A stretch of DNA of 64,000 bases. Origin: Tribonema minus. Lineage: Eukaryota > Sar > Xanthophyceae > Tribonematales > Tribonemataceae. Both the position numbers and the translations under genes were made by a program. Positions 1-64,000 of the stretch are shown here, one piece after another. The notes beneath the pieces were generated by a model. It worked only from the letters and a program-made list of their open reading frames with translations. It searched no databases and was not told where the DNA came from. The stretch is taken from positions 124,001 through 188,000 of the forward strand of contig JAFCMP010000129.1 in NCBI GenBank assembly GCA_017506865.1, written 5' to 3'. Position 1 is the stretch's first letter. Each line of letters begins with the position of its first letter.

Positions 1-665
1 ATCCTGTGCTGCCGCCTCGTGTGGTGCTGGCGCCTGATGTCAACAATTGAAATCAGTGGAGGGTGGGGGTGGGGAGGTGCTACCTGGCATAAGGCTACCC
101 GGAACCAACGCTGGCTGGTGCCTGTCCGCTGCCGTTTAATTGAGACAACGGGCAGGACTGCAACATGTGCAGAGTCCCACGTAATACTTGATTCGGTCCT
201 GCATGCATCACAACATGGCAAATGCAAGCTCCTGAGGTGCTGGTTCAACACTCAGCAGCCTAGCTCTTCAAGAGTACCTTCGAGTTGAACTAGCATAGTT
301 TCGGCGCATGCGATCTGCACCAGGAGCACTTGATCTGGTTCCCCTCCCTGTCGTAGCCACTTTATGTAGAGCGCCGTACGTTTGAGGCCAGCTTCCTGTA
401 ACCCCAACCATATCCCTAACCTTGACCCTCAAAGCTAGCCTGCCAGCTAGTTCTGCTGCAGCTCTGTGCTGCCTAGTCTGACCGGTCAATGCTGAGCAAG
501 AAGCTTTGCACGCACAGTTGCCTTTCCCGGGCTCTACACAATGCCACGACACTCTGTCAAGCTGTTCCCTTCAGCTGAAGAGCCATACAGACAGACATAT
601 ATACATACACACATACATACACAAATACATGCACACACACATACATATCCACACACAGCATCACA
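1..665. other. Left edge, no gene recognised
   Basis: No coding segment with recognisable family or consistent splice phase was found. A short telomere-like stretch (CCCTAACC type) lies near 410-430. The missing 3' exons of the leftward membrane-protein gene at 888-2999 must lie here or beyond the left edge, but I could not identify them. Confidence 0.4.
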
Positions 666-870
666 CATACACGCCCCCCCTCACATGTACAGCGCCGTGT
701 ACGTGCGCGTCAGCTCCACCCCGAGCCCGATCCTGTCGTCGATGCGGTGCATCATCCTCGCCTGCGCAAACATACATGCACACATACACACATACAACTT
801 GCATACTTCCACATACCCACATACCTACCTACATACATACATACACACATACACACATATATACATACAT
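576..870. repeat. (ACAT/ACAC)n microsatellite, two blocks
   Basis: Two blocks of ACATAC/ACACAT simple repeat (about 590-670 and 775-872) flank a copy of the exon end at 666-770. The repeat encodes only His/Thr/Tyr-rich low-complexity peptide in any frame, so I do not treat it as coding. It lies downstream of the donor site of the leftward membrane-protein exon. Confidence 0.85.
666..770 (-). repeat. Splice-junction echo of the exon ending at 888
   Basis: About 100 bases repeat the last part of the exon at 888-985 together with its donor (TACAT then GTGAG), over 90 percent identical by eye. In the real exon TTTGCGCAG is coding sequence; in this copy the same bases sit where an acceptor would be. 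Joining it to the preceding exon in phase 2 gives an early stop, so it is more likely a duplicated junction than a used exon. Confidence 0.8.
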
Positions 871-887
871 ACACGCCCCCCACTCAC

Positions 888-2999
888 ATGTACAGCGCCG
901 TGTACGTGCGCATCAGCTCCACCCCGAGCCCGATCCTGTCGTCGATGCGGTGCATCATCCACGCCTGCGCAAACACGGCGGATGAGCCGCATGACAGGTA
1001 TCCCAGCCAGAACCACCACGGCACCCAGAACATGCAGTAGAAGTCGGTGTGCAGCGCGGCGCGCGTGGGCTGCACGATCGCGGGGAAGGCGGCCATGCCT
1101 AGCGCGGCGGCGACGATGGCGGCGCCCTGCGTCTTAGTGTCAAGCAGGAACATGAAGCGCGCGCGGTACGCCTTGGAGGTGATGATGATGACGCGCGCTG
1201 AGCGTTGAGGCAGCGAGGGAGCGCACAGAGAGGTTGTGTAGAGAGCAGGTGAGGGAGAGCACGTGCACGTGCAAACTAGCAAGGGTTCGGACTGGTCGGC
1301 AGGATGCGGTGCGAAGCCGTGCTGCAGGGAAGCAGAAGATTCAGAGTTGTATTTGATGGGGGGAAAACAAGACATCCACACGGGGAACGCCATACATGCG
1401 GATGCGCGAGCCGCAGAGAGCGGCATCAGTTGCTGCAGTGCACGCGTGCAGTGTGATTACCTCACGCACTGAGGTGCTGAGACGCGAAAGCGCGGAAGCC
1501 TATAGCCGCAGTGGCGCATGAGCGCAAATGGCGAGGTTCGCAAAGTAGCAGGTGTGGTGCTGCGCGTTCCGTGCTGACAAGACGCCTTGCGGCTGTGTAA
1601 CATTGGTGGTTTTGGTCTATACGAACAGCAGTACGGGAGTGTCTGCCTGCACAAGTGCAAAAAGACGGCGCTTAACAGCACTGTGGCGCTGACGAGCCGG
1701 ACAAGTATAAGTACATCTGAGCGCACTAGCACCGATCACACACAGCGCGAGCGGTCACGGCACTTGAAAATTTGCGAGCGGGTACAGCGCCGTGTCTTGA
1801 TATCCAGCGGCGACACGTGTTGTCACCGCCAGTGCTCTTGACGTTGCATGTGATGCGATCATTATCAAGCACACTATGAAGGGGATGCGCAATACACAGC
1901 GGTAAGCTTCAGTGTGGTGTGTTGCTGTGCGTGTAAGCACGAAGTCTGTCCGTCGCTGCCATTTTGTGCAGCTGCCGTGAAGCTGAAGTTGGCGGTCAGC
2001 GTGACTAGGACATTGTGGCGCAACGGCCTTTCACCACCAAATTCAAGTGATGCATGGGAGAGCAAGTGGGGCCTTTTAGGGGGGGAACAGCGTGAGACCC
2101 TGCCACCTCATGGGAAATTTCAACAACTGTCATGTACCACGACAAATCAGGATTTGCCATATATGGTGATGAAGTTTGGCAGAATTGAGCACTGTATCAC
2201 TATGTGAGGACGCAACAGTCCTCTCAAGCATCAATTGTACTACCGATCACCTGCCCCCCCCCCCCCCCTCCTTAACAGGCATTCACGACAACGCCACCCA
2301 TGAGTCTCCTGCCTAACATAACTGGACAAATGTGAGGGGGCAGTGCGAGAGCAGGTTTGAAGTACCTCCTCGCAGCAGGACCGACGTCATGAGTATTCCC
2401 GGAGCGATCGAGCTGATCCATAGCACTACACCGCATGGCAGATGGCCGCCGCTGAGCCTGAAGCACTCCTGAATTCCCGTCAGCGTCACCAGCACCATGC
2501 ATGTGGTGCCCTGGGGATAGGGGGATGTGAAGTAGGGTAAGGGTTGGGGGTGAGAGGCATTGGCACCAATTACGGTTGGCGTTGATGTTGGTGTTGATGT
2601 TCGTCAGGCTTCAGAGCGCAGGAGGCAGTGGCAGTGGCTGAATCATGAAGATTGCATTTTATTGGCAGATCTGTCTTGTGAACATCACACACTGGCCTTG
2701 AACTTGAAGCAGATGATCAGCTATGTAGCTGTTCACATGAGGTCGTGCCCACTCAAGATGGCGCACATGAAACGAGTTCGCCTGCTTGCATCATGAGTGG
2801 CACACACTCCTGCACCGTCCAAATCATCGTTGACAGCTGCTTCTGACTTCTGTGCACTGCAGTTGACGCATGCACTTCGTACCTACAGCGTGCGGTGATG
2901 TTGTGGTACTGCATGCTGTAGTTCGCCCCACGCACCTGTATCAAAGCCAGTCCCGGTGACCTTGCGCGCACCAGTAACTCACTGCGCCGCTGCCACATG
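888..2999 (-). CDS. Multi-pass membrane protein, possibly 7-TM receptor (partial)
   Basis: Three leftward exons are supported. 2999-2936 encodes a basic segment (RRSELLVRARSP) and 2510-2366 a hydrophobic segment with LPCGVVLWISSIAPG; they join in phase 0. 1197-888 holds two hydrophobic stretches, a W-rich loop (FWVPWWFWLGY) and a final HRIDDRIGLGVELMRTY. A fourth exon, starting at 1716 with DVLILVRLVSATVLL, fits upstream in phase 1, but its 3' end could not be matched. The layout of hydrophobic helices, the RSP motif before a helix and the charged D-x-x-x-G-L-x-x-E-L segment after one recall RGS-type 7-TM receptors, but this is a resemblance only. Start and 3' end are not identified; the gene probably continues past the left edge. 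It runs in tandem behind the CLK kinase gene. Confidence 0.45.
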
Positions 3000-4222
3000 C
3001 TGCGCGACGAGGATTCGGCGATAGTTCAGCGATATGCGTCCTTTTGTAGCATTGCGCGCACTGCCCTCTACAACATGCGTCACATGCGTGCAGCTACTGT
3101 CGCCACTCACTTTCTTGGCCCGTCGCTCACCTGTTCATGAAGAGGGCACATACGCCCTCCACCAGCACCAACGCAATTGAGAATGGCACCAAGCCTGCAG
3201 CGTACATGTCTTCCCTTCACCAGTACAGCTGCCGATGGTGCGATGGTGCGCAAGTCACCAACACATATGCATCACAAGGCCTGCTGGTCCTCAGGCTAGG
3301 CCCCTTGCGCCCGATAGCTTTACTTCGCGGTTGATGGCGTAGCATGCATGAAGCAGCAGCACGGCTTTTTGAAAAAGGCCGTTGCAACCGGAAACCGCCG
3401 TCGCCTTGGGGTCCCCCTGAAGAAAGTTTGCGAAAATTGAAAATGAAGACAGTTCAAAGTGAGCATGATGATGACACCAGACCAGGGTGCAACATGGAGT
3501 GGACTGCGGATTGGGCATATGGGCAGCAGCTGTGCACAAGCCCAGCAGCCTCTGTAAATGGAGCCACCAGTGGTAGAGATCTCTAGACTTGAGGTTCTGC
3601 ATCAACACTGGAACAAAAGCCCAGCCCCCAAGTCTCTGCTGTTTGCCTGCGCCCCGTCATCGTTTCGCCAACATGCAGCTTTGTCACTAGAGGTTCCTTC
3701 CGCAAACTCCGGCACACCCATAGGCTCATGATGCATCATTGTTAGCGTGCTATGGCTTGCAGCACGCCGACGCGCCTTTTAGTCACTCAAGCTGTTGAGC
3801 TGTGGGGGGCTGCACTACAACCCATACGCAGTTGGCCGCACTCACGACTGATGTGAGCAACAACCTGCACACATGTTGCTATTGAAAAACCCACACAAGG
3901 ACCAGGATTCGCACACGCACTTCAAATCCCCCTGTAGATTTGCTCAGTGACTCATGCAGGCCTGTGGATGACAACGCACTTATGTACCACATAATTCCAT
4001 TGTGCAACCAGCAGCACCAGCACCAGCAGCAGTGGCCACAGCAGCAGCGGCATCAGCAGCGGCCGCCGCAGCAGCAGCACCGCAAACAACACACAAAAAG
4101 ACAAAAGCGTTTCGACCTCAAGTACAATTGTATGTATGTATGCAGCGCACGCATACGTGCGCACGCCTCCGCATCTGCGCGCGCCAGCGCGCGAACGACA
4201 GCGCGCGCCCGCCGCCGCCCCA
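3000..4222. other. Stretch without recognised gene, 3' of CLK kinase
   Basis: It must contain the 5' exons and promoter of the leftward membrane-protein gene and the 3' untranslated region of the CLK kinase. No family motif was recognised. Around 4010-4080 are CAG/CCG-rich repeats that open several overlapping reading frames without protein-like content. Confidence 0.4.
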
Positions 4223-7200
4223 TTATTTTCGGTGCGCGGGCTGCTGCTGCTGCTGCTGCTGCGCGGGCGGCGGCGCGGCGAAGAAGCGGTGGCGCAGCGC
4301 GTCCGACGCGCGCAGTCGCTTGTCAGGGTCCAGCTCGAGGATCCCTTCCAGCAGGCCGCCGAGGCCCGAGGGCTCGTCTTGCGCGACCAGTTCCTGTGAG
4401 CGCGCGCGCGCAAGTGGGAATGTTGCCATTTGATGAGTAAGTGAGTGAGTGAGTGAGTAAGTGAGTGAGTGGCTCGCCGCGCGTGCGTGCAGGTGGGGAG
4501 GAGTGATGCCGCTGAGTGAATGAGTGAGTGAGTGAGTGAGCGGCCTGGGGGCTCGTCTTGCGCGACCAGCTCCTGCAAACGAGCGAGAGCGCGCAATTGG
4601 ATGTTGTCATTTGAAGAGTGAGTGAGTGAGTGAGGGGGTGGGGGAGGGGGTTGCGCAGCAGCACGCACAGCTGCCGCGGCGCACGCCGGGCGCGCTCGCT
4701 CACGTCGGCAGCGAAGGCATGAGGCGCCTGCGCGTGCGCAAACGGTCGACGCACGCAGACCATCAACGACGGAAACTACCGAGCGCCGCGTGCATGCTCG
4801 CCTCGATCGTCCGCACGCGGACGCTTTCCGTGCATGCACAAGCCCTGCGCGCTCACGCCGCGGCTGCGCACTTCCCAAGCACGACAGCCCTGTTGCTGAC
4901 TGCCCATCGCGAAGCACGACGCCGGCTCGTCCCCACTGTCGCCGTGCGCGGCAGGCGTGCGTGCGTGAGCACCCGCTTCAGGTGCAGCAGAAAATTGGGA
5001 GTTAGCGTGAGCTGGTCACAGACCCACCGTCGCCTCGCGGCGCAGACGCACAGCAACCAAGTCCGGGCGCTCGCCATATCAAATACCTCATATACAGCTT
5101 TGAGCACCTCGACGTATGCAGGCTCGTGTACATACCCCAAAGCACAAAATGCATCGCGTCTCAATCGGCGATCTGCGCAGGATGTGCGCACGCAGGTCAA
5201 CAGGACCGTCAACGCCATAACCTTCCAAGTACCCAAGTTTACAGAGATCTCATTCGTGAGTACACGTAGTTTCCTGTGCACGGAGCTTATGAAAGTATAC
5301 GAACAGGGACACAAATATACCTACGCAACATACATAACCACATGTTCGCCGGAGTGCACATGTGTACCTCGATCGTCGGCATGCGTCGGATATGCGCGCG
5401 CGCGAGTCCTCGGGGCACGCGTGGCGCCACAAAAATACTTATGAACAACATGCTTACACACAACATATGTATATATATTCATACTCCTAGAAGTATGCTT
5501 CTAAACACGTATTCATGTATGCACCTCAATTGTCGGCATGCGTCGGATGTGCGCGCGCGAGTCCTCGGGGCACGCACGGCGCCAGCGCGAGACGCCGCGG
5601 CTGTCAAAGTCATATACTCCAAAGCATGTACACAGAGACCTTTGCATGAAGCTCGTGAAAGTGTAAATACAGGTACACACATAGACTTACACAACACGCA
5701 TCAACACATGCTAGCACGTACGTACCTCGATCGTCGGCATGCGGCGGATGCGCGCGCGCGAGTCCTCGGGGCACGCGCGGCGCCACAAAAACTTGCGCAG
5801 ACTATATTTTAATACTTCAATGTACATGTTTGCCGGCGTGCGTGCATGTACCTCGATCGTCGGCATGCGGCGGATGTGCGCGCGCGAGTCCTCGGGGCAC
5901 GCGCGGCGCCAGCGCGAGACGCCGCGGCTGTCGAAGTACTTGGCGCCCACGGGCGACGCGCGCACCATGTGCCGCGGGAAAGGCCCCACGCAGCGCTCCA
6001 TCAGCGCCAGGTGCTCCATGTTGTCGTGCTGCAAGGAGGGCGGCGGGGGGGGGTGGGGGCAGGGGGGGGTGAGGCAAGGGTGCGAAGGGGTACAACTCTG
6101 AGCGCGTATGCGCTACTGTGAAGTTGAATGGAAACTCATAAAGTCCAAACAATATTGATCGTTCAATATGTGCCCCACGCAGCGCTCCATGAGCGCGAGG
6201 TGCGCCATGCTGTCGTGCTGCGGCATGTGCGGGGGAGGGGGGGGGTGCTAAGGGCTACAACTGCTGAGCGCATGCGCGCTACTGATGATCAATTAAAAAA
6301 CATGAAGTCCAAACGATGCATACGTGCCCCATGTTGTCGTGGCAATGTGTGTGTGGCGGGGGGGGGAGGAGGCGAGGATTCTGAGGGGTGCTTCAAAAAG
6401 TACCGCAAGTGCTGAGTGCATGCGTGCTGCTGCGATATGCGCCCCACGCGCCCACGCTCCACGAGCGCAAGATGCTCCACATTGGCGTGCTGGAAGGGGG
6501 GCAGCAGGGGGGGGGGGGGGAGAGGGGGCGCTCAGCGCTCACCGCAGCAAACGATGGGAACCCCATGAGGCATGATGAATAGGCGGCCGGGCTTGGTAGG
6601 GTCTTAGGGTCTCAGCAGCGCTCAGCGCTTGCCACGGCCAACAGCAGCTACCGCCAACAATACAGTCGCCTGGCTCAAGCCCCTACAGGCATGACTTGGA
6701 AGTACATGAGTTGCGATGCTCTTGGCGATGGCGCGGCGGCGCCGCCAATGTGCGCCCACCATGAAGACAGGAGTGGACAGGGCGCGGCGGGGGTTTGCAG
6801 CAGTGCTCGCCGTGACAAACAGCAGCTCCTGCTGGCACGGCTCCGCAACAATGCAGCCGCAGTCCCGCAGAGACATGGACATTTGCATTACCCCCCCTTC
6901 CCCCCCCTCGCTACAAAGAGTGCGAAGTCACCCCACGAGCGCGGACCGGCGTGCTTGCTCTGACGACTGTGAGGCGACAGCATTGCGGCAGCGCTCATTG
7001 CACGAGCGCATAGATGTACGGGGATTGCATTATTCCTCCCCAGAAACACAGACACCCCGCTACAAAGCAAAAAGCCGCTCCTGGAGCGCACAATCACCAC
7101 CCTTGCAGTGAAAATGTGATAGCATTGCGGCAACGCTCAGCTCACCGTGGCAAACAGCAGCTTCCCCTGGTACAGCTCCGCAACGAATATGGGCAACTGC

Positions 7201-10200
7201 AGCAGTACCTGGCATTTGCCGGATGCTGCTTGGCACAAAAAAGTAGCAATGGTTTGTCAGCAGCGCTTAGTCAGCTCACCGTGGCAAACAGCAGCTCCCC
7301 CTGATACAGCTCCGCGACAATGCAGCCGCACGACCACAGGTCGCTGGGACGGCACCAGCCGACGCCCAGTATCACCTCCGGCGCGCGGTACTGCCGCGTG
7401 TTCACCGTGGCGCTCTTGTGGTCGTCGACGTACGTGGCGCCGCCGAAGTCTATGACTGCATTGTTCGAGCGCGGGGCAGGTGATGGGGGCGCGGCAGTGC
7501 CGTCAGTGGGGAGACACGGGCATTGCAAGTGAACGGCGGCAGTAGCGGACGTTGAGCAGATGTTTGCACTCCAGCGGTCGTTGTGGTCGTCGACGTACGT
7601 GGCGGCGCCAAAGTCTACGAATGCGGTGCGCATGTGCGCGGTAGGCGACGGGGGCGCAGCGGTGCCGTCAGCAGGGAGATACGAGCAACGCAAACAGACG
7701 ATGGCAGTGGCGGAGAGATGCGGTATGTTTGTACTTCAGCGGTCGTTGTGGTCGTCGACGTACGTGGCGCCGCCAAAGTCTAAGGACTGCGTTGCTTGCA
7801 ACGGGGGCGCAACGGTTCTGTTTTTAAGCAGGAACACAGGCGCATTTTTTAAAGGTATTGCAGTTTAAGTTGAGTTCGCTGCAGTGGCTCTCACGGGTGG
7901 TGCGTCGCGTGCCACATTTGCGCCGCCAGCGCATATGAGACGCGCCATTCAGGAAGCGCCGAAAGGACATGGACGGGCAGAGAATCAAACCCACAGAGAC
8001 ATCAGGTTGAATCGCACTGACAGCCTCAACAATAACTTCAACTTGAAGTAGCAAAAAAGGACATGGGTGCACAGAAGTAGACGGGCAGAGACATCAGGTT
8101 GAACGCCTCGCACTGACTGACAGCGCCTCAACAGTTACTTCAACTTGAATCAGCAAGCGAAGCCCCCCCTGCCAGCCACACACTGCCGCAGTGGCTGGCA
8201 GAGTCAGCAACTTCCGGCGCACATTGCGCGCATATCTGTGCTGACACTGTTGAAGTTTGCAATTGGCGTGGCGCTGTCATGATGTGCATGCGCACTGCCG
8301 GCCTGGAGCTCATAGTCCCCTGCAGCCCCCATGCATGTCACATTTTGAAGTTCAACAGTCCGCAGAGCACTGTGCACCTCGCTTCCCGTCACTGTAACCG
8401 ATGTTGCAGCCAGCAGACTATGCACAAGTGCCGCACTTCGCACGCGTGCAAGGAGTGTACTTAAGTGCAGGCCTGAGGACAGCTTAGCCCTCAGTCGCAG
8501 GTCACAGCCGCTGGGATGTGCACCAGATACATTCCGTAATCGATGCTTTGCAACAACCCCTCAACTGCAAACTTCAACTTCACATTGAAGCCATGCAACA
8601 CCAGATCTTTCAACCTCATGTACTCAGAGTGGCACACGGCCGCCTTGCGACTGTCCTCAGGCTTACTGTAGCACACCGCCTTCGTAGGGTACAGCGCTCT
8701 GCATTCAAACTTCAACTTGACATGCACCCAACTGCACCACCTGACAGTTCTGCTACGTGTCGTTCTTCCGGCCACTGCCGGTGTCTATACAGCAATCCCG
8801 GAATCAGTTCTGCTACGTGTCGTTTTTCCGGCCACTGCCGGTGTCTATACAGCAATCCCGGAATTGAAGGGTCTGATACCAATCACACCCCACGTTCGTG
8901 CGAATTGCAATTGGAGCTTGGGCTTCGGACCGCGTTCACGACACTTTCATAAAGCGGTCCAGGAAAACATGTTTATATTAATTCCATTTTCCAGGGCATG
9001 GTGAATGCCTTCTAGGTGTTGAAAGTGTTTTGAAGCTCGGAGTCGTCCCTGACGAGACCATTACTTGCTCTAGATTGCATTACCCTTTGAAAAGGGACTA
9101 GATCGTTTCCGTTCTCCAGGACGGACTCAGATCGATACCCTGGAACCGCGCACACCAGCGCCCCCAAACTGTCTCGCAGGCGTAGGCACTTATGGCCATC
9201 CGCAGGCGCAAATAGGTGCACCGAGCAGAGCACGTGATTTGGAGCCCGGCAAGGAAGAGACATGCTGACCTAAAGTACCCATTCTGCGAATGCTGCTCAC
9301 ACTTGATGCACGGCAACGCCGCATACTGCCACATTTTTAGTCCCATATTGCTAACATTGCTCACAGTCAATGCACGTCGACACCGGCAGCATCAGCGCGC
9401 CCTGATCGTCCTTTTAGCGCCTTCAGCGCCATGCTCCCATATCATTAATATGATATCATTACACCTGCTGCAATATGTCCAAACCTGGGCAGATTGCAGA
9501 CATTGCTCACCCTTGATGCCATTGACACCGGCAGCATCAGCGCGTCCTGATTGTCCTTGTAGCGCCCTTTGAGCCATAAAGCTATGTCTCAAAACTACTA
9601 GCGCCTTCAAAGCCATTATGCTATGTTTTGATTCGTTCCCATGCTATGTTTCACAGTTACAAACATCGCTCACCCTTGATGCGCGTCGACACCGGCAGCA
9701 TCAGCGCGTCCTGATCGTCCTTATAGCGCCCCCGCTCCGGCTCCAGCTCCAGGTCGCACAGCAGCACGTTCTCCGGCTTGAGGTCCGTGTGCACCAGGCC
9801 CATGCTGTGCAGAAACGCCACCGCCTCCAGCAGCTGCCGAGCAAAGTCGCGCACGTACCTGGGGGGAGGGGTGGAGAGGGGGGGGGGTTACTCTGCCGCG
9901 CATGCATGCTCGCTGTAGAGACCGCCTGCGCAGGGGAGAGGGGGTTGGGAATTCTAAATACTGCGGCACAAGCGTGCTCGCTGTACAGACTGCCAGCATA
10001 GTCCCCCCCCCCCCCCCCCCCCCCCCCCTTCTTGCGACAACCTTCACTGCCACCACTGCTCGCAGAATGGCAAACCTAGCACTTTCATGCACTTGCAACT
10101 GGGCACATCACGCTCAGAGTGAAGCAGCCAGTTGTGCGCCGTGAACCGCGCAGACGCGTCGGCGACTTGCACCAGGCACCTCATAGCACCGCAGCGCGCG

Positions 10201-11278
10201 CGCCGCGTGCGCCGCGTGATATACATATACTTCTATATTTATGTACATGTACAGCGACGCGCAGCAGCGAGCGACGCGCGCGCGCGCACCTGAGCGGGAA
10301 CCCGCGGTAGTCGTTGCGCTTGAGCACGTCGTACAGCGAGGGGCCCATGCGCTCGAAGACGAGGCAGCAGTGGCCGCGCGCGTCGAACTGGTCGAGGAGG
10401 CGCACGCACAGCGCGGCGCCGGCGCCGCCCGCGCGGTTCACGTCGCGCAGGATGTCCGCCTCGATGAGCGCCGACTCGTGGTAGCGCTTGACACGCCGCA
10501 CGACCTTGACGGCGACGGTGCGCCGCCCGCGCCTGTCCCAGCACGCCACGACGCGACCGAAGGTGCCCGTGCCAACGTCCTCCTGCACCTCGTACCCGTC
10601 GCCCAGCACGGAGCCGCTCTGGCCCTCGTAGTGGCCCTCGTCGTCTCCGCCGCCGCCGCCGCCGCCGCCGCCGTTGCCCTGGCCTCTCCGCCCGCCGCCG
10701 CTGCCGCCGCCGCCGCCGCGGCTGCTGCTGCCGCCGCTGCTGCCGGAGCCGTTGCGGGCGCGCCGGCTGTCTCTCTGGCGCTTGTGCTGGTGCTGCTGCT
10801 GCTCTCTAGAGGGATACCTGTCTCGGCTCCTGCTGCGAGTCCGGTCCCTCCTGGCGCTGGGGTAGTCTCCCCAGGCCGGCTCGCGCTGCTGGTGATAGTC
10901 GCGCTGCTGCTGGTCAGGAGACTGCCTTCGCCGCTTCGCACTCCATCCGTTGATGCCGTTGGAAGTGTTGGCGTGGTCGTAGCTGTCATAGTGGCGGTTG
11001 CTGCGCTCCCACGACCTCTTGCTCGACGGCCTCCTACGGCTGCCCTGACGGCGGTGGTCGCCACCATCACCGCCGCCGTCTCTCTTCCAGGACGAGACCC
11101 TCTCCTGCTGCCTGTGGCCACGACGGTCGTAGATCTGTCTGTCCTCGCGACTCATGGCTACTGGCGGGCTCTGGAGTCTCCTTGTGTGGCCAGCGCCATG
11201 GCCGCTTCCGTTGACGGCACCCCCTCGGTTGTAGCTGGTGTCGTCTGCATAGCGGTGACGGTCTCTGCCCCTGCTCAT
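4223..11278 (-). CDS. LAMMER/CLK-type dual-specificity kinase, complete, 5 exons
   Basis: Exons 11278-10290, 9858-9674, 7455-7280, 6028-5852 and 4393-4223 join with matching phases into 565 residues. Residues 1-225 are Arg/Ser/Gly/Gln-rich with RS dipeptides and no fold, as in splicing-factor kinases. The kinase domain starts near residue 228: glycine loop GTGTFGRV, VAVKVV lysine, HTDLKPEN catalytic loop near 351 (HTD rather than HRD is typical of LAMMER kinases), DFGGATY near 394, TRQYRAPEVILG and EHLALMER near 455, a one-residue variant of the family signature EHLAMMER. The tail ends in a Gln run. Family members phosphorylate SR splicing factors in the nucleus; that role is inferred. The gene is divergent from the CBP3 gene. 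Introns 2-4 are filled with copies of the flanking exon edges. Confidence 0.92.
4433..4640. repeat. (GAGT)n tracts plus acceptor-side echo, CLK intron 4
   Basis: Three GAGT/GTGA repeat tracts (about 4433-4470, 4516-4540, 4613-4636) alternate with a copy (4540-4580) of the acceptor and first codons of the last kinase exon (ELVAQDEP). The unit of about 100-170 bases is thus tandemly repeated across the splice junction. On the sense strand the tract reads (CTCA)n, pyrimidine-rich and placed where a polypyrimidine tract is expected. Confidence 0.7.
5364..5787 (-). repeat. Three donor-side echoes of CLK exon 4
   Basis: Copies at 5364-5428, 5524-5610 and 5722-5784 repeat the end of the kinase exon (RWRRACPEDSRA-IRRMPTIE) and its GTAC donor. 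They lie 3' of the real donor at 5851, in the same orientation, about 130-200 bases apart. Identity to the exon is very high near the donor and fades away from it. Each keeps a plausible GT donor but lacks an acceptor. Confidence 0.85.
6168..7190 (-). repeat. Echoes of both junctions in CLK intron 3
   Basis: Acceptor-side copies of exon 4 (HDNMEHLALMERCVGP and the preceding intron) lie at about 6168-6222, 6318-6345 and 6437-6495. Donor-side copies of exon 3 (CGCIVAELYQGELLFAT and GTGAGC) lie at about 6606-6650, 6800-6872 and 7130-7186. Acceptor copies cluster next to the acceptor and donor copies next to the donor, so the intron is built from both ends inward. Confidence 0.8.
7576..9569 (-). 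repeat. Echoes of both junctions in CLK intron 2
   Basis: Copies at 7576-7622 and 7737-7783 repeat the acceptor and first codons of exon 3 (VIDFGGATYVDDH). Copies at 9357-9424 and 9506-9569 repeat the last codons and donor of exon 2 (DDQDALMLPVSTRIK). Between them are unrelated low-copy sequence and the tandem repeat at 8748-8864. Confidence 0.8.
8748..8864. repeat. 58-bp direct tandem duplication
   Basis: Two nearly identical 58-base units run head to tail (start at about 8748 and 8806); each contains GGCCACTGCCGG and CTATACAGCAATCCCGG. It lies inside CLK intron 2 and does not match a neighbouring exon edge, unlike most tandem units in this window. Confidence 0.8.
10003..10028. repeat. Poly-C run (26 bases) in CLK intron 1
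   Basis: An uninterrupted C run on the + strand, thus poly-G in the kinase transcript. Comparable runs occur near 2250, 21620, 40070-40115, 42625, 43140, 45525, 55910, 56510, 57008, 57395 and 60465. Confidence 0.9.
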
Positions 11279-11444
11279 TGTGCCCAGAAGCCATCAAACA
11301 GCTACGCACACCAGCTTCACACACTCCCCTTTCCGAACCTTTGCGAACAACAACAAGACTTGAAGTTTGAAAAAAAAAAAAATGTTGTGTGTGTGTGATT
11401 ATTCTCACTGGGGTCGCAGCAGGAGCAGCAGCAGCAGCAGCAGC
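11279..11444. promoter_or_regulatory. Probable bidirectional promoter, CLK kinase / CBP3
   Basis: Only 166 bases separate the ATG of the leftward kinase (11278) and that of the rightward CBP3 homologue (11445). The interval contains a 13-base A run near 11370 and CAG repeats immediately before the CBP3 start. No defined core promoter element could be assigned. Shared regulation is an inference from spacing. Confidence 0.5.
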
Positions 11445-14400
11445 ATGTTATCTTCTCTATATCGTGCGGGAGGCGGCCGCCAACTGCAAGGCCTACCGCG
11501 TAGAGCGGGTGCTCTGCTGACACAGATGAAGGGAGTCGCCACAGATCCCCAACAAAATCTGAGTCATTCTCATGTACAGCCGTCGCCGGCAGCACCGGCA
11601 GAAGTGCCAAATTCACTGCTGCGCCTTCTGGGGTTTTACAGTAAGTGGTAACACAGTGATATGTCCATCAATGAGTTTTCATTTTCAGACTCAAACGCGC
11701 AACTTCAACTCTGTCGCAGGTTCCGAAAGCACCAGCATCAGGGCAGCGGAGGCCTTGTTTCGCGCCTGCACAGATGCGGCAACACAGAAGGTGCGCCGCC
11801 GGAGCACGGTCTTTGTGCCTCATTGCAACATGGACAAAGAACACCTGTCAGCAAATGCACCCTAATAATGGGTGTTGCACGAGCAGGTTATGTAGTTGTG
11901 TTTGTTGTTGTGTACTGATGCTCGGCGCATGTGTGCAGCGCTGCCAACAGCCACGTATGCTGCTTCTGAATCACTGATGGTAACTGCGCTCGTGTTGGCA
12001 CGCCTGCAGGCGTGGCACACGCGGTGTAACGTGGCGGAAGACTGGCAGAGGTGCGTCTGCATTTGAAGTAAAAGTTTCAGCCTTCTACTACTGAATGCAA
12101 ACAGACCACAAACACTTGTGATTTGGACCGCCCAGTAGCACAATGCGGCTGGATAAAAAGCACTACTTTGCGATGAGAACGGTATGTGCGGTGGCGGCTG
12201 AGCTGCTGCACCGAGGAGCGGCGCATGGCGCAGCAGCGGAGAATGACTTCAGGTCAACAGACATTGCAGTATGCCTGACAGGCGTTTTCAACACGATTCG
12301 CCTTTCTACGCCACTGACGTCAGTCGGTCATGATGAGCCCTGACTGTATATCCACTGAGTGCTGCCTTGCTGCCGCTCCGCGGTCTGCATCTCAAAGGCC
12401 CGCCTGTAGACACGTTTGCTCCTTTTGCAAGCAGCGCAATTGCCTCCCATAGCTCAATAACGCCGCCATTGAGAGGTTCACTGCTTATTTAGGCGATGGT
12501 GGTGAAGTTCTGAACTGAACTGTGACTTCACTGCGCCACTCTGTCTGGATTCATGCACTTTAAGCAGACAGCGAAGCGCGGGTGCAGGTGTGGTCTCGTT
12601 GTTACATACTTCAGCTCATGCTGCGCGCACGGCACTGCAACCGCAGGTTTGTGTATGTGTGGGCGCACACTGCCGCGGCCACACACCTGGCGGCAGTAAT
12701 CGGGAGGCGGGCTTAGGGTTAGGGTTAAGTCCTAGGGTTAGGGGGATCGGGTCAGGATTAGGCTCCAGTGTTGGAATTACGCCTGCTTCCTGCGCTTGCC
12801 ATTTCCTTCTCACCAGCACCATGTCTGCTGCAAGCAGCTGCACCAACACGTGCTTCTAGATAAGCCCTCCTCGAAGCGTGAGCGCTGTCACCTATCCAGT
12901 AGGGTCAGACAGTGACACATGCTCGCGAGTGTTTTGATGATTATTCCCAAGAGTCGGTTGCGGCCTAACTGTGATTGTGCTGCTCCTGCTCCTGCTCCTG
13001 CTGCTGCTGCTGCCGCCGCTGCTGCTCCTGCTCCTGCTGCTGCTGCTGCTGCCGCTGCTGCTGCTGGTGCTGCTGCCGCTGCTGCTGCTGGTGCTGCCGC
13101 CGCTGCTGCTGCTGCTGCTGCTGCCGCTGCTGCTGCCGCTGCTGCTCCTGCTCCTGCTGCTGCTGCTGCTGCCGCTGCTGGTGCTGCCGCCGCTGCTGCT
13201 GCTGCTGCTGCTGCCGCCGCTCCTGCTGCTGCCGCCGCTGCCGCTGCAGCCAGCACTACCTGCGCACCTGCTACGTGTGGCTGGTGCACAAGCGACTGCT
13301 CAAGGAGGGGGCGTCGTGCCAGCAGCTGCACACGAATTTCTTTAACGAGTTCTGGTGAGACAGCGCTCAGCATGGTGTCTGTCCCGCCACCGCTCGTTCG
13401 CGCATCATCGCGGCGATTGTTGAGTCGAACACACGCATAGTCTGCACACATAGTGATAAGTACAAACATACATGCATGCAGTAGTTATGGTGAGACAGCG
13501 CTCAGCAAGTCCTCAGCCCCCGCCGACATGCGTTCATGCCATGGTTTTCATTCGCGGTGGTTTGGTGAGCGGCACACGCAAACATACTCCAAGTACACAC
13601 ATTTTCAAAGTACAAGCATTCAAGTTTAGACATGCAAACACATACCCAGGCCCTCATTGGTCGCGTGATTGTCGGTTTCGGCATCGCTCATTGTGGTGGC
13701 CTGCCAGTGACGCTTCGGATCGCTGCGCCTGTTGCTGATTGACATGAAACTGCTTCGCATTGCGCCTATTATCTAGAAGAGTCCGTCAGTTGCCACGAAG
13801 CTAACCCTAGCCCTAAACCTCACGCCGCGGTCGCGTGTGTGCCCGCGCCTGGAACTGCACTGCGCGGCACGCCGTACCTCAAGATTCTCGCCGGTTGCCA
13901 CAGCGCTATGCCTACATATCCCTCGTGACCTCATGCCGCTCTCCGCGTGCGCGTGCACCCGCGCCAGGGAGGACACGACGGTGCGCATGCGGCACGCGGG
14001 CATCCAGGAGCTCATGATCAATAAGGTGAGGAGCTGAGCGCTGCTGCGGTCGGGGGCAATTCAGATGTTGCAGACGCGCTGCTGTGCGCGGGCGGCGGTC
14101 TCGGTGTCGACCTGTGGAGTGCCCATTTTAACCCTGATACTAACCTCAACTCCATTCTCAACCCTGATACTAACCTCAACTCCATTAACCCTGATACTAA
14201 CCTCAACTCCATGTGTTTGCGAGGCAGCACCTGCGGAGCACTGCTGAACTGCGTGCGCGCCAACTCCGCAAAGCCATTGACCGCATTCAGGTCAACGCCA
14301 CCTGCTGGCGGCTGCACAGCGCTGCGCCCCCGTCGCATGCATAACAGAACGTCGCGGCTGCGCAGGCGCTGCCCAGGGAAGTGGTCGTGTGTGCGGCGGT

Positions 14401-17400
14401 GGCGGTCTCGGTGCCGGCCTGTATAGAGTGCCCTTTGTAACCCTAACCCTAAACCCAATATCATGTATACTTTGAGCAGCACCTACTGAGCACTGCTGCA
14501 CAGCAGCGCAGCGCCGCACTTCAACTCCATCAAGCCAGCGACTCGGTTCAGTTCAACGCCACCTGCTTGCTGCTGCACAGCGCCACGCACGTCGCATGCG
14601 CAACAGCACGCCGCCGCTGCACTGTCTGACCCTAACCCTAGTGCGCACGGGCGACGGTTTCAGTGGGTCTGCAGAGTGCTATGTGCTGATCAGTTCCATG
14701 TACAGTCCAGTGGCACTTGCTGAGCACTGCTACTTGTTGGTCTTTTGCACGAGCGTCGGAATTAAACACTTACTTTTCAAGCTCAACGGCACACTTCGCT
14801 CTAATTTTGCGAGTGGTGTTGCAGACCGTGACTCCGTTCAACAGGTTGCGAAAGTGCGTTCATGGTGCGAGGACGAGGCAGACTCATGAGGACCAAGACA
14901 AGTCAAAACTGCTCGTTCATTGCTTTTGATAATAGAAAACGTGTCGGTTTCAGCCTCATTTGTTTGTATTTGATTTTCTATTCACGTGTCACACTTGATG
15001 TAATATCTGGTTGCATCTTTGTCCAGCTGAATGCTTCTGCCTCAAGTCTACGAACCCGATGAGCGCTGCCACATGGCAGCTGAGCACTGTGCAGATCGCG
15101 CGCCGTCTGCTGATGCCTCCCCGCTCCGCTGTCTTCGCCGCCCCTCTCTGCGCGCGACGCAGAACTTGAAGATGGTCCAGGAGTACAGGTGAGCGCTGCT
15201 GCGTGCTCCGTTGTGCGTCAGCAGCGCATGCGGCGCGAGCGCTGTCGCCAGCATGCGCACACGCGCATGGAAGTGGTGCTGCATGAGGCCCATTTGTCGA
15301 GTGCCGCAGGTCTCGCTCGCACAGAGCCTCACGTAGCACAAATCGGCGCGAGTCGCGTTTGCTGCAGCACGTCAGGTCTGCGGACGCGCGCTGTTTTGCC
15401 CAATCTTGAGCGATGGTGGGCAAGCCACTGATGAAATTGATGGGCAAATCTGTTCATGGTGAATATTTGTTGGTGTAAGTCTTCTGTCGTTTCAAAGGAG
15501 AGGCCCACATCGTGCTGCGATGCTCGTACGTGGCGTGGCAAGACATAGGGTACCCGTACTCCAAGTATACCTATCGTTGACTATGTACTGTTTATTGATT
15601 TTCGCTTAGGGTGCGAAAACGCCCACATAGTGGGTGTACAGCTTGCAACCAAGACCCACATGTTTCTTCGTGAACACCGCAGAAACGCCTCAGCGCGCAT
15701 TGCGATCACTTCCCAACGACATTGCCAGGTCCTACTTCTGAAGTACTTGGCAACTATGCGCGCCAGCGCTCGTCGCGCGCGCGTCCGCGCAGCCGTCCCC
15801 TCCGCCACTCGCGCCGCTCGTGCTTGGTCTGCTGACTGCTCTTGCGGCTCGCGCGAGTGTACACTTCGGGTTCGACGGTTGCACTCTTGCTCTGAGGGCA
15901 CAATTGCGTGCGCTCGGTGATCTGCTGCATGTAGGTCGCAGATCGTGCGCATCCTCTGAATGTTGTTGGCACCCCCGCTTCACTCGTGCACCTCACCTGT
16001 CGTCAGCGCCCCGGCAGCATGCAACACGCAGTGACATGTATCATCGTCCAGTCCTACGCTCGTGCCTCGTTTGGTCGTCTCATCTCGCCTCCTCTGCCTT
16101 GCGTGCGTGCCGCAGTTTTGAGCTGCTGATGGGGTTCGACCACGCCATGACGCTGACGACAGAGGATGAGAAGGTCAGTGCTCCGTCTCATGCATTGATA
16201 TACCTACCCCTGCTCGGCGCACGAACGCGCATTGCGCTTCGCTGCCGCTCGTGTTGCATCAGTTGGGTTGAGGGTTAGGTTTGAAGTTCGGTCTTGGTGA
16301 CCTAGGGTTAGGGTTAGCCGGGCTGGCGACGGAGGATGAGAAGGTCAGTGCTCAGTTCTCACGCACTGATATACCTACCCCCGTCTCGGCGTACAAAGGC
16401 GCACTGTGCCTCCGCTGCAGCTCGTGTTGTCGAAGTACGGCATCAGCAAGGCGTGAGAGTCAAGGCTGCTCAGTCACGCACCGATACCGCCGTCTCGGCG
16501 CACAAACATGCACTCTGATTCAGCTGCAGCTCGTGTTGTTGAAGCATAGCATCAGGTGGGGCGAGGGTTAGCAGGTTGGGGTGAGCGTCCAGGGCTGAAG
16601 TTAGGGTTAGGTTGGGATTCTAATCTTTGTTGCAGACGGCGGCTACACGACAAGGTCAGCGCTCCGCCTCGCGCACGCGTGACGGCCGTTTTTTGCGGAG
16701 AACGCACCCGCCTTCTGCCTCAGCTCGCGTAGCCCGGGTCAAAGCGAGGGTTAGAATCACAGGTTCAGGGCCTGGGTCAACCACGCTGAGCGGGTCAGTG
16801 CTCAGCCCCGTGCACGCCAACGCCCTCCGGTGTGCGGAAAAAGGTGCCTCGAAGCACTTCTGCCTCTGCCGCAGCTCCTGTAGCTCCTGTGGTCAGGGCG
16901 GGGTGGGGGCGAGGGTCAGGAGTGACCCTAATCCTAACCCTAACCCGAATCCTAACCCTAACCCGACGAACGGCAGCGCTCAGCCTCACACGCGCCAACC
17001 GCCTGGTCTGCGAGAACGACCACACGCGCCACATGCCCTCGTCCGCACCTGCCGTGTTGAAGAAGTTATGGTGCCCGGTATGGCTGCGGGCGAGGTCAGC
17101 CGCGTCCGATGCGTTCCATGCGAGGGGGTCCAGGGGGGGGGGGGGGGGGGGAGTAAGCGCTGCTGTAGGCTGTGAGCGTGTGCGTGTGTGCGCGCACGCA
17201 GTGTCTGAGGTGGTGCACTGGCGATGGCAGCCTTGCGATCAGCTTTTTCTTCACTGCGCGGCACACCGGCAAGCTTGGCACGCTTGCCGACGATGCGTTG
17301 GATGCTGTTTTGTTTTTGTGGTAAATCAGCAGTGGCGATACCGGCGCACTCACTGACAAACGCAGACAGCTAGCGCCGCAGCTGCCTATCACCCTATCAC

Positions 17401-20400
17401 AACGGCCGTTTGAGACCCAACAAACAAGCACCGGAAACAATTTCGTGGAGTATTTTGCGCTGTGTCACTGCAACAACGCCTCACGCTGCCACTGTGCTTC
17501 TGAATGCACCGTCAGTTGGGCTAGGGGTGAGACTAGGGTGCGGGTTAGGGTTCAGGTTAGGTTAGGATTAGGGTTATGGCTAACCTGGTTTTTCGGCCGC
17601 ACTGTACTGGCACGCGTATCCGCAGTCACTGACAGTCTCTCGATACTGCACCTACTGCTGCTCGCTCGCTTTCACTGCGCAGGTGTACGAAATGGGCGGC
17701 GCCATCTGGGGGTGAGTGCACGAGGGCTTCAAAATATCAAATACTTCGAAGCAGGCTTATTAGCACTATCCATCGCTCTCGCGCGCTTGCGTGTGCACGG
17801 CGACTCCAATGCACTTCTTTGAAGTATAAAATATGTTCAACAGTAGTATTTCAGGACTTCACTCGCGGACTTGTGTTGAGACGGCGCTAAGCGTTGTTTA
17901 CAGAGCGTGTTTTGCGGATGCGCTGCCCTGCAGTTGAAGTTGACACACCGCATAAGCGCTCAGAGATGGAAGCGCGCTACGCACTGCGTGCGTAGCACTA
18001 GCGAGCGCATATGCCGTGAACGCTGTCATACTGCCGGCGCTCGACCCGCGCCGCGGCGCACTGCCGCATCAACACCTGCTGCTGCAATCCGGGGGGGCAT
18101 CAATACCGCGGACGCAGCCGGCCTTAAACCCCCTTAGATGCCCAAGCGGCAACGTGTCAACGAGGACCCTGAAGTTGTGCCCCCTTTAGCCGCAGCCAAG
18201 CCCCCCATCGCTTGAGACGCACAATGCAGGTGAGCGCTGCCGCAGTGTAGCCGTGTGCATGGGCGCCGCTGCTTTCTTCGCACCAGTCTGGCGATGCATT
18301 CGCCTAAACCCTGGCCCGAAGGCAAATGCGTCACCAGACTGGTGCGCAAAAAGCAGCAGTGCTCATGACTACACTACATTGCCGCAGCGCTCACCGGCAT
18401 TGCGTCTCTGGCGATCGGGGGCTCGGCTGCGGCTGCAGAGGGGCCCACTTCAGGGTCCTTGTTGACACACTGTCGCTTGGGCATGTCAGGAGGTTCGAGG
18501 CCGGCTGCTTCCGCGCAGTTGGTGGCGCCTCGAGCCGACGCAACAGGCGTTGGCGTGGCAGCGCGCCGCGGCAGCGCCGGCTGAGCACTTGCACTCTCGA
18601 GCCCGCCTGAAGCAGCGCATGCACATGCATGCACACGTGTTTGGTATCGCGGCGACGGTTCGCTCTATGTACCGAGGCGCCTTGCAATGCATGAGATGCC
18701 ATTTGGGGGCGTCGTTTGAGCGGTTGTCACCGAGACACTTTCAAAGCGACGCATGACATGCAGATTCCGTACAGCAAGCTTACATACCATTATCTTGGCT
18801 TTCTCGTGCCCTGAGCGAGAAGCATAAAAAATACAAGCTACTGAGCAGAGGATTGCAACCGTACCGCGGCGACTTTTTCTGCCTGCAGCACATATGGAAC
18901 TACACTCTTTGACTCGTAGTTAATTGCCGCAGCAGCAGCGACCGCAGTTATCGGAGAAAGGCATTCTGTTCGACGGCTAGCCACCCCTTGTCACCTAGAG
19001 CTCTACGGTCGTTTGATTCGTTTCCATATGGCACAACACTCAGGGCGGCATGACCCGACGGGCAGCTGACACGTGTTGTGCCCCTGCGACTTACTTCAAA
19101 TTGAAGCATGTGTTTCGGGCACTGCATCTGAGCACCATGACAGGCGTGCGCGTTCACTGAACAGAGCGATTCAGCGCACAACCTTCACACCGGACAGCAG
19201 GCAAAAGTTGAGATTTCCCCCGGGTTTGAAACGCGATCCTCAGCAATATGCAACTGTATCTTATCACTTGGAACAGCGGTGACAACTGTTTTCATATGGT
19301 GAACAGTGTTCACTCCTTGTGTTCGATGCTTGGAGCGCATAGGCCTTGGCTTGAGTCTGTAGTGAAAGGTGTTCGGTTCGGTTCGGTTCAAGAACCGAAG
19401 TCCTGTACTGAGTTCGGTCAACTTCGGTGACCACGCCGAACCGAAACCGAAGTTTGATTTCGGTTCGGCTCTTACCGAATTCCACCGAACCAAACACCTT
19501 TACTACGAGTCTGCCTGCAGTGCAACACCCGGAGGTATGCTGTGGCTACTCTCATTGTTGATGAACGTATAGAAACGCACAAATAATGAAAGTACATGTT
19601 GAAGATTAACGTCAAGAACATAGAAAAATGCCTGCTGCAGGCTCTGTGAATTCGCGTGTGAGATGCCGTGACTGCCCGCCTGTTGTGCAGCTGACTGCCT
19701 GTCCTTGCTGTGCTATCGGCGATTCTGTGCATGCCAGCGGTGCGCTGCCTCAGCTGCCGTCAGCGTGCGGTGCACCGATGTAGATCGGGGCCCCATTGCA
19801 TATCATCTACCTTCTCGCATGCGGGCAATCACCACAAAGGACGGGTTTGCCTGATGATGAAACAGCGTTCAACTGGAAATGTCAAAGAACCACGTTGTGA
19901 TTACACCATCACCATTTTAGGATCAGCGGGGAGGGAAGAACCCATCCTATCAGCTTCAAACCCCTGATGGTGCTTCAAAACGGGCCCTCTAACTCCCTCC
20001 CCCCCCCCTCCCTCCACCACTGCGATGGCGCCACCACAAGCCTTTACCCCCAACCCCCTCCTCTCTCCCTCCCCCACTGCGATTGCATCCTCTGATGGTG
20101 CTTCAAACAAGCCTCCATGCCCCCCCCCCTCCTCCCCACTGCAACTGCATCACAACTGCAGGCTGATCTACCGCAAGCCCGAGAAATACTCGGAGCAGCA
20201 CCTGCACCACTTTGCGAGCCACCTCTACACAGGTGCGACATCAACAATGCTCAGCAAACCACCTCTGTTTGCTATGCCAACCACTACAGAGTCGAACGCT
20301 AAACAGCTTGCACACAGAAGTCTTTTGGCTCCTGCGAATGCGCTGGCACTGTTTGACTCGTGGCGGATTGCCGCAGCAGCTGCGACCACGGCTATTGGTG

Positions 20401-20514
20401 AAAGGCATCCAATTAATAGCTGACCACACCTTTCCACCTGGAGCTCCTCAATCTTTTGATTCGTTATGACAAGCATCAGAGGATGTGCAGATCCTGCGCC
20501 CCATTGAGCAGTGA
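11445..20514 (+). CDS. Ubiquinol-cytochrome c reductase assembly chaperone, CBP3/UQCC1 family, complete, 10 exons
   Basis: Ten exons join in phase: 11445-11640, 11720-11790, 12010-12050, 13250-13354, 13968-14025, 15163-15188, 16116-16173, 17683-17711, 20162-20232, 20480-20514, giving 229 residues. The start is an Arg/Leu-rich presequence without acidic residues (MLSSLYRAGGGRQLQGLPRR), a likely mitochondrial signal. The family core follows: LLRLLGFYS, RAAEALFRACTD, LRTCYVWLVHKRLLKEG, TNFFNEFWEDTTVRMRHAGI, FELLMGFDHAM and a final KPEKYSEQHLHHF. Members help fold cytochrome b at the inner membrane early in complex III assembly. Exons are only 26-196 bases while introns reach 2.4 kb and host a foldback element, dispersed repeats, an inverted exon pair and repeated junctions. 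The 41-base third exon rests on phase and pattern only. Confidence 0.85.
12712..12770. repeat. Degenerate TTAGGG tract
   Basis: Four telomere-type units with variants (TTAGGG, TTAAG, CTAGGG, TTAGGGGG) in CBP3 intron 3. It is one of about twenty such tracts in the window. Confidence 0.8.
12978..13249 (+). repeat. CTG/CCG-rich tract ending in a 3' splice site
   Basis: About 265 bases of imperfect CTG, CCG and CTC triplets run straight into the acceptor CCGCTGCAG at 13249. The tract opens long poly-Ala, poly-Leu and poly-Cys frames on both strands, but the conserved CBP3 exon starts exactly at its end in phase. I read it as the pyrimidine-rich end of the intron, not as coding. A similar arrangement precedes an acceptor in the phosphatase gene near 48936-49205. 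Confidence 0.75.
14026..15160 (+). repeat. Roughly 300-bp tandem repeats with telomere-like spacers, CBP3 intron 5
   Basis: Blocks starting near 14060, 14360 and 14640 share GGCGGTCTCGGTG and TGGAGTGCCC, then a CCCTAA-type tract (14119-14215, 14436-14456, 14630-14640), then GAGCAGCACCT and CAACGCCACCTGC. The first telomere-like spacer contains three copies of a 28-base unit with ACTAACCTCAACTCC. The blocks decay toward the right. Confidence 0.75.
15590..15735. repeat. Dispersed repeat family R2, copy 1
   Basis: About 145 bases match 26851-26983 and, in part, 27136-27196. Shared words include GGGTGCGAAAACGCC/GGGCGCGAAAAAGCGC, CAGCTTGCAACCA and ATCACTTC..ACGACAT. On the minus strand all encode a similar peptide (LVAS-x-T-x-T-x-x-AFS-x-P), so the family may derive from a coding element. 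Confidence 0.75.
16164..17000 (+). repeat. Six decaying donor-side echoes separated by TTAGGG variants, CBP3 intron 7
   Basis: The donor of exon 16116-16173 (GAGGATGAGAAG then GTCAGTGCTC) and about 90 bases of intron recur near 16334, 16441, 16645, 16788 and 16965. Nearly every unit ends in a telomere-like spacer (16261-16320, 16561-16620, 16740-16755, 16905-16965). The second copy keeps the coding bases ACGGAGGATGAGAAG intact; later copies lose them. Confidence 0.8.
18094..18545. repeat. Inverted pair of an exon-like segment inside CBP3 intron 8
   Basis: A segment encoding GLEPPDMPKRQCVNKDPEV followed by a GTGAGCGCTGC donor reads leftward at about 18545-18385. A diverged copy with two stop codons reads rightward at 18094-18240, also ending in GTGAGCGCTGC. 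They form an inverted repeat of about 140-base arms with a 140-base spacer. The protein segment is not one I recognise and belongs to none of the genes here, so it may have been brought in from elsewhere. Confidence 0.65.
18908..19022 (+). repeat. Dispersed repeat family R1, copy 1
   Basis: About 115 bases with conserved blocks TTTGACTCGT, GCCGCAGCAGC-GCGACC, GGAGAAAGGCA, CTTGTCACCTAGAGCTC and TTTGATTCGT at the end. Four copies were found in the window, two per orientation, all within introns. Confidence 0.8.
19359..19506. mobile_element. 148-bp foldback element (MITE-like) with 6-bp target duplication
   Basis: Terminal inverted repeats start GTAGTGAAAGGTGTTCGG on the left and read GTAGTAAAGGTGTTTGG inward from the right (one gap and one mismatch over about 23 bases). 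The interior is rich in GGTTCGGT and its complement, so the whole element can fold. GAGTCT lies directly on both sides (19353-19358 and 19507-19512), as a target-site duplication. There is no coding capacity, so it needs an enzyme encoded elsewhere. It sits in CBP3 intron 8. Confidence 0.85.
19960..20161 (+). repeat. Tandem C-rich units before a CBP3 acceptor
   Basis: The words CTGATGGTGCTTCAAA, CCACTGCGAT and runs of CCTCCC recur about every 100 bases up to the acceptor at 20161. The units form the C-rich end of the intron. Confidence 0.65.
20351..20465 (+). repeat. Dispersed repeat family R1, copy 2
   Basis: Same orientation as copy 1; it starts TTTGACTCGTGG, contains GCGACCACGGCTATTGGTGAAAGGCA and ends CTTTTGATTCGT. 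It lies in the last intron of CBP3, just before the final 35-base exon. Confidence 0.8.
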
Positions 20515-21477
20515 GTGATCTTCTGACGCGCAATCGACGGCGGAACGAAACGGCTAGACAGGGTTAGGGTTAGGGGTTGGAGTCAGGGGTAGGTTTTAGG
20601 ATTAGGGTTGAGGCAAGGCGGCGACGGTGGCTTCACGGGGACAACAGCACTACAATGCTTAGCCGTTGGCGGCCTAGCGAGGTCTCACGCCTATGCGTGC
20701 ATCCACAAATGCCAAGAATGTACACAGCGGACGGTTGGCAATGCGCTCGGCGTGTGGTTGGCAGGGCTCCCCAGTAGTGAGCCCGTCTTGACACACGCCT
20801 GGGGGGGCTGCTTCCTCAAAAGGACCCTGGCAGGCTCGAATGCCAGGGTAGGCACCTGTGCTGGGATTGTGCAGTTTACACGCGAGCGGCTGGCGTACCA
20901 GCACTCTCTTGATTGGATGTCACACGAGCACCAAAAGATGATCAGGAGCAAACTACGACCGATCTCGCGATGCTTTAGTTTGGGCTGTTGCCAATAGCAC
21001 CTGTGGTTGGTGCAAGGGCTGCAAAGTTGCTTGCACGAACGTTACTTCAGCAATACAGTGAGTCAGCACAGTTAGCCTGGCGATGCTCACCTGCTTCCCC
21101 CGCCCGCCCCATGTTGGTAGCTAAATGTAACTTCACTTCCACTATGTGCTCCACGTACCCTGCCGCACCGCCGCTGCGGACGCCATCTGTTGAACTTGCA
21201 AGATTTGCCAGGACTCGCACTCAAACTTCAAGAGCGACCGGTGTAGGCTCCAGAGTCCTCTCTGATGAACCATAACTGCTCCGCATAGAGTCCACGCTTG
21301 CGTTTTTGCCCTGGAATTTGGTAACATAACCCTAACCCTAACCCTGACCCTAACCTTAACCCTAACCCTAAGAAAGACACGGGCACCACACCACGCGCCG
21401 CCGTCCTGGGCCTGATCCTTGTTGCCTTGTTCGCAAGCGCTCGCGCCACCATGTAGACGGCCGCTGCGCCTCCCGCC
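20515..21477. other. Intergenic region with telomere-like tracts
   Basis: Between CBP3 and the WW-domain gene. Telomere-like tracts lie at 20560-20610 (GGGTTAGGG type) and 21328-21372 (CCCTAA type, five to six units with variants), in opposite orientation. No supported gene. Confidence 0.5.
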
Positions 21478-24400
21478 ATGTTGTCCGCCAACGCTCCCAC
21501 CCCCGATCTCCACCATGACTTCAACTCTGGCACTCGCCGCACCCGTCGCTTGCCGTGGCCGCAGCAACGCTCAACAAAGGTTTGGCCGCTGCACTCATAC
21601 TCAATCTTCTGTGACACTGTGCCCCCCCCTCCCCCCCCCCCCCCCCCCCCAATATGCGCTTTCCCCTGATGTTGTTGCTGAGCATTATGTTTGTCGGCGC
21701 TGGGGCAGAGCTCGAGACGCTGCACTCGCTCTTCTGTGCCGCCCCCGTCCCCAACTCCACCTGCTTCTGATTTTGGTAAGCCGGGTTTTGTGATTTGGCG
21801 CCCCCGGCAGAGCTCGAGACGCTGTTCTCTCTCTTCTGTGACATTGTGCGCCGCCGCCCCCCCCTAATCTTCACCTGCCCCTGATTTTTTACGCCGTTTT
21901 CTTTTGTTTTGGCGCCTCCGGCAGAGCTCGAGACGCTGTACGAGGTGCCCTTGGACAAGTTTAAGGAGGGCGCGCTGGTGTTTGCGGACGCGCCCGACTT
22001 CTCGCAGCCAGTCAAGGTGATGGTGCTCTAGGACACATTGAAAGCAAATGTGACACTTCAAAGTATTCATCAATGGTCGGATGATTAGAACACATCTCAA
22101 TTTTTCATTAAATCAACCACCGGGAAGAAAGAATTGCATATGACTATTAAGGCAAACTATGTTGTATCCGTTGGGGTATTTTTAGCCAGCCAAGGTGACA
22201 ATGCGCAAGAGTTGGTGTAATTTTAGCCAGCCAAGGTGATACTGCTCAGGTGTTGAGGTGTCATTGGCCAGTCAAGGTCACAATGCCCAGTGCTGGTGTA
22301 TTCGCAGCCCGTCAAGGTGATGATGCTCGAGTGCTGGTGCATTCCGAGCCAGCTTGAAACCGCATTGCTGCTGCCTCCGTCTCCGTCTTTGTCTCTAGAA
22401 TGTACTTTCGGCAAAATTCAAAAGTTCAACAACTAGCCAGAGAAAATACATTTCTATCCTGCATGGGAAGCTGTTTCAGTTGATGAGCGGTCATACATGT
22501 GGACCCCCATATGCCTGCCCGAGCATCGTCGCGCCGTCCCTGAGTCTTGCGCACTCACGTACGTTGCTGCGCCGCTCCGGAGCACTGCTGCTCGCGTCGC
22601 CGCAGCACTACAGTTGGGAAAGTCGCGCATAGGGTTTGAGCTAACCCTAGCCGTAACCCTAGGCCTAGCCCTAACCTACTCATCAGAGCACGCTCAGCTG
22701 CTCCCTAGCGCCGGGCCGCTGCCTGCCGTCACGCTGCTCTCTCAGCATCATTAAACCAACGGCCTACCCTTTCAGTAAGGCTTTCACCCCTTGCTTTCGT
22801 TTTGGGTGCGCCTCCGTGTCCTTGGGTTAGGGTTAGGAGAGCATGGCGGCCATCGCCGCATGGCGTGAGCGCGCTTGCCCGGCGTCGCCGTGCTGCTGAG
22901 CACCGCTGCCGCTTGTTTCTGCGCACGCAGCGCAATCGCGTGGAGCTGGCGTACTCGACGCCTGAGCGCTGCGACGGGCGCAGCTTCCCCCCCTTGCTTC
23001 TATTTTGAGTGCGCCTCTGGTGTCCTTGGTCGAGCACCGCGCCGTCCCTGCCTTGCGCGTTTGCATGCCACACCTTGCTGAGCACTGCTCTCACGTATTT
23101 GTGCATTTGTTGTGCGCAGAGCAACCGCGTGGAGCTGGCGTACTCTACGCCTGAGCGCTGCGACGACGTCGGCGAGTGGCGCGCAACCCTGGACCTGGTG
23201 GGTGTTAGGGTACCAATTCTAACTGCTTGAGGGCGTGTCTGTCAAGCATCCCAAGACGCTGGCTACGCTTTCGTCAGTTTTTCTGCGGCGCGCGACCGTA
23301 GACTTTTGGGTGTAGAGGGCGTGTCGTGACGTTTGCTGCTGCTCTTGTGTCAGCTTTTGTGGTGCGCGACCCTGGGCCTGGTGGGTAAGGAGGGCTTACT
23401 TTCCATGCTAGTGCGCGCCCAGGTAACGCTCCTTGGTACCTGTACGACACGTGTCGTACAACGTATCTCGGTCGTACGTGTCGTACACGTGTCGTACAGG
23501 TACCGAGATGCGTTTTATCGACAACTCCTGGGCGTACACGTGTCGTACAGGTACCGAGATGCGTCGTGTCGACAACACCTGTGCGCACTCTAGGATATGT
23601 GCTTCGCCTTTGTCAGTTGAGCAGGGTGCACGGGCTAGGTATGCCTACTGGTACATATCATATATACATGCATACCATCAGGAGTGGTTCTAGCGTGCGC
23701 AGCACGAGCCGTCCCTCGGCATGCGAGTCACATCCGCTGCTTGGCGCAAGTGCTGGCAGAGATGATCTGCAGTGAACGTCGGCACAACCCAAATGCTCGG
23801 CTCAGTGATCTGAATGTGCTGCACATGACGGCGCGCAGAGGCAGCGCCTTTTATGTTTTTGACCCTTCCAACGGCGTGGATGCACAAATTTACGAGTTTT
23901 CAGCTGCGGCATGTGAGCGTATCGGCCGAGCTCTGGCACAGCGTCCATCACGATGAGACAGCGAGGTGCATGTACTCGTGGACTTGTAGTCATTAGCGCC
24001 CTAAAGGAGGCTGCGTGTCCCACCTGGGTGTCCAAGTGTTAACTCCTATGCAGCAACCATGGCCCATGTACTATGACAGCGCTTGCCGCATCTGGTGCGA
24101 CGGGCGCAGACCCGTATGCACGTGGCTGGTGTCAGTTGTCCTGTGTCGACTGTGACACAAAACGGCCTGACCTTCTCACACAAAACGGCCTGCAGTTCTC
24201 AGCGCTGCAGGAAGCCTCGCACGTCCCTCTTCGCCTGGATGCAAGCGTTCGCCTAGGGCCCCAACCACACGCTCATTCTTCTGTGTTCATGGCTGTTTTG
24301 AAGCGCTGTCATTCTTGCTTATCCTTCGCTTTCATGGGTACCTGTCCTCTCCACAGCAGCTGCGGCAGCGGGCGGGCACGCTCGCAACGGCAGCACGCTC

Positions 24401-24792
24401 ATCCTGGAGCCGCCGCTCCCCCGTGCACCGCCTGCGCACCCACCCACCCCCCCCCCGCGACCCCAGCGCTGCTGTCGCGCTTCTCGCCGCAGGCCGCATT
24501 GCGCTCGTAGCGCCCGCGCGTCGGCGCCTGCTGCGCTCTCGTGACTCTCTCACGCATGTTCTTCAACGCATGTTCTCCGTGTGACTCCCCTCGCGCTGAC
24601 CGTGAGCCCCGCCGCGTTGCGCACCGCATGGTCCAGAGTATGTTCCTCATGTGACTCTCCTCTCCCGTGCTGACCTGCCCCCCCCCCCCCTACCCCCCCT
24701 GCCAGGCCGGCAAGCGCTACTGGTGGAACCCACGGACGCGCGAGAGCACGTACGCGACCCCTGCCCTCGCCAGCGCCCCCCTCAGCTCGTAG
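21478..24792 (+). CDS. Small WW-domain protein, N-terminus unresolved
   Basis: Three exons are firm and all join in phase 0: 21927-22016 (LETLYEVPLDKFKEGALVF), 23120-23197 (RVELAYSTPERCDDVGEW) and 24706-24792, ending in a TAG stop. The last two build a WW domain: GEW holds the first Trp, then GKRYWWNPRTREST; the position of the second signature Trp is Tyr (STYATP). An intron splits the domain between its strands. WW domains bind proline-rich peptides. The first exon probably lies at 21478-21580; one frame (ATG 21478) ends in phase 0 and fits, another (ATG 21515, MTSTLALAAPVACRG) looks like a targeting peptide but has the wrong phase. Introns hold repeated copies of each junction. Confidence 0.65.
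21703..21925 (+). repeat. Two acceptor-side echoes before a WW-gene exon
   Basis: GGCAGAGCTCGAGACGCTG, the acceptor and first bases of the exon at 21927, occurs also at about 21703 and 21808, each followed by diverged sequence with CTCTTCTGTG. Units are about 105-115 bases. Confidence 0.85.
22186..22330 (+). repeat. Four short donor-side echoes in the WW gene
   Basis: CAGCCAGTCAAGGTGATG, the end of exon 21927-22016 with its donor, recurs in shortened form near 22186, 22230, 22272 and 22308, spaced about 40 bases. Confidence 0.75.
22920..22985 (+). repeat. Acceptor-side echo of the exon at 23120
   Basis: About 55 bases repeat CGCAG and the codons NRVELAYSTPERCD, then diverge after GACGGGCG. 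The spacing to the real acceptor is about 195 bases. Fragments of the donor side recur at 23285-23300 and 23361-23392. Confidence 0.85.
23432..23580. repeat. Palindromic repeat family R3, copy 1
   Basis: Nested inverted repeats built from GGTACCTGTACGACACGTG and its complement, plus a direct repeat of CGTACACGTGTCGTACAGG followed by TACCGAGATGCGT at 23484 and 23532. A related sequence in reverse orientation lies at 47208-47262. It lies in an intron of the WW gene. Confidence 0.8.
23684..23956 (+). other. Orphan protein-like open segment in WW-gene intron
   Basis: An open stretch encodes protein-like sequence with charged and aromatic residues (CSERRHNPNARLSDLNVLHM, FYVFDPSNGVDAQIYEFS) and ends at a TGA. 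It has no obvious splice sites consistent with the WW gene and no match to the neighbours. It could be a relic of a mobile element or inserted gene, or an alternative terminal exon. I do not recognise the family. Confidence 0.3.
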
Positions 24793-25269
24793 AGCGCCCC
24801 CAGCATCGTCGCCGCTGCCCTGTCCCCCCAAACCCCCCGACTGCAGAGGGGCGCGTCGGGCGGGCCCGAGCGCGCGTGGGAGCGTCGCGGCGTGAAGTTT
24901 GCGCCTCTGGCGCAGCGCGCGCTGCCTCCCTTCCCCCTCGCCATACGGCAATACGAGCAGAGGTGTCATGTTCCTGCACCCTGCCACCGTAGCTGTGTGC
25001 GCGGTCCTGTGGCTTGGCGGCGACTGCATCGTTGTCGGCGGTGGGGCCGCTTTGCGCCTGGCATAGCATGACTGTGGGGGGAGCACCGCCCTCATGCACC
25101 CTCCTTGGGGAGAGGGGCCGAGGGGGCGGGGGGGGACTCTGCTTCCAATGCCAGGGGGACAGACGCAGGAGCTGTGCATCAGACCGGTTGGGGTCCGACT
25201 AGGCTCCATGTCAGGTGCTAGGCGGCGTGGCCAACTCAATGTTCATGATGCGGCGCGGGTCTACGCGGC
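24793..25269. other. Convergent intergenic region
   Basis: Between the stop of the WW gene (+) and the stop of the RING-CaaX gene (-). It is GC-rich with several open frames but no recognisable protein. It should hold both 3' untranslated regions. Confidence 0.5.
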
Positions 25270-27829
25270 CTAGGACACCGCGCAGCACCACGACTCCGCC
25301 GCCACGTCGAGGGACGACTTGTACATGCCGCCCGTCCTCTCCACCGCGTCTATCTGCGAGGGGCGAGGGCACCGGAACATGATGTATCGCGTCATCCTCC
25401 ATGTAAATCAGTGACTTATGCCGACGATGCGCTCCGTGTGTGTGCGCTGCACTGTTGTCCACTACCTACTGAGCATGCCATTGATCATCATTAGACACAA
25501 GCAAGCAAAGCCGCTGCACCGTCGCCGCAAGTATCGCTTTCGCCGCTTGCATGAACTTGGAGCGCGTTTGCACTGGTAGGCACAAAGCTGGCCCCTGGTG
25601 TCGCAAGGCCTCGCCTCCACACTTCCAACGATGTGCAGGTCTGATCAGCTGTGCATGTCATGGTTGCTCTCTGTGAGCACAAGCAACAAACGCTGTGCCA
25701 GTACATTAACCACTTCATCAATGTGCACGCACAAGTTGACCCCTTGACTGTTGCACTTGCCCCCCTTTCGGCTGCTTTACCAAGTCTTTACCTTGAAGTA
25801 GAGTTCCAGAGGAGGTCCCGCTGGACCTGCAAAGCTATTCACCTAACCGAACATCACTCGTAGAAATGAGCGCATGTTGAGCATCAATCAGTCCCAGCAC
25901 TTGCCTTCAAGACAATGCCAGCCTCCTTGAAGCTGGTCCTGAAGCCCGGCGGCAGAGCTGGCCGTTGCTCTTCCACCTGCATGCACAACATAGGGCAATG
26001 CAATGAGTCAACAGGGAGAAAGGCCCTACTGGCTGCAGCAGGTGGAAAGAGCTGAGCAGCAGTTTGATCATTTTCACAAATCAGAGTCTGCAGCAGAGGG
26101 ATGTGATATACTTGCAGTATGCCGGGTTCACGGTTGATGGCCATCTGGTCTTGCACTGCTGACATTGGCTCAATGGAGTCTATCAAGTGCATGACCTGCT
26201 TCCGCAGCACTCTGAGCGTGAGTCACAAACTGGTAGATCTGTGCGAAAACATCTCGGTGCTGTGTGCTATGCATGTCAATTGCAGCCCATCACTATCTCA
26301 AACAGATTGGTCGACGAGGATGCAATTATGGACGCCCGTGATTACTCACCCACTGCCAGTACCGCTGAACCTCAGTCTTGCCGTCGATGAACAGGCTCAT
26401 GAACTTGATCTGCTCCGCGCACACGGGGCACATGGTCCACGAGTCCTCGCCGGCGTCAGTGGCTCCTGCACAGCTGCAGCATACACCAAACCAGTCACAG
26501 AAGCTGATCGCAATCACTTTGCAGCTAGTTAAAATGGAAGTTGTTGTGGTGTGCAGCTGCTGTGGTGAGCGCATGTGCACCGCTGCTGACCACATGACGC
26601 TCGTTGCCGGCTAGATGTCACTTCTGCGCCCGTGATGAGCTGTGGCGCGGGAGAGCTGCGTTGCTGACGCGATACAGACTGCCACGAGCTCTCTCACGTG
26701 CTTGACCTCATTCTCCACGACAACAGACAAGAGCTGCATTGAAACCATCGAACGCTGTTTAACGTGGACCTTGCCTTGAAGCAAGCAGGAATTGCAAAGC
26801 AGTGTCGCTGATGCAATGGTCTGGACTCTGTTAAGGTTGTACCTGAGTAGTTCTCGCATAGGGCGCGAAAAAGCGCATATGGTGGATGTCCAGCTTGCAA
26901 CCAGAATGTACATGTGTTTTGTGTACACTTTGAAAGTGTCTCAATGAGCAATGCGGATCACTTCTAAACGACATCGCCACATGGCATCTGCCGCCCCTCG
27001 AAGTCTTCGTCCATCTGCCCCCTCTTACACTCCGCAATGTGCGTCATTACAGCGAAGAGTACGCCATGGTGCGCTGCCGACAGAGCTGAGCTGATGCGCG
27101 CCAGTGCTATGCCTTTCAGAGGGGTGTACCTGTACTTTTTATTAATTCTCGCTCAGGGCGCGAAAAAGCCCAGATGAATGGCATCTAACTTGAAGCTTGC
27201 TGTACGGAATCTAAATGTCGTATGGCAGTCTGAAAGTACCTGTACTTGTGCTGCATCACGCACTTCTCGCACATGCACTTGTGCCCGCATGGGAAGAACA
27301 CCATCCGCGCCTCCTTGGCCCTGCACATGGTGCAAGTTTGCCTGCCAACAGAGAGGCGCGAGCACAAAGTCATCGAAATGCTCACGCATGAATGGATGCA
27401 GTTGCATGCACTCTGCTTTTGTGGTGAGGTTGGAAGGAATGTTCGTCGGCGACGTGTGGTAGGTCATGCTAAAGAATTTGCTTACTGCCTCCGGGAAGCT
27501 ACTCGGTCGCACGCTGTGTTCGCTGCTATGGCTAACACACTTCAATGATGTGTGCATCATGACTTCGACTTAAAATAATCTTTGATGGTATCGTACTCTC
27601 GTTTCAAAGGTTTGTCAGCACCACGAAATCCGGGCATGACGTGAAGGATTGCATCAGATAAGTGTTGACATTCCCAATAACTTCATTTTGCAGAAGTTTT
27701 GAAAGTGCCCTACCTTCCCTTCAGATCTCTGTATGGCGCCGTGACATGGTATTCCTGCGCCATCTGCATGTAGTTCTTGACTGGCTCATCCTCCTCGCCC
27801 TCGACGTACACCGCAGCGCCGTGAGTCAT
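25270..27829 (-). CDS. RING-finger protein with C-terminal CaaX box, complete, 6 exons
   Basis: Exons 27829-27714, 27341-27240, 26473-26363, 26211-26112, 25976-25905 and 25353-25270 join in phase into 194 residues. A C3HC4 RING spans C42-C91: C42-x2-C45, C57-x-H59, C63-x2-C66, C88-x2-C91 (TCTMCRAKEA, FFPCGHKCMCEKC, TMCPVC). A mostly helical stretch follows (VLRKQVMHLIDSIEP) and the protein ends WCCAVS. CAVS fits a CaaX farnesylation signal, which would anchor the protein to a membrane. RING domains usually act as E3 ubiquitin ligases; substrate unknown. The intron after 25905 begins GCAAGT, a GC-AG intron. The gene is divergent from the nucleolin gene. The exact family is not one I can name. 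Confidence 0.8.
26851..27196. repeat. Dispersed repeat family R2, copies 2 and 3
   Basis: A long copy (26851-26983) and a short one (27136-27196) of the family at 15590-15735, both within introns of the RING-CaaX gene and in the same orientation. All start TTCTCGC-(A/T)-(T/C)AGGG-GCGAAAA. Confidence 0.75.
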
Positions 27830-28079
27830 GCTGCCTAACACACACCCTTGCAGTCGACGCGGCGTGGCATTGCTTTCAGTACAGGCTCCGCACTAAGTAC
27901 TTCATGTAGCACCACCCCACGATGGCGCCGGGCCGCAAAACCGTTTTTCTAACGGTTCGCTCGCGGCGCGATCCGGGGGAAGAAAGGGGGGCAGCCCTAG
28001 CCGCAGACTTGGTGTTTGAGGTTGGTTGGCGATACACACCTTGCTCTACGCGACGCTTTCGCTGATCTGCAGTTAAATT
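27830..28079. promoter_or_regulatory. Probable bidirectional promoter, RING-CaaX / nucleolin
   Basis: 250 bases separate the two divergent start codons. No clear core promoter element was seen. A stretch with AACCGTTTTTCTAACGGTT near 27940-27960 is an inverted repeat that could be a binding site. Confidence 0.45.
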
Positions 28080-31000
28080 ATGGCTAAAAAGGCAAAAGCA
28101 GTGCCTCCGCCCAAGGAGAGCAGCAGCTCGGATGACTCTAGCAGCGAGGAGGAGGTCGCCGCCCCCGCTGTAAAGAAGACTCCTGCCAAGGCGAAGGCCG
28201 CGGAGCCCTCGGACAGCAGCGACAGCGACAGCTCCGAGGAGGAGGTTAAGCCACCCGCAAAAAAGAATAAGGCTACGCCGGCGAAAGAGGTGAGGTGGAG
28301 TGTTGGTGTGCTGTACATGGTTGAATTCTGGCTCCTGGTGATATCCGCCTTTTGAAGATTGAATGGCTGGCTGCCACAGGCCTCTCAGTCGTTTTGCGGG
28401 CCTTGCGTTCAGCAACAGTATGTGATGATACGACAAGAGTTGCCGGCTCAGCAACACAGCTCTGGTCTTGCTCCGTGAGTACTAGATGTGCCAGCCATGA
28501 GCTTTGGATATTCGGGTTTGTGTCACTGCAACCTCGGCCGCCATGCAAATCGATCCAGATCACCGTCAGTGCTTCTACATAGCACCAGTGTTTTCATCCT
28601 TTGTCCGCAGTCTACTGGCATTAGGTTGTGGCTTTTTATACTTCCCCAGCCACCCACAGACCATCGCGGGGCAATGTTGCAGTTGCACGAACCCGGCATT
28701 AACTTTAAGCAACCGATGTGTGCTGTCATGCAGGCACCTCCCGCAAAGAAGGCAAAGGCCGAACCTCCTTCAAAGAAGAAGCAGCCCCCGCCGAAGGCAG
28801 AGAGCAGCAGCGACGACAGCAGCGAGGAGGAGGAGGAGGCCAAGCCCGCAGCCAAGGCGGCCCCGAAAAAGGCAGCAGCAGCAGCAGCACCACCGGCGAA
28901 GAAGGCCAAGGTATAGTGCTGTTAGACTTGCTGCAGCAAAAATGACCGCAAAAAAGCCTGTCCTAATGACATTTTCTACATGCATAAAGACAACGGAGGT
29001 AATCTGCAGCGAAGGCAGACAGTAAGTGGGCATCAGCAATGCAAATGCGGGCTGGCATAATCCATGGCAACAGGCAAATGCATAGAGTTTTCACCTGTGC
29101 AGATGTTGAGGGGCGCTCGCAAGCGACACAACTTGTTGAGAGGCAATGCTTTATCAACAAATAAGTAGCCACAGCAGCTTGAGGAACAGCCGCCCACTTA
29201 GTCAGAGAGGAATGGTCGGTGTGACAGCGTTAAAGTTGGTGCCTGGGGGCTCACAATTGCCCGCTTGGTCAAAGGGCACGCAGGCCAGAGCCACCAGTTG
29301 CCCTTTGATCTCCGGAAGGACCGCACGCACCAACCAGCGCCAATTTTTGGCCCAAGTATGCTCTAATCAGTAGAGATGAGGTGCCGGTGTCACAGTACAC
29401 AATACCAGCAGCGTACTGCCGCTGCTGGTTGCGACGGCCATGCCATAGTCCCCTAAAGCGTACTTTGATTCACAGAAGTTGCACTGCATATGCTGGTATA
29501 TTTTGTAAGATTCTGCGAGGTTTTGGTCCGCAGTTGCACTTCTTGCAATGCGGCGGCGGCGCCCCGCACCTCCTCCCCACCCGGCGTCTTAGGGCCCCGG
29601 GGCTGACCGCCGCAGCTGCCAGTCTGTTGTTGGCAGACTGCGGGCGGGGGTGTGACACTACATTCGCACTGCGGCGAGCGTGATGCGGCAGCGGCGGCGC
29701 ATGACTTCCTTTGAAATGTGCACCACTTCTTCGAGTTTTCGTTCCCCAAACGGAAGTCAGTAAGTACATGCGCGCAGCGGCGGCTGTCCTCATCCCGCGC
29801 CCTGTGCAGGCAGTGCGTAGCGGCGGCGTTCGCGTGTGACAGCGCCTTGTTCAGTACGCGTCGCGGTTCGGACGCGCGTGACGGCACCGCGTGACAGCGC
29901 GGGCACGCCACGACCGGGACCGAACCCCGATGCGTGCTGAGCACTGCGCCGTCACGCGCGCTCGCCACCGCCGCGCGCCGCCGTCACAGGGCACAGGAGG
30001 ACGAGGGAAGCCGCCACTTCGCGCGCATGTACTTACTTGCTCACTTCCGTTGGGGGGCGAAACCCTTAACTGCGGTTCTCGTTGTGAAGGAACTCATGCG
30101 CCGCCGCTGCCGCGTCGCGTCCGCCTCCAGTGTTCGGATAAGTTTCACACTCCCGCTCGCTGTCTGCTGACAAGACGCACTGGCAGCCGCGGCGGTCGAT
30201 TCCGGGCCCCTGAGCCGCCACGGGGGAAGGAGACGCGGCGTGCTGCCGCCGCACACTGCCAACGCCCAATGCACTCTCTTACTCTCATCACACGCGTTCG
30301 ACCAGTGCATGACGTGCTACAGTGCATTGTAGACGCCTGCCCGCTCGCCACCAGGAAGTATCTGAAGTACATTCTTCAAGCGTGTTGGCCCGCAAGCGGC
30401 AAGCAGCGAAAAGGACTTGGCAGAAGAGTCTGACTCTGAGTTTGACTCTAAGTCAGTACTCAAACATGCATGCATATCCGGGATGTGATGTGCTTGTCAA
30501 CGTCCGTCCTGTGAACGCCTTGCTAGAACCTCACCTGTTGTCATCGTATGTTTTCAGCTCTACAGAAGACGAGCTGCAGCAGCGGAAAGGACTCACGTGA
30601 ACAGTCTGAGTCTGAGGGTGTCATACCACGCACATACTTGCACACCCATGACATGCATGTGCACCCTCGTGTGCTCCCACACCTACATGGTTTGCGGTAT
30701 GCTCCACACACAGAACCTCACTTGTGTCAATATGCGTTTCACCTCTACAGAAGGAAAGCAGCAGCAGTGAAGAGGACAGCGACTCTGAAGAAGAGCCCGC
30801 TAAGGCCGCTGCGAAGCCCGCGGCCAAGGCTGCGACCAACGGCAAGAAGGCAGCGGCACCCGCTGCAGAGTCGTCCGACTCTGACGACAGCAGCGAGGAG
30901 GAGGACGAGGCCCCTGCCAAGGTGAGAGTTCACCCATACACACACAATTCTATCTTCAATGAAAAACACATTTGTCAACATATGTCAATGAAATACTTTT

Positions 31001-34000
31001 GAAGTATACCTATGGAAGCGAATGAAAATATCGTAGAGCTTTATTGTTTTTTGTCAAATCAGGTATTGATTTTGGGGCGCGCCTGGATTGTCACACATTT
31101 CTTCTGTGCTCACACATGTTTACATTAAGTTGTCGCAGTCTCGGTGGTACTTTGATGTTACCAGCAACTTGTGTGCGTCGATGCGATTTACGCATCCGGT
31201 TCAGGTGCTGGTGACACTGTGACGGTGTGTACAGTACACATGTTGCAAGGTTCCTAGTCTACACATCTTTTTCACTTGTGGTCTTGGTCATGGCTTCCCT
31301 GACAGTGCCAGCTAACGTACTGGTCTGAAGCAACACCGCACTCACACCATCGCAACGAGCGATGCATCAGTTTGCTTCAAGCAGTTGAAGCTTCAGTGGG
31401 CAGAGCGTACACACTACTTTCGCACTTCAAGCATTTGGAGTTGAAGTATGGGTGCTCTTGCTGCGAGCAGTTGCAGCTCAAGTAGGCGGAGATTACACAC
31501 CACCTTCGCACTTCAAGCATTTGGAGTTGAAGTATGGGTGGGCTGTTGCTTTGAGCAGTCGAAGCTTTTAAGAGTAGGCAGAGATTACACACAACTTTTG
31601 CACTTCAAGCACTTGAAGTTGAAGTATGGGTGGGCTCTGGCTTAGAGCAGTTGAAGCTTAAGTAGGCAGAGATTGCACACTATGTTTTGCGCTTCAAGCA
31701 CTTGAAGTTGAAGTATGAGCGCTCAGCGACTGAGCGCTGCACTTGAAGTTGAAGTATGAGCGCTCAGCGACTGAGCGCTGCGTGACACCATCTTTCATGG
31801 TTCGCTCGCCGCCCCCTTCAAAGGCTGTCGCCGCCGCGAACGGCAAGAAGGCGCAGGAGTCATCCGAAGAGTCTGAGTCAGACTCAGACGAAAGCAGCAG
31901 CGAGGAGGACGAACGGCCAGCAACAAAGGTACTTGTCGGAGTTTACTGACTCAGTTTACGATGTTGCGGTGGTATAGATGGGTGCCTTCCTGGGCGCTAG
32001 TAGCGTGAGCATCCATGCAGAAATTTGAATTATTTCAACTTCAAGGTCCAATTTCAACTGACACCATTGCCGTGGCCACATCCATGAGGCACCAATTGTG
32101 AACAGTGGCTTGAGTGACCTTGTTGCCCCTGAAGCAGTATGGCGCAGTGCTGTGACAATTGCGATATGATTACAATGAGCTTCAGTCTCAGCTTTGAGTA
32201 TACAAACACGCATTAAAAAGATCGTTGAGCTCTGGGTGACCAGGGATGGTTACCTGTATGTGCCTTCCACCAATAACCGTGGTCGCCGCTGCTGCAGTCA
32301 TTGGCCACGAATCAAACAGTGAGTATGTTCCGTTGGTGCGTAGTCAACACGCTCGCTGAGCACCTGCTGGCAAAGCAGTGGGGTCTACTGCCACGACATG
32401 CGAAACAGCCGTCAAGTTTTGCAGCAGCACGGTGCAACTAGCGGTGCATCGTACGGCACGGTTTGTGTTGCTCAGGGCGTTTATTGCCTCGCATGTCACA
32501 AAGGCAGCGCAGTTTTAGAAGAATGCTGTCCCCTCAAATCGCTGACAGACAGTAGATCTGATTAAGAGACAAAGCGCAGTAGTTGTAACGCTGTTCTCAC
32601 GGGTTCGCCCGCCGCTTTTGCGCGAGGCGGCTGCCGCCTTGCTGAAGGTCCCTTCAAAGGCCAATGCCCTGCCGAAGGGCGGGAAGGCAAAAAAGGCTGA
32701 GTCATCAGACGAGTCTGAGTCATCAGATGAGAGTAGCAGCGAGGAGGAGGAGCAGAGAGCGCCGCCTGCAAAGAAGGTTAGCCGCGCAAGCGTGGTGTTT
32801 GGTTTCAGGCGTAGCGACACCTGGTGTTCTGTCTCTCGCCGACTTGTTAACGGTGTATGCAGTCTACAGGCCAAGGCTCGTCAGCAAGTGGGCATGCACC
32901 ATTGGAGCGAACTTCAAGGGTTACTTTAAGAGGCGCAGTCATGATGAACTTCAAGGGGAGCCTCGAGTGCGTGTGTGTGTTGCAGGCAGCAAGACGCGCT
33001 ACAGTAGTGCGCGCTTGCAGCAGGCAATCGTGTCCAGTATTGAGCAGAGGATGCATGCGCGACGAACATTGCTCCGGCAATGCAGCGTTGCTGTCTAACA
33101 CTGCAGCACCGGGCTGTCTAACACTGCAGCACCGCTCGCTGGCAGCTCTGCAGCGGTCACCAGCTTCGGAGGTGCTGCTTTTGTCGCACGGCGGTAGAGA
33201 AGCTCATCATCGTACAGAACACTATCCTCACTTTTCATTTATTTACCATACACAACACTATTCCTTGCATTTCGCTCATCGAGTTCCGGCGGCTACCGTT
33301 AGAGTGTGTCCCTCTGCATCTGACGCTGTCGCATTCATGTCGGTTGCACGTGCGCTACCATTTGTTTGATTAGTTGTAGACCGTGCCTTTTTGGCAGGCA
33401 CCTCGCGAGCGTCGTTCCCTTTGGCGTACTTGAAACCTGTCAGTGCCGATGATCGTTCGAAGTGTAGTGCTAGTGCTAGCTCGTACACCGTGTAACGTCG
33501 ATTACCCTTTGCAGCGGTTGACACTTCAACTCGTGACGTGCCTGCGTATCACCACCGCCCGCTGCCCCTTTGCAATGGATTGACACTTCAACTCGTGACG
33601 TGTCATCGCTCAGGCTGCCCCCGCAAAGAAGGCGGCGGCAAAGAAGGAGAGCGCGTCGTCCGAAGAGTCCAGCGACGAGGAGGAGGAGGAGGAAGAAGAG
33701 GAGGCTCCCAAGGTCAGCAGTAACTTGAAGTTCTGGCTGTGATACTTTGTTATTGAGTGTTTCAGATACCTACTCCATTGGTGTGGATTTGGCACAAGGT
33801 AATTTGAACGGCAGGCAGTCTGTTGGCGCCCGCGCCGGTTGGCAAGGACTTGGCACAAACTTGAAGTTGCCACTTGATGATGATGATATGTAGCGTTCCT
33901 TACTACACCCACACCATGTTCGCGCTGTATTAAACTGAGCCATGCACGCAAGTGCGCCATATTTGTTGCCAGGCTCCTTGCAGAGACCACTTTTCCAGGG

Positions 34001-36776
34001 CCTCAAACTGGCGGAACTTGACCTCGAACGTCCCCTCTTCCCTGTGTAGGCCCAGAAGTGCTTGGCAAATCCGTCCTCCAGAACTCGAACTTGAACATCA
34101 CCTCCCCCCCCCCCTCCGCCCTCCGTGTAGGCTCAAAAGTCCTTCAGAACTCAAACTTGAACATCACCTCCCCCCCCCCTCTCCCCCCTCCGTGTAGGCT
34201 CAGAAGCGCAAGGCCGATGCCGCCGCAGACCTCCGCTTGTCTTTAGCCTGAAATCCGCCCTTCTGAACTTGAATTGTGCCCCCAACCCTACCCCCCCCCC
34301 CCTCCTGAAGGCTCAGAAGCGCAAGGGTGCCGCCGCCTCCGCTTCTCTTTGGCTCTAAATCGGCCCTTCAGAACTTGAAACCAACTGTGCATCCCCCCCC
34401 CCCCTCCCTGCAGGCTCAGAAGCGTGAGGCCGATGCCGCCACGGACGGCGCCTCCGCTTCTCTTTGCCTTGGCCCTTAAAAACTAACTAGGCCTTCATAA
34501 CTTGAAGTTGAACATCGTGAACCCCCCCCCCCCCCCCATGTGTGAGCCCAGAAGCTCTAGAGCTTCTTCCCCCCCCCCCATGTGTGAGCCCAGAAGCTCT
34601 ATAGAAGCTCTATGGCAAATCTGCCCTTCAGAACTCGAACTTGAGCATCACTCCCCCCCCCCCCCTGATGCAGGCTCAGAAGGGCAAGGCTGCCGCCGCC
34701 TCCGCCTCTCTTTGGCATTAATCTTGCCTTTTTGAACTGTGCCAACTTGAACTGGTGCCCCCAACCCTCATTATACCCCTTCCCCTCCCCTTCACTCTTT
34801 ATAGGCGCAGAAGCGCAAGGCCGACGCCGACGGCGCCTTGGCCTCTCTATGGCCACATCTCTATGGCCTAAAACCGGCCCTTTCGAACTTGAACTGTGCC
34901 CCCTAACCCCCAACCCCCCCCCCAACCCCCCTCCATGTAGGCCCAGAAGCGCAAGGCCGACACCGCAGCCGACGGCGCGTCCGCCAAGAAGGCGCCCAAG
35001 GCCGAGGAGGGGGTCAGCACCGGCGCGGGCACCAAGATCTATGTGCGCGGCCTGCCGTGGTCGGCAACGGAGGAGGAGGTTCGCGACTTCTTCAAGGAGT
35101 GCGGGGAGATTGAGTCGTGCGACCTGCCCACGGACCACAACGGGCGCGCGTCGGGGACGGCGTTCGTCGTGTTTGCGGACTCCGACGCTGCTAATAAGGT
35201 GCGTGCGCAATTACCTCCATCACTGGTACTTCACCATCAGTGCTTTGACGAAAATGAGAGTCGTGCGACCTGCCCACAGACCACAACGGGCGTTTGTGGT
35301 GTTTGCGGACTCCGACGGCGCCAGTAAGGTATGTATTCATCACGCCTTGATGCTTCTGTAGTTCATCCATGGCGCTTTTGCGTATTTGTGGCATTGAGAT
35401 TGAGAGTCGTGCGACCTGCCCACGGACCACAACGGGCGCGCCTCGCGGACGGCGTTCGTGGTGTTTGCGTACTCCGACGGCGCTAAGAAGGTATGTTTGT
35501 ATCGAGACTAGTACTTGCGTGCTTCATTAGTAGCTTTGGCGTACTTGATTGTGGCATTGAGTTTTAGAGTCGCGAGCGCTGGCTCAAGATCGTGCTCGCG
35601 ACGGAGCGCGCGGCGCGCCCGTCCTTCGGCGCGCCCGACAAGAAGGACAAGCCCGAGGGCTGCACGACGGTCTTCATCGGCAACCTGTCGTGGGACGTGG
35701 ACGAGGACGCGGTGCGCGCGGCCTTCGGGGAGTGCGGCGAGATCGCCTCCGTGCGCTTTGCGACGGACCGCGAGACGGGCGACTTCAAGGGCTTCGGCCA
35801 CGTCGAGTTTGTCGACGGCGAGGGCGTTGACGCCGCCATCGACATGGCGGGCACGGAGATTGCGGGGCGCCCCGTGCGCGTGGACTACGCCGCGCCGCGC
35901 GCGCCGCGCGAGTCGTTCGGCGGCGGCGGCGGCGGCGGCGGGGGGCGCGGCGGCGGCCGCGGCGGGGGCCGCGGCGGCGGCAGGGGGGGAGGGCGGGGGG
36001 GGCGCGACGGCGGCGGGCGCGGCGGCGGCAGGGGCGGCGGCAGGTGCGTGTGCGCTGGTGGTGTTTGAGAGTGTGTGGGGGGGGGGGTAGTTGAAGTGCC
36101 TGCGACTGTACTCACAGGTTGCCAAGGGGTTGCAGCAGAGGGCGGTACACCGCACGACAGCGCAGCGCGCAGTGCATGCATATAATGTACAGCTGGCAGA
36201 ATTGGGGGGGTGCTTTTCACGGCGGCGACAGAGGTGGTGGTTGAAGAGCAGCAGCGCAGGGAGCGCATGTGCGCGCCTCATGCCAGCGGGGTGAGCGATA
36301 TGCGGGAGCAATCGTAGCTTACCCTTGCCGAGAGGTCGTGCACCAGTTGCGTGCGCGCTGCGGCGGCTCGAGCTTTGCTTGTTGAACCGAGTGGTATAGG
36401 GGGGAGTGGGGGGGGGCTGAGCAGTGGCACATATGGCGGGTTGGGGGGGCCTGAGTCAAATGCACAAGCGTTCGGCATGGTCTGAGAGCTGCCGAATACG
36501 GTACACATGTATTGCGCACGCTTTGGTGGCACAGTTTGGTCATGACGTGATGGAAGGCGGGGGCGGGGGAGGGCTCAGGATCAGAGCATGGGGCCTTTGG
36601 GACAACATCAGAAAATGTATGCTTTCTGCGCAATGTACGATCACGCTCACAGCCCCCTTCTTTGCCCTCGCTGCCATTCCACGATGCGCAGGGGCGGCGG
36701 CAGGGGCGGCACCCCCGGGCGCGCAAAGCAGACCATCCAGGACTTCAAGGGCAAGAAAAAGACCTTTGACGACTAG
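28080..36776 (+). CDS. Nucleolin-like protein (NSR1/gar2 type), complete, 9 exons
   Basis: Exons 28080-28289, 28734-28910, 30751-30921, 31824-31928, 32660-32776, 33614-33712, 34941-35198, 35568-36043 and 36692-36776 join into 565 residues. Exons 1-6 (residues 1-293) each encode one module: Lys/Ala/Pro stretch plus a Ser/Asp/Glu tract, and all are phase 0 at both ends. RRM1 begins near residue 326 (IYVRGL, GTAFVVF), RRM2 near 413 (VFIGNL, GFGHVEF). An RGG/GAR domain follows from about 499 and continues into the last exon, ending KKKTFDD. Nucleolins act in the nucleolus in pre-rRNA transcription and processing. Between AANK (exon 7) and RWLKIVL (exon 8) the second helix of RRM1 is shorter than usual, so a small exon may be missing from my model. 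Acceptor of exon 7 is repeated about ten times. Confidence 0.88.
29545..30260. repeat. Large imperfect inverted repeat in nucleolin intron 2
   Basis: Arms of about 240 bases (29545-29785 and 30005-30260) are inverted copies. Shared words include GCGGCAGCGGCGGCGCATGA, CCCCCAACGGAAGT-AG and AAGTAAGTACATGCGCG at the inner end. The spacer is about 220 bases. It could be a foldback transposon or a relic of one; outer ends are not sharp and no target duplication was found. Confidence 0.7.
30390..30620 (+). repeat. Two decayed echoes of the acidic exon 30751-30921
   Basis: CTCTACAGAAG followed by AGCAGC-GGAAAGGA and GAGTCTGA motifs occurs near 30555 and, weaker, near 30395. This is the acceptor and first codons of exon 3 of the nucleolin gene. 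The acidic Ser/Glu reading is partly kept, so these could be former exons. Confidence 0.6.
31379..31785. repeat. About 88-bp tandem array (4 units) in nucleolin intron 3
   Basis: Units begin with AGCAGTTGAAGCT near 31379, 31467, 31554 and 31647 and contain AGATTACACAC and CACTTCAAGCA-TTGGAGTTGAAG. The array ends in two exact copies of a 42-base unit with GTATGAGCGCTCAGCGACTG. The unit does not match a neighbouring exon. Confidence 0.85.
32219..32320 (-). repeat. Dispersed repeat family R1, copy 3
   Basis: Reverse orientation relative to copies 1 and 2, with CCAATAACCGTGGTCGCC and CACGAATCAAACA. It lies in nucleolin intron 4. Confidence 0.8.
34040..34940 (+). repeat. Ten-unit acceptor-side echo array before nucleolin exon 7
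   Basis: Units near 34046, 34127, 34195, 34308, 34412, 34546, 34579, 34672, 34803 and the real one at 34938 share: AACTTGAAC, a C run, an AG, then GCTCAGAAGCGCAAGGCCGA and GCCGCCGC (AQKRKADAA). Period is roughly 30-135 bases. Each unit carries a pyrimidine tract and an AG, but donors after the AQKRKAD codons are lacking, so alternative 3' splice sites are more plausible than separate exons; most would shift frame or meet stops. Confidence 0.85.
35260..35495 (+). repeat. Two donor-side echoes of nucleolin exon 7
   Basis: Copies at 35263-35332 and 35400-35492 repeat the codons ESCDLPTDHNGRA and FVVFADSD with their GTATGT donors. The second is nearly complete (about 90 bases). Both keep a good donor but lack a matching acceptor. 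Confidence 0.85.
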
Positions 36777-39142
36777 ATGGACGGCCGCGACGCACCAGTA
36801 ACAGCGACTTTGCGCCATGATGCGTGAAGGAAGCGCGAGAAAACGCCAGAAGATGTTTGTGGAGGGATGTCCCATGTGCGTGCCCTCCGGCCGCCGCTAC
36901 CATATGACTGAAGCACCGTGCGCACCGCCGTTGATGCAACCCCCAGCAAATGTAGTGAATTGAAGACACTGCATAGCAGATGTGTGTGTATTGAGTGCTG
37001 CTGTCTGCCTTGCACCTGTGATGCGTTTTTATTGCTTGCTGCAGCATTGGTTTTGCTACTTCTATGTCAAACTGGCATATGTACTGCCTGCTTCTGACGC
37101 ACCCGCCTGCCTGCTTCGGTTGTGACCCCACAGTGTCTGTGAGCGCTTGACGTGCCGTTTCACTTAAGCGACTTCACATTGTTCAATTCTGATGACAATT
37201 CCACACGCCAGGACCTGCTTCGTTTGATGTAAGCATGTCACACAAGTCAAGCTTTCTGTTGTGATGGCGTATATAGTATGCACAGGAAGTAAAAGTGCGG
37301 GCGACATAGTGTCAGCTTCATACACATATAGCTGAAACTTTAATGCATCACCTCTGCAGCATGCCTCTTATGTCATGGAGCGGCCACGTTGTCAGCATAT
37401 GCTCATGTAGCAGCAGCACCAAACCCCTTCATGGGGAGATGTAAGTATGGAACCTAGTTCATGGGGAGATGTAAGTATGGAACCTAGTTGTGGCCTAACC
37501 CCACCACCTGACCCTAAGGCTAGGCTGGCCAACTCAAGCTGAATGCTACGGACAGGGCCCAGCCACGCACACTTAACGCGTACTGCCGTTGAGAATGCAG
37601 TGTTGCGCACTAGCAAAGGCAGCAGAGGAGGCTGACAGGCGTCGCCAGATTGTGGGTGCGGGGCTTACGAAAGTGAATATTACTAGGCATACAATGCAGA
37701 GTGTGACCTTCAGACGGGTAGTCAAGTAACGCACAATTCCGAGAACACGCCTGAAAACTGCTGGGGCTGAACCCCCGTATCAATTGACAGAAGCAGGAAC
37801 TGTCCATATTCCAGTGCCAATAGCCCCGCAACATCCATTCAGTGCTTGCTTCATGCCGTCAGTGATGTGCAACAGCACGCGACAACAACATACATGGCGC
37901 TAACTTTCACACATCTAACTCCGCAATGTTACCCCACAGGAAGCCCGGGTACTTTGACACTTGGGAGCTACTTTAATACTTGAAGCTCTCTGCCATGGCA
38001 TCAGGCACGGCGCACGGGATAGCAGGCGACGACACAGGCGCCTCCGCTGGCGTCGCAGAGTGGTCGATGACATGCGCGTGTTGCCTCGCGCCGCTATCGT
38101 CAATGCGTCAACACACAGTGCTCAAATCATTGCAATGACAGCTCACAAACCGTTCAAATAACCATCAGAGTTTTGTCTGTGCAACAAATCTCAGGTCCAC
38201 ACGCCACACGCGCGCTCCTGAGCCTGCTTGGAAACCATGGTCTCGGCGGTGGTGGTCAGCGATGGTGAAAAGAGGATATGACTGTCAAGCTTCAGAACCC
38301 TCATTCGACGCGGCTGCGGCGTCGCAAGCCTCTACATGAATTAGACGGCTCGCTCGCTCGCTCGGCGCGGTGGGCGGGGCGGCTCGGCCGCACACGCCTG
38401 CAGCGTCTAACAAGCGTAGCGGTTGCGATGTCCATCGCGAATGTGCGCACAAAGTCGATGCCGTCCAGCCGTCCAAGCTGTGTTGGCGTCAGGACGTCTC
38501 TCACCCAGACCATTTTGTGCCGTGCCGCCGTTGAAGTTCAACTGTTACAGTTGGGGACTCACAGCACAAGGTTTGTTCGGCGCTGACGTTGACTCGAGAA
38601 AGCGGGAGTGCCATTGCCACTGGGCGAGCATGGTGATGAATAGGCGCAGAGCGGCTACGGCAGTGCTGATCTGATGGTGTGCATACTCCTGAAGCCACGC
38701 AGAAGCAAACCAAAAGGTACATTTGGCGGACATACTGTTTGCCTGTAGCTGTATTGCAAGGAGCCCGACAGGCAATGGCGGCGGTGGCCAAGCACGTCAC
38801 GTACCTCCCAAAACACCGTCTAATGCGCTTCCGCTCAGCCGTGCATGCTCGGATTGCTCTGACTGAACCTCTTGCGTCAGTTTGTGTTTTCTGGCCGCGG
38901 TGCGAGCCTGATGAGCAGTTGTGTGGAGACAGCCCATGCACTGGCGTTTGCAACGAGCGGCTCGTTGCAGTCTCAGTTTGCAGTGCCTCTAGGCGATTGC
39001 TGACTTGTTCAACTTGGTTCAACTTTTGAAGTGCAGGTCGCGCGGAGGTGAGCTGCTAACAACGCCGAGGCTTGTTGTATAACGGAAGCAGCCAAGTCGC
39101 GCAGGCTCAGGACCTAGTTTGCAAGAACTGCTGTCAGGAGCC
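36777..39142. other. Long intergenic region with weak coding hints
   Basis: No recognisable gene. A 31-base duplication (TTCATGGGGAGATGTAAGTA type) lies at 37428-37488, and a telomere-like tract near 37498-37520. A possible leftward exon pair near 38401-38757 is listed separately. Confidence 0.4.
38401..38757 (-). other. Possible leftward exon fragments of an unknown gene
   Basis: Two leftward open segments read like protein: about 38757-38590 (CTFWFASAWLQEYAHHQIST, then an amphipathic or membrane helix) and 38513-38401 (VRDVLTPTQLGRLDGIDFVR). An acceptor-like CAG precedes the first. Phase, start and stop were not resolved, and I do not recognise the family. It could equally be an intergenic open frame. 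Confidence 0.25.
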
Positions 39143-42100
39143 ATGTGGGGCCGACCCGTTCCCGGGGCGTCGGCGTTGTCGGCGTTTGGGTGTCTATTGC
39201 TGCTGCTGAGGTACGGGATGGCAGCAGCGGAGGGGATGGAGGGCTCAATGTGCGAGAGCATCAGCAGCTGTCGGACGTGCGTCTCCACTATAGTGGACGG
39301 CACGCCTTGCGCATGGTGAGCAGCCCTCGCGTCCTCCTTGGTTGATCAAAAACATGCACATCCAATGCATGCAGCTTGACTCAGCCGGTTGAGCAATGGA
39401 GCAGTACATACATCTCAGCCGAGATGGTCATATCCGCCTGCTGTACAATCCGCATGACTCAAACGCCGCCTGAATTCGGGTTTCCGCCCGCATCCGTACA
39501 GCAGTGCACAGCACACAAATCCATGCCCAGCAGTTCCCTGATGTCTCGCCTCGCGCGACCCAAAGCCCTGCCTTCACGCGCCGCTCGCACAGCCAGTCAC
39601 GCCTCTCTCCTCCCGCACGCGCCGCCACCGCCAATCTCCGCTGCCGCCACAGGTGCTCCGGCGGCTGCGCGGCGCCCGCCGCCGCCGCCTGCGCCGCCGC
39701 CGGCGCCGCCGGCAGCACGTGCGGCGGCGGCACGGACGCCGCCGTCTCCTTCATCTACCTCGCCTTCATCGGGGTGTTCACGCTGCTGGGGTGCTGCCTG
39801 TGGGGCCTTGCGCGCCGCGCGCACCACGCGCTCGCGGCGCGCGCCGCGATGCTCCGCGTCCACCAGCTGCCGCACTTCCGCTGGGGCGTCGCGCCGGCGT
39901 GCGCGCGCGGCGGCAGCACCGTCGGCGGCAGCGGCAGCGGCGGCGGCGGCGCAGAGGATGGCGTTGAGCCCTCAGCCAAGTGCCCGTTGTGCGAGGGCGC
40001 GGGGTGCGCAAAGGCGGCGCCAGAGTGCTCAGGTGAATTGCATTGAGATTTGGGTATAGGGGACGAGGGGGGGGGGGGGGGACACTGTTCAAGGGGGGGG
40101 GGGGGGGGGGGGGGCACAGAGGCCCTCTTTCATGGTTGTCAGGCTGCTGCGGTGCGCCGCTGGCGGAAGGGCGGTGACAGGATAGTGGGAGACGTTGCGT
40201 CGGTTTACTTTCGGCAGGGTGATGCGACGCGGTCTCAGCGGAAGGGCGCGGCGGCAGCAGTTGCGCCCGCGTGCGTGCCGTTTCTTCGTGCCAGTGCAAT
40301 GTGACCGAAGGTCCCCCTGGTGCGGACAGGTCACAGCTGCTTCTTCGCTCGTCTCTGAAGTATGTTGGCCCCTTTTGTGCAGGACTTTCTCATGTCCGCG
40401 TGCGCGCGTGCAACGCTACGCTGGCGTGCAGCAAGAACGCATCTGCATCTTGCGCATCTTGCCATCAAGAATCATCGACGCCTGCAGCTTGTCCGCATCC
40501 CAGCCTCATCTCACTTTGAGACGCGTTGCATGTTGCTTCGCCCCGCCGCCGCTGCCGCAGTGTGCCTCGTGCAGGGCTGTCCCGGGTTCGTGTGCGCGCA
40601 TCCAACGCTACGCTGGCGTGTAGAAAGAGCGCATCTGCATCTTGCGTATCTTGCTGTGAAGGATGATTGACGCCTGCGCCCCAACCTCCGCTCACTACAC
40701 ATTGCATTGGTTGTTGCTCTTGCCGCGCCGCCGCCGCTGCTGCCGCAGTGTGCCTGAGCAGCTTTGAGGCAGGCGAGGAAGTGCGGCAGCTGCCGTGCAA
40801 GCACCTCTACCACAAGGCGTGCATCGACAAGTGGTGAGCGCGTCACCACTTGAAGTTCGGCGCAGCGCATGACTTTCTCAATGCTACATGCGCTATTGAA
40901 GCGCAATTTTTATTTGGTTCCCCACAGCCTGTGGTGGAACGCTCATATATGTGTGTATGTGTGTATGTATATATATGAGGCGGACCCCATATAAACATGA
41001 GGCGGGCCCCATGACCGCACATCTGCGACACGGGGGGGCTGGGCTGCCTTGACACGCGTTCAGCGCTTTGCATGACAATTCAAGTGTGCCCCGCAGTGGG
41101 TGCTGCAACGCTCTTGCACTCATGATTCATGGCGTAAGATGACGTTGCTCATGTGCCAATCGCGGCTCGGTTCATCGCGTCAGCCACATGTGAACCGCAA
41201 CTCCGTCGCCAGTGCTGCTGAGCGTTACTGATCCGATTCAGCATGTGCTGCGGCAGCACATGAACGTACGCATGAGCCAAACTCGATGAGCACTGCTGAT
41301 TCAATACCAAGTGGGTCCTTGCAGTGCCGTCAGCGCACGTGGCTGCCTCCAGTACCCCGTGTGCAGGACCACTTTCTCGTGCAGTGCGCAGCACCAGCGC
41401 CGCGGTGCTGGTACAATGGGCTCGCCTGCGCGTGTGAGTGTGCGATCGGCGCGTGCGTCATACATGCAGGCGTCAGTGCTCAGCCAGCGCGTCGGCGGCC
41501 GGCACAATGCGCTTGACTGCACGCGCGAGTGTGCGACCAGGCATAGCATCGGTGCCCAGCCAGCTGCGCTGGCTGGCGGCAGCAGCACTTCACGTCAACA
41601 ACAGAAGGGCCCGGCACGGCTATGATGGCTGGTGCAATGCAGGCTCAACCACGGTCACGAAAATGTGCGGTGCGCTGATGACACGATGACATGACATTAC
41701 ACATCACCATCAGCGCCCCCGCCTCGTGCCATGCCCAAACGCCTTTTCTCACGCCTATCTCACGCCGCCGCGGTGCCTTCGCCACACTCACACTCGCCCT
41801 CTCGCAGGTTTGAGTCGCAGAAGGACACGTGCCCGCTGTGCATGGTGCCCGTGTGGGAGCAGCGGATAGCGCCGCGCGGCGGGCGGCGGCGCGCGCGCGC
41901 GCCGCCGCGCGCCGCGACCGCTCGCGCCGCGCTACCGTCGAACCCTACGTTCACAACCGCCACCATCAGCAAGAGCGGCAGCAGCAGTCAGGCAGCGATT
42001 CGGATGGTGATGTCGAGCAGGGTCTGGGCGGCGTTCCTGCTTCGCCTTCGGCTGCTGCGATGGAGCGCGCCGCGTCGGACGCCGCAGCCGCCGCTGCCGC

Positions 42101-42171
42101 GCTGCAAGATCGTGGGCCCCCGGAGGAGCGGCGCGCTCCCGAACCGGCAGCGGCAGTTACGAACCCCGTAA
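39143..42171 (+). CDS. Membrane RING-H2 protein with PSI-like Cys segment, 4 exons
   Basis: Exons 39143-39315, 39653-40032, 40749-40833 and 41808-42171 join in phase to 333 residues. A signal peptide ([11 protein letters not shown]) is followed by a Cys-rich segment ([18 protein letters not shown]) resembling a PSI domain, one TM helix near residues 88-111 ([20 protein letters not shown]), and a RING-H2 domain at about 182-224 ([22 protein letters not shown]). The order suggests a single-pass ubiquitin ligase with a lumenal sensor part and cytosolic RING. The first RING pair reads C-x3-C (ECSGVC) instead of the usual C-x2-C. After the RING the open frame is Arg/Pro-rich; a +2 frame from 41829 to 42191 reads as a more natural acidic tail, so a small indel or short intron there is possible. 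Confidence 0.75.
40380..40680 (+). repeat. Tandem intron units with acceptor echo, RING-H2 gene
   Basis: Two units near 40395-40500 and 40580-40680 share CAACGCTACGCTGGCGTG, GAACGCATCTGCATCTTGCG and CATCTTGC. Between them 40548-40565 repeats CGCCGCTGCCGCAGTGTGCCT, the acceptor region of the exon at 40749. Confidence 0.75.
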
Positions 42172-43299
42172 CTCCCGCGCCGGCTGTGTGATGGTGGCGA
42201 GGCGAGGCCTGTGCAGCGTTGCGATTTGTGAGGGCATGAGCCCCCGGCCGCCCCTCCCCTTCCCCTTCCATTCTGCTCTGCATCCTTTCCAGTTTGTGCT
42301 TATCTAAGCGGCGCCGCGGCGAGTGCGCGTGGATGCAAATTGCGTAATTAGCGCCGCGCCGTGCGTGCACGCGCAGCAGCAGGGCGCAGGGCAGCGTGTG
42401 TAGCCCGGCCGCTACACAGCAACGCGTTACAAGCAGCAGCACGCGCGGGAGACGCGGCGTACTGAGCATGAACAATGCCAAAAAGCTCCCGGCGTGCATA
42501 TACGCGGCCATCTGTGCGTATTACTTGGTGCCGTCGGCGCACGGCGCTGCAATTTATTTACTGTGCCGGCGGTAAAGGAGGAGAGGATATGTGGGGATGG
42601 GCTGCCTGACGTTTCGCTCGACGACCCCCCCCCCCCCCCCCCCCCCCGCTGTGCCACACTAGGCGTGTGCCACGCACGCGCCAGCATCATGTAAATGAAT
42701 CGAGCTGCTGCACCGCTCCTCTGTTGTGCCGACATGTGATGCCGTGCCACATGTGGCGTGGAGCCGCCTGTTTGCGTTTTGTTTTTGGCTTCATGTGCCA
42801 TCAAAAGCAGGACTGCAATGCAGTATGTAGGCATGAGTGGTGACTGAGCATTGGCATCCTGCATTCACTTTTTCTGGCATGTCTCGTGTGGACTGCTTCG
42901 TCGACAAGCAGGGCTGGCGTGTGTGTAGCCAGGTGGCATGTCTGCATGTGATGTCCATGTTGCAAGTGAGCGCGTGGCCTCATGCTGTGGTTACCTACAG
43001 CTATTGCTGCTGGAATGAGGTGCCTGGCAGTGTGAGCGCCTGTTGCACCCACCTGGGCCAGCCGCCCCGGTACCCCGCGGTAACATCATGATCTCATTGA
43101 TCTGCAAGCAAATGTGGCTCTCGATGAGTGTCCTCCCCCCTCCCCCCCCCCCCCCCCCCCCCCCAATAAGTCATGGTTACAAAATGGCAACACCACACAG
43201 AGCGACAGCGATGGTCCGCACACATGAGAAGTCGTGTGTCATGTCATGGTGTGCTGGCTGCCACTGCTTGTAAGACCGCTGCTGGCGTGCCGCAGCGCC

Positions 43300-43845
43300 G
43301 GTCCCCTGTCGGGGGGCGCGCCACGCGCCTGGGCGGATGGGGCAGGCGGTTGAGCGCTGCTGCTCACGACGGGCGCCTGCACGAGCAGAGCGAGACACGG
43401 CGGCGCGTGAGACGCGTAACACGTCATCACGCGAGGGGGCTCGGGTGCGATCGGATGGTGGCATGTATTGTCTGCGGAGGGGGGCGTCTGCGGCACGGGT
43501 GTGAACGCACCGCGTGCGTGCAGAGGAGCAGAGGACGGCGCAGGCGGTTGAGCGCTGCTGCTCATGGCGAGCGCCTGCGCAAGCAGAGCGAGACCCGACG
43601 GCGCGTGAGACGCGTGACACGTCATCAAAAGATGGTCCGGGTTCGATCGGATGCTGGCATGTATCGCCTGCGGGGGCGTGTATGACACGCGTCTGAACGC
43701 ACCGCGTGCGTGCAGAAGAGCAGAGGGCGGCGCAGACGCGTGAGCGCTGCTGCTTGCGACGGGCGCCTGCGCGAGCAGAGCGAGACACGGCGGGGCGTGA
43801 GACGCGTGACACGTCCTCATGAGTGGTCTGTCGTGTGAGCATACA
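43300..43845. repeat. About 195-bp tandem array, three units
   Basis: GAGCGCTGCTGCT plus CGACGGGCGCCTGC recurs at 43352, 43550 and 43742; units also share GAGACGCGTGACACGTCATC, GGATG-TGGCATGTAT and GAACGCACCGCGTGCGTGCA. A partial unit lies near 44115-44215. Long open frames on the minus strand come from the repetition and GC content; no protein family is visible. Confidence 0.85.
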
Positions 43846-44272
43846 GACTTAAGGTATCAGTGAGTGGTGGTGGGAATGGCTCAGAGATGGGTTGAAACTT
43901 CAGAAGTGCTCCGTGGCACTTGATTATGGCTGGTGCGGAGGTGGAACCTCCTCAGGCGGGCAGTCGAGCTTACAGACTTTGAGACTTGTGTGGGTGAGAG
44001 ACTATGAGCTGATGCCAGTCAAGGGCATTCATCTGACTTAGACCGGAGTGATCTTCAGTCAAACACTAATCATAGCACATGGGTCATATACAGTTAATCT
44101 GGTTTAATCATGGGACGGCCAGAGTGCCAACAGATGGTGATATGCATCGGCTGCGAGGCGACTGCAGCACGCGTGTGTACGCACTGCGTGCACGCGTAAG
44201 AGCAGAGCACCTGCCGCATTTGCGAGCCAGCGGCGGCGCGCACGTGTGATCACTGGACTGTTGCTTCCCAAA

Positions 44273-44544
44273 GATGCCGGCAGCCAAGGTTAGGGTTAGG
44301 GTTAGGGTTAGGGTTAGGGTTAGGGTTAGGGTTACGACCACTGCTTTCGCAGAACGTGATGGCTTTGCTCAGAGTAGGAACACCGCTGCTGTGGCAGCGA
44401 GGAAAGTCTGATGGCACATGGCTGCGGTACACGCGTCTCCTGACATACTTCGACAAGATGGCAGACGTTTGTGAGCACACGCCAGCCGACCTGCTTTGCG
44501 ACCCTTTCAAGACATGCCAAGTGCTGCGGCGCTTTGACACATAA
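44273..44544 (+). CDS. Short open frame possibly interrupted by a TTAGGG intron
   Basis: ATG at 44273 gives MPAAK, then GTTAGGG repeats and an acceptor TTTCGCAG at 44352, then an open stretch to TAA at 44544 (NVMALLRVGTPLLWQRG, LTYFDKMADVCEHTP). If spliced this would be a 68-residue protein whose intron is nearly all telomere repeat. The amino acid content is protein-like, but the family is unknown and it may be spurious. Confidence 0.25.
44289..44335 (+). repeat. Perfect (TTAGGG)7 interstitial array
   Basis: Seven exact TTAGGG units in a row, the longest undegenerated telomere-type array in the window. It starts with GT and contains AG at each unit, so it could act as an intron. Confidence 0.95.
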
Positions 44545-44718
44545 AGTGTCCACGATTGGCGGCGCCGACCTGCGCACTTGGCCGCTACGCTGCGCGGCAC
44601 AGCGGCGCTTCCGCTGCCTCTCCTCACCCAGACTTAAGCGCAATTATATCGTGCGTATCGACTGCTTGGATGAGCACTGCCTTGCGTACTTCACATCGAC
44701 TACAACATGGCTCCGCTG

Positions 44719-49542
<4,824 letters not shown>

Positions 49543-50111
49543 AGATTATAGAAAAGCTGCAATTTCGCGTGGCACAAGGGCACGTTGGACCTGCAGGCAG
49601 GAGCAGGCGTAGGCGAACGTACCAAATCAGCATGCTACCACGTGCCACTGATCCAATTTTCCTTCTCGTAAAAGCCAACATGTATGACGCAAACAGTGCA
49701 GATGCCATTTGACACAGCAGATGCCATAGTTGCTTGAGCCTATTCACAGAGGCTCGCAAGGCAAAACACAGTCAACAGCAGGATCGCGCTTCAGAGGTTG
49801 TTGCACTTCAGTGGTTGTTGGGTGGCCAGGGCCGGTCAGATAACAATGATCGCTGCTCACCTCTCGTCTCGTGTTGCACGAGGTTTTGGGGCTTCCACAC
49901 AAATCACAGAAGTGCAACTCAAATCGTTGTTCATTCTACTTGAGGTGGCCTTTCGTCTCATGTGACCTCCCCTCCGAAAACGGCGTGGCACCTTGCGTGT
50001 GTGGCACTCTCTTCTCGTCACAGAGCGCGTGCTGGTGTCGCCAGCGTCGTACGATATAGCTACTTGGCGACTTTCAGGCTCTGCGAATCGCCTACACCCC
50101 TCGACGTTGCG
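49543..50111. promoter_or_regulatory. Shared upstream region, phosphatase / lumenal TPR gene
   Basis: 569 bases separate the two divergent start codons. No defined promoter element was recognised. No echo copies or telomere-like tracts were seen here, in contrast to the introns on both sides. Confidence 0.4.
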
Positions 50112-53100
50112 ATGAGACCTACACGACGTTGGCAATGCCTTCTGACCCTCGCAGCAGTGATGGCCTGCGAAGGCTTCACGACGATAGGTAAGTCGACATC
50201 GTGAGCTTCAGCACATGCTTGCAAGGGATAGCACTCGTTGTGGTTGTATCGCTCCTTACGGTCGCGCCTATCCCCATCTTGCCTGGCTGCGCAGCTGGTA
50301 AGGCGACGTCAACAATCGGAAATGGCGCGCCACGCGTGGCGCGGCGCCAGCATCGCTGCTCCATGTTTGAAGATGGCGAAGGAAGCTCCACCAGGCGTGA
50401 TCTACTCAAGTATGGCCTGGTGGCTGCGCTGGGCGCAGCTGCGATGCAACGTAAGTGCTATACGAGTTTGCAACTGGCAAAAAAATCGTTGAGGTGAACG
50501 CTGTTCTAACCTCGCCACATCGCTACCACCAGTGCACTGATGCGTGTGATTTATGCTGCTCGTCGTGCCGTCGCAGCTCGCGACGCGCAAGCTGCCGTCT
50601 ACCCGCAGATCTCCAGCGTCATCAGCACCCCAGCAACGCTGCCAAATCGCTCGCCGTTCGAGCTGCAGTACGAAATGTTCAAAAATGGCATGGAGCTGGA
50701 GGGCGATGAGGACTTTGTGGCGGCTGAGAAGCAGTGGACAGAGGTGAATTTATTATCCACACTGCACGACTCGCTGCAGGTCGAATCGGTGTACGCTGCG
50801 ATGTTCTACCGACACGAGACGCGGAATTGTTTCTGGCAACACCTGGAACCCAGTCGAAACTTTTGTCACCACTTTGAGGTGATTCAGTGGGCTGCATGTA
50901 CAAATGACACCATCACTGGACACTCATGACGCTGCATGGCAGTCAATGAAACGCTGCGCTTCTGTGCTACTTCAATGTTGAGGTTCTGAGCCGTTTGCAT
51001 GACGTACTGAACGTAAGCTGCTTGATGCATGCCGCAGATTATTGAGGAGCTGGAAACGCCTGCGTGGCGGGAAAGCTCTACCGGAAATAGGTATCTGCTG
51101 GCGAGAGCCCACGCCAACAGGTGACTGCCCCTGATACTACGACGACGACTTCGAAGTGTATTTGGAGTTGCTAAATCAGCATTCATTAGAGTTTTTGTGC
51201 GAAATCACTTGGAGATGCAACAAGCAACATCTGAGCTTACATGCTGCCAATTTAGCTTCAATCACTGCGACCTGTACTGGTGCAAGTTCCGGCAGCTACA
51301 CCTCTGCACTTGCGTAGTTGTATCTGCCGTGGCTTCTATGGAAGTGCTGTTCAGGTATTGCGGAAGCACTTAGTTTTATGTACTTATACCGCTCCGAGCG
51401 CGCTCTGAATTTCATCGGCTGCCTGTGTTGCACTCGGCACATGAACCCGCTGTGCTGAGTGCAGCGCGTTCAAAGGTTAGGGTGAGGGTTAAGGTAGGTT
51501 ACAATTAGGGACATTCTGTTCCCTAGGTGCGCGCAGCCGCCTCCTGTTGCTCTACAAAGGCATCACGCTGTTGATCTGATACATTGTTGCTGAGGGTCGC
51601 GCAATTACCAGAAACACAGTCTTTGCTGGCGCTACACGGGGACACATAATATTCCTCACGCAAACGACAACTGATGATTTCTGGTACGGAAGCACACATT
51701 AGAATACGAGCGGGGTCTGTAATTCAGCAGTGGAATAGAGTGCGCGTTGCTTCACAATTCAAGAAAACTTCCTTGGCGCATAGTCAGCGTCCCCTTTGCC
51801 ATTTGCCTAGTCTATTGCCAACTGGCAACCCTGCCCAAGCCGAATTCCAACCCTAAGCCACTCAAGCATACCGGCAGTTCTGGCCCCGCTTGCCCCGAGC
51901 CTGCTCCTCTTCTTGCGCACGCCACCAACAACAACACTCAACAACCCTTATTGTTAAAACCCTAATTGCAGGGGCGGCGCGCGCGCGAGCCTGGGGCGGC
52001 AGCGCGAGGCAATCCTGGACTACTCTGAGGCGCTGACGCTGGTGCCGGACAAGTGCGAGTTCTGGCTGAGCAGGGGGCTTGCGTACGAAGGTATGTAGGT
52101 ATAGACACATGTTGAATGTTACTTGGAAGTAGGTTTAGGGTTAAGAGTAGGGTGACTGTAGTGTGTGTGTACTGCGCAGAAGGCATGCAGGCTGGGGTTA
52201 GGGTTAGGGTCGAGGTGTAGGGTTAGTGTGTGCGTACTGTGCAGGAGGCATGCAGGTATAGAGAGACACGGGGAGGCGCAGACGCTGGTGCGTAGCAAGT
52301 GCGATTAACTCTCAGCACATTTGGACTCGGATGCGCAGCCCAGGCGCCAGCGGATACTACGTGAACTATGACGCTGGCACGCACGACAGCGCGAGGGTAT
52401 TCGGCCGTATTCGCTTGCGGTGGATCCGGCTGGCTCATTCGTCATGGCATAGGGTTAGGTTTAGGACTAGGGTTAGGAACAGGGTCAGGGTTAGGGTGAT
52501 GGCCCTGAGCTGGCTCAGGTGATCCTACACTTGTTAGGTTTTTCTTGATGATACGCAGCTGGTGCTATAAAGTAAACTCAGCAGGCTCCCGCAGTCCTGT
52601 CCAGCATGGCAGAAGGCACAGCGACTTCAATTGTGAACTTGAGCTAACCACTTCAACTGTGAAGTTGAGCTAACCGCGGCAGCGCTCCGCTGCTGTGCGC
52701 GCAGGCCTCGCCGACATGAAGGTGGCCATGGACGGCTGCTCTCAGGAGGGCGTGCGCGTCTTCTACGAGTCAGGTGAGCGCTGCTGCACGACTAAGATGT
52801 ACCTGTACATACCCCATTTGTGCTCTAACACTAGCATTCTCAGGGGGGGCGTGCGCGGCTTCTACGAGACAGGTGAGCGCTGCTGCACGACTACGGTACC
52901 CATACATACCCCATGTGTGTCCCAACCCAAACGTTCTCAGGAGGGCGTGCGCGCGCGTCTTTTACAAGTCCGGTGAGCACTGCTGCGTGGCTGCCCATAC
53001 ATACTCCTCCCTCACTAGTGACTTGCAGCGTCATTGGGCAGCCTAAATGTGCAGTGGTTTCTGCATGGAGAAAGACCATGCGAAGTGTACTGCATGCACT

Positions 53101-56100
53101 GTCAACAGCAAGAGCTGATTGCTTTGCAAGTTCAAAAACCCGTACTGATCATGCTGATAGCCCCCCCCCCCCCGGGCACCTCATTGTGCTGAACTTCATA
53201 TTGAGCCTGATATGGGAGCGCTGCCACCGCTGCTGCTCGCTGCCGCAGCGCTCTCCGACTACGACCGCGCCCATATATGTACATTCTTACCTGACGTGCG
53301 AGCACTGTCATTGCCGCTGCTCGCTGCCGCAGCGCTCTCCGACTACGACCGCGCCCTGTATATGCACAATTACATGATATGTGAGCGCTGCCACCGCTGC
53401 TGCTCACTGCCACCGCTGCTGCTTGCGGCTGCTGCTGGTGCTGTTGCAGCGCTCTCCGACTACGACCGTGCCCTGGTGCTGGACCTCGCGGAGCCGCTGG
53501 TGTACATGCCTACCCCTGTACATACATGCATACATACATTCGTACGTACCTGACGCGTGAGTGCTGCCACCGCTGCTGCTCGCTGCCGCAGCGCTCTCCG
53601 ACTACGACGGCGCCCTGGTCCTCGACCCTGCGAAGCCGCAGGTGTACATGCATACATTCCAACATCCCTACCCCTATACGTACATGCCTGACGTGTGAGC
53701 GCTGCTGCTCGCTGCTGCAGCGCTCTCGGACTACGATCGTGCCCTGGTGCTCGACCCGGCCGAGCCGCAGGTGTACATGCTGCGCGGCGACGTCATGGCG
53801 CTGCTGCAGCAGCACCGCGAGGCGCTCGACACGTACCGCAGGGGGCTCGCACTCAACCCCTCCAAGCCTGGTACGTATGCTTGGTGTGCGCTTGCGCGGT
53901 CCATACATGCATACCCCGGCAGCTGTGCGAGGGGGCGCTCGACATGTACCGCAGGGGGCTCGCACTCAACCCCTCCAAGCCTGGTACGTATGTATGGCGT
54001 GCGCGTGCGCAGTCGATACATGCCTACCCCGGCAGCTTTGCGAGGCGCTCAAAGGGGGAGTGCGGGGGGCTCACGCTCACACACCCCTGCAGGGCCAGCA
54101 CACAACTCATCTCGGCCCCGCTGAGCCACGCATGTAGTAGTTAGTGGCATGCGCGCATGCACACACGCTGTACACTGGTACACAATTACCTGAACCTCAA
54201 CCTGCTATATATGGCAGGGGGACGTTTTGCGCTCGATCCCCTTGAGCTGGGTCCGTGCGCGAGCCACGTTGCTGGTGCTTGCGGCTCACTGCGCAATCTG
54301 AGGTCTGCCGTGCACGCCGCCAGTACCTGATCAGATCTTGTTCTTTGCGTTCGCAGATTTGAGGTGCCGCACGAATCTGGCGGACGCCACCTTGCTGGTG
54401 TGTGCGGCTCACTGCACAATCTAGTGCCTGCCTCGAACGCCAGAAGCTGGTCAAAATTCGGTCGCAGAGCTGAGGTGCCGCAATGCGCTGGCGGAGAGCC
54501 AGGCACTTCAACCTCAGTCTGCTGTAACCTTGCCGGTGCCTGCGGCTCACTGCGCAAACTCAGCCCTGTTCCAAACGCCGCCACAACCTGACCGCAATCC
54601 TGTCCTTGCGTCCGCAGATCTGAGGTGCTGCACGGCGCTGGCCGAGATCCAGTGCGGCAACATCCGTCTGCTGTAGCCTTGCTGATGCTGGTGGCTCACT
54701 GCGCAACCTTAGGTGTTGCGCGAACGCCAGAAGTCGACCAGAGTTCTGGCTCAATACATCCCGCAGCCTGCCGCGAACGCCAGATGCTGATCAAAATTCT
54801 GTACTTTTTCGGTCGCAGACCTCAGGTGCCGCACGGTCTGGAAGGCCCAGTACCGCAAACTAGGTCTGCCGTAACCTTGCTGGTGCTGCGGCTCACTGTG
54901 CAACTAGTGTCTGCCGCAAACGCCTGCGCTGATCAACATTCTGAACTCTGCTGTTGCAGATCTGAGGTGCCGCACGGCGCTGGCAGAGATCCAGTGCGGC
55001 AACCTCAACATGGGCGCCGCCATGGTCGGCTCCATCCTACACACGCAGCCGGACCGCCCCGACATGCTGCTCGCCGGCGCGGCGCTCGCGTGGGAGGCGG
55101 GCGAGCTCGCCGAGAGCGAGGTGCGTCACCGCCATCTTTAAGTATAACAGTTGAAGTACTTTGTTGTAGAAGTGCCGGACCGTCCCCGACATGCTGCTCG
55201 CCGGCGCGGCGCTCGCGGGGGGGGCGGGCGAGCTCGCCGAGAGCAAGGTGCGTCACCATTTTCTAGTGTTGCTGTTGCACTTGTGTGTCTTTATGGCGGT
55301 CGCCCATTCGCTTGCCAGATCGGCGCGCATGTTCATCGTCCATGAATAGGGTCGTTGAAGTAGTGCAGCCGAGAGCGAGGTGCGTCACCGCCATCTTCAA
55401 GTGTGATTGTTGAAGTATTGTGTTCTAGTCCCGGTCCACAACCTTGCCAAGGTGGATGCGCATCGCACGATGAATCATTGGTGAGTGCAATTGATGAATA
55501 GTGCAGCTAAGAATGAGATGCGTCATGCCATCTTCAAGTGTGGCTGATGAAGTCGTGCGTGCTCTGTGGAAGTTCCCATTGTTGCCTGTAGGCTCGCCGA
55601 CAGCAGGCGTGCAGTGCCATCTTTTGAATTTTTTACTTTCCGTCGAAGCCGTTGTGATGGACAACACGCTGGGCTAACCTTTGAGCCAATCGCGCGAAGC
55701 ATCAGCACACTGCAGCGCCCGCATGCTGAGCACTGTTGCGGCCTGCAGCAATATGTAGGCAGCCTCGCTCTGACGCGTTCTGCGCATGCTCCTCATGCGC
55801 GTGCGCCGCCGCCACCGCCCACAAGTACAACGTGCCGATTGCTGCCACGGTTTGCAGCAGGCTCACGCATCAGCGCACTTACTTGTCTCGTTCTGTGACC
55901 GCGCCTCATGCCCCCCCCCCCCCCCCCCCCTCCCCCCCCTGCGCGCAGACCCTGTACAGGATGGCTGTGGCGCAGGACGTGCGCCTGCTAGACGACAGGT
56001 TCATCGTCAATGCACTGAGGTGAGGGGGCGGGGGCTGCGCACCAAAGTACCACCTCGCCTCGTAGGATTAGGGTTGGGTTAGGGGGTTCTGGTTAGCGTT

Positions 56101-56812
56101 AGCTGCTGCAGGACAGGTTCATCGTCAACGTACCGAGGTGAGGTGAGGGGGGGGGGCGCGCAGAACTACCACTCGCTTTGTAGTGTTAGGGTTAGGCTTA
56201 GGCATTGCCGCCGCGACGTGTCCAGCGATTCCTTTCAACTGGATCGTTCGACACTCTCAAGGCAACCTCGCGGATGTGCTCTGTTACGCAAAGATGCCCT
56301 CTGTGCGTCTCGGCCTCAAGGCATCGGGCGCTGTCCTGCTCTCAGCTGAGACGCACGACGCGCTGAGGTGAGGAAACATGCGCATGTCGCACAGCGCGAC
56401 TCGCGCCGGCTGACGGATCCGCCTCTGTCACGTCAGTCATTTGAGACCCGGGCTTCGTGAAGCAAGGCCCCCCAGCACGTGATTCATCCCCTCTCCGTTC
56501 CCCCCGTGCCCCCCCCCCCCCCCCCCCCCCCTTGCAACAACGCTCAGATGGCCCGTCGTCCCCCGTGTCCGTGGTGTGTCTATAGCGTGCGCGTGCTGCC
56601 AATGCACGGTTCACACGCATGCTGCTCAAAACTCGCTAGCTCATCTCGAGCCCCCCGCCGACACGTGATTCATTCTCCCCCCCCCCTCCCCCCCCCTTGC
56701 ATCAACGCTCAGGTGGCCCGCCGTCCCCGTGTCCATGGTGCGCGTGCTGCGCAAGGCGGGCACCATCAACCGCCTCGCAGCCGTGCGCACCCTCATTGGC
56801 TCCCAGATCTGA
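50112..56812 (+). CDS. Thylakoid-lumen TPR protein with tripartite presequence, complete, 10 exons
   Basis: Exons 50112-50187, 50295-50450, 50577-50743, 51038-51120, 51972-52090, 52705-52773, 53721-53870, 54960-55120, 55949-56019 and 56713-56812 join in phase into 383 residues. Residues 1-22 are an ER signal peptide (CLLTLAAVMACEGF); a basic, hydroxylated stretch follows; then a twin-arginine signal at about 57-80 (STRRDLLKYGLVAALGAAAM). This is the order expected for import across a secondary plastid envelope and the thylakoid membrane by the Tat route. The mature part contains TPR motifs (REAILDYSEALTLVP, SDYDRALVLDPAEP, REALDTYRRGLALNP), which mediate protein contacts, possibly in photosystem assembly. 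That role is inferred. Exon 52705-52773 inserts a non-TPR segment. Junction echoes are most abundant in this gene. Confidence 0.87.
52130..52510 (+). repeat. Telomere-like tracts with donor-side fragments, TPR intron 5
   Basis: GGGTTAGGG-type tracts at 52130-52145, 52195-52228 and 52448-52500 alternate with repeated GTGTGTACTG-GCAG-AGGCATGCAGG. GGTATAGAGAGACACG at 52255 recalls the sequence after the real donor at 52091. Confidence 0.75.
52830..52985 (+). repeat. Two donor-side echoes of TPR exon 6
   Basis: TCTCAGGAGGGCGTGCGCG-TTCTACGAG-CAG followed by GTGAGCGCTGCTGC occurs at 52740 (real) and again near 52838 and 52932, period about 95. All three keep a GTGAGC donor. Confidence 0.88.
53245..53660 (+). 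repeat. Four acceptor-side echoes before TPR exon 7
   Basis: GCAGCGCTCTCCGACTACGA (codons ALSDYDRAL) occurs near 53247, 53317, 53438 and 53588 before the real exon at 53721. The last two extend to AEPLVYMP or AKPQVYM, about 60-70 bases of exon. Any of these acceptors would keep frame locally, so alternative 3' splice sites are possible. Confidence 0.88.
53925..54060 (+). repeat. Donor-side echoes of TPR exon 7
   Basis: 53932-53990 repeats ALDMYRRGLALNPSKP and its GTACGTATG donor almost exactly; 54032-54060 is a decayed further copy. Confidence 0.85.
54350..54860 (+). repeat. Four acceptor-side echoes before TPR exon 8
   Basis: CGCAGATCTGAGGTGCCGCA (codons LRCRTALAEIQ) recurs near 54352, 54463, 54614 and 54815 before the real acceptor at 54959. 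Each is followed by CTTGC-GGTGC--GCGGCTCACTG intron sequence, so the unit spans the junction. Confidence 0.88.
55165..55545 (+). repeat. Three donor-side echoes of TPR exon 8
   Basis: A 90-base copy (55170-55250, PDMLLAGAAL...ELAES with GTGCGTCACC), then short ones near 55365 and 55505. Identity falls with distance from the exon. Confidence 0.85.
56100..56610 (+). repeat. Echoes of TPR exons 9 and 10
   Basis: 56108-56145 repeats the end of exon 9 (GACAGGTTCATCGTCAA and GAGGTGAGG). 56545-56610 repeats the acceptor and start of exon 10 (ACGCTCAGATGGCCCG, GTGCGCGTGCTGC), preceded by a long poly-C run as at the real site. Confidence 0.8.
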
Positions 56813-58931
56813 GCGCTGCTGTTTCCACAGTTACGCGGCAACTGCCACACAGCGTGGGGGGGGGGGGGGGGCAAGGAGAGAGTCGAGCAAGTGCTGTGTT
56901 CTGCACTTGAGGTTTAAGGTCGCCTGGACCTAATTTTGTGCAGGCTGAGAGGTTTCAGGGGGGCACCACACCCTGCCCTCTCTTCTCATGTCAGGATGAC
57001 AAGACAAGGGGGGGGGGGGGGGGGGGGGGGGGGCATGGCCCAAAGTGTGTGTGTTATGTGTTGGTGGCCGCGTGCGCGCTGCGTTGTCGCGACGGGCGCA
57101 CACGCCAGGCGGCGGACAGAGAGAGAGAGTGGGGAGGAGAGAACAAGAAATGGGGGCGTGCATATCACAGGGGGCGCGTAGGCATTCTCTGGCACACGCC
57201 GAGGTAGCGGCGGCGGCGGCAGGGGGTGCTATTGGCGTCTGTGCAAAGCCGCTGAGGTAGCAGCGGCGGCGACAGTGATGGCGGCAGTGGCAGCGACGGC
57301 ATGTGACGTGTGTGTGTCGTGCGGGGCCTCATGTTGATAGGCGTGGCGTGGCAAGAGAGCAAGAGAGCGCGGGGCGTCTGGCCAAGAAGGTGAAAGAAGG
57401 GGGGGGGGGGGGGGGGGGCACTCCTGCGCCGTCCTTTACGGTGCGTGGGGGGGCTCCGTGTACATATGCATGTGGCAAGTAGGTATGGTGTGCAACAAAG
57501 CAGCGAAAAAGCAGCGCCGGCGGCGCCTGTGTGTCCCGAGCAGTTGAGGTACAACTGCAACTGTCGGGCTGGGGGGAGGGGGTTCTGATCAACTCACAAC
57601 TGAGGGTCAACGGACCCCCGTCACCAAGACCGCCGCCACTGCGAAGCCGGAGCGGATTTCTTTTTCACCGAGACCACGCCCATTTTCTTCTGTTCATGGT
57701 CCGCGCGCTCTACGGTATGTATGTACCGCGCGTAGGGCGCGTCCGTCGTCGTTGGAGAGTCCAGCAGCAGTAGTTCCGCGCCGCAGGTGCGGCGCGCGGC
57801 GCGGCGTGAGTGTACACACGCCGTGCGCGCGCCCCGCACCCAAGAGGCCGCTGAATACGACAGCCCACGGTCGTGAGAGAGGGGAGGGAGCGCGGTGTGC
57901 ATAGGCGCGTGTGCGTGGGTGTACGTTTAGAGCGGATTCAGGGGGAATAGGGGGGATGGATTTGTTGATGGGCGGGGGCGGTACAAAGAACTTGGGGGGG
58001 GGGGGGGGGGTTGGCAGTTCAGCTGTGCATATTGTCAGTGAATGTGCGGCCGCGGCAGCGCTCAAGTGCCGCACACGCGGCATTGTGGGCGGGAGCTGCA
58101 CTCAGCTGGCAGCCGCGTGGGGGTTGCGGCGGTCGAGCGCTGCTGCGCGCCCTTTTGTATTGTAATGTAACGCTCACTTCTGCGCTCCACCCCGTGATGG
58201 TCTTGTCCCACTCTGGCATTCTTCCTGCCTGTTTTGTGCTCCGCATCCGTCTGAGTGCGCCTTCCTTGGTCGCTTTTGGCGGTGGCGTGGGTGCGGCGGT
58301 TGAGCGCTGCTGCACGCGCCGCATCGTCTTTCCCATGTTGTCATCGCATGTGCTCTGCTCGTCTACGCTTGCCTGCCTTGCTCGCTTGCTATGCGTCCAT
58401 CTGGTGGCAACCAACACTTCTCTGCTGTGGGAAAGGTGCTGCATGCGTCAGTACTTTCATCAGCCCCGTCAGGTTGTTCTTCAGAGTGAAGTCACTAGTA
58501 GTGTCCCCCCCCCCCTACCACATCAGACCGTCTGTTGCATTAAGCTGCGCCTGTAGTTGCACTGTAGTCGCACCGACTGCGTGTGTTGGGCAGCAGCGGT
58601 GGAGCACTGTGGCACACCCTCATCGCGCAACCTGCGGCTCTGCACACACCCTCTGCTTTATGGTGATGCATGCTCAAGTAGGATTTGCCCTAACCATACT
58701 GCGCCCTGGGAGTTTGTGCGGCCCCCGTGCATACAGGCAGGTGGCGGCCAAGTCGCCCTGACATAAGTAGGTGTCCTTGTCGGCCAATGGTTTGGCAATC
58801 ACCTGGTGCTTACAGCAGAGTTTGTTGTGCTGTGCGGCGCGGCTGCATGCTGTGCAGGTGAACAGGACGCATGCAGCACGTTGCTGCGCAGAACGTTATG
58901 AAACACCTGTTTCAGACAAAGCATGATGTGT

Positions 58932-60240
58932 GGCAGCATCGCGTGTCCCCTATGCTTAGGACATGCTGAGCGGTGACACAAGCGGAGGTATCACCTGTCC
59001 CTCAGACTCCTCCAATGTTGCAACAAGCCCTCTCTTGCATGGATCTGGTGGTGTGTGGTGTACTGCTGCGTGCACAGCGCAGTTCTGCTGGCCCAGAGAG
59101 GCCTTGTTCCAACGTTTGCAGTGCGACAAGCCCGCGCGCTTCGGCCCGCGCGGGGGCAAGCCGACCCGCTGCGGGCCGCACAAAGACGACGACAACAGCC
59201 TGTGTGCGGCCATGCCTCCGCCGAGGGCGTGCAGTGCGACAAGCCCGCGCGCTTCGGCCTGCGCTGCGCGGGGGCGAGCGTACGCGCTGCGGGCTGCACA
59301 AGAACGACGACACAGTCGACCTCACACAGCCTTTGTGCGACCATGTCTCCGCCGAGGGCGTGCAGTGCGACAATTCGGAGCCGACCGGACCCGCTTATCG
59401 CACCGCACGCCCTCGGCGGAGACATGGTCGAACACAGGCTGCGTGAGGTCGACTGTGTCGTCATCCTTGTAACACGGAGCTACTGGATAGGCACGTGGAA
59501 CTACGTGCTAAAGCAGATAACAGTGCTAGGTTACAGTACCTGGCATGGGGCTTGCTTTGTGCCAGCCAGGAGCTTGAGGGTTTGGCGGAAGAAGAAGGAG
59601 AAGACAGCAGAACGGCAGAGGAGAAGCGCTATCCAGGCTGGGGCCAAGTTGGTGAGATGACTCGCCACAAACATCAACCAGGGTATGTATCCTCTGGCCC
59701 CAGTGTACATACCTTCAGATCTGTAATCAAATTGTGTGGCTTGAGGTCACACCCCAACTAGGTATGTCACTTGTGCAGCCTGCAGCGCGTACCCTCGCCC
59801 CCGCGCGGGCTTGTCGCACCGCACGCCCTCGGGCGGACACATGGTCGCACACAGGCTGCGTGAGGTCAATGTTGTCGTCGTCCTTGTGCGGCCCGCGCAG
59901 CAGGCGACGGCGCGCTCACGCGCTGCCGGCGGGCTTGGTAGTGACAGCTGGCTGATGGGGTGTTCTGGACATGCTCCAGGCCTATGCTTGCCAGTTTCCG
60001 CTTGCATGCTAGCAGCCCAGCATAGGTGCATTCAGGCCTTTGGCACGATGGCTGGTTGAGCGTCCCCTATGCGACTCGCTGGTCCGATGCGACTTGCTAG
60101 GAGCCGGGGGGGGGGTTGGTGGTAGCATCGCGTGTGCCCCATGCTTAGGGTTTGCTGAGCGGTGACAAGTGGGGGTGTCACCTGCCTTGCCTGCGCTTGA
60201 ACATTGGACCACTCTAGCACGGGATCTGGTGGTGGGGCGT
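58932..60240. repeat. Direct duplication flanking the Cys/His repeat remnant
   Basis: 58932-59062 and 60121-60238 are alike (CATCGCGTGTCCCCTATGC, GCTGAGCGGTGACA, TGGATCTGGTGGTG) in the same orientation, about 1.2 kb apart, with the Cys/His repeats between them. Confidence 0.7.
59117..59935. pseudogene. Decayed EsV-1-7-like Cys/His repeats, both orientations
   Basis: A unit of about 110 bases encodes VDLTQPLCDHVSAEGVQCDK, then PARFG, then RCGPHKDDD. Copies read rightward from 59117 to about 59400 and leftward at 59395-59470 and 59765-59935. The Cys/His spacing (C-x9-C-x-KPARFG...RC-x2-HK) resembles the EsV-1-7 repeat known from brown algae, oomycetes and large algal viruses. Every rightward copy and the leftward ones carry frameshifts relative to each other, so no intact protein remains. 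59280-59470 is an inverted repeat with almost no spacer. Family assignment is tentative. Confidence 0.5.
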
Positions 60241-60655
60241 CTCCTTGCTGGCCTGTGGGCCTGCTGTGGGCCTCAAGGCCCCGCGTTTCAACAGATGCAG
60301 CATTTGCTTTTGCACCGAGCTGCAAAACATAGCCGCCAGGCGCAGGGGCGCAGGGCGAGCATGAATGCGGCGCAAGCCCGAGTGCAAACATAAAGACAGT
60401 GCCACGACATATATGTACATTACGCCGATGAAATGTCAAAATCTGGCAGGGATGTGGCAGCGGACCCCCCCCCCCCCCCCCCCCCCCCTGCAGCTCTCTA
60501 CCCTCATGAAGGCGCTCTCTGCTCCCAACCCAATGCTGCTATGGTATCCCCGTGGCTTACACAGATGTTGTTGGCTACTGCAATTTACGCATCCCCCTTT
60601 GATCCCCCCCCCTCCCCCCAACCCTGCATCTTGCGCCCCTGTGGCTCGCCGCAGC

Positions 60656-61207
60656 ATGGCACAGAAATCCGAACCAGCGGGTTTCACCAGCACACAAAGG
60701 GCCCCGTCTGCTCACGACGGTCTGAGACGTGAGCATCTGCGACCTCAACACCACAAGTCTGCGCGAAGGGGGCACTTCAGACGTGCTGCAGCGTCACGGT
60801 CTTCTGCTGCAGTGGCACTCGGCAGCAGCAGCCATACCCATGTCACCGTGGAAGCCACTGCCGGCGCAGCAGCAGCTGCGGCAAGCGCACACGTGTCTGC
60901 GGCCGTAGCCAAGGGGGCAACGGCGGCGACAAGAGCAGCCGCACAAGAGGGGGACACGAGCGCCGCCGCCGCTGCCGCCGTCGCTGCCACCGCACCGGTA
61001 GCGGCAGCAACCGAGGCAGCAGTGGCGGCGGGCAGTTGTTGCACTGTTGAGGCTGGCAGCGGGGCACTGACTACTATACCTATACCTACCCTATACCGCG
61101 CCGTGCGCGAGCATGACGTCCGCGACCTTGACAAAGCCGGAGATGACGGCGCCGGCATGCAGGTCGCCGCGCGTGTTGAACTCCTGCGGGCACAAGTTGA
61201 AGTATAA
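60656..61207 (+). other. Ala-rich open frame, antisense to dehydrogenase end
   Basis: From ATG 60656 an open frame of 184 codons is Ser/His/Arg-rich and then Ala-rich. Its last third lies antisense over the dehydrogenase terminal exon. No family is recognised, and GC-rich sequence opens such frames easily; I regard it as probably non-coding. Confidence 0.2.
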
Positions 61208-63688
61208 ACATGCGAGCAAGCGTTTTGTTCAGAACATGGTCGGCGGCGGTTGAAGAGGCATCGGCGACGACTGCGCGGCGCTTGAGAGGGGGCGCCACGT
61301 AGTGCAGGTTGAGCAGGTGTTGAGCACTGAGCAGCAACCACAGCAAGCAGCAGGGCTCATAGTGTATGATCTGACTAAAGAGAGCTTTTGTGAGATGGGG
61401 TTAGCACAGTCGGTGGATGGGGAATTGACGTGCGCGCAGTGAGTCGCGGCCAGCAGCAAGCCGCTGTGATGTTGTAATGCCGACCACCGCTAAACACGGC
61501 AGCCCACAGCGGGCCAACGTTCACGCACACGCACCAGCGCGCGTTGCGCAGCAAAGCCCGCTTTAGCAGCAGCGGCGCAGCCAAGCAGGCCTGCAGCAAA
61601 GAAGATGTTTCAACGAGCATTGCGACTCTGGCTGAAATGGAGCTCATTTGCAAATGCGCGCTGGTGAACTTTACTTTGAAGAAGCTGACGCTCTGAAATG
61701 GGGGCTGACGCGCAAGCGCACGCCGGCGCTGAGCGCTTGTGCGCCAGTGCGTGCAGCGTTGCGTCCACGGCTACGCGCAACACACGAACAAACAACAAAA
61801 ACTTCACCTTTGCAACACGAACTTCACTTTGCAGTGTTGGTGACGTCCACAAAAACGCGGGTTCACAAAACAAGAACAAACAACACGAACTTCACCTTTG
61901 CAGTGGTGTTGACGTCCACACAGATCGGATCCACAAAACATGAACTTCACATTTGCAACACGAATTTTACCTTTACAGTGTTGTTGACGTCTGCGAAGAT
62001 GCGCGCCATCTGCTCTAAGCGCTGCTGCGCCAGCGCGTACGGGCGCGCGCAAGACACGAACAAATAACACAAACTTCACCTTTGCCACGGTCACGCCAGA
62101 CACTTGAACTTGAATGCACTTCACCTTGGGAGTGTTGTTGACGTCCGCAAAGATGCGCGCCATCTGCTCTGAGCGCTGCTGCGCAAGCGCGTACGGCATT
62201 GCGTCCGCAGGTGCGCAACACACACACACGAACGAACAACACAAACTTCACCTTTGTAGTGTTGTTGACGTCCGCAAAGATGCGCGCCATCGGCGCTGAG
62301 CGCTGCTGCGCAACACGCGACCGAACAACGCGGACATCACCTTTGCCCCGGTTACGCCATACACACTTGAACCTGAATGAACTTCACCTTAGCAGTGTTG
62401 TTGACGTCCGCGAAGATGCGCGCCATCTGCTCCTCCACGCGCCTGTCGATGCTCTGCCCCGGCAGCAGCGGGTTGCTGCTGAGCTCGAAGCCCGACACGA
62501 TGCCGTTGCCGGCGAGCGTCGCCATGTGCGGCCCGAAGAGCACGCCGCGCTTGCGGAAGACGGCCTTGGCCTGCGCTCACGTGACAGTTACAGCAGCGCT
62601 CATCAGTTCAACCGCCCCCGCTGTCGCTCTCATGTACTTTCTACAACCAATCGCCCCCGTTGTCACACAAATGTGCTTCTTATGCGTCTCGGTCAGGGCG
62701 CAAACAAGTATGGTGTACCATTTCAGGTCATGAGGGAAAATGACAGTTACAGCAGCGCTCATCAGTTTAGTCGCCCCAGCGCTCGCGCTTGCGTAGCATT
62801 ATACTCAGGAGCACGTTGGCGTGCAGCCCCGTGCTTGCATGACGGACTCGCGGCCTGCGGGGCACGCAGCGCGATGGCAGCAGCGCGAGAGCAGCTGCGC
62901 TACATGCCACTCACCATCTGGGTGCACGGCGGATTCGCCCCCTCAATCGCCGCGAGGCAGCCGTTCTCCGCAAGCAACTGCGCAAGTCCTCACCATCAGC
63001 ACCTACTGGGCACAGCTTAATCTGTAGCAGCGCACCAGATGCACGATGCGGTACTCGCTGCACGCTCACCCCTGGGTGCAAAACGACTCACCATCAGCAG
63101 CTAATTGGCACAGCTTGATCTGTAGCGGTGTGCAAGACGACACCTGCTCACCACACGCTCACCCTTGGCGCAAAGCGAGTTTGCCCTCTCTAACGCCGTG
63201 AAGCAGCCGTGTTCTCCGCAAGACCTGCGCAAGTTCTAGAAAGAAACATACTTAGTGGTATTACCTACTTGGAAATACACACTTCTTCTTACCGCGCTGG
63301 TGAACGGCGAGTTCGCCCCCTCTATCACCGCGGGCAACCATTTCCGCGAGGCGTTGCGCGCGGTCTAAGCAAAAACATACATGAAGTACCAAAGACAAAA
63401 AAATGTACTTGAAGTACCTGAACTACATACTTCTACTTACCGCCTTGGTGCACGGCGAGTTCGCGCCCTCTATCACCGCGAGGCAGCCGTTCTCCGCGAG
63501 GCGCTGCGCGCGGTCCGCGTCGATCTCGTTGCGGTGCGCGGCGGCAAAGACGACGTCCGCGGGCACGTCGAAGATGCACTCGGGGTCGTTGAAGCGCGCC
63601 GTCGTGGACGAGATGATGTAGCGCCCCAGGCGCGCGCCGCGCTCGTTTTTGATGCTCACGACCGTGCGCAGCTTGGCGGCGTCGAAGC
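61091..63688 (-). CDS. Glutamate dehydrogenase, C-terminal part (partial at right edge)
   Basis: Three leftward exons, 63688-63441, 62570-62388 and 61183-61091, join in phase and encode the last 174 residues. Family marks: DVVFAAAHRNEIDADRAQRL, ENGCLAVIEGANSPCT, RGVLFGPHMATLAG and the end ISGFVKVADVMLAHG before the stop. Glutamate dehydrogenases interconvert glutamate and 2-oxoglutarate with NAD or NADP. The usual Gly-Lys-Ala-Ala-Asn-Ala-Gly-Gly-Val loop of hexameric enzymes is here GPHMATLAGNG, so this is a divergent or large-type member, or a related dehydrogenase. The catalytic N-terminal half lies beyond the window. The 5' edge shows two further copies of the exon start before the window ends. 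Introns hold five and three donor-side copies. Confidence 0.72.
61825..62330 (-). repeat. Five donor-side echoes of the middle dehydrogenase exon
   Basis: The codons QMARIFADVNNT and donor GTGAAGTT recur near 61978-62045, 62130-62215 and 62265-62325, with shorter ones near 61828 and 61895. Copies are spaced about 80-170 bases and share CGCAGCAGCGC-CAGAGCAGATGG. Confidence 0.88.
62910..63365 (-). repeat. Three donor-side echoes of the upstream dehydrogenase exon
   Basis: Copies near 63285-63362, 63165-63240 and 62915-63000 repeat AENGCLAVIEGANSPCT and variants of the donor. The copy nearest the exon keeps GTAAGAAG; others have GTGAG or degraded donors. Confidence 0.85.
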
Positions 63689-63794
63689 CTGCACGAAGGG
63701 GGGGGGGGTGCGATGATGAAGCGCGCATCAGGACACACACACGCAAGAGACGGGGGCACTGCGGCGTGAAAGCGCTGCTGGCAATTGAAGCGTG

Positions 63795-63980
63795 CACAGT
63801 GCGTGTTCTTGATGCTAACGACCGTGCGCAGCTTGGCCGCGTCGAAGCCTGCGTGAGTGGGGGCAGCGTAACGCGAATCAAATCGGGGCTGTGGCGTGAA
63901 CTTGGTGCTAGCGGCGTGGGCCAGCGGCCGAGCTGCACGCCATTCTCGTTCCCGATGCTCACAATTGTGCGCAGGTCTGG
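63795..63980 (-). repeat. Two acceptor-side echoes of the upstream dehydrogenase exon
   Basis: 63800-63860 repeats GFDAAKLRTVVSI with its CAG; 63915-63975 encodes LRTIVSIGNENGVQLGRW, matching LRTVVSIKNERGARLGRY of the real exon. The conserved protein-level similarity of the second copy suggests that it was once, or still is, coding. Confidence 0.8.
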
Positions 63981-64000
63981 TAGGGAACTAAGATAGCTAC

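Follow-up and report, generated by a model that had tools for sequence, protein, structure and literature searches.

The window considered here, a stretch of 64,000 nucleotides from the xanthophyte alga Tribonema minus, belongs to a genome of 158 Mb, which is the one genome sampled in this work. It holds a CLK/LAMMER-type kinase gene, a gene for an RRM protein (Pfam PF00076), a TPR-like gene, in which the matches to TPR models are under the cut-offs, and a gene for an ELFV (glutamate-type) dehydrogenase, two exons of which correspond to positions 75-150 and 151-210 of the profile without a gap. An earlier note on this DNA had claimed that its introns contain decaying direct copies of their own exon edges; such copies, here termed echoes, are clear where it had placed them, at junctions of the CLK, RRM, TPR-like and ELFV dehydrogenase genes.

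Exon-edge copies in the window

The exon borders were taken from NCBI T. minus proteins in the case of CLK (P0121) and one kinesin (P0001), both of which map exactly onto the DNA, and elsewhere from our own spliced alignment or reading of the sequence; the P0001 intron within the motor domain is identical to the intron obtained from the spliced alignment of kinesins. Within the CLK introns we found 15 exon-edge copies, located at six of the eight junctions, with three of the 15 scoring only 16-19, near the shuffle maxima (12.5-16). Neither junction of CLK intron 1 (10289-9859) has an edge copy. Two of the five copies at the RRM acceptor near 34941 score 16, under the shuffle maximum of 17, with the same module visible by eye. 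Edge copies were likewise not found at the acceptor near 55948 and at the ELFV dehydrogenase acceptor near 62570. Four of the ten genes recognised in the earlier note were scored for echoes and a fifth was judged by eye; as the window junctions outside CLK were picked because the junction or gene had been named there, the match rate among them is no estimate of frequency.

Table. Exon-edge copies and the CLK gene structure in the window, with identical positions per copy.
Feature	Positions	Strand	Identity and remarks
CLK/LAMMER-type kinase gene, coding span	4226..11155	-	P0121 (NCBI T. minus), residue-for-residue mapping
CLK introns	10289-9859, 9673-7456, 7279-6029, 5851-4394	-	implied by P0121
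CLK exon ending 9674, two donor-edge copies	9549-9511, 9404-9370	-	37/40, 33/35; scores 32.5, 31; shuffle maximum 16
CLK exon starting 7455, two acceptor-edge copies	7620-7581, 7782-7746	-	37/40, 36/37
CLK exon ending 7280, two donor-edge copies	7184-7146, 6850-6811	-	36/39, 33/40
CLK exon starting 6028, acceptor-edge copies	6217-6178, 6489-6455, weak 6341-6324	-	36/40, 28/35, 17/18
CLK exon ending 5852, donor-edge copies	5765-5726, 5564-5525, 5409-5368, weak 5198-5160, weak 4833-4802	-	39/40, 37/40, 38/40, 29/39, 24/32
CLK exon starting 4393, one acceptor-edge copy	4542..4572	-	28/31
RRM-protein exon starting ~34941, five acceptor-edge copies	34808-34843, 34677-34704, 34417-34457, 34314-34341, 34201-34230	+	C-rich tract + AG + exon edge
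RRM exon ending ~35198, two donor-edge copies	35289-35328, 35447-35490	+	34/40, 39/44
TPR-like exon starting ~53721, four acceptor-edge copies	53249..53636	+	37/45, 39/45, 23/26, 21/24; shuffle maximum 15
Exon ending ~53870, one donor-edge copy	53939..53983	+	44/45
Exon starting ~54960, four acceptor-edge copies	54357..54858	+	32/41, 42/44, 29/33, 23/28
Exon ending ~55120, one donor-edge copy	55203..55247	+	42/45
ELFV dehydrogenase exon ending ~62388, five donor-edge copies	61827..62294	-	39/43, 42/45, 42/45, 25/30, 27/33

Frequency and sidedness of echoes beyond the window

Outside the window, the test set comprised 163 introns, with borders set by homology, in 30 kinesin and six CCT-chaperonin loci, the former being 30 of 42 listed, the first 20 of them for the most part better-matching loci. 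Before counting, an intron was left out if it measured less than 150 bp or had an xGAG acceptor or an unusual GC donor (10/67, 8/68, 2/48), as was any junction side with an exon edge below 30 nt (2/114, 3/120, 0/92). When the 40-nt exon edge was used as a query against the same gene's own intron, it recurred at 64 of the 321 junctions, such that 56 of the 163 introns, about one third, carry echoes. The same search yielded 11/465 with exon-interior stretches as queries, two matches in 963 comparisons with introns of the other sampled genes, 1/321 with reversed introns and 0/321 with shuffled ones. The echoes are confirmed as real, and exon edges recur in the intron more often than exon-interior stretches do. 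The wording of the earlier note, according to which nearly every intron is built in this way, is too strong; what stands of its proposal of a genome-wide growth of introns from splice sites is a process, observed across many contigs and genes, by which DNA is added beside these sites.

Wrong exon borders or misassembly might produce such a pattern as an artefact, especially since the borders beyond CLK and one kinesin were not drawn from RNA. However, P0121 and P0001 map exactly, the copies differ from each other, as is not expected of reads collapsed or doubled in assembly, and hardly any matches arise with shuffled introns, reversed introns or introns of other genes; we find an artefact hardly credible. 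Introner elements, which constitute dispersed families common to many genes, are a genome-wide source of intron sequence and resemble the echoes in this respect; in contrast to the single sequence family that they place in introns of unrelated genes, the Tribonema queries, which were exon edges rather than whole introns, match the introns of other sampled genes in 2/963 only. Intronic minisatellites also possess tandem units that grow and decay, whereas the units described here hold a coding edge along with a splice site and sit at junctions.

The earlier note had further placed acceptor copies upstream of the acceptor and donor copies downstream of the donor, with identity falling with distance. 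Both statements hold: 89 of the 101 kinesin copies lie in the intron half of their own junction, and the nearest copy is more exon-like than the farthest in 13 of the 14 multi-copy families from the first 20 loci. This sidedness bears directly on the gain of introns via duplicated exon segments bearing AGGT (Rogers 1989; Hellsten 2011; as described in PMC4974935), of which the echoes could be relics. That model, like the pattern in Tribonema, has local tandem duplication as the source of splice-site copies; in the form described there it sets a copy of the upstream edge beside the acceptor and one of the downstream edge beside the donor. In Tribonema the introns pre-exist and just 12 copies lie in the far half, and the 89 copies on their own side speak against such a crosswise gain. 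We give the relic reading an extremely faint likelihood, even with the precedent of the potato RdRp gene, where a tandem duplication crossing an intron-exon boundary created a new intron (Ma, Lan and Niu 2016, PMC4974935). The potato duplication spans a splice boundary as do those in T. minus; whereas it is described as one event in one gene that made a new intron, here about one third of the sampled introns are involved, at both splice sites and over repeated rounds, and existing introns are lengthened. In the open-licence literature searched, mostly abstracts, no description of the junction-echo pattern was found.

Make-up and decay of the duplicated units

An echo copy consists of the exon edge and the adjoining intron in direct orientation and in tandem, as in a junction-crossing tandem duplication, with reversed introns giving 1/321. 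The intron part of the unit is homologous (z>3) in 33 of the 53 nearest copies. Two young cases are contiguous and exactly head-to-tail, namely a 177-bp unit of 98-100% identity (L021) and a perfect 39-bp duplication over a donor (L024); unlike these, many older units have diverged sequence between them. Units are mostly spaced at ~90-240 bp. After setting aside ten of the 53 nearest copies (nine with spacing >260 bp, one with an exon part <18 nt), the exon part measures 28-74 nt in 41 of 43, the remaining two having 100 and 112 nt. An earlier ungapped measure gave <=77 nt in 41/42, while a looser gapped extension, applied to the full set of 73 copies from the first 20 loci, gave >77 nt in ten, five of them at >=0.8 identity. 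The length of introns tracks the presence of echoes: the median is 946 bp with echoes vs 556.5 bp without them, none of the 16 introns of 150-400 bp has an echo and 11 of the 12 introns of at least 1300 bp do.

We consider it probable that the echoes are recurrent, junction-centred short tandem duplications that lengthen introns and are tolerated as the outermost site stays in use. Each such duplication would cross a splice junction or lie directly against one, and would include ~28-74 nt of exon edge along with adjoining intron. As the outermost donor or acceptor would remain in use, the added unit would end up inside the intron, leaving the protein unchanged; the intron would be longer by one unit and the older copies, pushed inward, would decay close to neutrally. 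That the outermost site is the used one is inferred from the NCBI protein in the case of CLK and only from exon homology in the other genes. This suggests that junction duplications keep introns growing without a change in the protein. To our knowledge, intron lengthening other than by transposon insertion is poorly documented; each echo would be an oriented and roughly datable trace of one event, with the increments of growth still legible.

The tandem junction copies, their same-sidedness, their decay, the link to intron length and the junction crowding of repeats described below are read from the sequence itself. The underlying chemistry is likely to be fill-in and end joining in the repair of paired nicks or staggered breaks. 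Ten young duplications free of mismatches, in which match length minus unit length is -1 to 4 bp, fit end joining. Pol alpha-primase fill-in at 3' overhangs followed by end joining produces small tandem duplications in human and mouse cells (Schimmel 2021, PMC8355091); these likewise arise at breaks closed by end joining, though for the alga or its splice junctions the mechanism is an analogy only. A 9-mer search of the introns for a breakpoint motif returned mainly telomere-like, low-complexity and ACTTCAACT-like words, of which the telomere-like ones were examined for position relative to echoes. Telomere-like repeats occur in 16/47 introns with echoes vs 14/70 without; since echo-bearing introns are longer, we claim no link between the two.

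The earlier note had offered the supply of alternative splice sites as another possible role, and selection might accordingly keep echoes as alternative or decoy sites or as alternative exon ends. The exon parts of copies are indeed better preserved than the intron parts, between copies too (10/10 families), with a step at the junction, and this was initially read as selection. However, a neutral simulation with an identical search gave nearly the same means and reproduces most of the difference, except for those copies whose exon parts are most intact. GT is kept in 34 of 46 copies (neutral expectation 0.815) and AG in 44 of 55 (0.78), a retention close to that of neutral decay; 6/59 gaps are divisible by three, and stops make up 5/422 single-change codons where 7-11 are expected, being at most weakly depleted. 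Mismatches between copy and exon at codon positions 1, 2 and 3 (8.9/7.1/17.3%) are as expected if coding selection acts on the exon alone, and the excess of synonymous changes (218/422 single-change codons vs 0.267 expected) is assigned to the exon side. When echo copies are compared with one another, the third position again differs most (14.9/12.0/21.8%), as selected copies might; this would be neutral only if the copies left a drifting exon at different times. The NCBI CLK protein, moreover, uses the outermost sites. At the level of these sequence tests, mostly neutral in outcome, the copies show no sign of coding constraint, a function for echoes is not supported and their maintenance by selection appears very improbable.

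Gene conversion from the exon could instead refresh the exon parts, making old duplications look young and junction families detectable for longer. In line with it, near-perfect exon parts are accompanied by diverged flanks, unlike in the simple neutral model, against which this counts: among copies with exon identity >=0.94 the intron flank reaches >=0.8 in 2/14 vs 74/99 in simulation, and the excess of flank divergence persists when the simulated indel rate is changed. Against conversion, an ordinary divergence ratio (0.167 vs 0.092) is seen in 51 of the 101 copies, those whose flanks are plainly homologous, and the junction crowding of purely intronic families is unexplained by conversion, which we regard as improbable.

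Crowding of repeats at splice junctions

In the kinesin loci, to which the junction-focus tests were confined, the chaperonins being left out, 58 of the 81 repeat families in the gene spans touch a junction. Tandem duplication might be uniform across the genome, with exonic events purged and junction-spanning ones surviving and remaining visible for longer against the frozen exon, so that no hotspot is needed. In keeping with this, 18 local families were found outside the kinesin motor spans, in stretches without mapped junctions, the window holds young tandem duplications away from the tested junctions, and detection bias together with frozen exons alone yields a junction share of 0.34-0.53 in 11 simulations of uniform duplication. 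The observed share nevertheless exceeds even the uppermost of these (binomial p 5e-4 vs 0.53), and a junction excess of about fivefold, a figure that rests on our own simulation, is needed to match it. Families confined to introns, for which there is no frozen reference, crowd the junctions as well: 10 of 22 lie within 40 nt of one, where 3.1 are expected, a count reached in 0/2000 random placements; at least two of the near-junction ones resemble junction copies with a missed exon part (L019, L032). Pair-level counts are less extreme, with 52 junction vs 61 intronic pairs at >=75% identity and 11 vs 6 at >=90%, and very young duplications are too few for a bias-free junction test. The lengths of the exon parts depart from a uniform breakpoint, for which 60% are expected at <=80 nt (KS p 5e-7), only 2/43 breakpoints falling in the outer 40% of the possible range; selection against long exon copies, as strong decoys, could be added to uniform duplication to shorten the exon part. 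As the sole cause, uniform duplication is disfavoured by the family share, the intronic crowding and the exon-breakpoint lengths, and we deem it rather unlikely.

Within the preferred reading of junction-centred duplication, the focus on junctions would reflect a higher local duplication rate, not better retention. Via transcription or splicing, the splice junctions of the T. minus lineage might even be hotspots of mutation by short tandem duplication, a possibility that we raise tentatively: nicks or RNA-DNA hybrids, for example, would open a zone around each junction, ~80 nt on the exon side and ~170 nt on the intron side, to staggered breaks. If so, spliced genes would pump DNA into their own introns, with intron length as a by-product of splicing, and a mutational focus on junctions would tie transcription or splicing to the growth of the genome. 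Through the echoes, an alga offers a way to measure the rates and breakpoints of such events and the part that splice junctions play in them. As a minor observation, one of the 11 non-junction families (L021:7455) covers no intron.

Exon borders and echoes in the window

The window covers bases 124001-188000 of contig C129, in a eukaryotic assembly of 158 Mb in 554 contigs. The NCBI Tribonema minus protein P0121, a CLK/LAMMER-type kinase, maps exactly to 11155-4226 on the minus strand in a protein-to-DNA comparison, with four introns; it places the exon borders of this gene independently of our own analysis. A search with the exon edges of all eight junctions of this gene recovered 15 echoes, i.e. 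direct copies of an exon edge within the junction's own intron: they lie in introns 2, 3 and 4, at six of the eight junctions, while none was found in intron 1. Twelve of the 15 score well over the shuffle maximum and three near it. Applied to three further genes of the ten counted in the earlier note, the same search bore out the note's other examples, with copies at seven of nine junctions chosen because the note had named them or their gene. The two exons of the ELFV dehydrogenase gene are contiguous on the Pfam profile.

Junctions checked by exon-edge search, and telomere-like arrays, in the window
Feature	Position	Gene	Copies
Acceptor	~53720	TPR-like	4
Donor	~53870	TPR-like	1
Acceptor	~54959		4
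Donor	~55120		1
Acceptor	~55948		none
Acceptor	~34941	RRM protein	5 (2 no better than shuffled)
Donor	~35198	RRM protein	2
Donor	~62387	ELFV dehydrogenase	5
Acceptor	~62570	ELFV dehydrogenase	none
Telomere-like arrays (among others)	12713-12743, 16933-16964, 44290-44331, 46182-46234		

Several acceptors in the window follow a long C-run, and at 34040-34940 an acceptor module (long C-run, AG and exon edge) is repeated across 0.9 kb. A further likely gene lies at 684-1198 on the minus strand; its exon end GCGCTGTACAT is followed by GTGAGT, and a copy of this end appears farther downstream, preceded by CAG and followed by GTGAG.

Frequency and position of echoes beyond the window

We searched the whole genome for kinesin motor exons, built a profile from 11 kinesins of this genome, and defined introns with a purpose-written spliced profile alignment; in the first 20 loci, 57 of 67 introns were kept for analysis. 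The protein P0001 of Tribonema minus, the best match of a kinesin on another contig, fits its locus residue for residue, and its intron within the motor domain is the same as in our alignment. With an echo defined as a 40-nt exon edge scoring at least 18 in its own intron, echoes occur at 13/56 donors and 11/56 acceptors in these loci, at 12/59 and 16/58 in ten further kinesin loci used as replication, and at 9/46 and 3/46 in six loci of a different gene family, the CCT chaperonins. The corresponding controls, in the same order, were 6/182, 1/153 and 4/130 for exon-interior stretches (50-130 nt from the junction), 2/336, 0/351 and 0/276 for introns of other genes, 0/112, 1/117 and 0/92 for the reversed own intron, and 0/112, 0/117 and 0/92 for shuffled sequence. 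Matches of exon-interior stretches are more frequent than those in shuffled sequence, as would be expected of longer duplications. Pooled, 64/321 junctions and 56/163 introns carry echoes (20/57, counted by hand from the result rows, 25/60 and 11/46 in the respective sets); the earlier note's "nearly every intron" is therefore too strong for homology-defined introns outside the window. Eleven of the 30 kinesin loci (L009-L012, L014, L015, L017, L020, L026, L028 and L038) show no echo in the tested span; that span holds just one or two introns in seven of them but seven introns in L038, indicating that genes differ strongly in echo content.

Across the kinesin gene spans, 58/81 local direct-repeat families touch a junction (30/41 in the first loci, 28/40 in the further ones), with pair-level counts giving a weaker excess than these family counts. 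Forward simulations of uniform duplication, with frozen exons and the same detection as for the real data, yielded junction shares of 0.34-0.53 across 11 parameter sets; raising the rate at junctions threefold, fivefold and eightfold gave 0.55, 0.67-0.69 and 0.77. Independently of the frozen-exon assumption, 10/22 purely intronic families sit no more than 40 nt from a junction, against 3.1 for random placement in the same introns, though at least two of those by junctions resemble copies of a junction in which the exon part escaped detection; the 12 intronic-family alignments inspected consist mostly of complex sequence. Further, the exon breakpoint, measured in 43/53 nearest copies, is confined near the junction: the exon part spans 28-74 nt in 41 of the 43 (100 and 112 nt in the others) in exons of about 150-160 nt at median, whereas a uniform breakpoint under the same measurement would leave 60% with an exon part of up to 80 nt (KS p 5e-7 vs observed).

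Tandem duplication that crosses a splice boundary is already on record as a single event (PMC4974935), and the repair origin of small tandem duplications has been studied in human and mouse cells (PMC8355091). Our full-text searches of open-licence papers found no account of a genome with a third of its introns bearing such copies, or of tandem duplication centred on splice junctions.

Anatomy, intron length and decay

A 60-nt query detected 101 copies at 53/229 kinesin junctions. In agreement with the earlier note, donor copies keep near donors and acceptor copies near acceptors (89/101 in the own-junction half of the intron), and identity falls with distance, the nearest copy resembling the exon more than the farthest one does in 13/14 multi-copy families of the first 20 loci, where successive copies are spaced by a median of 156 bp. 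Homology (z>3) extends to the unit's intron part in 33/53 nearest copies. The duplication process is plain in young cases: a 177-bp unit spanning a donor in L021 is 98-100% identical, and at L024:4879-4960 a 39-bp unit spanning a donor, with some 12 bases of exon and 27 of intron, is tandemly duplicated without any difference, an apparently very recent event. In ten young duplications free of mismatches, whether at junctions or elsewhere, the match is longer than the unit by -1 to 4 bp, which fits end joining; nothing points to long homology.

Echo-bearing introns are the longer ones (median 946 vs 556.5 bp): echoes occur in 0/16 introns of 150-400 bp and in 11/12 of at least 1300 bp. Junction-linked families occupy 13,294 of 91,163 kinesin intron bases, presumably an underestimate, given that copies fade with age.

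Echo and exon differ at 8.9, 7.1 and 17.3% of first, second and third codon positions, as expected when a neutral copy is set against a coding exon that drifts at third positions. Among echo copies the values are 14.9, 12.0 and 21.8%, a persisting lean to third positions that neutrality accounts for only if the copies arose from the exon at various times. Just 6/59 gaps are multiples of three. Stops number 5 in 422 single-change codons; at 2.5% per change about 7 are expected if 278 changes belong to the echo side (a figure that we estimated from the non-synonymous changes) and 10.6 if every change does, a depletion weak at most. The synonymous excess (218/422 vs 0.267 expected) is assigned to the exon side, and splice dinucleotides persist about as often as neutral decay predicts. 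Together, these sequence-level tests, with decay about neutral, lend no good support to a function for echoes, including the supply of alternative splice sites proposed in the earlier note.

A near-intact exon part beside a badly diverged intron flank is common among the copies, beyond what neutral simulation yields (an intron flank at 0.8 identity or more is retained by 2/14 observed vs 74/99 simulated copies with exon-part identity of at least 0.94), and the discrepancy remains under altered indel rates; the 51/101 copies with a clearly homologous flank show ordinary divergence. Rearrangement inside arrays and conversion from the exon are candidate explanations.

Telomere-like arrays and other repeats

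Short telomere-like arrays (TTAGGG/CCCTAA) are scattered through the sequence examined, with 95 in 292 kb in total (some loci overlap). In the kinesin loci L009-L038 there are 47 in 91 kb of intron (30/117 introns) and none in 27.6 kb of exon; these arrays may be break-repair footprints. One array, in L016, lies within a duplicated echo unit. A GCTGCT-rich stretch at about 53387-53451 of the window matches many contigs, including small ones such as C461, C462, C368 and C109, often twice 36 bp apart, and is apparently satellite-like.
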